Shown in pieces: positions 1 through 64,000 of a stretch of 64,000 nucleotides of DNA. Position numbers and translations under genes: made by a program. Each line of letters begins with the position of its first letter. Position 1 is the first letter of the stretch. The notes beneath the pieces are model-generated. The model saw nothing but the letters and a program-made list of their open reading frames with translations. It searched no databases and was not told where the DNA came from. This stretch comes from Hirudinaria manillensis (lineage: Eukaryota; Annelida; Clitellata; Hirudinida; Hirudinidae): assembly GCA_034509925.1 (NCBI GenBank), contig CM067528.1, positions 1,572,501-1,636,500 on the forward strand, written 5' to 3'.

Positions 1-2045
1 TGCAAAGTGAACTTTATCAAAATATTTATTCCGAAATATTTATTCCTATGAAAAGTAAGTGCCAAACAAAGCTATCGGTCCGATAATCGTACGCTTTGGA
101 AAGACCATTCCTGCAATCTTTCCGCACCGGTGAACACCGATCATTCAAGTCGGGAAAACTTCAATCAACAGTTTCGTTGCCAGAATAGAGCGTCATCCTT
201 ATCTATCCGTTCGATAGGTCAGGTTTTCTGACACGTTACAAAAGGCCCGGATGGCACGCATAGGGCCTGAACTTTGTTCTTCGATCTATCTGAGCAAAGA
301 GAAATGTTGCTCTTAATTTGAAATCCAGATTTCATTCATTCTCAACACTCACGCACGCACGGACGGACGCAAACGACAACGGAGATTGGAGACCAATTTA
401 AGGGCGGAGATATTCAAATGAGCAGTTTTTGGATTGATGAATGGGTGTTATCTCATTAGCCTTATCGAATTCACTGAGTGACGTGTTGATTACCCTTGTC
501 AATCAATTATAAATTTACTATCTCTGCTACGCTACAAAATAATGGCAAATTAATGGTAATTATTAGTTATTAAAGTGGTAATACTAAACTTACTGATTAA
601 TTATTATTATCATTGAATTTTAGAAATTATACCACGTAATTCTTCCATAACGTAAACCTATTAAACTTTCACTTCGTCCATAAATATTTACCTGAGTACT
701 AAGTACAACACTATAACATCAACTATATAAACACTATAACAATAATATTCATCAATTATAATATTAACAAAAATACAACGCTAGTAACTAATTAATCTGA
801 TGACATATTTATTAATCCCTCCCATTGACTGACGTGTGCCATTGAAACAATCGACCCGTTGTTGACTTACAATCCATGAAGGACCTGCTTGAAGATCACT
901 TTGGTCACAAGTGACTGCAATGACTTCTGACGGCGGTTGAAGTCAAAGCGGCTCAGGTGGTCTGAGCAGATAGGGCATTGTCTAGGAGTTTAGATGAAAA
1001 TCCATTTTTTTTATTGACCTAAAACATGGAATAAAATCCAGAAAGGTCGGGTTGGAAGGAATCGGAATGGAGACAGAAAGCAGACCAAAGCAAAACAAAG
1101 CAAGGTCACTTCGTCCATCCGAACAAAGTAAATATGGAGGTTCGATGCCGCTTGATGACAACAAGTTCAGAATTGGGGGGAGGAACTCGAATTTGATCAT
1201 CCAAGGAGATTCGATATTTCAATTTCCTCACGTCTACAATTACAGTATCGTTTTCCCAATGATTTCAGATCAATTGAACTTATTTGGAAATCGTTCAAAA
1301 ATTGTGACGACAATTGCACTAATAAACGATGCAAATAAATATTGGATTTATGGTAAATTTGACAAAAAAAACCAGATAATCCATGCAAAATCAGGGAAAT
1401 TAGGAACATTAAAAGTGTCAGACTCCGTCAAGCGCCAAGACGGAATTGGAATCAAACAATAGTTGTTTGTCTTCCATCCTCTTTTTCGACCTGCCACGTT
1501 CAAGAACCTCTCTTCTTTTTTCTACGTCACCATCTCTCCATCTGCCCATTCCAGCTGCCCGGACGCTTTTTCCAGCTTGACGTGAAAGAGATTGTTCACA
1601 ATTCAATGATTCTGAATGAATGCTTTTCTTACCGAAGTTTATAGGGGGAAAAAATCTTTAGTTGTTTATGGAATTGGATTGTTTTGGAATTTCAACACAA
1701 TTTTAAAGTTTTATACACAAGATTAAAATTGAAATAAATTCTTATTAATTATCGGTAAGCTTCTCGCCAGACATCCATAGCAACAAATCATTTAACTAAT
1801 ACAATCATAAATGATTGCAAGTAGTGACTCGAGTCACGTTAATTTTAAAGCTTTTTATGATAAAAATTGAAAATATAAAAATAAAAATAAAACAACTCTT
1901 CATAAAAATAAAAGAAAAGATTTGAAGCCAACCACTCATCCGACCAGTGACTTCCTCTTATTCCAGATGCACTCGCAACACGAACGCCGAGGTGTCGTGT
2001 CACTGGACCGGAAAAGCTGGAGCGGATATCTGCTCCGCAGCATGC

Positions 2046-2366
2046 CTGGATGAAGACGACGACGACGATGATGGTGGTGGTGGTGATGATGATAGTGCTG
2101 ATGAAGATGTTGACGACGAGACTGATGATGGTAACTATCATCATAGTGATGGCACTTGAGAGCTTATTACGTATCACCGCCATCATCAACCTCATCAGCG
2201 TCGTCATCATTATCGCCATCATCATCATCAGCGTCGTCATCAGCGCCATAACCATGGCATCACAATCATCATGGGCGAAATCCGGATTGGAGATTTTCCA
2301 TGGACATTTCCCTCCCTTTCTCTCTCTCTCTTTCTCTCCCTCTTTCTCTCTCTCTCTCTCTCTTCC
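2046..2366. repeat. Imperfect GAT/CAT trinucleotide tract followed by CT-rich tract
   Basis: Interrupted GAY triplets turn into ATC triplets on the same strand, so parts of the tract are self-complementary. A (TC)n-rich stretch follows at about 2310-2366. Translations give aspartate- or serine-rich strings that are products of the repeat, not a gene. Confidence 0.85.
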
Positions 2367-3169
2367 CATCATCATCTCTACTTTCTCCGCGCGTCTTTCC
2401 TTCGATTCCAAGGGAGTGATTCATTTCCACGACCTTGGTGGTCCGATCGATGAATGAATCGTCTTCTGAATTGCTGGCCGGATGTTTACGTGAATCTCAC
2501 ACCTTCCATCCATCCACCTATCCATCCGTCAATCCATCTGGTAATTGAATATAATTGAAATCAGTCTCATTAAATTCAGAAATGCAAAAACTGACAAAAA
2601 AAGTAAGTTCACTTGGTTTAATTGGCTCAGTTGAGTTCGTAATCACCAGTTGAAGAAGGTGATGATAATGATGATGATGGTAATGATGATGACGACGACG
2701 ATGACGTTGTTGATAACTATATGAGACTGTTGATTGAAGCTTCATTTTTGGTCTTCCACGGTACTAATCTGCCAAATATGTTTGCCAAGCCATTATGCCA
2801 GCTCATCTCCTTTTCAAGGTGATGATGATAACGATTAGGAAAAACGATGATGATGACTACGATGATGGCGGCCCATAAATTCCTTATGTAATTTGACTGG
2901 CTTTAAGAAAAAAAAAAACAACATTTTTTTTACAAAATTTGTAATTTATTTTTTTTTAAATGGTTAATAATAATATTAATAAACTTAATTTCTCTTTCGT
3001 CATCTTTTATTCGGTATTCCGACGGTCATCGTCGTCGTCATCATCATCACCATCATAATAATAATAATAGCAACAATCCAGGATGGAAGCAACATACAAC
3101 AATAATAACAGCAATAACTAGCGCCGCATTCCAGCGATTCCATGGGGCCATCATAAATAGCAATCAATT

Positions 3170-3177
3170 AATTAATA

Positions 3178-3213
<36 letters not shown>

Positions 3214-3430
3214 TAATAATAATAATAAATAATAATAATAATAATAAATAATAATAATAATAATAAATAATAATAATAATAATAATAATAAATAATAATA
3301 ATAATAAATAATAATAAATAATAATAAATAATAATAATAATAAATAATAATAATAATAAATAATAATAATAATAAATAATAATAATAATAATAATAATAA
3401 ATAATAATAATAATAAATAATAATAGATAA
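3170..3430. repeat. (TAA)n / TAAA compound microsatellite
   Basis: About 260 bases of nearly uninterrupted TAA units with periodic TAAA slips. It is read in three frames as tyrosine, leucine or isoleucine runs on the minus strand, none of them coding. Confidence 0.95.
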
Positions 3431-6400
3431 AAAGATACAAGCGGAGAGTCCAATCCAATCCAGCTCATTTGGCATGCAAATTTATTCGCGTCTGGAGAGG
3501 CACTCCTAAAAAATAAAGCAAACCTCTTCTGCGTCCGTGTATGTGTCCGTGTGTGCGTGTGGCACCGCCACCGGTCTCCATGGCAACAATGGTGACCATC
3601 CTTTGTTTCCACCTTTCCAGGTGTCGTTGCTCCGCTGAAAAGCCGAGTTGATGTTTGTAGATAAATTAATCAACCAGCCCAACCAACCAAACAGCCAACC
3701 GACCAATCTTTATTAATCTGGTGACAGACAGACAGACCGACCGAATGGCAGAGAGGGAGTCGAGTGTTCATCTTTGTTTCGCTCACAATAAGTTGCCAAT
3801 GGCACTGACCTATTTCCCATCGATCAAAAAAGGATATTACGAAAATTATTACACCCCAGAATTTATATAGCGCGTAATTTTCTAAAGACTCAAGCGGCGA
3901 TCATGTTCAAGTCACGGAAATGGCTGATTACAACCACTTTCAATCTTGTAAACGTATTTTTTTTATATTCTAATAGTTTGAAGACACATTGAATTGGCAT
4001 TGCAATCATCCTAATTACAAACTTTAATGTCGTTTAATTTGCAGTTTTTGAGATGTAAATTCAGTAAATCTTTAAAAAAAAAATTAAAATGGGGTCACAG
4101 TTGAGTATCGAGTTCACTTTTAAACTGTTGGAACAATTTACTTCCTTCTGGAACGATTCGTACATCATATTTGGTAGTTTCGTTGAAATTTGTTCTTCAA
4201 ATCATTCAAATTCAAAGTAAGAGTATAGAAAAAATTGGATGCAATAGAGAGAAATAATGAACAAATGATAAATTTATCATAAGCATCAAATCCAAAGGCA
4301 GAAATCCATATATTGCAGCCACTGCACTTCCTCATTCCCAAACTGTGCGCCTCATAAATCAAACGATGCATGACTCATATCCTTGAAATTGATGAATACA
4401 AGGAATGGCCAGCGTTTCTTTTGATATAGAATTTATTGGTCGACTATGTTAATTTATTTAAAGTTTAACGAGTTAATTTATTTACTAATCAATTACAATT
4501 GGGCGCAACAAATTTGATAATCGCGATCTTCTTTTCATCCTAATTTGTTAAAATTTGTGTGACAAAAGTTCAGTTTTTATTGGCAGATTATTGACCAAAA
4601 CGTTATGGAATACTTCAATCTTGAAGGCCCTCGCATATAATTCTTAAATATTTATATAACTATATATATTTTATAACAGTCCTTCTGATTACGAAACTTG
4701 ACTTGACTCGTCTGTTTTTTTTCTTTCATAGTTTAATTATAGTTCATTGACTAAGTTGATCGGATTGTGCAACGATATCTTTGATGATTGCGTAACTGCT
4801 TCCAGCAATAAACTTCTACTATCAGAAGAAGAGATACATCGTGAACAAAATCTTGTGTCGGCATTTGATAAGATCTAAATATAGCTAATATTGTTCAGAA
4901 GATTTGATGTACTTTATTAACTAATTATCATGTAATTGATTTCTTTTTAAATTTCATTCCTAATAAAATCCACCCCGAAATCTCTAAACAAAATCTTGAT
5001 GGAAGTCCCGAAAACATTCCTTTGATTTTGAGATCAACAAGGATGTCATTTGAACTAAAAATTTTAACAATTGTCCTTTAAAATAGGGCAACTGAAATTG
5101 ATTATCAAATCTTCTCGCGGAAGCAGCGAATCCAAAATTATATCAAAAAGAAAATGAAGAACAAATGCTTTACCCATTAAAGTGAGATTTTAAAGAGTTT
5201 CGTGAACGTTTGGTATAAAATCAAACTTAATGTATTACAGTCTTAGATCTGCTGGTTTCAAATCAAATTCCATTTAATAGAGCAAATAATCCGTCCGTCC
5301 GTACACAACGCTTATCCTGGTTCTCTTTTTTGGTAATGGACCAACGGCTTCAAGTGGTCAACGTAAGCACTTGCCGTACTTAACAGCACAGCATTGCTTA
5401 GATGAACCAAAAGAAAGCTTCGGTCAGATTGTTTACCTTGGAACCTCTTTTCGGGTTCGGTAATGCAAACTTATCCCCACAGGTATTAATCAGGAAAACT
5501 CAAGAACCTTTTGATTTGGTTTAATGATATGTCGCAAGCCAGGTTTGTATTGTATCCACATGGACATCCTGTTTGCATTGCTGTTTGAGTTGTAATTTAA
5601 TGCAGGCAATTTAATATTACGTCTCTTACATTTCTTCTAGCTTCAGTTACAAACTGAAGTTACAAAGTTCACTAACCATTTTTAAAGAAGCAAAAAATAT
5701 TTTTTAGTGAACTTGCTATAAATGTAAACAAAAAAGTGAACTCAAAGCCTGTCGTTTTATGTTCAGCGTCCAAGCACAAATTGTGTCCGGACAGTCATTC
5801 CATCTCGACGAATGTCTTTGAAGGTTTTACAAGAGCAGTGAAAAGAGATTATTAAGTGCCGTGAATATTTAACGAGTCTTTAATGGCGTAGTTTACGAGA
5901 CACGCGATATCTTAACAAGCACTTCCTCATTTGAATTAAACTCCTTTTCCTCCGTCATGTCGCGTAAACAACGAAATGTTTACAAGGTTAGCGAGGCTGC
6001 GTCTAAAAATTTTTCAAATATCAAAACATTATTGCGAATAACCGATTATATTTAGCAGAAAAAAAGAAACGACAATTCAAAAGATTTTAAAACGATTAGT
6101 TTATGTGATGCATCAAATTGTTCTGAACTCATGTGAACTATTCTGTTCACCTTTTTTTTAACATTTTAATATTTTCAAAATTGTACAAATTTTATTATTT
6201 GTTAAAGGTAACAAAAATTACCTTTATTGAAATCTTTTAGTTCTACAGTCAAGAACTAAACAGATAATTTAATCAGTTTATGACATTTTTTACCTGACTA
6301 GGTTAGTTCAGTCAACATTACATTTGTCGTGTGGAATATAGCCATTGCTCAATAACTGAACGTTTGCACTGAGTTCAGTTAACTTTATAAGCGACATAAG

Positions 6401-9053
6401 ATAACAGATTTGATGGAAGGCAAATATTTGATGAACGAGACTAAAAAGCAGGCTACTTTAATGGCTCTCTTTGCGGAAGTTTATGTCGTGCTGCACCTAC
6501 CTCGACGAATAAAATGGACTCGTCCGTGAGATCTGTGCATCAGCAGCACGCCCATCCATCAGGCTCTGATGATGCTGATACTTTCTATCGCACGCGATTC
6601 AGACTAAAGTAAAAAAAAAACACTTCTAAAATAAGTGGAACTGAACCGCCTCTCTGAAATTTTATTGGGATATTTTATTGCTAAACATCTTAGATGTTCA
6701 TCTCTTGTAAACTAGTTCACAAGAAGTCTATGATAAATTGCGTAACTCTTAATTAGGCAATCTTACTTATGCAATCCTCGTCATGCAGATAATTCGTAGT
6801 AGAGGTAACGTGTATCACGACCGTAGCCCGGACTATCATTGGATTACCTTGGTAGAGGTAGGGACGGTATATAAGTGCCTGTAAGGTAGACAGATTAGTC
6901 TTACGTGCCAACCTGCAGTTGTGAGAGGAAACCGACATCGAATCGGAATTTACATCTGAAGAAGATAAATTTTTTATTTTATACAGGCAAGAAAGAAATA
7001 GATAAATTCGACTAAATTTAAAGTGAGTTTAATTTTTACGCATTTATTATTATTTTTATTTTGAATTACCGACTATAAGTTTATATTACGAAGAGACGCT
7101 CACATCGCCGAAACGTGAACATGGCGGTTGGGTTTTGGTCTGTTGTTCACCTTGGTGAACGTTTCGGATTCTAATTGGTCATAGTTTGTTGATTTCTGGT
7201 CCCGAATCGGAACTTGATTTGTGAGTTGAGTTTGAGTCGTGATCTTCATTGTGCTAAATCGCCATATTGAGACGAAATGAAAAACTACGTAGTAACCGTG
7301 CTAGGGATAATTTTTTTAAGCAATTTACTGTCAGCGCAGAAATTATTTGTTTCGCTCTTCACAAAGTTGATTACGTTTTAGCTACTGTCACTCCGAACTG
7401 AACTTTATCATCTCATTTAGGCTGCAGCTTCAGCCTCAGTATCTTTGTGTTTAGCCCCGTTGCAGCTAAAAGTATCGCACGTAGTTGTTTATAAAACTTC
7501 ACATCGCTAGCTCATCTACGGATCTGAACCTCCAGTAGGACGTTGTAGAATTTTGATTCATGGTGATAGAATGATTTGTTGCAAGCTTGCGTGATTGGAT
7601 GGGAGATGGCCTTCTATCCGAAGAGATGGATGGATGCCAGGCTAAGAACTGCTTCTCTTCCAAACTTATAACTAAATTATTCTCTCGGAGCTGGAACAAA
7701 GCGCCCACGGGCTACGAGAGTTGAAACAGAGATGCGTTCATATAACGTCTACTTCCTTAAGGATTTTTGTCTTCGGCTTCTATACAGGCTGAGGGTTATT
7801 CTCAGCACGTCGGCAAGATTAATAACTGTTCCTAGAGACGCCATTCCACCATCTGGCACTCTGTAGCCGTCCATCCAGGTGGAAAAGTCTTCCAGTTGAC
7901 ACGTTCGATTGCCGGCAAGAGTGGGCAGATGTGCGAGAGTGAATTTGGAAATGAAAGCGTGAACGTAGAGGATGCATCTGATGATGATGATGATGATGAC
8001 GACGATGACGATGACGATGCTCACTCAGTTGGTGCAATTTTAGTCTCATTACGCTGCCTTAATGCAATTATGCTAATGCCTTGGCTGTAAAATTATGCAT
8101 ATTCTGCTTAATGTGCCTGAATCATCGACAGTTTAATAATTATCTCTCATGAGTTCGAGAGAAACAAATGCCTTTTCTAATTATAATTTAGGCAAACTGT
8201 CAAGCTTCTTGACATCTTCAATAAGTTAAAAAAAAAACAGACAGAAATAGATGAGAATATATTTTGCTAAGAGACTAGCTTCTACCCGTCCTTTTAGCTT
8301 GTTATTAGAAAGTTTATCAGTCATTGTTTTTCCAAATCTGGTGTTATCCCTTTGCGATTGATATGGATTTAATATCACATTTCCCCTATGGACTGTCACA
8401 GCCCTGTCATGGTTACTCTTTGTTCTCTGGTTGGTAGATAAAATCCCACGGGCCTAGAGAGAGCGCTTTAGTCGGCCTGGCTTTTTGAAATATTCCCATG
8501 GGCTGTTATCTTTATCTTGGCATATTGCTACTGCTGCAGGACGGACAGATAGATAGACGCTCCTTGTAATGATGTCAGCTCTCAGATTAGGTCAGGTGTC
8601 GACCCTGCCACCTTTGGATCGCTAGGTGGATGATTGAACGAGGTGTGCTTGAGAACCGATCGAGCCTAGTTACGACTTGAGGTATGTCCGTTGGAAGAGC
8701 ATAGCATTCTAAAGTGGCAAACAACTTTTAAAAGCGAACCACGGTACAACAAACAGGAGATGCGTCTAAAAGGTGCAAAGATTGTTTGTTGATTGGGTTC
8801 TCCGTCCTGTCGAAACGCTGCATGTCGTTATTCCACTGTCGAGCAGCCATTGGGATAAGCGAAAGGGTGGCACTCATTTAGCTGATGATGATGATTATGA
8901 TGATGATGATGATACGAAGTTAATGAGTCATTCTTGTTATTAATTAACTTCGTTTTTACACGCCTTGCTCAATACGATCGATGACGATGATGATGATGAT
9001 AATCGTTACTTACATCATACATACATTCATCGTTCTTTTTAATCATCCAACAG

Positions 9054-9990
9054 GAACTCTACATGGATATCAAAGTGGAAAAGATGGATTTTCTACCGCC
9101 AACGCTGACCTTAATCGACCTGGAACCCACGACGCCTGGAAAGACCATTTTGCCAGAAGTTCATTCTGATGACAACGCAGGAGATGATATCGTCTCCAGT
9201 AGCAGTGACCTTGCCTGTAACAATATAAAGCCAGGTGAGCATAAATTATTATCATTATTATTATTATTACCATTATTATTATGGTGTAACCTTATTGTTA
9301 ATATTATTAATATCGCTATCATTGGCCACGACACAACCTTTACTATGTCGACACCTAAGCACCAGGTGATGGGATGCAATTATAAAATGTCCTCTCAAAC
9401 CAGGAGATAAGTCAATTACGAAGTGAACCAATCTGAACGAGTATTGGTTTATTGCTTTTCATATCGTCTGTCAAATGAATTCACTCGTTAGTGAATGTCT
9501 CTGGCAGTGAAAAGTGGATCTTAACCGCTTTTGAGCGGTTTCAGCTCTAGCTAAACAGTTAGGACTACAGATGGTGGGTGCGGTGCGGTGGTGGTGCGTT
9601 CTAGTAGCACCCGTGGGTCAGAACGTTTCAGTGGCACAAGCACGGTACCGTATTTATATGTTTGCCAGCATGGCACGAGCATCCACACAAGGCACAATGT
9701 AAACACGAGATCGAAACAGCAAAAGTAGTTCCGTTGTATGGCGACGATACAAAACAAAACAAAGCAAAACGAAACAAAACAAAACAATATGGCATACATT
9801 GTTTGCATTGTTTGTGTTTATGTATTTTTTTGAAAACTCAGCCCAGCCAGAGGCCACTGCGACTCCAACATCAGTGCTGACCTCACCTCCTTTGAATGAG
9901 GGGTTCCTTGTGGAAAGCCAGACGGCGGAATACTTGGTATCGTCATCAAACCTGGCCGAAGGTTTGTAGATGCTGATGATGATGATGATG

Positions 9991-10080
<90 letters not shown>

Positions 10081-13000
10081 GTGATGGAGAGGATGGTGAT
10101 GATGATGATGGCGTAGAGTTTGTTTAACTTTTTTTTTCTCTCGCATGATCTTCTGCATGGACTGTTTGTTCTTCTGAACTTGTCTCATATTAATGACTGA
10201 CTTGTCCAGCATATTAGGAGTCTAATTAAAAAATAATTGATGCCAAGGTGTGATTGTGCGCGTGTGCCGGCCAGGTCTGCCACGATCGTCGATTCTCTTA
10301 AACGCAAGGGGGGTGGGTGGCACGGCATCACACTCAACTACCTTTGCATTCCGGTGGACCTTGCATGTTTACCTAATCAAAAGTCGACCGATGTAGAGCC
10401 AAGAACGTTGCGTTTTGACCCGTATTTTTGCACATCATCCTCGTATTATAAACAATCCAATATCGGCTCACTCGGCTTGCGAGTCTTGTCGATCAATTAT
10501 GAGCTCACAAGCCGTAATTATCCTGGCTAACAAACCCGGCTATTTCGACCTAAGCCTCTCCAAATATACCTGCATGATTTTCCCCATCTTGTTTCTTGTT
10601 TCTTCTTCTTGTGCTTTGGCTACTTATTTTTCTTTTTTCTTTTTCTGTTTCACTTCATAATCAAACGAATTAACAATTACCATGTTGCAATTACTTTCTG
10701 TGTGTGTGTTTGCGTGTGTGTGTGTTTGCATGTGCATGTACTTGCGTGCGTGATTTGAGGCCGCACTCTTGGTTCCCGGTCCGCCAACTGTCGTCTGGTT
10801 AAGAATTAGCTGGACAGGTGGACAGAACAAAGGATAAATTATATTTCCTCTTCCTTGATTGATGCTTATGATTATTGCCACCGGAAAGGTCGCAGGGCGA
10901 GGGAGGAATATGAATATTAATGTTTCTTCTCGTTTGCATAATTTATTCCAGGTAGGCGTGTAAATCGTTATCATGACCGAGAATATACGTAGGCCAAGAA
11001 GTGTCCAGTGCTAAATCATGCGAGCCTGCGTAATTTATCAAACTCCCGTGAACTTGTTATCAAAGTTCAAGAGGTCAGCATAATGACCCCTACCCATTGA
11101 CCCTAACCCCATTCTTTGTTCTGAAACTCTGTTTCGTCTCTTGTCTCGTATCTCCATGGTCAAGTCGAGTTGCATCATCATTCAAACGAAGAGTTTCCTT
11201 CTCGCTCAATTCTAGTGCCATTTTGAATAATATTTCCTCTATTGGACGATGCTGATGACGATGACGCTGCATTTCCAAGTCCTTCTTTGATCTTCCGGAT
11301 GCGAGTGACGCATGCGCAGTCTACGTTCCCACAATGAGCCAGTAAATTCGTCAGTGTCTTTGGCAGGGGGGAATCTGACGGTTTTACCGGGGTTTGACTG
11401 GCGAAGCATGGAAAATTCCTTTTCGGGATTCATTGATAACTTCGTGATAGCTTTAGTCAAAGTGACGCGTTCTGAGGATGAGTGGACGAGAGTTTTAATT
11501 TTTCCAGCAGGTGGATAACCTGGATCTTTTTCATCGACTGTCGACTTGTTGCGCGTATCAATGTAAGGCGAGGTTTCAAACTTTCCTTTGAATTTCTTTT
11601 CTTCAAATCAAGATGGTTCATGCGTTGTTGTGCTACTGTTCTTTCCGTTATTCCGTCCCTCCCTTATTCCCTCTCTTCCACCCCCGTTGACGTTCCATTG
11701 TTGAAGCCGTTTCGGCCATCTGGTCTGACAGCTGCGGACGAAAGTCAACAGTTTCGAGTCGCAGGTGGAGTGCAATTTAAGGCCGGATAATCGAGTTATT
11801 GAATTCAATTTCTCTCCTCCAATTGCTTTCGAATTGAAAAGTCGGCAGTATTCGGATCTCCGAGGGGTAGCAGGGGGCTGCCCGGGGGCCGTCGACAGTC
11901 CAGGAGAGGGGGGTACCTGGGCCGCCGCGGCGTGTCCACGGTACCGGCAACATAATCTGTCCGCTGGCACTTTTACGGCATCGACGCGGGACCATCAAAT
12001 ATTCATGAAGAGGATCGAAAGCGTTCACCTCTGGCTCAATGCTTATCTTCCCTTCCCCTCTTCCCTGCTATTCACGATCTCTCCTCATTCCACCCATCCG
12101 TGTCTGTGTCCCCATCCGTCTCTCTGTCCGTCCGTTCTACTGCGTTGTCGTATTGATTGCTCGGCGAGAGCTGCTGATGGTAAAGACCCCCCGAGCCTTA
12201 GGACTGTGAGACGTAAAATAGGACGACGGATCTTTGAATGGAAGTTGCGCCGTTGTGAGTGCTTGCGTCCCGGCCGAGGGAAGAGATGTTATAACGGAAG
12301 AGGCACACTCCGGAGATGATGCCGGGCTCTGTAACTCCGGCAGCTGTGGTCGTGGCAGGAGCGATGACGTGTGGTGTAATCGGATATCTCTATGCAGCGC
12401 TACTCCAGGTGATAAACTGCTCTCTTAAACTTTCGAAGCTGAGCGTAGATAAGCCTGCTTACAATCTCTACGAGGGTGCAATTATTATTAATAGTGGTTA
12501 ATAATTAACAATAATCGTTCGAAGACGCGTTTATCGGTCGGCAATCGTTGTTTACTGCGTCTGAGTTCTGCGCATTTGATCGCGCAAACAAGTCGGCCCG
12601 GCCTCTGCTGTAACACTGTTTGCACGAAAATGCAATTTTCTCTCTTCCACAGAGAATATTGAGCTGGCATCTCTTTCCATGCTTTCCATCGGGAGATGCT
12701 GGTGTCAAGTTTTCGCTGCCTCTTCTGAATCTTTGATCAGTTGTGACGCGTTCCTCGTCGTCGTCGTCGCCGCCAGTGTTCCAATTTTCTTTTCTTTACA
12801 TGTTTCCTGTAATTTACAGAATTTTGGAGTTGGCTGCATTTAGTTTTTATTGTGTCGTCATAAAACTGCTTTCCTTGCAATCTCATTGGTAGTTTCAGTC
12901 TCTCAATGCGTTTTACCGCAAAGCCTTGCAAGCTGGCCACGGCAACGAATTGAAACTGCGACTCTAAAATGACGATGGAGCTTTCCATGATCTCCGTCAT

Positions 13001-16000
13001 TCATCTGTCCATTCATTCTCTCGTGCTCAGACGCTCAATGGAACTGTCAGAATTGAATTAGACACAATCATGTGCAAAGCTTTGCCTCTCCCCTCTCCCC
13101 GTGAGTACGTCCGGATGCGTCTTCGTCCTCGAGTCGTGTGTCGCACCCGATAGCATCGCCGGGGAAAGTTTGAATGATGAATCAATCTCGTGGAATTGCT
13201 TTGTGCTTTGTCCGGGGATTAAAATACTCCTCCGTTGGTGCACGGGATTTTATTATTTTATCCTAACTCGAGACTTTCTTTGCACGAGAGTCGTTCGTCG
13301 GGACGTGCCGATGCTTCGAATAGCTTTTAGTTTTTTTGTAATTTTGTTTTCATTCTATCATTTTTATTTTAATATAATAATAATATAATAATACCAAAAA
13401 ATAAAAAATAAACATTTAACCCATCCGTTCGTGATCGCAGATCACCACACGCCAAATCCGTCCAGCAAATCCGATGCAGGGAACGTCGACCAACTCGGTG
13501 CCTTACAGAACGCGACTTCCGCCCTCTTCCGGATCTCCGGGGTGCTGGACAAGGAGTCGTACGTCTTCAAGCGGCTCGGGTCGGGCCTTCTCCAGTGCAA
13601 CTTCTGCAGAGGAAGTTTCGGAGAGGACCAGCTGGCGAACCACATCAAGGAGGTTCACATGGCCAGGACCCCTCCGAAGACCCTCGAACTTCCTCTGACT
13701 CCTCCCCTCTCGTCCCCGTCCGCTGCCTCTCCGGACTCCCCCACCTGCTCGATCTGCTTCAAGACCTATGCCAGCAAGGCCAAGCTGGATAGGCACATGG
13801 TTTGGTGGGTGTCTCAGAATATGGAGTTTGCAATTAATGCTTTAATCGTTTTTGCAATTCATAAATGATAATATTAACTTTAATACATTATTAATCGGTT
13901 CGGATCGTTATTCCAACAGCCATCTCGAGACGAAAGAGACGAGAAAGTACGAATGCAACATATGCGAGAAAGCGTTCAAGTTCAAGCACCATCTCAAGGA
14001 GCATGCCAGAATACACTCTGGAGAGAAGCCCTTCCAGTGCCAAACCTGCGGAAAGAAGTTCAGCCATTCCGGCTCCTATAGCAGTCACATGAGTTCCAAG
14101 AAATGCTTCAACCATCGATACGACAAATTCCAATCCAAGACTCGGAACGGAGCCAACGCCGCTGGCAACACGCGAACTGCAGACGCAACTGCGAATTTGC
14201 AGAAAGTCGCCGTCGGCAACCTCAACAACTTACCGAGGGTTCAAACCAAGGCCCTAGGGCCTTTGGCGGGCGTACAGGGATTCGTCGGGGCAGCGAACGG
14301 ACAAATCGTGACCCTGTCGACGCCGACTTTGGCCCCTACCGAAGTCGGCGCCAAGGTGGCCGGCTTCCAACCGAGGGTGGTTCGCATCCACAAACCTCAG
14401 ATCCTCATAAACAAGCTTTTCCTCCGCCCGTTCTTGCCCTCTCAGCCGCGTGTAGGAACTCTAGAAGTTCAAAATCAGCAGACTTGTAAAACGGAACCGG
14501 AAATCAAAAATCAGGTCCCCGGCACAACGGAGAAGCAAGATCTCCGCCGGTCTGAGGCCTCTGGGCCGCAGGATGGAAACCTGGACGTTTTGGCAGCGGT
14601 GGCAGAACAGAGAAGAAAGGAAGAGATGATGAAGGACTGGCTCTCGACGAGCACGTCCCTCCCCGAACAAGCCTCGACCCCGTCCGTCGAGGCCTTGCCG
14701 GAATCGGAGACGACTGACGAAGACGCCGTCGCGCAGACTCCGGGCGGAAGGCTGCAGATCACTCCGCAGCACAGAGAGACGCTGTTGAAGATCTATTCGC
14801 AGAATCCATACCCGACGAAAGAGGATCTGGACAAGATACGATGGCTGCCTTACACGAGGAAAGCCATCCAGATATGGTTCCAGAACATGAGGGCACGGAG
14901 CAAAAGAAAGGCCAGGGTCATGTACCGGGAGCACGTGGAGTCCGGCTTCAGAGATCTGCTCGGAACCTTCGGAAATGCGGACGACTCTGGCACGGCTTCG
15001 ACCCCGGGGTCCGTCCGGGGCGAAGAACGAACGCCGGAAGGAACGAAGGAAGGTTCGGTTCCGTTCCGCTTGAAAGTCGAACGAACAGAGGAGAGCCAGT
15101 CCAGTCAGGAGGAACCGTTAGATCTTTCAATGAAGTTGTCAGACAAGGGAGCCCTGAATCTTTCACTGAGGAGCGACTATATTTTGTAAATATATATTTT
15201 TTTTAATATTTATATTAAGATTGTTTATCCGTATTACAAGCATTTATTTATGATATATTTATGATATATATATAATTGCAGTATTGCAATATATTGCTGT
15301 ACAAACAAAAGAATATTGGCTAAATAGAAAAAGAAAAAGAAAAATGCTCGCAATTATTTAAACCGTACATAAACTATTACGAGTTAATCATATTTCGTTA
15401 AGATGCCTGAGGAGCGATCAGTGTCCCAGTGCTGTCCGCGAAGATGCCTCTGAAACTCAGGAGCTGACGATCTTCGAAATCAAGGAGGAAGTCCCCTCGC
15501 CCGCACCTATCGACCCCGGGAGTCTGCCCTCTGCAGTGGAGGTTCGTGTCTACCGTTATTGTGCTTTATTGACGCTTTATTGCTCATTACATTTTTTATT
15601 AGAATTGTTAAATTATAGTCTGTTTACCATCTTTCTACTTGAAATAAAAATTGAAGATCTATATTTTTTTCTTCTAATGTTTGCCTCTCAGGACGCCAAC
15701 AGCGGTCTCCACCTGCCGACGGAAGCGTCTCCGATGCTCGACTCGAAACCGGAACAACGACTACGTCAGCAGCCCGTCGAGCAGACGTCCGTCGTCGACA
15801 ACAACAACGCTCAGTCGCGTCACGCAACTCCGATATTCGCCTGTGACCGGTGCAACAAGACGTTCAGCAAGCAGAGTTCCCTCGCCAGACACAAGTACGA
15901 GCATTCGGGTGAGACATGAGCGTTCTGCCAATTATAATTGTCCTTTTGGTTTGTTTATTTATATAGTTATATTTATATTAGTTTATTGGTTAGTACGTTC

Positions 16001-16462
16001 TGTAATATTATCAGCACATGCTAATGAAACTCTGACCTAAAATCGGGAAATGTATCATGGAGTATTGGGAAGCAGTACTTTTAATCGTATCCAATACTAT
16101 CCACCAATACCATTTCCAATACTAACCAATACCATCCGTCCATATGCCTTACCTAAACTCTGGTGCATGGCAGGCAGACGCCAACGTCACACTTCTCTGA
16201 CCTCTTGACCCTCCTTCTCAGTTCTTCCATGTTCTTTCCAGGTGTGAGACCATTTGCCTGCGATACTTGCGACAAGGCCTTCAAACACAAGCACCACCTG
16301 ACGGAACACCTGCGACTGCACAGCGGGGAAAGGCCGTACACTTGCAAGGACTGCAACAAGACCTTCACGCACTCTGGCTCGTTCAGCCAGCATCTCAAGA
16401 AACAATTCCAGAACTGCCGAGCCCACGCCAGATCCGCCGGCGCCGGCCCGGCGAAGGCGTGA
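9054..16462 (+). CDS. ZEB: ZEB/zfh1-family zinc finger homeobox transcription factor
   Basis: Exons 9054-9234, 9842-9961, 13441-13804, 13920-15185, 15430-15541, 15692-15908 and 16242-16462. Phases agree throughout and give 823 aa from ATG 9063. An in-frame opening back to the acceptor at 9053 means an upstream coding exon is possible. Domains: N-terminal C2H2 fingers at about 150-170, 200-220, 231-251 and 259-280 (the last two contain KHHLKEH and [10 protein letters not shown], typical of ZEB); homeodomain about 494-558 with [15 protein letters not shown]; CtBP-binding PLDLS at 618-622; a sumoylation-like IKEE at 658-661; C-terminal fingers about 729-749, 757-777 and 785-809. Family knowledge: ZEB binds CAGGTG-type E-boxes through both finger clusters and represses epithelial and lineage genes through CtBP. 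The order of domains matches the family exactly. The second finger spans the 13804/13920 splice, and its second histidine comes from the next exon. Donor 15186 is unusual: the intron's first bases also complete a stop codon. Confidence 0.92.
9962..13440 (+). other. Large ZEB intron with GC-rich, E-box-bearing segment
   Basis: The 3.5 kb intron begins with a pure (ATT)n microsatellite (about 9989-10080). It contains a GC-rich stretch near 11.6-12.5 kb that stands out from the AT-rich surroundings. CAGGTG hexamers, the consensus bound by ZEB proteins, occur at 10815, 11508, 11762 and 12406. No frame here joins the ZEB reading frame with plausible splice sites, so I read it as intronic, possibly carrying an enhancer or an internal promoter. 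Confidence 0.45.
9989..10080. repeat. (ATT)n microsatellite
   Basis: About 30 uninterrupted ATT units just after the donor of ZEB exon 2, flanked by GAT-type repeats on both sides. Confidence 0.95.
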
Positions 16463-16689
16463 GGCGGCCCGACGTGGGATCGACGCTCGTTTTTAATGCG
16501 TCCCAGAGGATGGGGTCGCGCTCGACTCCCTCTGGGATTTTATCGAATTTTTTTTGTAAATCTTTTTTTTGGTGCTCAATGTCCATAAATGGTTAACATA
16601 CATAAAAGTAATTATTTCATTGTTTACGAATCGTATTCATGGTATTGATGGTATTGATGGTACCGGAAGTATTACACCACGGAAGTATT

Positions 16690-17130
16690 GTATGTTACTT
16701 TTATTATTATTATTATTGTTATTATTATTATTAAGCCTTTCATACTTATTTCTATTGTTTTGCGATACATTGCCGTCGAGAGGTTCAAATGCGTGTTTTT
16801 CTGCGTTCACGGATTTGGTGGAGTATTTTTGTAGCGCGAATTTTTCGCGGGATCTTTCAATCTAACGGTACTACTACTATCACTACCATTACTACTCCTA
16901 TTACTAATTACTGTGGAGTCCATGTTGCCATTTTGTTGTACGTGTTGTTTTTGTTGCTCATACGCAAGGTATTCGTGGAGTTTCCGATGTTGTTGTTGAC
17001 GTCTATAGACTCTGGCAATCTTCCAACTGATAATAATATTATTAACTGTTATTCAGGTCATTATTTATTATTATTATTATTATTATTGTTATTATTATTA
17101 TTATTATTATTGTTATTATTATTATTATTA

Positions 17131-17165
<35 letters not shown>

Positions 17166-17236
17166 GTTATTATTATTATTATTATTATTATTGTTATTGT
17201 TATTATTATTATTGTTATTATTATTATTGTTGTTGA

Positions 17237-17297
<61 letters not shown>

Positions 17298-17300
17298 GTT
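16690..17300. repeat. (TTA)n microsatellite block
   Basis: A short TTA tract (about 16699-16733) and then about 240 bases of TTA with scattered TTG units (about 17060-17300). It lies downstream of the ZEB stop codon, in the ZEB 3' region or intergenic space. Confidence 0.95.
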
Positions 17301-17498
17301 AGTGTTGTTTTGTCCAGTATTCTTTGCAATGTTGTTCTTAGTATTCCTTCCAGTATTGATGTTGATATTTTGAAGAAATTATTTAAAAGGAAATTTAATT
17401 ATTTAATTATTTTTATTATTTTATCCGTTTTCATCAGCTTCATAGACTGACAGCTAAAGCACGTGTTTAAGTCTCAATCGTGAGACTTTCAAGACACC

Positions 17499-17535
<37 letters not shown>

Positions 17536-17857
17536 TTGCCTTTGGTTACCTTGTATTGGCATTTCAAATATATTGACCTATAAATAATACTATATGGTTA
17601 AGTAATAAAATGGTTAGATTAATGGTTTAATGATTATTGAAAATGGGCGCGAAAAGACCAACTATTTTGGACTCTTGGTTTTTCCGTGTCGGCTTAAAAT
17701 AGAAACTCTGGTGCAATATTTTCCAGTCGTTCTTTTGGTTCTTGCATCTCTGTTGCCTTATTATCATCTTTATTTCTTTTGTTTAGTTTTTTTCTTTAAA
17801 CATGCAATCTTCAGGATGCAATCCGGCTTTAGCGTGTGTTTTGTCTCCACATATATG

Positions 17858-18200
17858 CCATCCATCCATCCATCCATCCATCCATCCATCCATCCATCCA
17901 TCCATCCATCCATCCATCCATCCATCCATCCATCCATCCATCCATCCATCCATCCATCCATCCATCCATCCATCCATCCATCCATCCATCCATCCATCCA
18001 TCCATCCATCCATCCATCCATCCATCCATCCATCCATCCATCCATCCATCCATCCATCCATCCATCCATCCATCCATCCATCCATCCATCCATCCATCCA
18101 TCCATCCATCCATCCATCCATCCATCCATCCATCCATCCATCCATCCATCCATCCATCCCATCCATCCATCCATCCATCCCATCCATCCATCCACCCACC
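17858..18200. repeat. (CATC)n tetranucleotide microsatellite
   Basis: About 85 nearly perfect CATC units with two single-base slips near the right end. Both strands stay open in several frames (repeating isoleucine-histidine-proline-serine or methionine-aspartate-glycine-tryptophan), which is a property of the repeat. A reverse-complement tract of the same unit lies at about 29757-29984. Confidence 0.97.
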
Positions 18201-19818
18201 CACCCACGCAATCCTTCTATACAATGGATTTCTTATGGTTTTTTTTTTCTTTTTTTTTTACCAGCTTCTAATAATTTTCGCGCAGCCTCGTCTTTACGTT
18301 ATTCAGTATTAAGTAAGTGTTCATAAGAGAATTCATCTCTTTCGTGTCCGTTTCTCCAGTTGTTTTGCCCTCAATTTTTTTCCGTCTGTACGGGGGACGT
18401 TTCAGCCCGCGGTCCTTGGACCCCCTCCCTTGGATCTGCGGGGGGGTAGGGGCGCTCTGTAAATCCTTTTCTAGTCTTACATCCTAGATGAAGTTCGCGT
18501 TCTAGGCGCCAGCGTTTCCATGACAACATGATCAACCGTCTTCCAGGCCATGTACAGAGAATTTGACGCGCGTCATGATTTTCTCAGAAGAGCGACGACC
18601 TCGTATCGGTCATCCGCGCGTGCGTTCGTTCGTTCATTCATTCTTTCATTTATTCGTTCGCTCGTTCATTCCGCCATTTGAAGCTTTTAAGAATGTGACA
18701 GAAGTTTTAAGTACGGACTTTTTGAGCAAATATGTCCGTTATAAAGTTTATTTAAAGTTATAAACTATCTTGGTAACCTGTAACGCTTCACTAGCGTCGT
18801 TAACGTTATTAACGTTTTGAAGTTATTCCTGCTCACGGTATTGCCATCAGTTTGTCATTGGCATTATTCCATTCTCTAACTCCAATCCCGGATTAAATAA
18901 GTTTTAGCATAAATCGACCAAGAATCTTTAAAAATGAATTATTTCCCTTGGATTATTGAAAATGGGCGCGATGTAGTGCCTAAGTTGTGATTTCAGCTTC
19001 GAGGTTGTGTTTGATAGAAAATTGCTTTTTTTGGAAGTTAATGAACACAACCGAATGAAAGTAATAATCACAATTATATCAGCATAGTTTTAATAAGTGG
19101 CTTAAATGAGAATTGATGAGTTAGGAGAACCTGGCTTTCCCCTGGTGACTGGATTTGTTCCTGCTGGGGCAGCCTGGTGTGTTAATGATAAATTAAGTGG
19201 TTGCGATGTTGGCCTTAATATACAGTAATTGTTGGAGATTTGGCGGATTGAATGTTTTTAAAAACTTTGACAAAATCGGAAGAAGATTTTGTAAAAATTT
19301 CGAGGAATAATTTGCAAGAAGTCCAACACTCGACTGCACTTGTATTATTCGTGTGAGTTTGAGTCGCGTTGTTTTAAAAAAGATTAACAAGAAAGTTGAA
19401 AATCAGCTAAATGTTGAATAATGCTGTATTATTCAGACGTTTAAGAATAGAATTTGTCAAAAGTGTAAAACGGTTTCAGACAGAAGTTCTAAAAATGCTT
19501 CGTTTGAAGCAAGCCACTGCTGTTGCTTTGACAATGGCAAGGCTCTTAGTTGGCAAAATGTCAGGGTGTGGATCTTAAGAAGTTGGTCGGCTGTGCTCTG
19601 TTGTTGTCACCAGAACCTTCACGACAATAAATAAGATGGTTTATGTGGCATTTTGTTTGTTTATGTGATAAAAAAAAACATTTCTGGAGTTTGTAGATTA
19701 GTCATCGCTGTACTTAGTCCTATAATAAAAAGGAATCTGATCATAAACCGTTAGTAGAAGCGTAGAAGAAGACGAAGTTTGTGAATTGGTGTTTTAGATT
19801 TAAGTTAACGTTTCGAAG

Positions 19819-20490
19819 ATGGATGTGCCTTTTTTTCCAGTGGAAGAAGATGGTAATTTTAGATGTCTCTTTTGAATTTTGTTTATGCTGTTAGCAATAG
19901 CTGTGTTTCTAGAACATATCATTAAAGTGATTTTGAATTTGAGTGATAATTACTTCATTTGAATTCATGATATACTTACAATACATAACTATACTTAACG
20001 ATTAAATCACACAGATGTTGACAGAAGTCAGAATTTTATTGACACTTTGAAAGGAACTCTAAGTGAGTTCATGAAATTCATTTATTCCAGACATCAGCCT
20101 AATCATAAATCTCAATTTAAATACAGACTTTCATCTCCAAAAAATTATAATTTAAACTTGTTCACTTCAGAACGTTAAACGTTCTAAACCCTGATTTGAT
20201 ATCCATTAAATAAAGAGATTTTCCACAATTTCCACAAAGAATGTTTCAACCCTCTTCTCCCCTCAGAGCAGGCCAAGGGGTTGACAATCGAAGATGACGA
20301 TGAAGTAAACGATCAGTGGCTCGACGAGATCATCCAGTCCGTCTTCACCGAAGGACAGAAGCAGACTTTCAAGATCTATTCAGAGTCTTTGCTGAAGAAG
20401 AACAAGGTTACCAGAGGTGACGTCAGGAGCCTTTTCATCGACAGTCGGCTTTTTGGGGTCACGACCAAAAACAATGAGGTGGGGTTTTGA

Positions 20491-20521
<31 letters not shown>

Positions 20522-20741
20522 TATTATTATTATTATTACTATTATTATTATTACTATTATTATTATTATTGTAGTCATTATTATTAGTAGTAACTGTAAT
20601 CATGACTTTGAGAGCCAATAGAGCCAGCGATGCTATTTTTGCCTCTTAAAAGAAACAGACTTTCAATCTTAAGATAACATGGAGATAACTAAGATAGCTT
20701 TCTCTGGCAAAGAAAACAGATTGTCAGTAATTTTAATAATA

Positions 20742-20812
<71 letters not shown>

Positions 20813-23800
20813 TAACATAACTGCTGAAATATTTTTTGACAGACAAAGGGTCAGAAGCACCTGAGTGTCCCCAATGAGGACAGCCTGGAAGATGTCCTCA
20901 GTAATTGCAAATGATGTTTCGTTTCAATTTCTATTCGTTAATGTATTCGGTTTTTTTTCTGATTTATGGATTAATGGACAATTTATTGTTATTATTGTAA
21001 TAATGCAAATGTTAATTTAAAGTATATATTATTATTATTATTATTGTTATTATTATTATTATTATTATTGTTATTATTATTATTATTACTATTATTATTA
21101 TTATTATCGAAGGCTTACTTAATTGCTTATTTATTCAGGAAACACGAATTCCAGGAGAAGCGATCTCAAAAACAGACAGGTTTCATAAATGTCTTTTTAA
21201 AAATCCTTGTTAAACGTGAACACAAAAATGAATTTTTTTAAGGGCTTCATCATCTTCGTCGTCATCATCATCAGTTTTTGGATTATTTAGTCATAGGCTT
21301 CCTTCCCTATTTTGTGTTATTATTCCCTATTACATATTTATTATTATTGTTACTATTGTTATTATTATTACTCTTATTACTATTATTAATATTATTATTG
21401 TTATTATTATTATTACTATTATTATAATTATTTATTATTATTATTATTATTTCAACTTCCTTGTTTGGGCATGTGAGCTAGCAAATAGGAGGATTAATAA
21501 TAATAATAATAATAATAATGATTAATCGATAATAATAAATAAATCTTAAGCAATTGCTTTGATTAATAAATTAGGAAATTATAAAGATGATTTAATAGAA
21601 ATTTATAGTGCCTGGCAATTGCTTTATTAATCTCTAAAGGGTGCTTCACTCACAACAACTCAATCTCCATTGCCATCATCAACATCATCGTCATCATCAT
21701 CATCATCTTTTCTTTCATGCCTGCTGAAGATATTATTGGCTACTCTTTAAATAATGATTCCTAGCTCGGATGGATCTATCATAAAATTTCTAAGAGTTTT
21801 GAATCATTAAAATCATGGGCTCTGCATTCATTCATTCGTTCGTTCATTCGTTCTTGCTTCTCTCAATTGAAACCATTGTAGAACGTCACCCGGTCGGCAG
21901 ACCACGACCACAGGGACGGAGAGGGGGGAGTCGGCCCTTGCCTGGTGCATCACCTCGGACCCGACGACCTCACCGTCCTGATGGGCATAGCGCAGACCGA
22001 GGTGCTCACCGTCTTCCTCCAGAACGGAGGCCTCAAGATTTCCAGGCTGCAGAGCAAGAGGAAGGCGAAAGGTTGATGAATAATTAATCTGTTAACTAAT
22101 TGATACTTGTTTCACTAATTGGTTAGGTAATTGCTAAGCGTTAAGTGGTTCTTTGATTTGTTTTTAAATGGAAAAGACATCTAAATGGGTTGCATTCTTA
22201 ATAGTTTATGAATAATTCTAATAATCGTGAAAGATTTTTTATTTTTATTTATTTTTGCATGCAATGAATTTTTTTCTTTAATTAGAGAAATTGTAGTGCC
22301 ATTACAGTTGAATAGAGAAAAGAATATAATTACAAACGTTTTAAATTTAAATTCATCCAGAGTCGGGAGTTTTTGGCGTCTCTCTGCAGACCCTGCTCGA
22401 CAGAGATCTCAAGAAGAACCCGAGCATCAGGGTGCCCTTCTTCGTTTCCACGGTGAGGATTTTGTGGGGGGGGGGAGGTGATTGGGGTGGCAATGGTTTG
22501 GGTGGGTTTCTGCTCTGCTGGAATTTTAAACTGGCAGAGTTGCGTGGTTGAGAGCGTGTGATTTTGAAACACATTTCCTCCTGAGTTGTCAGCTCATCAA
22601 TATGCGATTTTACTTCATCATCTTCGAAGCACGTTTTAATGATTCTATTTGTAATCAAGTTGAACAAGTAATTGTTCAGATGAGTGAACGATGAATGTAA
22701 AATAAAACGTCTTTAAATTTGTTGATTGACATGGATTAACATAATGCGCTGCTATTAACATAATTTATTACAATCGTTTGCATCTTAAAGTTGGTCTCGT
22801 TGCTTGAAAACCATTTGGAAGAGGAAGGCATTATGAGGGTCTCAGGATCCCTATCAAGAATCAAGGTGGGTTATGGATGATGGCTCGCTCGCTCGCTCAC
22901 ACTCACTCACTCACTCACTCACTCACTCACTCACTCAGGAAATAGTGCAGGCATTGGAGATGGACGACAACTACCTACCCATACTCCAGCCCTTGTTGCC
23001 CCATGACTTGAGCGGCCTCTTCAAGCAGTTCCTCAGGGATCTTCCGGGCCCCATCTTCACCCTCAACTGGTTGGATGCCTTCTGCAAGGCACTGGGTTAG
23101 CAAGTCTTTTCCAGTAGCAACAGATTCCTCTTAGGACCAATGGAGTTGTACCTAGTGCACTACAATGCAGTATAAAAAAAACTAATGGACATGCTAATAA
23201 ATACACAAATAATAATAATAATAATATTAATAACATTAATAATAATAATAATAATATTTTTACTTATTTATTTAAAAAAAAAACACATTTTATTTTCTTT
23301 TCATTTCCTAGCAATAACAGACGAAGCCACGAAGTTGCACGCCTACCAGACGCTGTTGTGCGTCCTTCCGGACGTCAACAGAGCCACACTTCAGGTGGGT
23401 CATTTACATATTTTCTTAAATGTTTATATTACAATCATATAATGTAGTAGTTGACCATAGTAGTAGTGGCAGTGGTAGTGGCAGTGGCAGTGGTAGTGGC
23501 AGTGGTAGTGGTAGTGGTAGCAGTAGTTGGTTTAGTTGATACAGGACAATTAAAATTATGTGCATTCCTTTTCAAATGGCTTTTGCCATGCAGAGATAAT
23601 TCAATTAGGATGCAATTAGGAGATAAAGGAATCAGTGGTGTTGTTGTTGCTCTATTGGGGGTCTTGTCTAAGCTCATCATCATCATCATCATCATCCTAT
23701 CTAGCAACACCATCATAATCATCACCTCTGCCATCATCGTCGTCGTCATCATGGACCATCAACAATCATAATCACCATCATCGTCATCATTTCAAAGATG

Positions 23801-25250
23801 GTGCTCGGCCTGCTGCACAGGATCGGTCGCAAGAGCGCATCGAACCGGATGACCCTGGAGAACGTGAGCACCACGGTCGGTCCGAGTCTCTTCCTGCACG
23901 CGGAGGCGAAGGGCGGGAACGTCTCGGACGCCTCGGAACTCGACAGCCTCGGAAAGTTCGTCGGGGTCACCAACTACCTGCTGAGGAACTTTGAGAAGAT
24001 CTGGACGGTGGGAATGTTTGCGTTGTTGCTGTTGTTGTTGTTGCTGTTGTTGCTGCTGTTGTTGTTGTTGTTGTTGAGAATTCAAGGTTGAGAACGAGGA
24101 ACTGATAAATAATTGCCGAAGTGCATTTAAGCTGATTACTCAGTATTTCTAAGTTGTTGTTGTTGTTTGAGTCCCATCACCAAGATTGACATTAAAAGCA
24201 TAAACTGAATGATAAATAAAGTATTTCGAGAAGAGAATGAATTATTTGAATTGTTGAATTATTGAATTAATTAAATTATTTGAATTATTGAATTATTTTA
24301 ATTATTTGAGTTTTTTAATTATTTTTCATCCAACAGGTTCCTCTGCTTCTCTTGAATCAAATTCGAAAGGTCAACGTCGAGAACGAGAAGAAGTGGAGGG
24401 TAAACAACCTTTATTATCTTAATTAATTAATTAATTAATTATTCGGTAATTAATAATTAAATAGTAATAATAATAATAATAATGGTTAATAAATTATGAT
24501 AACGAATCTCCTTCGTTGCTTTTAAGAAAAAGAGATCGGCAGAGAGGAGAGGGAACTCAGACCAGGTTTGAAGTTCACCATGATTCCTTAATTTATTCAT
24601 TTTGATTTATTAATATTAATTAACCAGTGGATGTTAGCCTGGTCATTACGTAGTCGTAAGTGCATAAATTGTTTTCGACCAATCAGAAGAAGAGGTCGGC
24701 AGAGAGGAGGGTCTACGTGAATGGCCATGCCGAGAACACAAAGGACAGTGTGAGTCAAATGTTTTCTTGTTTATTTTATTATTGTTATTATTATTATTAT
24801 TATTATTATTGTTATTATTATTATTTCATTTTATTTCATTATTGCTGGCAGTAATAATAGGATTATAGGTGTATTAGACAATCAGTTTTATGATTTCAAT
24901 TATTACTAGGTAGTTTATTAATAAGATTATAAATTATTATAATTAATTTGAGCAGCAAATGATGTATTATTAAATTAAACGACTGAATGCGACTCTTCTT
25001 TACCACAACATTTTTATTCTCGTCGTTGTTGTTGTTGTAGGTTTTCATCCACTCCTGTCATCCGGACTTTCCTTCCGTCTGCCTTAAACTCGCCGACGAC
25101 ACAACTGTCGGCGACGTTCTCCGCAAGTTCAACAGGTGCAAACGGTTTCGTTGGAGGATGACTTGTTGTTGTTGTTGCTGCTGTTGTTGTTGTCAGGCAG
25201 ATCATCATCTTTAACATTAGTTATGAACCATCATTGCCTCTATCATCACC

Positions 25251-25282
<32 letters not shown>

Positions 25283-25625
25283 CACCACCATGATCATCAT
25301 CATTATCATCGTTGCTGAGTTCATTATCAGTCATCATAAAGCCAAATGTTTCTCTGCAGGTTTGAAGAACCTCACTTCACTTACACATCCTCTCTGTTTG
25401 AGAGGGGAGGCACCATTGGTAAGCATTCTACGTTTTTACTTCGTATGGCCATCATCGTCGTCGTCATCGTCACCATTACGACCCGACTCTGTCCGAACAG
25501 ATCACAAGCTCCTCTCTCCGTACCTGAACATCTCCGAAATCCTGGAAGAGAACCCGCACGCCAAGTTCTACTTCTGCCGTCAGTCCCCGAATTCCCTTGT
25601 CCTTCACTTTCCCCAGTTCTACTGA
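19819..25625 (+). CDS. ARHGAP18: RhoGAP protein of the ARHGAP18/28/40 (conundrum) family
   Basis: Exons 19819-19852, 20267-20478, 20843-20900, 21901-22071, 22361-22452, 22791-22865, 22939-23095, 23312-23394, 23798-24007, 24337-24399, 24527-24565, 24687-24749, 25041-25135, 25360-25418 and 25501-25625; 511 aa with all phases matching. The start is the first ATG of a 34-base exon whose phase fits exon 2. The region before the GAP domain contains GVFGVSLQTLLDRD, a hallmark just upstream of the catalytic domain in this family. The GAP domain (about 180-365) has the arginine finger at about R205 in GIMRVSG. The C-terminal part (about 420-511) contains LFERGGTIDHKLLSPY and NPHAKFYF, matching the Ras-association-like C-terminus of ARHGAP28/18. 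Family role: stimulates GTP hydrolysis by RhoA, affecting actin and cell shape. It is shorter than the vertebrate members (roughly 620-730 aa), mostly at the N-terminus. The symbol denotes the family, not a proven one-to-one ortholog. Confidence 0.92.
20487..21450. repeat. TTA/TAA microsatellites inside RhoGAP introns
   Basis: Separate tracts lie at about 20487-20590 (TTA), 20729-20813 (TAA), 21027-21107 (TTA/TTG) and 21335-21450 (interrupted TTA). They account for most of introns 2 and 3 of the RhoGAP gene and explain all long frames there. Confidence 0.9.
22883..22938 (+). repeat. (GCTC)n/(ACTC)n repeat forming a splice acceptor
   Basis: The intron between exons 22791-22865 and 22939-23095 of the RhoGAP gene is only 73 bases. 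About 55 of those are GCTC then ACTC units running directly into the acceptor CAG at 22936-22938. The repeat therefore supplies the pyrimidine tract and the acceptor itself. Confidence 0.85.
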
Positions 25626-27469
25626 GGACCAACTTCGAGGGCTGCAGAGGTGCCCCTTACTCCCTATCGAATATATTATCACAATTGGTTAAAGCTTATT
25701 ATAATTAGCTTATGAAGGTTCTAATTGAATATTTTATTATAATCAGGTGATCATAGTTTATATAATATAATATAATATCTTATTATATCTAACTCTTTGT
25801 CTGTTCACAGCTCTCCATTTCATCAAGCAATTCTTTGTCGTTGTTGCTGCGGTCAAGTGTTTAACTTCCCGGCCAATCGGAGGAGATTCTCGTGGCAGCC
25901 GATCTTCTCATGAATAAGTAATTTGGAGCATTTCGTGTCCACCATCAGCTTTTGGAGTGCCTGCTTCCTTTGGTGCTTTATGAATATTTTATTGGATGCT
26001 TTAATGAATGTTTTGAGTAGCTCATTCATAATTCATGTTATGGTCCATGGAGGTGCGTGGACAAATGATGTACACGTTGCATTGAAGTTTGAAACGTTGG
26101 TACAGCTGCAATGCAGTTTCAGTTGAAAATTATGATTTTGTAAAAATTATGAATGAATTATGAATTATGTTTTTGTTGTCATTTCGTGACCATCATCATG
26201 ACTCATCGTGACTTTTTCTTATTTTCTTTTGAGTCGTTTGACTCGAGTGTCGACATTTAAAAGCAATTCAACGACGGACGTCAAAAGATGTCACCAGTTG
26301 ATGGGGTTCGTGTTTTGTTTGTCCTCCTCCTTTTCTAAATTGAAGTTTTGCTGATTGTTTCTTTTGTTTTTAGCTGACATTTTGTATGTTTATTCATGTA
26401 TCTATTTTCAAATTGATCGTTGATTTTAAATTCAAGGCGCTCGTAACTTCCACCGTTTTGAATTTTCACTGACACCGAGGAATGGATGTGGTTCAATTTT
26501 ATTGGTTCAAAGTTTTTGTTTTTGTTTTTGTTTTTTTAATGTTTTCTAAAAGTTTTGACTTCAAGAAGATCCCAACAGGTCGAAGTGCTTTGAAGTGCTT
26601 CTAAGTGCTTTAAATGCAATAACATTTATATGTAAGCAGTTAAGCCATAAGATTTTAAATGCAGTCTTTCATCAAGTCATTTGTTCAACTGGAGTAATGA
26701 AATGAGGTGAATCACAGGAGTAGAAATATTAACAATATTGGTTTCTGGGGATGGATTGTGCCCTAAGAAACACTTTTAGGTTCAAAATGTCGGGTAGAAA
26801 TGGCGAAAATTTCGATTAACAAGGGTCTTTTGCAGACCAAAAAATTGAAAATTTGTGAATACCGAAACGGTTTCTACGTCAACACAACACTCTAACTTGT
26901 AATGATTCGCAAATGATGAGGAAAGGTGACATACCTAAATGGACTTCATAGGAATGTTTTTAAGTTGGGCCTACAAAAATGATTCCATTGAATGCCAAGA
27001 GAAATGAAAATCAACTGATTTAGAAATAAAGGAGGTCTTCCAACGTCCAAAGTAATTCTCCATTTTTCCCGACTTTCATGCAATTAATATTATTTCATGC
27101 AATTAATATTATTTCATGCAATTAATATTATTTCTTCATTCATAGTAATAAATATTTCTTCATTCATTTATTACGTCACGAATCACAGACTACTTGGGTA
27201 AATGATAAAGAAGTGCTTACAACCAGTACTAAGGATGGATGGGAGATTACGAAGAGTCAAATATTCACAGGGTCGGGAGGTGGGTAGTGACCACTCGCTT
27301 GCCAGCGGTCAAAGTTCACACCAGGTGGCTACACCTCAAGGACTACGATGACGACTGTCTCTCTTTGAGAAGCGATCGAACTCCTCCTTTTTGGAGGTGA
27401 AAATGCGGCTTCAAAAAAGGATTTTATTTCTGATTCCATGTTTGGGAGTTGCTTTTCCAGCTGTAAAAG
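25626..27469. other. Intergenic region between RhoGAP and ninjurin
   Basis: No supported gene. The only structure seen is a 19-base unit repeated three times in tandem at about 27074-27130, containing ATGCAATTAAT (a homeodomain/POU-like string). The left part is presumably the 3' untranslated region of the RhoGAP gene. Confidence 0.5.
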
Positions 27470-28621
27470 TCACTTCTGCTCGCTCTGGAGTCTCAGGTTT
27501 TCTCCCGACAAACCGAAAGCGGTGATGAACACGTTGAGTACCATGATGAGGTACAACAGGTAGAAGTGGACGTTGTGCCAGGACTTGAGAAGGTCCTTGT
27601 CGCAGGGTGCCTTCCTGGCCAGGCAGCAGTTACAGCCAGATGAGTAGTGTATGAACTCGGTCTCGTCTTCATCGTTCTCTTCGACTTTGACTCGAATTGC
27701 TTCCTCTTCTTTGCCAGTGCTGTTTGGCGAATCTTCCGGAATTGTGGCCAGTTTCTGACTGGCGCTGGAGCAGCTGGTGCCAGGCGAATCGATGAAAGGC
27801 AAATTGGGTCGGATCTGCGAGGTCACCACTTGGGTGACCTGACCTAGATACTGGGACGGCCTGTTGAGGCTCGTGTAGCTACAAGTACCGCTGATCGAGA
27901 AGATATTTCTGACGTTGGAGCCTTACAAATTAAAGGAAATAATTTACAGAAAACAAAAAGTAATATATTTCAACATGACAATCCGGGAATCCAACGACAA
28001 TAATAATAATAACTAAGACAATTTTTAAATAAATAAATTAATAATTTATTAAGTAATTTATAGAGATATAATATATTTGATTATAATAAAATGGCTAAAA
28101 CATTTTTAAAGAAATAATTTAATAACTTATTAAAATAAAAAAAAACAGTAGTTCAAACCGGAAGAATTCTTTCCATGGCAGCCGGTATAAATGGCAGTCT
28201 TCTGATCCTGGTTCTTTGCCTTCGACTCTGACGTCACCCGGGACCAGAAATCCGAACGCTTTTGAGTGACGTAGACTGTCACCAGGCCAATGAGGATCTC
28301 GATGGCTATGCACGTGACCAGTGACGCCATGATGACGTAGTAGAAGCGATGCTGACTCACCTGGGTTTCGAAGAGAAGCTTCAGTTCTGTGACTTGGGTT
28401 ATGAGGAGGATGGTGACCAGGATTAGAGTCTGGGTCATGGTTGAGGTTCTGGTGTCCTTTGAGGGGCCTGCAATGATGGGGTAGTGCTGGAGATGGTAGG
28501 ACTTTGGGTTGATGGATGGATTGATTGGTTGGTTTGTGTGGATTGGTGTGCAAGATTGATTTCCGATCCGATGAATGTATCTGTCGATTTGGATGCGGCA
28601 TCGCCGGCGATTTGCTTTCAT
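27470..28621 (-). CDS. NINJ: Ninjurin family membrane protein with extended loop
   Basis: Two exons on the minus strand: 28159-28621 (or starting at the acceptor after 28467 if an upstream exon exists) and 27470-27921, joined in phase 1. Recognisable ninjurin blocks: an amphipathic segment (TLILVTILLITQVTELKLLFE), the first membrane helix (YYVIMASLVTCIAIEILIGL), and near the C-terminus the second helix with LNVFITAFG, the most conserved ninjurin motif. Family role: ninjurins oligomerise in the plasma membrane and cause membrane rupture or adhesion. About 150 residues separate the two helices, compared with roughly 25 in canonical members; the insert is acidic (KEEEAIRVKVEENDEDETEF) with a CNCCLARKAPC cysteine cluster before helix 2. 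The N-terminus is uncertain: the frame is open to ATG 28621, but 28468-28560 looks like low-complexity intron, so the true first exon may lie upstream. Confidence 0.8.
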
Positions 28622-29458
28622 TTATTTAATTATTAATTTATATATTATTATTTAGTTAATTGATATATAATTAAATTTCTTGCATAGTTATAAAAAGGAA
28701 CAGTTTATAATATTCCAAATGTGTTTGTACGTTGTGATAAAGAAAATGCTTACCAATTACGTCAAACAACTTAAAAAATAATTACAATTTAAATTTTAAA
28801 AATTCAGATAATATAACCATTTTATGCGTCACAATTTAGAAAATTCATTTATGAATAATTTAAAATAAATTACGTATAGAATAATTTTCCCATAATTTCC
28901 AGACACTGCGTTGGCGTCCTCACGAGTCAAATGTTCAGGGCTCGGACGAAAATCAATACAGCTGACCAGTTGCGACTTATTTACATTAGTCCATTTGAAT
29001 TATTTCTTAGAATTAAAAAATTAATTACATAAATATAAATAAATAAAATAAATTATTTCCATTATTGATTTATTAATGAAAAAATTATTTAGGAAATTGT
29101 AGTTATTGTTTTGAAATCTTTTGGCATTTCAAGCTTGCCCATTGAAATCATTTTATGATTTGATGAACCAGATGACAATTGATCAGTTAATTAAGGGAAA
29201 TGAAATCAATTAATATATTATGCAGAATAAATATCAAAATAAATTTTATTATTTATTAATATAAATTAACTTTTTAAATCGTGGAAAATAAAAAAAAAAA
29301 AAATCCACCAACCTTAGAAATGAAATCTCAAAACCTCCTTGAGAATTCTAACGCCAACAACAACAAAAACCGCTACAACTACCACTAAAACCACAACAGC
29401 AACACCACAACAACCTGTTCCGCCATCAACTACGGTGACAACTTCCACGAAGGAAGTG

Positions 29459-29790
29459 ACGTCATACTCGTCATCGTCGTCGTCATCATCATCGTCATCG
29501 TCATCATCCTCGTCGTCATCATCATCGTCATAGTCGTCGACGTCATCGTCTTCCGAAATCGAAGCCAAGATTTTATATTTTCTTCCAAAGAACTAAAATC
29601 GTTCCCGCTTCTTTGTCATTCAGCACCGGGCACCTGGCGATTTAAATTATCCAACGAAACGTGGGCGGTCCGCCAGGATGCACTTCAGCTGCTGTCCAGA
29701 TGCCTTGGGTACTCGTCTTCATCGCAGCTCAGCTAGCCGGCTGGACAGACAGACGGACGGACGGATGGATGGACGGATGGACGGATGGAC

Positions 29791-29824
<34 letters not shown>

Positions 29825-30221
29825 ATAGATGGACGGACGGATGGATGGATGGATGGATGGATGGATGGATGGATGGATGGATGGATGGATGGATGGATGG
29901 ATGGATGGATGGATGGATGGATGGATGGATGGATGGATGGATGGATGGATGGATGGATGGATGGATGGACGGACGGACGGACGGACGAGTGAAGGAACGG
30001 CTAGCTGACTAAGCTAGGCTCGGATGTTGATTTATGTCCAACTGGGAGCGTTTTTGCGTGTTTGCTCAGCTGATTTCCTAGACTGGAATTGCAAATGAGA
30101 AGGAGGAAGAGGAGGAAGAAGAAGAGGAGGAGGAACAGGAAGCCAGGCGTTGGCATGACAACCCGTGCGTGGATTAGCGGACGTTTGTTGTCGTCGTTGT
30201 TTTTGTTGTTGTTGTTGTTGC

Positions 30222-30262
<41 letters not shown>

Positions 30263-30396
30263 CTGATGTTATTGTTGTTAAACTCCTTCACATTTTCTGA
30301 TCCTGTGATTGAGAAAGTTGTTGCATTAATAGAGGATGTTCGATTATGTTGATTTGAATATTTAATAATAATAATAATTATTAATATTAATATTAA

Positions 30397-30433
<37 letters not shown>

Positions 30434-30435
30434 GC
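29459..30435. repeat. Cluster of CRT, (ATGG)n, (GTT)n and TTA microsatellites
   Basis: Tracts lie at about 29459-29531 (CRT triplets), 29757-29984 (ATGG with some ACGG units), 30187-30280 (TTG with ATG/CTG interruptions) and 30358-30435 (TAA/TTA). The ATGG tract is the reverse complement of the CATC tract near 18 kb. No gene is supported between 28.7 and 31.2 kb. Confidence 0.93.
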
Positions 30436-31294
30436 AGAAATTACTTTAAATCAAAAGAAATGACTATATAATTGTTATCCACGAAGGAATTATTCTGGCA
30501 TAAATAAATAAATATTTAATAATTCCATTGATAAAATGTCCTTCAACGAAGCTTGAAGATAACCGCTGGAGTCTCCATTAGCATCTGAGATGTACAAAGC
30601 TGGAGGTTCAAGACTTGGAGGCTGAGAGATTAAGAGATTTTGAGATCGCAAATTTAAAATTTATAATTTATTTTTAAAAAATTTGGGGAAAATTAAATTC
30701 TATTATTTAATTGTTGTGATTTAAGAAGATGTGTCTTTGTATGGTTGCCATTTTGCAGGATTGAAATCGACTGATGGAAATGAAAGACATCAGAAAAAAT
30801 ATTTTAAAATCTCGGTTTAAAAAGAAATTATAAATTATAAAATAGCATTTAAGAAACTTAATACATTAAAAATAAATAATATTCTTAAAAAGGATTTTAA
30901 TTTAATTGCATTTAGTATTATATTAATTTATTTTAATTTATTTTTAAAGATTCGACAATTCCCAGTTGAATTTGAAACAATTTTTATTTGCCAAAAATAT
31001 TTCCCAAAATTTGAGACTTAATGTTATAAAATGTCTACAATAAAATGTCTTTCACAATTTGTTCCAAAATTTTCTGATGGAAGACAACGTGACTAGCTGG
31101 TCACAACCAGGCTCTTAGGTTTCTGAATTCTGGAAAAGAAATTATTTAAATTTTAAAATTACGATTTAAGGCGGCTCCACATAAATAAATAAATAATTAA
31201 TTAATTAAATAAATAATCAATTAATTAAATAAATAAATAAAAAATCTATTTTAGAAAACTTTTATCCGACAGGAGAGACAAACTCACAAGCACC

Positions 31295-32631
31295 TTAGAG
31301 GACCTCCATGATGGATGGAAGGAAGCACAGATGGGTTTCATTTTGAACCGTCAGAAGTTCCAGCGACTGAAAGGAAGTGGAAAATATTAATTAATTACGG
31401 AGTTAATTGATTAAAACATGGCCTGTAATAAATAAATAAATTAAATTGAAATAAAGCATAATTCTAGGAATCATTTTTGTCAAAGATTTTTCACGACGAC
31501 TCTATAATCATTCTAAATAACATAATGAATAAATAAATAAATAAAAGAATTATAATTATAAATAAATTATAATAAAAGAATTATAAAAATAATTTAAAAA
31601 CAGAATAATGAAAGAAATAACAAAGACTTAAAGAGGCATCAATCCCTCACTTCCGGGTTCTTTCTGATGAAGACGACGACGTCATCATCTTCATTGGAAC
31701 GTTCGTTGGTGCACATTTCCCTCGAGCTCATCGATGACTGGAATTAAAAAACAAATTTAATTTAATTTTAATTTATTCAAATTTATTCAAAATTATTCAA
31801 AATTACAAATTAATTTAATATGACATAATCGTCGGATAGTGTTTCGTTAAATGATTTTGACGGGCTTCAAAGATTCTAGTTGCCAATTTCTTAGAATATT
31901 CATTTTAATTAATTAATTTATTATTATTATTATTATTAATAAATCAATCAAACTAAGGACCAAGTTAGTAATTAATTAATTAATTTATTTATTTATTTCC
32001 TCAAATGAAATCCTAACCTCCATAACTCTCATCATGGAGTCTTTGTAAACCCACGTGTTGAAAGCATATCCAGCCAAGTACAGAAGGAAGATCACAGCCG
32101 TCAACAAATGTCTAATTTTCTTCCTGATGGATTTCTAAAAACAAAATAAATTTTGTTTTTAATAAAATATAAATGGAAACAATTCGATTTTAAAATTAAT
32201 TTCTTTTAGAATTTAGTCGAAAAATATAATAACAAGGAAATTGAAAATTATGACATAAAATTTATAACATAAAGAAATAAATTATAACTTAAAATATCCG
32301 ATGGTTTTAAACCAAAACTTAACTCTTTGTGAAGCTTTATTAATCTTTTAGAATCTTTACTATTCATAACTTGTAAAAAAAACTATGTTATGTTTCTAAC
32401 TGCCATCATAAACTATTTTCAGAACAATTGGTTTATTAACCAATGCTCAAAACTCAAAACTTAAAACTTAAACTTAGCCGTCAATACGAACTCGAGGTTA
32501 CATATCGACTTTTCTAAAAATCCAACTTCCCAAATTATCCACCAGTGCCAATGTACGTCTGGAAAACCTCTCTTAGGAACAATCACAGAAGACAAACTTA
32601 CTTTGTACTTGCAATTGTACTGCTCGGACAT
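31295..32631 (-). CDS. Truncated BRICHOS-like type II membrane protein
   Basis: Exons (minus) 32602-32631, 32018-32134, 31651-31737 and 31295-31366; 101 aa, all introns phase 0. The layout copies the neighbouring BRICHOS genes: a short first exon (MSEQYNCKYK), a basic segment then one membrane helix (HLLTAVIFLLYLAGYAF), then shorter versions of exons 3 and 4, the latter carrying the first BRICHOS-type cysteine (HLCFLP). The frame stops at 31295 right after this, so the second half of the domain and any terminal peptide are missing. A short open stretch at about 31095-31125 and another near 30550-30620 could be further exons if the donor at ATGGAG|gtcctc is used. A TATA-like box lies 70 bases upstream of the ATG. 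Read as a decaying or highly diverged member of the family. Confidence 0.5.
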
Positions 32632-32700
32632 TTTTTGCCTTCGTACTCAGCTGAGAAGACACAAACAGGAGGCGATGCGAGTCCACAATGAAAACTAACA

Positions 32701-32708
32701 ACTTTATA
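32701..32708 (-). promoter_or_regulatory. TATA box of the truncated BRICHOS-like gene
   Basis: TATAAAGT on the minus strand, 70-77 bases upstream of the initiator ATG. The same arrangement recurs at the paralogues. Confidence 0.5.
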
Positions 32709-33009
32709 AGTGAATCTTGAAACTCATTCGATAAACAAAAGATTCTTGTCTACGTGGAGCTAGGAAATCGATAGGTGGCAGTCTAAGCAGTTTTCTAGGC
32801 GAAGTTAGAAAGTTACAGATCGATTTTTTTTCTCTCAGAAATTCACGTGTTTTATTGATTTTAAGTAATTGCTTTTCATTATTTTGTAGCTGGATTGTCT
32901 GAGTCATAGAACATCGAAAAGGATTTCCACGGTGTACGCTTTGAGTTTATACAGGTATCATTGTTGTTATTAATATTTGTAAATCGATCAAGATGGCTTG
33001 AGAGATATA

Positions 33010-33245
33010 AACTAAATGTTTATTAGAACAAGTTCATTAAAAATCAACTAGTTATTATTAATAGGTTAGTAGAGATTGTTAAGTTTTTGTGAGGGTAAGT
33101 TACGAATTGATTGAGTTTCAATTATTTGTTTTAAAAGCCTTCCAAGCGCCGTCTTTTCTCAGATTTCAATGCAAATCTCCTTGCAAAGTGAGAATATACA
33201 GGGCTTGAAGCAGTACCTGAGAGAAATAAACTTGGAAATCACCAG
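33010..33245 (-). pseudogene. Duplicated relic of a BRICHOS terminal (peptide) exon
   Basis: On the minus strand 33136-33214 resembles the last exon of the next gene (33427-33515): both contain TAC-TGY-TTC then cysteines ending in KEIC and a TGA followed by GAAAA. The flanking sequence is also duplicated (GTTAGTAGAGATTG and GAGTTTCAAT.ATTTGTTT occur in both copies). The relic keeps four cysteines with spacing x3, x4, x3 but lacks the KR cleavage site, and its acceptor phase does not fit the upstream exon. It is either a dead duplicate or a substrate for exon replacement. Confidence 0.6.
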
Positions 33246-33426
33246 GCGTTTAACCAATTTGTTTATTAAAAGTCAACTAATTAAATAAATAAATAATTAA
33301 TTAATTAATATCTAATACGTTAGTAGAGATTGATAAAATTACATGAAGGCAAATGAATATATGAATCAAAAGAGTTTCAATGATTTGTTTGTTTTAGAAA
33401 TTTTCAAATCAAAATTTCAAATTTTC

Positions 33427-35266
<1,840 letters not shown>

Positions 35267-35317
35267 GCCAAAGAGCAGTCAGAGGTTGAACCACACTCTA
35301 GCAATTCTGATTCTCCG

Positions 35318-35325
35318 TTTTTATA
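35318..35325 (-). promoter_or_regulatory. TATA box of the four-cysteine BRICHOS gene
   Basis: TATAAAAA on the minus strand, 52-59 bases upstream of ATG 35266. It is a near-perfect match to the consensus and lies in a short GC-richer context. Confidence 0.6.
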
Positions 35326-36779
35326 GGCAGCTTTGGCCTCCTAGGGTGTCTGATCTTTGTCAATGTTTCATTTTGGACCAAGTCCGGCCCAGCTTATTGG
35401 CTGAGTGCACTCAGAGAGAGTGCAATATTAGGTAGAATCTTCTTTTTTATTATTATTATTATTATAATAATATTATTATTATTACTATTATTATTATTAT
35501 TATTATTATTATGATAATTCCTAGTAATTTCCGTGCAATTAATAATTTATGATAATTTAATAAGTTAAGAATTTGATCATTGATGATATAAAATGAAACA
35601 AGTTACTGAAGCAAAGTGATAAAACGGATTTCAATAATAACAACAGCATCAATAACAACAACAACAAAAACAACAGCAATGCCTTAATCACCAAGAGTTG
35701 AAAGAAAACTGAGCGGGAATCAAAGATGGCACCAATTGAACCATTTCACGATTCTGGATTTTCCGACGATCATAGACGATTGTTTGGGAAGAAATCGAGG
35801 TGTTGTTCAAGATAAATCTTTAAAGCTAAAGCGCTTTTAAATATCGCTTCTCAAAGGATTAAAGGGATTAAGATTTATTTTTACGAAATCTTTGGAAATT
35901 ATGAAAATAACAATTTTTTAAACTGAGTTTTCTCTGAAAGCGCTTCGTTTAAAACTATTTTGCTACCGACAACTCATTGCGCTACACAAATTATTAACGC
36001 AGTTATCATTAAAGCACGGGAACCACGAATATTTATTATGATTTTAGAATTATAACCATCACTTCAGAAATGTTCAACAGACATTCATGTGGGACGGGGA
36101 GCAGCATTTTGAGGGGATAAAAATAAAAAAAATCTAAAATTGTATACAAAGTATTAGTTTTTTTAAAGTTGTAATAATTTTATTTTTCTGATTTTAGGCA
36201 TACCATTCGACTACGTTAAGGCATTATATAAACACTGCAATAAGGCAAAGGTCGTCGATTGATAATCATAAAAATCCAAAGAAAATAAATATTTTCAGTA
36301 CTTTTTCTGAGAAGGTTGAGGGTCATATTATCATAGGTTTATCAACGGGAAATGAAAGGCAGTATATTTAACGATCACAAAAACAATTGGGACGTCACTG
36401 ATAAGCCACTGTTCGTGTAATAGAGCGAATACTGCCTAAATTTAATGAGTAACTTTTAGAATCAACCCAACGTAAACAGACATAGCTAAACAAACAAATG
36501 GAATGTGATATCCAAAAAAGACTCGATCTTAACCATTCCTTCCCGGCAATAGACTACGCATCCAGGATCTAGTGAACCCAGGTACTATATTTTATATTAT
36601 CTTATCTTTCAAATTAAATGACTTGACCACCCTTCATTTTGATAAATTGCTGATAATAACCATGATCTATACGTTTCGGTGTAGTTTTTTCCAAATTGAG
36701 ACAACCTTGTAATAAAATATTCCTTATTTAAAAATAAAGATTAACAACAAATACAAGATTAATATTTTATCCGGATAAA

Positions 36780-37708
36780 ATGGTATTTCCATTAATTTAA
36801 TTCATTTTTTGAATTTGTAAAATGGCAAGCAATTATATATTGCAACATCAAGACCTAACTGATTTCAGAGACTCAAAGCTTGGATCGGAATTTGGGCGTT
36901 GATCTGGAATTTGTCTGATGCCGGGTGTTTGTAATAACAAATCAATTTAAACTATTAAAAGCGTTTTATAATATTTCCTGCTTGGCAACAATTGATTGAG
37001 TATTCGGGTCCTGGACCATACTTTATCTTATCTTTCAAATTAATGATTTGATCGAAGTTACTGGAAATTTAAAGATAATAACGATGATATATAAGCTTCA
37101 GATCAGGGGTGTTTTTTCCAAAATTGGAACAGACTGCTTTTAAATCATTTTTAGACGTTAAGTAATACATAATACGAAAATTAAAACCTTGTTCGGCTAA
37201 AATGGTATTTTTTTTAATCCTTTTACAATTCTTTTTTTTTAAGTTGTAAATTGCAAGCAAATTTGTGTTCCTTCATCAGGACATTAATAATTTCAAAGCT
37301 TGGATCGGAGTTTGGGCGTTGATCTGGAATTTGTCCGATGCCGGGTGTTCGTAATAACAAATCAATTTAAACTTTTAAAACTGTAATTTATAACTGTTTT
37401 TAACAGAATAAATAATCATATTTTTAATAAGATTAATTTAATCAGAATAAAATTCACATCCAGATGTAAGGACTTGCTGGCACGCCCAGGAAAGAAAGGC
37501 CAAAGTCCCATTAACTCACTTTACATCAAAAAATCTGAAAAAATGTTCGGAATGCATGTTCCTGTGCTATGTCATAGAAGTTTGCAGAATCGTATTCTAC
37601 GAACATGTTCGGGATATTTGCTACTTAAATACCGTAGAAGTCGAAAGTGGAACCATTGCACTTGAAGAGGGAGGATATACGATCTATGTCTATTATTGTC
37701 CGAAGTAA
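36780..37708 (+). CDS. Small secreted PAN/Apple-like protein, copy A
   Basis: Exons: one ending exactly with the ATG at 36780-36782, then 36869-36926 (58 bases) and 37464-37708; 101 aa. The 58-base exon encodes a signal peptide (KAWIGIWALIWNL). The last exon encodes the mature domain with cysteines in TCWHAQ, KKCSECMFLC, VCRIVFYE, DICYLN and IYVYYC, the CxxxC...C..F.Y.....C.L pattern of PAN/Apple modules, which bind protein or carbohydrate. The initiator codon is split from the signal peptide by an intron whose donor follows the ATG directly, and the other copies share this. A second, defective first-exon/signal-exon pair lies inside the last intron (37202-37204 and about 37297-37350); an 8-base deletion removed its acceptor. 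Function unknown. The PAN assignment rests on cysteine spacing only. Confidence 0.7.
37202..37350 (+). pseudogene. Defective duplicate of the PAN-like 5' exons
   Basis: An ATG followed directly by gta (37202) and a near-copy of the signal exon (about 37297-37350) repeat the arrangement of copy A. Relative to copy A the sequence agagactc is missing at the acceptor, so splicing would shift the frame into a stop after a few codons. The whole block from about 37016 to 37380 is a duplicate of about 36586 to 36960. Confidence 0.65.
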
Positions 37709-38002
37709 CCTTTGAGAATGTGACATCAGGCTCGTGACGAACTTATGTTTACATTCTCTAACGAAAGGCCTAACCTGTTTTTGAAAAACATGGTTTTATT
37801 TAATTCTATGTTCGGACATTCAAATCTAGTAATCGATTTTTCGCTTATACCAGTATGTCAAAATAAACCCTTTGAACTTTGACCCTAGCGTCGTTGTGTG
37901 ATTCAGATGACATTATACGATTCAACCATTAATTTTAAATTTCGTTAGATTTTAAAATAAATAAACGTCGGAATTCACACTTCTGCCATCTTGGGACTAA
38001 CA

Positions 38003-38963
38003 TACAGTGCGCGTCATAAAGATAGGACAGGTACTAGAATCACAAGTTTTCTGTCTCTATCTTTAAAATTACCGGTAAACTTTGGTCAAAATGCTGATTT
38101 TAGCGATCACAAAAGAGTAATTAATTAGTATTCAATAAAAGTTAAGACTAAAATTTGAATATTGAGAATCCACCAAGAAACACTTTTGATGTTGTTTCTC
38201 GGAGTTTCCGCAACGGAGCGTGGGGTCTCTTCCGTTGAGGAAAAAAATTTTTATTACAGGTTTCACAAAAGTTCATTAACATAATAAGACTCCTTATATA
38301 TTACTTGATGTCATTAACATGTTTATAGAATAAAATATCGATAGGTAACGTTATTATTGATGGGTTTAGGAAAGCAACTTAGCGATGTTGAAAGAGGACA
38401 AATTCTTGCCTTTAAAGACTTGAATTTGTCAATTTTTGGAAATTTCTAGTTGGATGAATCGCTCTAGAAATGTTATTAGTCGTTTTTTAAGTGATCCACA
38501 AAGTTATGGAACGATTTGTTCCCCTGGAAGACCAAAAAAACTGGATGAACGTCAGAGAAGAGTCATCCTTCGCGAAGCTTCCAAGGGGCTCAGTTCAACA
38601 AAGGACCTAAAAAATAGCTTAAAGCTAAATGTCAGTAGATCGACAATATTGAGATGTCTCCGTGGAAGTGGTTTTCTAAAGTTTGTTAAGCGTCAGCACA
38701 AGCCGCTTCTGACGGAGGCCCACAAGAAGTTCCGAATGAACTGGGCAAAAGAAATGCTGGATTTGGACACCAACTAGAAGGGATTGCTTGCCAGGAAAAT
38801 ATATTGTAATGGTAAGCAATATTCCAACGTTCAAGAGCTGAAAGACTCTTTGGAAAAGGCCTGGAAAGAGCTGGATGAAGACAGCCTAAAACCTTTCCTG
38901 GATTCATTAAAAAACAGAATTAAAGAAGTAATTATGAAGAAAGGAGACAAAACTCATTATTGA
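38003..38963 (+). mobile_element. Decayed Tc1/mariner (Tc3-like) transposon
   Basis: The left end begins at a TA with TACAGTGCGCGTCATAAAGA, typical of Tc3-like terminal repeats. A transposase starts at ATG 38360 (LSDVERGQILAFKDLNLS), shifts frame near 38430, and continues to 38775 with the paired helix-turn-helix DNA-binding region (ISSWMNRSRNVISRFLSD, then GRPKKLDERQ). The catalytic DDE core is missing: after NWAKEMLDLDTN the frame stops and only a C-terminal remnant (VQELKDSLEKAWKEL, to a stop at 38961-38963) follows. No matching right terminal repeat was found. It is inactive. Confidence 0.8.
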
Positions 38964-39198
38964 CTTTCATATAAATCATAATTTAAATGTTTAAATCCAA
39001 TAAATTTGAAAATTTATGCCCCACAGTGTTCTTCGTTGATGTGTGCAATTTCGGGGATTTCCAGTGTTTTGCTAAATTCTCACAAAATATTTATTTTTGC
39101 ACAATAAATTTGATAAATCTGTAAATTTAACGTGTTTTACTATATCACTATATCTAGTGTACTCACTGAAATACACTAATTCGGTAAATTTGTTTGAA

Positions 39199-42180
39199 AT
39201 GGAGAGGTCGATAACGCCGGATAGCCTCGAAATGATTTTGAACGCAGTTATGAAACAAGCGATTGAAAATTCGAACCTCCTGACAAAACAGCTGGGGGAG
39301 CACATGACGAATGCAATTGGCTAAATGAACACCAATACGAATAAGATGTTGGAGGCATTTTCAACAACAATTCAGGTCACGATGTCGCAAATAACCAAAA
39401 CGTTGACTGAAGCTCTGAATGAGATGACTAAAACGTTTCTGACCAGGATGGAGACTCTCGAACAGTCATTTGTAACTCGTGCCCCCAGCGTGGATTTGAC
39501 AGAGATCAAGAATGTCTTGCGGAACGCCGAAAAAGAAAGAGTTGAGAAGAGCAGGCGCTCAACAAATGTTATTGTTTCCGGCTTACCAGCTCAGCCAACA
39601 CTCGACGATACCAAACTTGTACATAACTTCATCGAGCAGAATCTCACTGTGAAGCCTGCCATCACAAATATACGTCGTTTTGGGAAAGATACCAAGCTCT
39701 GTATCACTCTCTCGAACTCTGAGGCAGTAAGAGACTTGATCTCGTCTTCTAGAATTCTCAGAATTTCCCAAGATGCTGCCGTCAGAAAAGTATTCATGAA
39801 CTATGACTTGACGCCCAGCGAAGCTGAAGCGGCCTACCAGAAAAGATGCCAGAGAAGACTGAAAACCGCTCAGAGTGGCTCAACAAAGGCATCCGCAACC
39901 GAGACACAACCAACCTCTCAGCCCTTTCGGAAATGAACCAAAATCATGGGCCTCCACAAATATCAGAAGCCTAATAAGCAAAAGAGAAGAACTATCTTTG
40001 TTTTTGAAAAGTCACAACCTAGAGGTTTTTGGTTTGGTTGAAACTTGGTTGGACAGCGAACCCGATGGCTTATTTCTGTTAAAAGAATATCAGGCTTTTC
40101 GTTGCGACAGGGGCTCTCGGGGTGGAGGTGTTGCTCTACTTGTAAAGAAAAATCTTAAAGTTAGACAAATACCCATACCGTTGGAGTACAAATCCATTGA
40201 AATCGTTTGTGTTGATATTCTTACGTGTTGTTCAACTTGCCGAGTTATTACCTATTACAGACCAACCGGGTTCAATTCAAATTCCGTTGAGTATGCCAAA
40301 AGAAGTGTCCACTGTTTGGACTATCTGTGCAGGAGTACTGGACTGGTATGCGTCATGGGAGATTTCAACCTTCCGTGTGTCAACTGGCAAAACCACTCCC
40401 ACCCCAACAATGAAATCTATAATACATTTATCAACTTATTTGACGAGATGGGACTTCACCAATTTGTCCAGTCACCAACGCGACAATCTAACATCTTAGA
40501 CCTGCTCTTCTCCAACGATTCATGTTTCATATCAGACATCAGGATAATGCCACCAATCTCCCAGAGCGACCATAACACCATTGTCTTCAAAGTGAATCTT
40601 CCAACCCAACCAGTCACAATTCATAACCTGAGATACAGACACTTAACTAAATCAGCCTATGAAAATCTAGACAGCTACCTTTGCAACATAAATTGGAATG
40701 AGTTGTTCCAATACTGCTTCTCTGTTGATGACTGTTGGAGAGTGTTTACAGATTTTGTTAGCAACGGCATCAATAGCATCGCTCCCGAACGTGTCAAACT
40801 CGGCACCACTATAAAATCACTCAAGCCTTCCTACCCCAGCTTCATTCTAAAGGCTCAAAAACTAAAGCTTAAAGCCTTTCGCAAGTGGCATCAAAGCAAA
40901 AGAAGCGAAGACAAAATTATTTTCAACGCTTTCTCCAAAAAACTCAAGAAAGTCATAGATGAACACCACGAAATCCAGGAAAGCAGGCTGGCACTGACCG
41001 GCAATTTAGGACAGTTTTACCGCTTCATCAACAACAAACTTTCAGCACATAACCCAGTGCAAGAGTTAAAAGCCCAAGATGGACTCTACACATCAGATCC
41101 AGATAAAATAGCAAATATTTTCAATAGATACTTTTGCAGTGTTTTCACAATCGATGATGGAATATGCCATACTATGTCTCCACGCACCAGCAAAAAAATT
41201 GATCAATTAATGTTCACTCCTGATCGCACATACCAGACACTCCGCAAGCTCAAACCGTCCCTCTCATCTGGTCCGGATGGAATCACTAACACTCTCCTCA
41301 GAAACTGCTGGTCTCTGTTTGCCACTCTCCCATATCTTCAACTTCTCCTTCAATATGCACGAATTACCCCTTGATTGGAGATCTGCCCATGTAACCCCCG
41401 TACACAAAAAAGGGGCCACTTCTGATCCTGGTAACTACCGACCAATATCGCTCACATCCTCCTGCTGTCGAGCAATGGAACGGATGATCAACAAAGACAT
41501 CTTAAACTACCTTCAAGCTAACAACCTCATATCACCTGAACAGCATGGCTTTTTAAATTCCAGATCTACGTGCTCCAACCTGATTGAATGTACATATGAT
41601 TGGTCGGCATCAATGAACCAGGGAACAGACATAATATACTTTGACTTTAGAAAAGCCTTCGACTCGGTGTCTCACCTAAAGCTACTATCTAAACTTCAGG
41701 CCTATGGCATCTCAGGCAATCTACTTTTATGGCTTGAAGCTTTCTTATCCAACCGAACCCAGGCAGTAAAAATTAATGGCCACCTTTCCAATGAAATGGA
41801 CGTGATTAGTGGCGTGCCTCAGGGGAGTGTGCTTGGACCTACACTTTTCCTTATATACATTAACGATGTTACCGATACGCTTAACGATAACTACGTCAAA
41901 TCAAAACTATTTGCTGACGATATCAAACTGTACTCAGCATCACCACTCACTCAAAGTTCCGCGAGGGCTTGGCCGTCCGAAAAAACCGTCAAAGTGGTTA
42001 TTGCAGCGCTTCTTAAATCACTCTGGCGTGAATGCCGTCCGAATTTACCTCAGATTGAATAACATTCTATTTGTAGATCCAAAATGTCCATCAATTTCGA
42101 AATTGCCATCCAACATTTTTAGGTTAATCTAGAATAGTGCTTGTCATTCTTATTATATTACGTTATATTTTTGAAAAAAT
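39199..42180 (+). mobile_element. Decayed CR1/Jockey-like non-LTR retrotransposon (LINE)
   Basis: ORF1 (39199-39936) encodes a coiled-coil/RNA-binding type protein (STNVIVSGLPAQ, then IRRFGKD) interrupted by an in-frame stop at 39322. ORF2 overlaps its end (39875 onward) and has a full apurinic endonuclease: VETWLD, YYRPTG, GDFNLP and SDHNTIVF. The reverse transcriptase follows with PVHKKG, RPISLTS, FDFRKAFDSVSH, QGSVLGPTLF and FADDIKLY. A frameshift lies near 41310-41330, where the endonuclease frame is lost and the RT frame begins. The RT is cut just after FADD (about 41960). The sequence from there to about 42180 is of unknown origin and ends near an AATAAA at about 42176. The element sits between PAN-like copies A and B. 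Confidence 0.9.
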
Positions 42181-42597
42181 AAACATAATTACATAATCGA
42201 GAAATTGTAAATTTTCAGAAACTTGAATCGGAAATTGTATTGCTATGCCTTTAAGGCAGTCTCACATAAACAATCCAAATTATCCCCAATTTACTAAATC
42301 AAATACGGTTTCCAAAACTGTTTAAGTCTGAATTTTGAAAATTCATTATTGGCAAAAGGTTTCTCATCTAGGGGCTACTCCGTATCATGCGCTATCTTAT
42401 CTTCATTTATCTCTCAAACGACCTCATGGTAGATTTTGATTAATTGCTGTCAACATCGATGATATACGTGCTTTGGTCGAGTAAGTTTTCCCACTAGATA
42501 TTGCAATTAATAATTGTGATAATTAAATAATCGTCAAATGTTCGTCAAATATTAAAGATTAACAACAAATACAAGATTAATATTTTACCCGGATAAA

Positions 42598-43049
42598 ATG
42601 GTATTTTCATTAACTTAATTCATTTTTTGAATTTGTAAAATAGCAAGCAATTATATATTGCAACATCGTGACCTAAATGATTTCAGAGACTCAAAGCTTG
42701 GATCGGAATTTGGGCGTTGCTCTGGAATTTGTCTAATGCCGGATGTTTGTAATAGCAACTGAATTTAAACTATTAAAACTGTAATATAATGCTTTTAAAA
42801 GATTAAAAGATATTGACGAATGCTGGGACTCCCAGGACAAAAAATCCAAAGTTCCAATGACTCACTTTTCGTTAAGAAGTCCACAAAAAAGTGGGGACTG
42901 CATGTTACTCTGCACCATCACAAAATTTTGCAGATTCGTCTACTTTGACCACTCAACGAACGTGTGCTACTTAAATATCATGGATGTCAGCAACCATTGA
43001 ACTCACTCCCGGTCCCTATTCGATTTACGTCTATTTTTGTCACGAATAA
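42598..43049 (+). pseudogene. PAN/Apple-like protein, copy B (frameshifted)
   Basis: Same layout as copies A and C: ATG 42598-42600 followed at once by a gta donor, a 58-base signal exon 42687-42744 (AWIGIWALLWNL), and a last exon from 42810. The domain reads well through ECWDSQDK, DCMLLC, KFCRFVYFDH and NVCYLN. A small deletion near 42990 then shifts the frame into TGA at 42998. The lost frame continues as LTPGPYSIYVYFC to a stop at 43047-43049. The last acceptor (taaaag) is weak. Most likely inactive, or a truncated product lacking the final cysteine. Confidence 0.65.
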
Positions 43050-43265
43050 TCAAGCAACTGCAAGTATTTATGCAAATAAAAATACACTTAAAGGTAGCTT
43101 AATAGGCCTGGCTATTCATGTCAAACAAGACTTATAGTCTTCTATGTTTTATTACCTAAAGGTAATTACTAAAGCTAGCTTTGTTGTTCGAAATTATTCA
43201 ATTATCCCTCCTAATTTTCTTTGAATCTCTGCGAATGTAATAAAAATGCCACCTTTTATGGCACA

Positions 43266-43322
43266 ATCACGTGAAAAAATTGCAGAGGACTTATATTGGA
43301 AGTTCACCGGTCTGAATGGCAC
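43266..43322 (+). pseudogene. Fragment resembling the start of the downstream zinc-finger gene
   Basis: The frame reading REKIAEDLYWKFTGLNGT then TGA closely resembles the first residues of the zinc-finger gene at 45669 (MDKIAEDVYNWKFTSL). At base level AAAATTGCAGAGGAC is shared exactly, and TGGAAGTT is shared further on. It is taken as a relic of a partial duplication. Confidence 0.45.
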
Positions 43323-43774
43323 GTGACATTAACTGTCTTAACACTTTACACTTAGTCAAGCCTAAGAAGAATCCCTGCAATGTTTCAAATGGTAGTACAA
43401 GCATCCAAAATTCAGACGTAGGAGAGATTTACTAGATTAATTTCCAGATTACTTTAAATTAGATTATTTCTTAGATTAATAACCACATTACTTTCAAGTC
43501 TGAGCTAAGACTTTCCCGATGTAAACAACGGGACGTTACTGGTAAATCGATTTTGACGATCCATTCTTGGCAATAGCTTTGCTATGCTTAACTTCTCAAT
43601 GGCAGGATTATCAGAGTCAAAGATGAATGATTGATGTCAATAATGACTGTTAATTACATCCACTGATGGTTTTATAATCTTTGAGTCCAGGCAGACTTCT
43701 GTATTTCTGTACTTCGGTAGCAGCTTAAAAATTATTTTAGTTTCCAATTTGAGGTTACTAACTATTGCAGTGAA

Positions 43775-44346
43775 ATGGTAATTTTACTGCTTAAAAAATT
43801 GAAATTTTCAAATTATAATGTAAATTGTTAATAAAATCGATTATTAATTCAGTTATATGTAATCGTTCACATATAGTTCTTTATAAATATTAAGTAGATA
43901 TTTCGTCAGCACTTCTAAATTAATCGAAAAAAAAATTACAGGATATTAAAATTTGGATCGGAATTTTGCTATTATCATGGACTGCTTCTAAAGCCCATGG
44001 TTAGTATTATCAAAATCTTTCGAAACTGATCTTAGGGATATATCAGTTAGCTTTAAACACTTTATATTTTTTTTTTACAGTGATACATCGAGGTGGAGCT
44101 TTAGATATTGAAAAGGACTGCTGGGGAAAGCAATCGAGGAAAGCCAGCGTTCCAGGTACTCACTTTGCCAAGAAGAGCCCGGTGAGAGTACAGGAGTGCA
44201 AGCTTCTGTGCACTATTATGATGCATTGCAAATTTATTTTCTTTGAACACGACTTGAATCTGTGCTACGTGAATGAAATCGAAGTAAAACCAGATACCGT
44301 CCCTCTCAGTCCTGGAAATTTCACGATCTACGTATTTACATGCTAA
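43775..44346 (+). CDS. Small secreted PAN/Apple-like protein, copy C
   Basis: Exons: one ending with ATG 43775-43777 (donor gtaatt follows directly), then 43942-43999 (58 bases) and 44081-44346; 108 aa. The signal peptide is DIKIWIGILLLSWTASKA. The mature part has cysteines in DCWGKQ, ECKLLC, HCKFIFFEHD, NLCYVN and IYVFTC, aligning with copy A without gaps in the core. The phase-1 junction and identical 58-base middle exon confirm paralogy. The upstream intergenic sequence has diverged more than between A and B, so this is the older branch. An AATAAA lies at about 44575. Function unknown; a PAN-like extracellular binding module is the best reading. Confidence 0.75.
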
Positions 44347-45668
44347 GATGCGTTTGACAAACGTTTGCAACGACTATTACAAGAACAATATTGCCAACAA
44401 CGTAGTCAAAAGTAGAGTATTAATATAACACACCGATTAGTATTACCGAAACCCTTCCTGCCTGTTTCCCATAAGCATGCAAGGAGAAGACTTCCAGGAA
44501 CCAAAACGTTCACAACGTCGTTTATTAAACAGCTATCGTAATTTTTTCGTACCTACTTTTAGTAACTGATTGCTAATAAATTGCTTTTCAATATCTTCGC
44601 TGACTCCTTGTTTGTAATATTGTGTAGTATTCTGTCTTGATGTTTTTATTCGAAAATGCCACAAGAATGGACAATAGATTTTCACGAATGGTTTTAAGCA
44701 AAAGAAATCGATCTTGGTGAAAATGCCTTAAAATGGATTATTAAGTTGCCTTCTCACTTTTAGTTTTTAGAAAATTTTGCTCGAAGACTTTTCGAGGTAG
44801 CGCAAGCAAAATGGCTCATTAAACTAAAACAATCCCATTGAAACTGTCAGCCAAGATCCGCCTTTTAAATTTGCACTAAATGTACCAAACTGTCCTGAAG
44901 CTGTTAACACGCCTCAACTTCACTTAAAAAAAAATGTGTATCCGGGTTTCACAGAGGTTACATCTCTGATAAGCAATGTTATCGTCACGCCCCGGTCATG
45001 ATAATAGCAGTATTTGTGCTTTAAAAAGTACACCGATATATCTTTTAACCTTCCAAATAAGTCTTAGAAATTATTGAGCATCAATTCTTCCGGAAAATGA
45101 AATAAGTTGTTCAAAGTCTCGAGCTTTGACAACATAAAAACCAGCTGAAATATGAGCTCAGCTACGACCCAAACGATGCCAATGTTGACAACTATTTGAA
45201 ATTTCCTCAAATGTTTACATTAAATTCAACAGAAATCTCTCAGCACGATTACCAATGAAAATATTTTCAACGGTTACTCAAGTGGTTAAATTAGACAACT
45301 TTAGAAACCATTTCTTATCAATAAACGTGTCCACTTAATAAAACATAATGTCCTAATACAATTCGGCACTTGGTGTGATATTATCGTCAATTTAAAAAAA
45401 AAAAATCTTATATTCTAAATATACATTTATTTTTAATGTATTTTGAGAGATTTTTGTTAAAAGATTTTAGTTTTATTAGCTGTAAAATTTTTAATAAATA
45501 ACATTTTAATTAAACTTCAACTCGACACGGTGTCTTTTATTGTTTTTGTTTATCGCCATCAACATCTTCATCATCATCACCATGGACAAACTTGGATTAA
45601 ATTATCAAAGCAATTATTTAGCTCAAATAAAGCTTATTTAAATACGCAAGAAATTCGCTATTCGAATC
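44347..45668. other. Intergenic region before the zinc-finger gene
   Basis: No supported exon. The last hundred bases before the ATG at 45669 are the likely 5' leader of the zinc-finger gene. Confidence 0.5.
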
Positions 45669-47447
45669 ATGGACAAAATTGCAGAGGACGTTTACAACTG
45701 GAAGTTTACCAGTTTGACCATCAAGTGTCCGAAATGCAGTCAATTGTTTTATACGAAATCCACTCTCAGAAGGCACTCGAATCACTGCAACGCTTCCAAT
45801 GATAGTCAGACGAATTCCGGCGTGGAAGGAGAAGAAATTCTGCAGAATTCTGGAGGAATTGCTTTGAATTCCGAACCGATAAAACAGGAGCCTGAGTTGC
45901 AAGAATGTGCTTTGAAAAGTTCTGAGACGAAAGGACCTCATGGCCAATTTGAAGAGCCGCCTTTGAAGAAGCTGAAGACGGAGACGAACAACAACGATAG
46001 CAACAACAACAACAAGGAAGAAGAACAATCGTTCGGCAGTCAAACGATCCCCATAAAAACCGAACCAACAGGTGAAGAAGTCCGAGCAAAGGGCAATAAC
46101 AATGTTAAGAAGAAGAAAAGCAAAAATCTAGAAAAGTCTTTCCAATGCTCCTTTTGCGTCTATAGCACGACTCTTCGTCACAATCTCGAACGTCACGTAC
46201 GAGGCCACAAGGAATTGAAAAACTACAAATGTCCTTACTGCACCTTTTCCTCCAACGGTAGGAACATCATAAAGGCTCACGTGAGTTCCTATCACGGCGC
46301 AGAGGGCAGCGACGACCCGGTTGAAATCAGTCGCCAATCGGCAGATAAACACAATCAATCCATTCTTTCAATCTCGACCAACAACGAATCACTAGGAGAG
46401 ATCACGACCAGCGACGAATCAGTCGTCGAACAGCAATCGTACGGTCTCGAATCCGTTGGTTCGACTCAGAATTCCACGTCTTTGGCCACCATCGATGAAC
46501 CTTTAGACGAAGCAAACGAGGCAGAAGATGATGAAGTTGATGAAAGCGGAAAGAACAAAGTTTTAGGACAAAACGAAATTATCAAGTCTCTTGAACTACT
46601 CTCCTCTGTGCGACCTAGTACCAAGAAAAATCAATGGACGATCAGAGCTTTTCGCGAAGTAAATAAGTGAGTTCCAAGCTAATCCATTCGACTTGATCGA
46701 TTCATTATATTATTATAATTAAACTAGTTAATGTTATTACTAGATGGTTGAAAAATTAAGACCTGTAAAATTATGATTTCTAGATTGTCGAAGTATTCAT
46801 GTCCGGAATGTCCTTTCAAGACTAACGGATTGGACCAATACAGATCACACGCCAAGAATCACAGAATCACCAATCCCAACAGAACTTACTACAAGTGTCC
46901 TTACTGCTCGTTTGCTTCACTCAAGGCAGCTGTCAGAGACAATCACCTGAAGTTGCACAAGAAAGAGTAAGTTTGATTTTTTAAGTTACAGATCAATACG
47001 TTTAGAATTAAAATAGAATTCTTGTTCATGGATGTATCCAGTGCATCAAATTAAACGAAATATTTAATTAAGTTGTAATAATTATTATTCTAAAAATCAC
47101 AAACTTTACTTTTCAGAGACATCTACTCACCCGACAATTCTGAAGTATCAAAATCATCATCACCGCCGTCTAACCTCTGCCGATGCGACCTCGCAGACGA
47201 GGTTGGTTACCCTGACCTGGCCTGCTACAAGCAGATAGCTTGCCCCTGTTGTACCGTCAAGAGTCCCAGCGTGACCTTCATGAGATGCCATGCTGTCGGC
47301 CACGTGGACATGGTCGTGGCTTCGCGTTTCAAGGTCTTTGATCCGAGACTAGATGCTGCCGATACCCTTCTAAGATTCACGTGCCTGAAAAACAATGAAG
47401 TCCCTCGGAATGTTTTTCAATTGAAGCCTGGAACCGTATGCGATTAA
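45669..47447 (+). CDS. C2H2 zinc-finger protein
   Basis: Exons 45669-46666, 46784-46966 and 47117-47447; phases 2, 2; 503 aa. Fingers: CPKCSQLFYTKSTLRRH at about 20-36; a pair (CSFCVYSTTLRHNLERHVRGH, about 159-179, and CPYCTFSSNGRNIIKAH, about 187-208); a second pair in exon 2 (CPECPFKTNGLDQYRSH and CPYCSFASLKAAVRDNH, about 338-384); and a degenerate cysteine-rich C-terminal domain in exon 3 (CRCDLADE, CPCCTVKSPS, RCHAVGH). The linkers are acidic and asparagine-rich, with sumoylation-like IKQEP and IKTEP sites. Tandem pairs with CPYC...F are common in invertebrate REST-like or CTCF-like nuclear proteins; no specific ortholog is recognised. Presumably a nuclear DNA-binding regulator. Confidence 0.86.
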
Positions 47448-47972
47448 TTTCTCAAAAACCGGGATAGATTTATTTAAATAATATCGTGTAAATTATCAGC
47501 AATTTTTTGATTCGAGAAATACATTTATTAAAACTGGAAATTCGACTTTTTTTGCCATTTTTCATTTTCTAGATTTCGAAATGATTTTGGAGTGTCTGAG
47601 AAACTTTATATAAAAATTTTTCCATTCACCGCAATAATACTCCGTAATATTCCAAACATTTCGAGCAAGTTTGTGCGCCAGGCAAAATAATTTCTCGAAT
47701 TTATGGCATCGAAGAACAAAATTAATTATGAATTTTTGTTTATTTCCAAACAAATTCAAAAAAAATTATCAGAACCTACGAAATTACTATTTAGAATTGT
47801 TTCATCAGTAACTTTAAAATTACAATCTTCGCACATATTTCAGCGTCAATAAATTTCAGTTAATACTTTCATTAGCTTGTTATTATATATCTACCATTAG
47901 TAAAAATTAAGCAATTGATGTTAATTATCCACGGCAGAAGGTGGAATTCTGGAGTAAATTCACTTTTAGTGA

Positions 47973-49713
47973 TCAAAATAACTTCCAGATGAAACAGCCG
48001 GCATCGGCAGCCCAGCAATACTGGGCACAGTCCCATAAACTGCGGACAGCCTTGCAGATGTCAGAGCAAGTGTCTCCACAATCTCCTCTTTTGCGTTTAC
48101 TTCCGTTTCCTGAAAGGTTTTGAAAGTTTATATTTGAACGTATAAATAATTAAAATTTTAATTTTAATATATTTAAATAAATATTTAAAAAGTATTTTTG
48201 GCAATAATATTTATCCGAAACAAATGATAATAAAACAATCAATTAAAAGCTCAACCAACCAGCAAGCGGTGGACAAGCTGGTGTTACCCAGTAAGTTGAA
48301 AGTCCCTTGCAGAGACTACGAGATTTCTTGTTCAAGAAGCTTGTGTCTGGAATTGGCATTGTGTTGCGGACAAAGAAAAGACGTTTGGAGTTTTTAGGAA
48401 TCTTCAATTAAAAATAATTCGCTGGTATTCAAGTAGTTCAAATCTTATATATAATATAAAAAAATTATATCAAATCGGCGTTCATATCCGCTGTTCAGAG
48501 CTCTGTTTCATTGCTGCCACAAGATAACTTAGTATCTGGAAAAACTAATATCGTCCGGGTAACCTCTGCGTTATCAATTGACTATTTCTATTTAAACGAT
48601 TTGGAATGAATTTAAAATTATAAAGGTCATTAATGAAGTCGAATTTTTTTATTATTTGCAATTTTATTCTTTAAATCTCACGCTGGGGTCGAATGGTATT
48701 TCGACTTGGGTCAAGTCCATCTTCTGGGTTTCATTCATTGGCGACACGTAGCAGACGCTCTCAGACGAAGTGACCACTTTAACGACTTCCAAATACTTAA
48801 AAGTAAAACTTAACAATCTAAATTTAATTTTAAAACTTAAATTAAATTACAAAATCGCATTAAATTCCCCTCAAAGTCAGCTTCCCTAATGAATTCAACC
48901 AATCGTGACATCGGTTTGAAAGAATGGATGGATGGATGGATGGGTGGATGAAATCGTACGTACAGAATTGTAGTCATCGACGTAAGTCGCATCGACGTTC
49001 TTGTCGGTGACTCGGTATTCGACGATACTGGCAGTCAAGTCAGCGTCCACGTCCTGATAGGTTCCCGGTTTGGTTTGCATGGATTGCTTGACGGGAAATT
49101 GTAAATAGACGTTTATTTAAAATTCTAAACGAGACAAAAAAAAGACAAAAGCTGAAACTGAGAAATTGTAAACTCTATTACATCATATTTCAGTGCCCGT
49201 GTAGCACGGCACTATATAAATGACATATTATTATTATTATATGGAGTTTCATTTCGACCAACAAAAAGTTAAGTCAATTATAGTTATTGTTAATAATAAA
49301 AAAGATTAATTAATTTAACCAATTTTATGTTTCCATTTAGTGTTTTTGATCACCTACCGATGCTATTTTGTGGAAGGCATCCGTGAAAAGATAAATTCCA
49401 ACTAGAAATCCGACGAGAATGAGAATGGCAACCGTGACGCAACTGACTCCGACGACAACGCACCTCTTCGTGGACTTTTTGGTCGGGGAAACCTTTCAAA
49501 AGAAGTAGATGTAGATTCATATCTGAACGCAAATCATTTACTATTACTGGCGTATTGATGAAACGGTGTTCGTAATTTTTTGCGTTTTAAAATTGGAAAA
49601 AGGATATAAGAACTGCCCTCTGGCAGTAGGATTCGTACGTTGAGCTTGACCGAGTCCATTGCCACGTCTACAGGATGATTCTTTTCTTCAACGGAAGTCA
49701 TCGTCCAGACCAT
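47973..49713 (-). CDS. BRICHOS peptide precursor, six-cysteine peptide (KRKR site)
   Basis: Six exons (minus) 49639-49713, 49358-49492, 48964-49086, 48682-48795, 48260-48401 and 47973-48109; 241 aa. A cytosolic MVWTMTSVEEKN segment precedes a basic STKR and a membrane helix (about 35-59), so type II orientation. The BRICHOS domain has TYVDDYN (key aspartate), the first cysteine in SVCYVS and the second in SLCKGLSTYW. The last exon supplies SKRKR, a strong furin-type site, then a 37-residue peptide beginning GDC with spacing C-x3-C-x3-C-x8-C-x3-C-x6-C. This copy is the most diverged of the 48-61 kb group. The start was set at the upstream ATG because the first exon then matches paralogue length (25 codons). 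Inferred role: secreted cysteine-stabilised defence peptide. Confidence 0.88.
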
Positions 49714-49797
49714 GTCAGAGTCGACACTTCAGATTCAGAAAGAAATCTCGAGAAGCCAAATGCTCAGCTGTTCTCAGAGTTCAAAGTCTTTTATGGA

Positions 49798-49806
49798 CTT
49801 TTCTCC
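49798..49806 (-). promoter_or_regulatory. TATA-like box of the KRKR-site BRICHOS gene
   Basis: CCATAAAAG on the minus strand, about 86 bases upstream of ATG 49713. It is weaker than in the paralogues. Confidence 0.4.
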
Positions 49807-50701
49807 AAACGCTTCAGTGCCTTTCTGTGGTCGAACGAGTCTGGGAATGACACCCTTCTTTTCTTCTTTATTCCCCCGTCACTGCTTTTCAATAGAGTAG
49901 TCAGTTCAAATCAACCAACAACCCAACCAACCAGCCAGCCAATCAACCAATCAATCAATCGTTTAAAAAGAAGTCGTGAGCAGGGTGTTATTTATAGCCT
50001 GCAAAAATGACTACAATAAGATCTTTAACATCAGATATTTATAAACGCATAATGAATTTCAACGTTAAAAGAAAAAAAGGAAACAATAAAAATAAACTTA
50101 TAATAACGATATGGTTAATACTTTCAAATTGTTTAATTTTTAAATAATTGAATAATAAGAATTTAATCAACATATAATAATAATAAATGAAATAATAATA
50201 ATTATTATTATCGATATAAGGCAAAATCAAGTTGCACAAAGCCTGGCAAACAACGTTTTCATAATAAATTAATTAATTTATGAAAATTTCGAATGAACAA
50301 ACAAACAAATAATTTCGGTGTAATTACAAACTGAACCTCTTCAATTAAGAATCCCTGAGAACCAATTTATTCTAAACTGAGAGAGGAATTAGAAAATAAA
50401 AATTAATATTCTGCCTGATCCTTCAAAGAAAACGTGCTTGTAAGAGACGCTATAAACAGGAAGTTCGGTCTTATTTTTAAAAATATATTTAATTTTATAA
50501 GCAGTCGATCCATATTTATGAATGTGTAATTATCATGCTTGCAATGCAACGCAATGATATTATGTCGTTTTGATTTTGAAAGTAATATTTAGAAGCAATA
50601 TTATGCAAAAGTAATATTATGACGTTTTAAGTAATTTTTTAAAGTAAAAGAAATCACAAATAAAAAAAATGCTTGACAAGTTATGTTTATACTATTGTAA
50701 C

Positions 50702-50800
50702 CTATACACCAACAATACCCGTATACCATCAATACCCACACATCATCAATACCCAAACACCATCAATACCCATACGCCATCAATACCCAAACACCATCAA
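50702..50800. repeat. 17-base minisatellite
   Basis: Five to six imperfect copies of a unit close to ATCAATACCCAAACACC. All cytosines are on one strand, with ACCC in most units. Confidence 0.8.
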
Positions 50801-52059
50801 TTCACACCTGAAAATAAAAATAACTAAAACATTTGTCTGTCTTTTTGAAACGTTGTGACACTTGGAATTTCCACAATTCATGAATTGGTTTCATCACGTG
50901 CCACTTCCTGGTTCCGAATTGCTGGAGGTCTCACTTTGAATGCTTAACTTTATCAGCGGGTTTCCAAAGAGAATATTAATAATAATAAACCAAAAATGAA
51001 AGGAAAAATCCAGGTTTAAACACGACCGAATAATAACGAAACCTAGACCTAAACTTTTCCAGTAAATTTATTTTAAAGTATTTAATAATTTATTTGATAA
51101 GCATTTTCGAGTAAAATGGACTTTAATAGCTTTAAAAACCGCAAATGTCGACGTCACATCGAACCATATGACCCCAAAAAAGTAGTTCACACCTCGCACA
51201 ATGCAAAAGTGCCCTTAGGTTTACAATAGAACCAGTCTTGTCTTGATTTCAAAACCATAAATAACTCACGATTCTGACGAGTTTCCCAAAATAGCATTCA
51301 AAGGGGTACGACCAGCTTATCAACTAAATTAGGTCCCTTAAATTTAAATCTACCTTTAAAATCTGTAATAGAAAGTCACTCGAGCAAGTCATGGACAGGT
51401 TTTTACAAAAATAGAGCCTTACATTGTAAGGGTAATTTATATTGTAATTGCCTGGGAATTCTAAAGAGAAATATTACTGGTTATGCAAGTGATCAACAGA
51501 GGGCTGATGGTTTTATTTATTTAAATATTTATTTATTTATTTATTTATTTCCAAACAGATGGGCCATTCATAGGGCCGCTAAAATGACATTCTTTATTCC
51601 TGATATTGTGATTTATTACAAATTAAAATAAAATGTAATTGTACAATCAAATGACTGCAAATAGAACATCGACAAATTTCGGGTACTGGGAACAGCTGGG
51701 TTAATATTATAATAATATTAATAATTATATTAAATAATTATATTAAATAATTAATAATATTATAATAATAATTATTAAATTCCAAAGTGTTACTTGTGTA
51801 ATTTGTTATTAGATCTTTCAGTTTGTTCAGATGAATAAATTAAATGATTAAAATATTATTATTATTATTATTAATATTATTATTAATACATTAATATTAA
51901 TTGCGTAATTATTCATATTACTAGTAAACAAAAATGAGGCGTTAATTTGAATTTCAAATTTAAATGGGTTTCCATCCGTTACGCAGAATATCAGATATTC
52001 GTGAGGTTAGATTAAAGAGAATTCTATAATTTATCTTTTTGTTTATTTATTTATCATCA

Positions 52060-52110
52060 TTATTATTATTATTATTATTATTTTTGTTATTATTGTTGTT
52101 GTTATTATTA

Positions 52111-52164
<54 letters not shown>

Positions 52165-52165
52165 C
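52060..52165. repeat. (TTA)n microsatellite
   Basis: Interrupted TTA units with a short TTG section, in the spacer between two BRICHOS genes. Confidence 0.9.
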
Positions 52166-53229
52166 ATCATATTGTTATTTTTAATTTTTAATATTATTTT
52201 TGTTGATGCCCCTATTGTTGTGGTTGTTATTATCGCTAAATCTCTTCATAAGATTCTCAGGATATCCATTCTCCGCAATATTAAATGAAAGAATATAAAT
52301 TGTTTAAATTAAATGTTTAATATTAATATTATCACTAACATTATTATCATTATCAACATTTCATATTTAATAATTAAAGTAATAATAATTCATATTTAAT
52401 TATCTTTTTTATTAAAATTATTTTAAAAAATTATTAATATTATTTTTTAATAAATTATATTTAATTAATTCTTTTTAATTTTATAATTAATAATAAACAT
52501 TAATTCAAGTAATCATCATCATCGTCATCGTCATCCACAAATTATAGGGTCTTTGTGAATCCCTCTTAAAAAAAAATGTTCTGACAGTCAAATTTATAAC
52601 TGTCCTGCTTTGAATGGCCGAGCACTGCCAGTGGGTTCTTTGAAAGACTTGACTGGGATTTCATTGAACAATGTCCAAAACACGATTTGTAAATTATTAA
52701 AAATAAATTTTCGAAATAATCTTCTTTCCAACCAGTTTAAGTTTAGAAACCAAATTTAAACTAAGGTTAAGAGATTAAATCGTTAAAAGGGTTTTAAGAA
52801 TGTCTGAAATCAGACACAACTTTTCTGGCACTTCTTTCACGATTTTATTTTTTATTTTTTTCTGTATTAATAAGTGAAAATCATCAACAACAAATATCAT
52901 TAACTTTGCTTTTATTGAAACAATTTCAACATTTTCAAGGCTGTTCCAGAAACATTGTTAACTGTATGTAATGTCAATATGGAAAATATGGCCGCAATGC
53001 CAAATTATAACTGGTCAGTATAATTATATTATTATAATATAACATTATATTATTATAGTAACATATATTGTTATATTAACACATATTATTATAACTACCG
53101 GTGAGTAAATGTAATCTGAACAAATGTAAATCTCTCAGGAATGCAAACAACTAAGAGGAAATAATTTGAGTTCTCGAAAAGAATTTTATTTTCCAAATTT
53201 CTTTTCTTCCGAGGAAGGATCCTTCACGT

Positions 53230-54345
53230 TCATTTCCAAAGCAGCCAGCAGACAATATCACTAATCCAGCAGTAATTGCCACACTTAAAGCTTCCACTGA
53301 TCCACTTACAGGCGTAATTGCACACCGTTCCACAGAGACCTCTCTTTTGTTTTTGAGATCCTAAAAGTTGGAAATAAATTAAAAAGATTTTATTAAAAAT
53401 TAAGGGCGCTTGAAGAAAGAGGAACGTATTTTTGTTATAAATCCGATTTCGTTCAACTAACCGTTCGCTGGTTGGCAAGTTGGATAAGCCCAATAAGTGG
53501 AGACTCCTTGGCACAAGTTGCGAGACTTACGATTCATAAAAGAAATGTCAGGTATTGGAATCTTGCCTCTCACGAATACGTGGTCGACATTGCCATCCGT
53601 AGTCTGTTATGTATTTTTTTTACAAATATATGTTTTTAACATTCATATTCAAGAGTAAGAGTTTAGAATACCGAGTGCCATTACCTTGTTCATGTTGTTG
53701 ACCAATTTAGTCAGATCAGGTTTTTGAGTTACGTTCAGGGAAACAACAAAACACATGACGTCGGCGTCTTTTGACAGCTTAACAACTGACAGAAACTGCA
53801 AATCAAATTTTAAAAAAATAAATATTATTATTTAATATTTTCCTAAAATATTTTGAATGTCATACCATGTTGTAGTCATCAACGTAGACGGCATTGACAC
53901 CGTTGTCATTGACATTGTACTCGACGACATTCGAAGTCAAATCCACATTTGTGTCTTGGTTTGTGTTTTCTCTCGTTTGTTTGGAGTCCTGAATTGGGAA
54001 GGTTTCATGATAAAAAAATATCTTAAAATTGTTAATTTTCATTTATTATGCTAAATAATTTTCAACACTGACCGAAACAATCTTGTGGAAAGCTTCAGTG
54101 AAGAGATAGATGCCAACCAGCAGACCAATCAGAATGAGGATTGCAATGATGACGCTAACAACTCCGATGATCACATACTTCTTCGTCTTGGAAGGCTTCG
54201 GACTAGCCTGAGAAAAAGTAAGAAATTTATTTAGATAATCTAGACCATTTTTATCTAAATAATTATAATTTTCTCTCACCACTGGTCCTCCAATGACCAC
54301 GGCGTCGAAATTCTTCTCGCTATCCACCGGCATTTTCAGCACCAT
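53230..54345 (-). CDS. BRICHOS peptide precursor, six-cysteine peptide (KQKR site), first of near-identical trio
   Basis: Six exons (minus) 54280-54345, 54073-54207, 53866-53988, 53685-53795, 53462-53603 and 53230-53360; 235 aa. The cytosolic part is MVLKMPVDSEKNF; KTKK then a membrane helix (YVIIGVVSVIIAILILIGLL) indicates type II. BRICHOS: VYVDDYNM, first cysteine in DVMCFVVSLNVT (with an N-glycosylation sequon), second in NLCQGVSTYWAYPTC. The last exon gives SQKQKR then a 36-residue peptide starting GLC, spacing C-x3-C-x3-C-x8-C-x3-C-x6-C, rich in tryptophan and with few charges. Exon lengths 135/123/111/142 are identical to the next two copies. A GGAATTTCC kappaB-like site and a TTTTAAA TATA-like box lie upstream. 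Confidence 0.92.
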
Positions 54346-54393
54346 GTCCTTGCAATTCAGCAAAAGTTACTTGAGTGTTACCGACCGATCTGC

Positions 54394-54400
54394 TTTTAAA
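54394..54400 (-). promoter_or_regulatory. TATA-like box (TTTAAAA) of the 53-54 kb BRICHOS gene
   Basis: TTTAAAAGCAG on the minus strand, 49 bases upstream of the ATG. The same TTTAAAA string is at the corresponding place in the two sister genes. Confidence 0.45.
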
Positions 54401-56458
54401 GTTGTTTCGTGGTCTCGCTTGATTGATTTCCGTTCAAACGAAGAGTTGTTTATTACAGTTAAGAGCTCAATTGGTCTTCAGTTTCACGTCCTGAAAAGTC
54501 TGGAATTTCCAGTCCTCGTTAGCTTCCGATATCCGCTTCCGATATTTCGGCCATAAATTTGTTAAATTGTATTAGAATATTGCTTGGGATAATAGAGTTT
54601 TTAAAATATTAAATTTAAAAGAAAATTCCTGAATTAATCGCTTTACATAATATTTACCACTTATACAATTTGCCTCTTTCTCTATAACTCTTGGAATAAA
54701 TTAAAGCAATAAGTCGCATAGATTTGCATCGATCATGCATTATTTTGGAAAACCCTCAAATAACTAACCACACAGGCCATCGTGGTACAAGTCTTCTACA
54801 GACCTCATTCAACAGACTCGAGACAAAAGAAGGAGAATGATCTGTCACTAGACAGAGACCCTTTCTGATGTTTCTGATTCCAATACTCGTCTGTCAAGGT
54901 ACTCGAAGAATTCTTCAATAACCTTTAAATATAATTTCAAAAGAAAGAAGTCCTTCCCACGTTTAATTGTTGTCAATCAAGGCAAAGCTTCCTTGTTTCT
55001 GAAAGTCTATTTTAACCTGGCACTATATTTAGTTTGTTGGTTCCATGTCTTTGTTATTGTTGCGGGACAAGTTTATCAGAAATATTTTGGTTTCCGGTTT
55101 TGCAAGATATTTTAATAGTAACATTTTCAATGACTATAATATTGTAACTGTAATATTACGATATCTAAGAACAGAGACAGTTTTTCGATATTTTTGTGAG
55201 ATAATTTCGAGAAATGACGAATTAAATAGCTGAAAATTTTATTAAAATATATATTTCAGGGAAGTTCACAGTTCCGGTTTCACAATTTTCGTGCTCTTCA
55301 ACTTTGCATTTTCTATTCGTCGATTTGACAATCGAAATGATTTGCGAGGCTGTTCGCTATGAACTTTGTTTAGGCTGGTAAAACCAACTTGTAAAACTAG
55401 TTTAAAGATAAGATTTGAAATCATTTTGAACATCTGAATGTTTTACAATTTAAGGAATAATTTTCACAAATAATGAATTAATTAACTTGTAAATTAATTT
55501 CAATCCAGAATTCTTGCCATTGTTGCTTCGGTTTCCTGTAATGAATATTTTTATTTTTTTAATTATAATTCAAAGTTATTTTTAGTATTAGTGCTGGTAA
55601 TGATCAAACATTTTATAAAAGTTATGTTCATAGAAAAAATAATAAAATTAACCATTAAATTATTACTATTAATTCAAGAATTTTCTCAACATTAATAAAT
55701 AAAGTAAATTTAAAAAAAACCCTTAGTTATTATTAACGTCCCACAAATAAATAAAAAAAAATCAAAGTTCAGTCAGTTTCCGAGTATGAAGTATTTCCAG
55801 TTATGAAATATTTCAACGTGTCCAAAACATGAACGTCTTCAGCTCTCTACAAAATCGTTTAATGCTGCACTTTTAAATTCTGCAATATATTTAACTGTTA
55901 ATAATCTACATAGCCCGGATTTTTATATATTAATTAACTAGTAATACTCTACATAGAAAAGTTTCTAACCGAAAAACAGCAGAACACGTTCAACATACTC
56001 TGTTGCCTCTTTAGGTAAACTTAACATTGACACACATGTACGTACTTAGAAATATTTCTGATGCCGTGTGTTGAATTCCTGGCTCATTTAAATGGCTGTA
56101 ATAATTCTTCATGATACCAATTTATTTAAATACAAGATATTTGCAAGAAGATGTTATTAATTTGTTGATAGACTTTTATTTGACTTTTACTTCTGAAAAT
56201 GGCATGGAAAGTCAAACGAAAATATTTTTTCCATCAATTTTTATTGTAATAACTGTTCACAACCAACTTCAACAATTTTCAAATTCATTAAGTTCAATTG
56301 TTTTTAATAAAATGTTAAATTCTTAATAAATATAACCAAATAATGCCAACAAAGTAAAAAAAAATCAGAACATAAGACGCCGAATAAATCAGTAAATAAT
56401 TTCAAAGCGAATTATAAGTAATTGTCTCATTGATGAAGGCAATTAGTAGTCATGGTTC
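54401..56458. other. Intergenic spacer between BRICHOS genes
   Basis: The first 150 bases hold the putative promoter of the 53-54 kb gene, including GGAATTTCC at 54502-54510. No exon was recognised in the rest. Confidence 0.5.
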
Positions 56459-57614
56459 TCAAGACAACCATGAACATACTACGCAGAAACTGCCGCATCC
56501 AAACCACTTGCAGATAAAACTGCAAGTAGCAGTACATATGCCTCTCTTTTGCTTTTGGGATCCTAGAATTAGGAACAAATTAAAACGTAAATTAATTAAA
56601 AACATATTATGCTCGAGAAGCGAGGAGCATATCTTTGTTAAAAATCCGATTTCGTTCAACTAACCGTTCGCTGGTTGGCAAGTTGGATAAGCCCAATAAG
56701 TGGAGACTCCTTGGCACAAGTTGCGAGACTTACGATTCATAAAGGAAATGTCAGGTATTGGAATCTTGCCTCTCACGAATACGTGGTCGACATTGTTGTT
56801 CGTAGTCTGCGTTATTTTTTTGAATTTATATTTTTAATGATTTTAATATTCTAAAGAAAAATAAAAATTAACATCTTTTAATACTGATTGCTGTATTACC
56901 TTATTCATGTTGTTAACTGCTTGACTCAGATCAACTTTTTGAGTTACGTTCAGGGACATGACGAAACACACGACATCATCGTCTTTTGTCAGCTTAACAA
57001 CGGACAGGAACTGAAATGTAAATGGAATAAAAAATGTATTAATTAAATTAACAACACGTTAATTAATAATTGTTAATCGATTATCATACCATGTTGTAGT
57101 CATCAATGAATACAGCTTTAATGCCGTTATCTTCGACAATATATTCAATGGCATTCGATGTCAAATCCACATTTGTTTCTTGGTTTGTGTTTTCTCTCGT
57201 CTGCTTGGTGTCCTGAATGACATAGAAACTAGCTTTTTCAAAAAAGCTATTTTTATAATTAATATTTTAATAATTATTATAATCGCCTATTATAATATTT
57301 TAAATATTTTTCAATACTAACCGAAACAATCTTGTGGAAAGTTTCAGTGAAGAGATAGATGCCAACCAGCAGACCAATCAGAATGAGGATTGCAACGATG
57401 ATGCTGACAACTCCGATGATCACATACTTCTTTGTCTTGGAAGTCTTCGGACTCATCTGAGAAAAAGGAATAAAATTAATTAAACTTTTTAAATTTTTAT
57501 CTCCCAATTAAATAATAATATTAATCTAATTAATAACATAATTTCACTCACCACTGGTCCTCCAACGACCACAGCATCAAAGCTTTTCTCGTTGACAGTC
57601 GTTTGTAGCACCAT
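56459..57614 (-). CDS. BRICHOS peptide precursor, short six-cysteine peptide, second of trio
   Basis: Six exons (minus) 57552-57614, 57322-57456, 57090-57212, 56900-57010, 56665-56806 and 56459-56562; 225 aa. It is nearly identical to its neighbours through the membrane and BRICHOS exons (KTKKYVIIGVVSIIVAIL; AVFIDDYNM; DVVCFVMSLNVT; NLCQGVSTYW). The last exon keeps SQKQKR but encodes a shorter, 27-residue peptide starting GIC, spacing C-x3-C-x3-C-x4-C-x3-C-x2-C. So the loop between cysteines 3 and 4, and that between 5 and 6, are each four residues shorter than in the 53 kb copy. Presumed membrane-anchored precursor of a secreted peptide. Confidence 0.92.
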
Positions 57615-57658
57615 GTTCTGTCCTTGCTGTTGTTGCTTGAGAGTCAGTGCCCTGCTGC

Positions 57659-57700
57659 TTTTAAAAGTATTTTGCGGTCACGCTTCAGCGAACTCAATTC
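57659..57700 (-). promoter_or_regulatory. Conserved core promoter block, 56-57 kb BRICHOS gene
   Basis: TTTTAAAA at 57659-57666 is a TATA-like element 45 bases upstream of the ATG. Next to it on the plus strand is GCGGTCACGCTTCAGCGAAC, repeated almost unchanged at 60817-60836 in the sister gene. A kappaB-like GGAAATCCC lies further upstream at 57788-57796. Confidence 0.5.
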
Positions 57701-57796
57701 AAACTGGACTCTATTTGTGAGAACTGGTTCTGCTTCTTCAACATCCGTCCTTGTTCAAGTGATTCAGTCTCTCTTTTTGAAAAATTTGGAAATCCC

Positions 57797-59519
57797 AAAA
57801 GTCATTTCATATCCGTTTGCAAAGTAGAAAGCAGCAAAGTTATATCAAATAGGATAAATTATATTTTTAGTTGAAATAAATTTTAAATTACATTTTCTAA
57901 AAAATTAATTTGTCAATTGTTTATTATAATATTCAACGGTTAAGCAATTTTCTATTTTAAATATTAAATATTAAATATTAAACATCAAATAAATCAAGTC
58001 CTTGAATTAAATTTGATTCGTTATTTTGGAATAACCCGGAGTAAGAAACAGAGTCTGCTATGAATCGCTAAGAAACTCGAAGTAATGAAATCGAGAGAAG
58101 CAAAATAATGACTGACTGACAGATTCGTAGGCCGTGGTTCCAAGATTTATGACTTTTAAGTCGTGACTTTGTCACGCTTGACAGAGTGGACAGGAAATAG
58201 AATTACTAGAATTACGCCAAAATATAATTTCACAAAAAAAGAAATTTTACAGTTTCCTTTAATCCGCAAAATCGAATTTTTTTTGTCATTTCTCAAAATC
58301 TTTTAATAATCAGGCCAATAATCACTCCATACCCTCGTGGGTGCATCGATGGCTGATTATAGGAAATATTGCTATTATATTATTTAAGTTATGTTACATT
58401 ATATGTTATATTATTGTTACAAGACATTGTAATACCTACATTTACAATAACTACCAAGTCAGGAATGATTAGCTTCTTAATAGAGGCAAATTTTCAGATA
58501 AACAATTTTCAATAATTATAAAGTAATGGAATGTTATTCAAGAAATAGATGTCAGAGAATTTCTAAAGTTTCGGTTTCGAGAATTCTGGTTTGACTTCAT
58601 TTTTAACTTCTAATAATAGACTAAGCAGTCTGATCTTTGAAAACTTTGAAAGAACGTCTAAATAGTCTGTCTAAGAGGACATGTCTAGGTCATGTAAAAG
58701 AATTAAAAATAATAACGTAACCAATAAAATATAAAATAACCGCTTAGATAAGGGACAGGCAAAAAGCAACTCACAGGAGAGGGTCTTTGGAAACCCTACC
58801 CAGACCTTACCCTAACCCTGCTCAGACCTTTCCCTAACCCTATTCAACTCTTGAATCTGGAAAACCATGGCAAACCATGATGAAACCTGTGCCTACGATT
58901 TGTTTTTTGATTGTCACTTATCCAGGCACCGATATTTCTAACGAGCTTAAATGAACTTTTTTTCTAATTTTGATTCAGGAATTCATTCCTTAACCCTAGT
59001 TATTATAACTATAATTTTGATTTGTAAATATAATTATACCTAAAGGTTGTTCCATCAACATCATAATTTTAGTTTCTATAGCGTTGATTACGTCTACAAT
59101 TGTTTGTCGAGAACGACACGAAAAAAGTGATGAATTTAGTTAATCGTCAACCTCGCAAACATTTTATTTGAAGATATTTCCTATTTTCAAACGATAAAAA
59201 AATCTCTGTACCCTTTGTTTCTGTCATTTTAACTCAAAATGCACGCAGCATTTTTCTAAGATCTGATTCTGAAACGATTTTTTGCCAAACCGGCGCAAGT
59301 CCAGACAATCAGCAATAGAACACACTTTCTCAGCATTGGCATGTTCCTTTCAAAGGATTATTGATGATTAAGCAATAAAAAATAGTATTTCATTAATAAA
59401 TGAAGAAAAAATTGAAAATAAACCAATAAATATCTTCAAAGCGAATAATTAATTAACTCATTAATGCAAATCGTTGGAAGCAGTCAAAATTCTCATGAAA
59501 AGAATTCTTTTCTGATTTT
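57797..59519. other. Intergenic spacer with telomere-like motif
   Basis: No exon seen. At about 58785-58850 a 22-base unit occurs twice, each containing CCCTAACCCT. The rest is AT-rich and unstructured. Confidence 0.5.
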
Positions 59520-60754
59520 TCATTTTTTCTTTCCCAAAAAGAAGCAAAATATGTCGGAAATCCAGCAATAATTGTCGCATTGATTGCTATCGTTGCTAAA
59601 CAATTTGCAGATGAAACTGCACAGAGAGCCACATAGGCCTCTTTTTTGCTTTGGAGATCCTAGAATTAAGAACAAATTAAAACGTAAATTAATTAAAAAC
59701 ATCTTTTTAAACACAAAATGCTTGAGAAGCGATGAACATATTTTTGTTAAAATTTGTAAAATTTCGTTCAACTAACCGTTCTCTGGTTGGCAAGTTGGAT
59801 AAGCCCAATAAGTGGAGACTCCTTGGCACAAGTTGCGAGACTTGCGATTCATAAAAGAAATGTCAGGTATTGGAATCTTGCCTCTCACGAATACGTGGTC
59901 GACGTTGCTGTTTGTAGTCTGTGACATTTTTTTCAAGCTCATGTTTTTAAATTTAATTTCATTATAAGTTTAATTAAAGTTTAATTTAGAGTGAAAATGA
60001 AGAGAAACATTTTGAAAAGCTTAATACCTCGTTCATGTTGTTGACCCCTTTAGACAAATCCGGCGTTTGAGTTACGTTCAGAGACATGACAAAACACACG
60101 ACATCATCGTCTTTTGTCAGCTTAGCAACTGATATGTACTGCCAGACAAGTGGAAAAAGTGAAAATTATGTTAAAGAAAGTACTAATACTAATAAGTTAA
60201 TTAATAAAACGTTAATTTGTAATAATTGATTATCATACCATGTTATAGTCATCAACAACTACAGTTTTGATGCCATTATCTTCGACAATATATTCGATGA
60301 CATTCGATGTCAAATCCACATTTGTTTCTTGGTTTGTGTTTTCTCTCGTTTGCTTGGAATCCTGAGTGACATAGAAACTAGCTTTTTCAAAAAAGCTATT
60401 TTTATAGCTGGTATTTTAATAATTATTATAATTGCTTAAATTGTTTAAAATATTTTTTAATACCAACCGAAATAATCTTGTGGAATGCTTCAGTAAACAG
60501 ATAGAAGCCAGCTATCAGACCAATCAGAATGAGAATTGCAACGATGATTCCGACAACTCCGAAAATTGCATGCTTCTTTGTTTTAGAAGTCTTCGGACTT
60601 TTCTGAGAAAAAGGAATAAAATTAATTAAATAATCGATTAATTTTTAATACATTAATTTTGGCTAATTAATAACATAATTTCTCTCACCACTGGTCCTCC
60701 AACGACCACAGCGTCAACGTTTTTCTCACTTTGGACCGTCGTTCTTAGAACCAT
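59520..60754 (-). CDS. BRICHOS peptide precursor, long six-cysteine peptide, third of trio
   Basis: Six exons (minus) 60689-60754, 60468-60602, 60239-60361, 60028-60138, 59777-59918 and 59520-59659; 238 aa. Cytosolic MVLRTTVQSEKNV; membrane helix after SKTKKH (AIFGVVGIIVAILILIGLIA); BRICHOS with TVVVDDYNM, DVVCFVMSLNVT and NLCQGVSTYW. The last exon gives SPKQKR and a 39-residue peptide starting GLC, spacing C-x3-C-x3-C-x9-C-x3-C-x6-C, ending in three lysines. The exon-5 block is almost base-for-base the same as in the two sister genes, while the peptide exon differs. Introns also align with the 56 kb copy, including a hairpin-forming AGCTTTTTCAAAAAAGCT in intron 2, so the two arose by recent duplication. 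Confidence 0.92.
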
Positions 60755-60802
60755 GTTCTGTCCTTGCTGCCACTTACTCTGTTCGATTATGTTCTGCTTC
60801 CC

Positions 60803-60843
60803 TTTAAAATTAATTTGCGGTCACGCTTGAGCGAACCCAATTC
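60803..60843 (-). promoter_or_regulatory. Conserved core promoter block, 59-60 kb BRICHOS gene
   Basis: TTTAAAA at 60803-60809, 49 bases upstream of the ATG, followed by GCGGTCACGCTTGAGCGAAC, one base different from the sister gene. A partial kappaB-like GGAAATTC lies at 60933-60940. Confidence 0.5.
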
Positions 60844-61600
60844 AATAATAGGTTGGATTTATTAGATCTGTTTCTGCTTTCTTTAATTCCAGTCCCTGTT
60901 CAATTCATTCAACTTTTCTTTTTGATGCATTTGGAAATTCATTTCATATCCACTTCCAAAAAAAAAATGGTCGTAAATTTGTCTAGATAAAACAATTACG
61001 GATTATAGTGAAGCTGTGCCCATTAGGTTAACATTTAAACAGTTAAAATTACATTTAATGATATTTCTAATGAGTTAATGTTATAAAAAAAATAAATTTT
61101 AAAAATGCCCAATGAGTTTTCATTTTGATATCTTTGCTTACAGAACGTTCAGAATGTATCTGAGTTGTTGGATAAAACTCAAGCAAGTAAAACTCTCACA
61201 AGTTGTGCCTTAAAATTAATACATAATCATTAAATTTTTTCTTTAGCATTCAGCACTTTTATCTCTTTGGCACTCTGTCATTAAATGAATTGATCCTTAT
61301 AAATCAAACAGATTCGCAATCGTTAAAGAACTGTGAGAAAGAACTTAAAATATTCTTTTCAAGGACCGATAATAATGTTCTTAATGGCATGCAATGCCCA
61401 CGCTGAGTGTCAGGCAAGCACGGAATAGAAGCACAAATCTATAGAAGCCTTATTTTAAAAAATATCTTTGAAATTTCAGACAAGCCAGTAATTTAGCGCT
61501 AAACTCGGTTATTCATGTAAAATGTAAACTTTTAAATGTTTATTCCAAGAATTCTTTGTTAATCAGTAGAAAATGGTTTGGGTTTTCGTTCGAACAGAAA

Positions 61601-62938
61601 TCACCAGCAAAAATAATGATAGCAATTGTCATAACACTTCCATTCATTCTTCCAGTTCTTATAGCACGATTGAGAACAGTAAAAGCACATATTTCTCTTC
61701 TGCCTTGCAAATTCTAAAAATTAAGAAAAAAAAATTTTTTAATTTAAAAAATAAACAGAACGAAAAAATAGACATGAATAGAAATGTGTAAATGACCTTC
61801 GTCATCTTTGCTTATTGGGTGTATCCAGTAGGTGGATGTTCCATTGCACATTGTCTGAACAGCTCCATTTAGGAAACTGATGTCAGTAATCGGAACGTGA
61901 CTTCTTTCGTAGAGAACTTTAGCGGCAACAACCTGAAATTGAATTGATAAACTAAATAAATATTCAGCTCAAATAAGCTCGAGTATTCTGCAACTGCGAA
62001 GTGGTTATTTCAAGGGCAAACCTGGCTTTCATTCTTGATCTCCTTTGGATCTGATTTTTGAACGTCTGACAGGAAAGTAACAAAACAAACTTCTTCTTTT
62101 AACGAGCTTATCTTTACAACACTCAGAAACTGGGGGGAAAACATTAAAATTTTAAATTTTAAAAATGTTCGGAACAACAGAAAAATTTAAGAGAAGAAAA
62201 AAATTTTAAATTCACTTAATAACCAAGTTCAGTTTACAAAAAAACAAATTAATTTTTGTTTGAAAAAGTTGTTAAAATGCAAATTCATGATGAGAATGAG
62301 CGATAAGTACCGTGTCAAAATCGTCTATGAAATGCGCCTTGATGTCCAAATCGTTTTGAAAACGCTCGTAAACATTCGACCCATCGTGAGCTGAACTTCC
62401 CTTTAATACTGACGTCGGAGAGACCTAAACAGAATTTTCAAACAAAACATTTTAAAATCAAAGCATCCTCTAACGAAGCAAGAGAACCCAAATCGTACTT
62501 ACATCTCTAAACTCGCACCTGACTCCGGCAAAAAACGCAACACTAAGCACTGTCCCAATGACAAGGATGGACAAAAGAAATGCAATCCCAGCCAAAACTT
62601 TTTTCTTGAAGTTTTGCATATCTCTCTTCTAGTTGAAATTAAACAAAGTCGATTCAATTTAACAATAAAAATAAGTTGGAAGATAATGATAGAAAAATAT
62701 TATTATTTGGTAGTTAAATTGTAATTGATCTCATAATTCAGCAAAATAAATCCCAGGTAATCTTAAATGTCATCTGAAGGCTTATCTCTTCAGGAAGAAA
62801 TTGTTAGAGACATCAAGACCTTGTCATTATAAATCCTCCTATAGTTTTTAATAACTTTATTATTACCAAATAGTTTACCTGGCGACTGACTTCATCTACA
62901 AGGTTCTTATCGAAATCTCCGACAGGTTTCCACTGCAT
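61601..62938 (-). CDS. Diverged BRICHOS peptide precursor, six-cysteine aromatic peptide (RQKR site)
   Basis: Six exons (minus) 62879-62938, 62503-62628, 62311-62424, 62022-62129, 61797-61932 and 61601-61713; 218 aa. The first exon encodes MQWKPVGDFDKN. A basic NFKKK precedes the membrane helix (VLAGIAFLLSILVIGTVLSV), so type II. BRICHOS: FIDDFDT carries the aspartate, EVCFVTF the first cysteine, TMCNGTSTYW the second. The last exon encodes ARQKR, a canonical furin site (R-x-K-R), then a 30-residue peptide starting NMC with spacing C-x2-C-x3-C-x9-C-x3-C-x4-C, rich in tyrosine, tryptophan and lysine. Same exon count and phases as the other copies but low sequence similarity outside key residues. 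It has the best TATA box of the cluster. Confidence 0.9.
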
Positions 62939-63000
62939 TTTGAAAGCACGATTGAGGATTGAAAGCGAATTCACATCGACGAAGATGAGATTTTTAGACT

Positions 63001-63008
63001 TTTATATA
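63001..63008 (-). promoter_or_regulatory. TATA box of the RQKR-site BRICHOS gene
   Basis: TATATAAA on the minus strand, 63-70 bases upstream of ATG 62938. Confidence 0.6.
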
Positions 63009-64000
63009 CACGAGAATAGACAAAGTGCTTGGTCTCAATCGGCCTGAAGATGATCCGTCATAAAAGATTAGGAAACAAAAGACCAGGTACCACACCTTGC
63101 TTTCCAAGCCTTTCAGCTGCGTCCACCAGCAAACAATTTAAGTAAACTGTTAGCTTGGATTCGACCAGTACAAACTTTTGGAATCTCGTCGCCTAAGAAA
63201 ATGGTTTCGTCACCAACCTATCAGTGTTCACTGATAACGGACAAGAGGGAAGTAATGGGATTGTGACTTTGACTTCAGATTCCGTCAGAAGATATGCTGA
63301 GATGTCCCGAGGTAACTCAAACGTTCTTATAATAGCTTAAGATATACGTAATAGGATGATTCAAGCACTGAATGGTATTACGTTTGGTGATTAATATTTT
63401 AAATAAACGTTGCGTAACCAGATCATCGTGGTATAAATGTTAACCAACCTTAATACAAAATCGCAGGACAAGAAAACAATTTACACAACCCAGCATGATC
63501 TTTTGATAATGACGATGACTCTCGATCCACTGAAAATGAATTTTAAAAATCCTTGTGGCGAAAACTCATTTGAGGAAATCCGATATACGACTACGTAGAT
63601 GATCTTATCTAGTATTTCTTATACTTAGCATTAGACATCAATTTGATTACTGTTGCTCTTAAAGTTACAACCTGGTGTCTCTAATTTGTGACATACAAAT
63701 GTCTTCCATAAGTAATGAACATTTGTCATGAGATTGGTATCGCAAAATTTTGTCCAATTTATGTTTTAGCAAGAAAGATTCTTGATCTGTTTTGATCCAT
63801 TCTTGGCTTCTCGGCTGTATTACAATATACGTCTTCGTTTTATTGCTAGGTTTTTAAATGTACACTTTTATCGATTTATTTAACGCCGATCAATGATTTA
63901 GGCAGATGGGGCATCAATCGTGTTGATTTCAAAGCTACATGTTCACGTGTTTGCCATTTGAACTTGTTTTTAATAATCGGTTGTTATTTCTCGGACGATT
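63009..64000. other. Right-end spacer, nothing recognised
   Basis: AT-rich sequence without a supported exon on either strand. It may contain upstream regulatory sequence of the last BRICHOS gene. Confidence 0.5.

Follow-up and report, generated by a model that had tools for sequence, protein, structure and literature searches.

We identified six complete BRICHOS precursor genes (g1 to g6) on the reverse strand of the window (the whole 64,000-nucleotide stretch of DNA that was analysed), each having six exons on a common plan: a short exon 1, a single membrane helix preceded by basic residues, a BRICHOS part spread over three exons, and a final exon in which a KR site precedes a peptide containing four to six cysteines. 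The genes are located at 33427-35266 (g1, 220 aa; exons 35266-35198, 34842-34702, 34584-34462, 34278-34180 with an ambiguous donor, 33834-33693, and 33515-33427), 47973-49713 (g2, 241 aa; exons 49713-49639, 49492-49358, 49086-48964, 48795-48682, 48401-48260, and 48109-47973), 53230-54345 (g3, 235 aa; exons 54345-54280, 54207-54073, 53988-53866, 53795-53685, 53603-53462, and 53360-53230), 56459-57614 (g4, 225 aa; exons 57614-57552, 57456-57322, 57212-57090, 57010-56900, 56806-56665, and 56562-56459), 59520-60754 (g5, 238 aa; exons 60754-60689, 60602-60468, 60361-60239, 60138-60028, 59918-59777, and 59659-59520), and 61601-62938 (the divergent g6, 218 aa; exons 62938-62879, 62628-62503, 62424-62311, 62129-62022, 61932-61797, and 61713-61601). 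Splice sites were picked under required GT/AG boundaries and the intron phases of g3 (0,0,0,0,1); since both were imposed, the fit shows no more than that each gene has an open solution.

The initial annotation had described seven reverse-strand genes sharing a short cytosolic exon, a membrane helix, and BRICHOS-type exons; six are found where it placed them, and the seventh (g0) is a partial or divergent unit at 31295-32134 (reverse strand, read from the sequence), with a membrane exon at 32134-32018 and exons at 31737-31651 and 31366-31295, the last with a stop. Neither exon 5 nor a last exon was found for g0, and its exon 1 is uncertain; the joined translation of the membrane exon and the two later exons gave no match to the BRICHOS profile, and its place is absent from the matches of both genome-wide searches. 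Lacking a profile match, g0 was rejected as a complete BRICHOS member. Hirudin-type, macin, and erythrocruorin-linker genes are also present, a leech-like gene content.

Family extent and the BRICHOS domain

A genome-wide search with exon 5 matched 19 loci, all on one chromosome and in two clusters of 13 and 6 (g1 and g3, for example, match each other in this exon at E 8e-14), so the locus is, as had been proposed, an expanded tandem family. At all 19 loci, exon 5 is followed by a last exon with at least four cysteines, in frame through a phase-1 intron (phase imposed). Sixteen genes were modelled in full (h4, k4, and k5 are excluded from 16-gene counts), and 15 of them have six-exon models with phases imposed from g3, the exception being h8, which has no exon 1; exon 1 was recognised for neither h4 nor h8. 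Among random GT positions on the same contig outside the cluster, 91 of 17,782 (0.5%) pass a chance test requiring a phase-compatible acceptor within 400 bases and a short frame that holds KR ahead of at least four cysteines; the same test is passed by all six window genes and by 11 of the 13 first-cluster genes (h5 and h7 fail), which are paralogues and so not independent. In the tree of the 16 precursors, the second cluster forms one group (98/98), and g6 has the longest branch, with uncertain placement. No kB-like sites were found within 1 kb upstream of the 16 genes, which is uninformative given a background of 0.06 per kb.

We compared the spliced products of g1 to g6 with the Pfam BRICHOS profile (PF04089; curated cut-off 25 bits), as the initial annotation had proposed, and obtained scores of 23.9, 35.5, 25.7, 25.5, 29.0, and 30.6 bits, respectively. 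BRICHOS is the best Pfam match in all six, five of them above the cut-off and g1 below it (E 5.1e-5). It is the top match in all seven first-cluster precursors scanned (g1 to g6 and h1), six of which exceed the cut-off; the second-cluster precursors scanned score 44.7 (k1) and 51.1 bits (k2). D105, C123, and C176 (g3 numbering) are invariant in all 12 aligned precursors, and in the alignment of the family profile they line up with the Asp and two Cys of the ITM2B BRICHOS domain; an excerpt of PMC6265681 describes one Asp and two Cys as strictly conserved residues of the superfamily. The 15 residues before the helix contain three to five K/R and those after it one or two (g1 to g6), a positive-inside order. 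The genes have a hydrophobic N-terminal region followed by a BRICHOS propiece, the arrangement expected of annelid BRICHOS-type antimicrobial peptide (BRICHOS-AMP) precursors, in which that region may be a signal peptide or, as here, a membrane helix.

Last-exon peptides

The last exons of the window genes (all reverse strand) encode a 21-aa peptide of spacing CX3CX4CX3C after VVKR in g1 (33427-33515, charge +1, counted as K+R minus D+E), 37 aa of CX3CX3CX8CX3CX6C after KRKR in g2 (47973-48109, -2), 36 aa of CX3CX3CX8CX3CX6C after KQKR in g3 (53230-53360, +2), 27 aa of CX3CX3CX4CX3CX2C after KQKR in g4 (56459-56562, +1), 39 aa of CX3CX3CX9CX3CX6C after KQKR in g5 (59520-59659, +1), and 30 aa of CX2CX3CX9CX3CX4C after RQKR in g6 (61601-61713, +1). 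The continuation of six genes to a dibasic or furin-like site and a short Cys-rich C-terminus, noted earlier, is thus confirmed as a sequence motif in all six, and the motif is found in 13 of the 16 modelled genes; h5 and h7 have lost KR and the outer cysteines, and k1 has no KR. Across both clusters the cargo has 4, 6, 8, or (second cluster) 12 cysteines. An incomplete duplicate of the last exon of g1, read from the sequence at 33159-33217 (reverse strand), keeps the four cysteines and the stop; its frame holds an upstream KR, with no AG acceptor before that KR in the open frame.

The g1 spacing fits the beta-hairpin with one or two disulfides expected of annelid BRICHOS-AMPs and is presumably the two-disulfide spacing of beta-hairpin AMPs such as tachyplesin; the other peptides have three or more possible disulfides. 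Nicomicins, being helical, are an exception to the beta-hairpin rule, according to a passage in PMC6265681. For the 6-Cys cargo, AlphaFold gave two helices in a helical hairpin at a low-confidence mean pLDDT of 61.6 (eight aligned rows: g2 to g6, h1, h4, and h8; g1, h2, h3, h5, and h7 were left out), and for the 12-Cys cargo (three rows) it gave strands at a likewise low pLDDT of 48.3; because both values are low, no fold is established for the cargo. The alignment of last exons leaves out k1 and k4, which run across the ends of the sequence pieces used, and k5, whose last exon is identical to that of k3.

None of the six window peptides reaches a charge of +3, and one of the 13 KR-site peptides of the modelled genes does (h1, +4); the h2 peptide has charge 0 with 17 of 33 residues aromatic, and k6 has -7. 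The mature peptides of polychaete BRICHOS-AMPs carry +3 to +6 in the available rows of a published table, a cationic character not seen in the window peptides (-2 to +2). A reading of all the peptides as cationic AMPs was rejected, as the charges do not fit, and the antimicrobial role put forward by the initial annotation is kept here as something we infer.

Carrier and cargo divergence

In comparisons of g3 with g4 and g5, exons 2 to 5 are 80-96% identical with no indels (95-96% in exon 5), introns are 59-79% identical with 3-40 gap positions, and the last exons are 60-66% identical, an intron-like divergence in which the cysteines, KR, and frame are kept and lengths differ by multiples of three. 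Omega of exons 3 to 5 is 0.20-0.25 in the three pairs among g3 to g5. Synonymous divergence (dS) in exon 5 is 0.07-0.15, versus 0.37-0.81 in exons 3 and 4 (that of exon 2 is likewise low, 0.08, in g3-g4); because of this low dS, the likeness of exon 5 in g3 to g5 may reflect gene conversion rather than constraint alone.

This contrast between carrier and cargo holds in g3 to g5 and is not family-wide. The recent copies h2, h3, and h5 have omega of 0.9-1.25 in exons 3 to 5 (few changes), and h2 and h3 are 90% identical in the last exon versus 83% in the rest; when ten genes are compared in all 45 pairs, the similarity of the last exon falls below that of the rest in 33 pairs, exceeds it in 11, and equals it in 1. 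All six cysteines align in seven of ten chosen pairs, and the other last-exon residues agree at 10-57%; the remaining three pairs keep 5/6, 12/12, and 11/12 cysteines. Last-exon omega was computable in three of the ten pairs (g4-g5, 0.30; g2-g3, 0.35; k2-k3, 0.25); synonymous sites are saturated in five, and h2-h3 and h2-h5 have zero dS with dN of 0.04 and 0.07. With computable values of 0.25-0.35, positive selection on the peptide is not supported. The idea of a conserved chaperone with a varied effector therefore survives for g3 to g5, but not as a general rule (h2, h3, h5), and the omegas lend no support to adaptive change.

Candidate roles and known BRICHOS systems

On balance we favour the view that these genes represent a leech branch within the BRICHOS-peptide family of annelids, probably in defence, with variable Cys-rich cargo. 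Each gene would be transcribed to give a type II membrane protein with a short cytosolic N-terminus, basic residues, the helix, and a lumenal BRICHOS domain, followed by a cleavage site of dibasic or furin type and, at the C-terminus, a hydrophobic peptide rich in disulfides. The BRICHOS domain would hold this peptide in the secretory pathway until its disulfides form, and a furin/PC-type protease would cut after KR, freeing it. The carrier would be kept alike by tandem duplication and, around exon 5, probably by gene conversion as well. In the last exon, constraint would be slight outside the cysteines, KR, and frame, and the cargo would thus come to have 4, 6, 8, or 12 Cys (12 in the second cluster). 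The peptides would most likely serve in host defence, at epithelia or in the coelomic fluid, and might do so by acting on membranes.

The same machinery could instead free near-neutral, aromatic-rich peptides that are structural, surface-active, adhesive, or signalling (in mucus, cuticle, cocoon, or saliva) rather than antimicrobial, which we consider unlikely, though far from negligible. The +4 peptide of h1 and the presumed tachyplesin-type spacing of g1 argue against such a role, as do three traits usual in immune families, namely sequence change around conserved cysteine positions, duplication in tandem, and gene decay; the window charges, the aromatic h2 peptide, and the -7 of k6 speak for it, together with HfBRI-75/91 of Heteromastus, likewise described as not cationic in part of PMC10745061. 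That the cluster is decaying, its last exons drifting neutrally and no longer useful, seems very improbable: the g3 to g5 last exons are as diverged as introns, KR and outer cysteines are gone from h5 and h7, g0 has no exon 5 or last exon, and omega is near 1 in exons 3 to 5 of h2, h3, and h5, but all six window genes keep the last-exon frame, KR, and at least four cysteines, the computable last-exon omegas are well below 1, and cysteines are retained above other last-exon residues.

ITM2B (Bri2) is a type II membrane protein with a BRICHOS domain, from which a C-terminal peptide (Bri23) is cut off, and the leech genes share its topology, domain, and C-terminal peptide. The family profile has ITM2B as its best PDB match (E 0.1, against 0.19 and 0.48 for unrelated proteins), so the genes might encode ITM2/Bri-like membrane regulators with the peptide a mere by-product. 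We give this very little credence: the clear similarity to ITM2B expected of ITM2/Bri members was not seen with the family profile, and g2 searched alone against the PDB gave nothing up to E 1. ITM2B is matched far better elsewhere in the genome, by a single exon on C11 (E 1.7e-6) and another on C6 (1.8e-4), and the last exon varies in length and cysteine number between tandem copies.

Beyond the favoured defence reading, there is a substantial chance, just short of even, that leech BRICHOS is a general carrier with exchangeable cargo: one conserved, membrane-bound chaperone module and a phase-1-joined last exon with 4, 6, 8, or 12 Cys, near neutral and hydrophobic. If so, disulfide peptides with a chaperone would make up a class of their own, distinct from the cationic antibiotics of marine worms, and BRICHOS effectors would not be limited to polychaetes. 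The design has so far been described for marine-worm antibiotics, whose positive charge most leech peptides do not have, and this raises the question of whether BRICHOS is required for charge, hydrophobicity, or disulfide folding. As carrier and cargo rates differ strongly within one gene in g3 to g5, they offer a natural experiment on what the BRICHOS domain requires of its client.

In excerpts of two reviews, polychaetes are the only known source of BRICHOS-AMPs (PMC6780910, PMC9756803), and the initial annotation, too, had a polychaete context; the genome looks like that of a leech. A leech with 19 loci would imply that the family dates back at least to the divergence of leeches from those worms, or that it expanded independently. 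In the available text of the literature on BRICHOS in leeches, clitellates, earthworms, oligochaetes, and annelids, no leech BRICHOS gene is named among the matches listed; a passage of PMC10748772 credits the domain with a possible role in making leech AMPs fold correctly, naming no gene there. The BRICHOS-precursor architecture first proposed is upheld by the profile matches, the membrane helix, the KR site with its Cys-rich peptide, and a gene plan like that of preproalvinellacin (Alvinella pompejana), for which part of PMC5431198 gives five introns, a final exon that encodes the peptide, and six or more genes, with some arranged in tandem; tandem copies are found in the leech too. In A. 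pompejana, by the portion of the record available, a monomorphic peptide goes with a variable chaperone part, the reverse of g3 to g5.

Preproalvinellacin and the arenicin, capitellacin, and nicomicin precursors share the BRICHOS propiece, dibasic site, and C-terminal peptide with the leech genes; they differ, in excerpts of the sources, in having a signal peptide (PMC6265681) rather than a type II membrane helix, and one or two disulfides with a charge of +3 to +6 rather than 4, 6, 8, or 12 Cys with a mostly near-neutral charge. Closer in topology, according to parts of PMC10745061, are HfBRI-20, -23, -25, -28, and -54 of Heteromastus filiformis, membrane-anchored BRICHOS precursors with a short N-terminus and a C-terminal peptide, and AmIMP1/2 of Arenicola marina, named as integral membrane proteins that are Cys-rich and BRICHOS-related; these are marine polychaete proteins from transcriptomes, and the leech pattern CX2-3CX3C...CX3C...C is not described for them there. 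HfBRI-75 and HfBRI-91 (75 and 91 residues, no assigned role in that text) carry Cys-rich, non-cationic cargo like that of the second leech cluster, with 11 Cys versus 12, a likeness by description and not by sequence. These two peptides show that the wider BRICHOS-related group tolerates non-cationic cargo.

Gene plan and BRICHOS identity

We identified six complete minus-strand precursor genes in the window (g1-g6, 33427-62938), searching with the exons of g3, the clearest copy, and taking in-frame GT/AG splice sites; the intron phases of g3 were imposed when choosing the splice sites of the other copies, and the exon 4 donor of g1 is uncertain. All six share one plan of six exons: exon 1 runs from the ATG for 20-25 residues; exon 2 encodes a membrane helix (mean hydropathy 2.7-3.4; 3-5 K/R in the preceding 15 residues); exons 3-5 are the BRICHOS part (with the helix, the carrier); and exon 6 encodes KR and then a cysteine-rich peptide up to the stop (the cargo). 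The initial annotation had counted seven BRICHOS genes; the count stands for these six, but the seventh unit (31295-32134, reverse strand) has a membrane exon and two further exons in which the BRICHOS profile found no match. Just downstream of g1 lies a partial duplicate of its last exon (33159-33217, reverse strand), with four Cys and the stop kept and a KR upstream in the same frame, without an acceptor before that KR.

BRICHOS was the top Pfam match in all seven first-cluster precursors scanned (six over the cut-off), including all six complete translations, as the initial annotation had expected, and it scored 44.7 and 51.1 bits in two second-cluster precursors. The g1-g6 precursors thereby count as BRICHOS proteins, and one Asp and two Cys, invariant across 12 aligned precursors, align with those of human ITM2B. 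ITM2B is also the best PDB match of the family profile, albeit a weak one (E 0.1; unrelated proteins follow at 0.19 and 0.48), and the cluster genes could be read as ITM2-type. This reading, improbable from the start, loses further ground to single BRICHOS exons at C11:1170223-1170339 and C6:5232971-5233084, which match ITM2B (PDB 8rnu; E 1.7e-6 and 1.8e-4), so ITM2-type genes exist in the leech apart from the cluster family.

Two clusters, their cargo and their surroundings

With g3 exon 5 as query, we found at least 19 genomic places, all on C3, the 13.7 Mb contig carrying the window (whole assembly: 148 Mb, 23 contigs). Thirteen form a first cluster (1.606-1.666 Mb; six inside the window, seven beyond) and six a second (7.123-7.140 Mb). 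Within the clusters, identity is 93-99% over several stretches of 0.5-4.3 kb and 80-89% over others; a repeat of 4.3 kb in the second cluster (C3:7.122-7.140 Mb) is 99.1% identical. We regard these stretches as recent duplications, assembly doubling being less likely.

The cargo of g1 reads CX3CX4CX3C; g2, g3 and h8 (h, first-cluster genes beyond the window) have CX3CX3CX8CX3CX6C, which g5 carries with X9 replacing X8 and g4 in a shorter form; g6 and h1 have CX2CX3CX9CX3CX4C; h2 and h3 have eight Cys and are very rich in Tyr; and in h5 and h7 both KR and the outer Cys are missing. Second-cluster genes (k1-k6) encode a 12-Cys domain of ~80 residues, with KR before it in k2, k3 and k6 and absent in k1; we located this domain seven times in the second cluster, including one copy that contains a stop, and a weak match with stops lies on C5 (E 0.06). 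Models of the cargo were of low confidence, and no fold was assigned to it.

Beside the cluster, on the forward strand, are PAN/apple-like exons at 42785-43000 and 44005-44346 (PAN_1 22.3 and 21.3 bits, cut-off 21.4) and perhaps another at 37387-37662, without a profile match; the PAN/apple fold is said to be used by leech antiplatelet proteins. The same strand carries a Tc3-like transposase piece (38424-38777; HTH_Tnp_Tc3_2, 45.2 bits), a reverse transcriptase reading frame resembling that of a non-LTR element (39863-42062; RVT_1, 102.9 bits), and zinc-finger genes at 13392-15189 (by eye also like a homeodomain) and 45642-46670 (C2H2 fingers). Long arrays of an 8-base unit occupy 17786-18271 and 29679-30031. 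The genome also encodes erythrocruorin-linker domains, hirudin-family exons (over the cut-off) and macins, a known antimicrobial family of leeches; one macin matches solved theromacin at E 1.7e-16, and the family has three places close together at C7:254196-258593 and a fourth, weaker one on C5. Together, the linker domains, macins and hirudin-family exons indicate an annelid genome, most likely that of a hirudiniform leech.

Divergence of carrier and cargo

The proposal of a conserved chaperone and a varied effector describes g3-g5 well. Between g3 and g4 or g5, exons 2-5 are 80-96% identical with zero indels, introns 59-79% (3-40 gap positions), and the last exon 60-66%, with length differences of 27 and 9 bases. 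Omega of exons 3-5 combined is 0.20-0.25 in the three g3-g5 pairs; dS is lower in exon 5 (0.07-0.15) than in exons 3 and 4 (0.37-0.81), a difference suggestive of gene conversion. Last-exon omega (0.25-0.35, computable in 3 of 10 pairs) gives no demonstration of adaptive change of the peptide; its fast change in g3-g5 is explained by a last exon that is little constrained as a whole and preserves cysteines, KR and frame.

This contrast does not hold throughout: when ten first-cluster genes are compared in 45 pairs, similarity in the last exon is lower than in the remaining sequence in 33 pairs, higher in 11 and equal in one, and in the recent copies h2, h3 and h5 omega of exons 3-5 is 0.9-1.25. 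All six Cys align in seven of ten chosen pairs, with an aligner that favours Cys, and other residues in these seven pairs are only 10-57% alike. A last exon with KR and then at least four Cys follows in 11 of 13 first-cluster genes, versus 91 of 17,782 (0.5%) random GT positions outside the cluster. In exon 2, the membrane exon, nearly all substitutions that separate h3 and h5 from h2 change an amino acid (h2-h3, 20.5 changing versus 0.5, nominal p 0.002; h2-h5, 20.5 versus 1.5, nominal p 0.04; p values uncorrected for the five pairs compared); h1-h2, another of the five, has no such excess.

Comparison with annelid BRICHOS precursors

Preproalvinellacin, in the portion of PMC5431198 covered, is encoded by a gene with five introns, its peptide lying in the last exon, and occurs in tandem copies, the same plan as g1-g6, and five Heteromastus precursors are membrane-anchored, as are the leech genes (PMC10745061, in part). 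Given this equal plan, the cluster may be taken as a leech branch of the annelid BRICHOS antimicrobial system: the peptide would fold in the secretory pathway under the BRICHOS chaperone, be cut after KR and be released as a disulfide peptide. Defence is probably, by this analogy, its likeliest use. The antimicrobial role first proposed agrees with the precursor plan, but charge counts against it: cargo charges from g1 to g6 are +1, -2, +2, +1, +1 and +1 (K+R minus D+E), versus +3 to +6 for polychaete BRICHOS peptides in the part of the table covered (PMC6780910).

Two reviews, in the parts covered, place these peptides in polychaetes only (PMC6780910, PMC9756803), and we found no report of such leech genes in the open-licence literature, as far as covered. 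Relative to that literature, and as far as seen, a leech host group for BRICHOS-peptide genes, the 6-Cys cargo pattern and two clusters with different cargo are new, as is the divergence of g3-g5, which inverts the Alvinella pattern.
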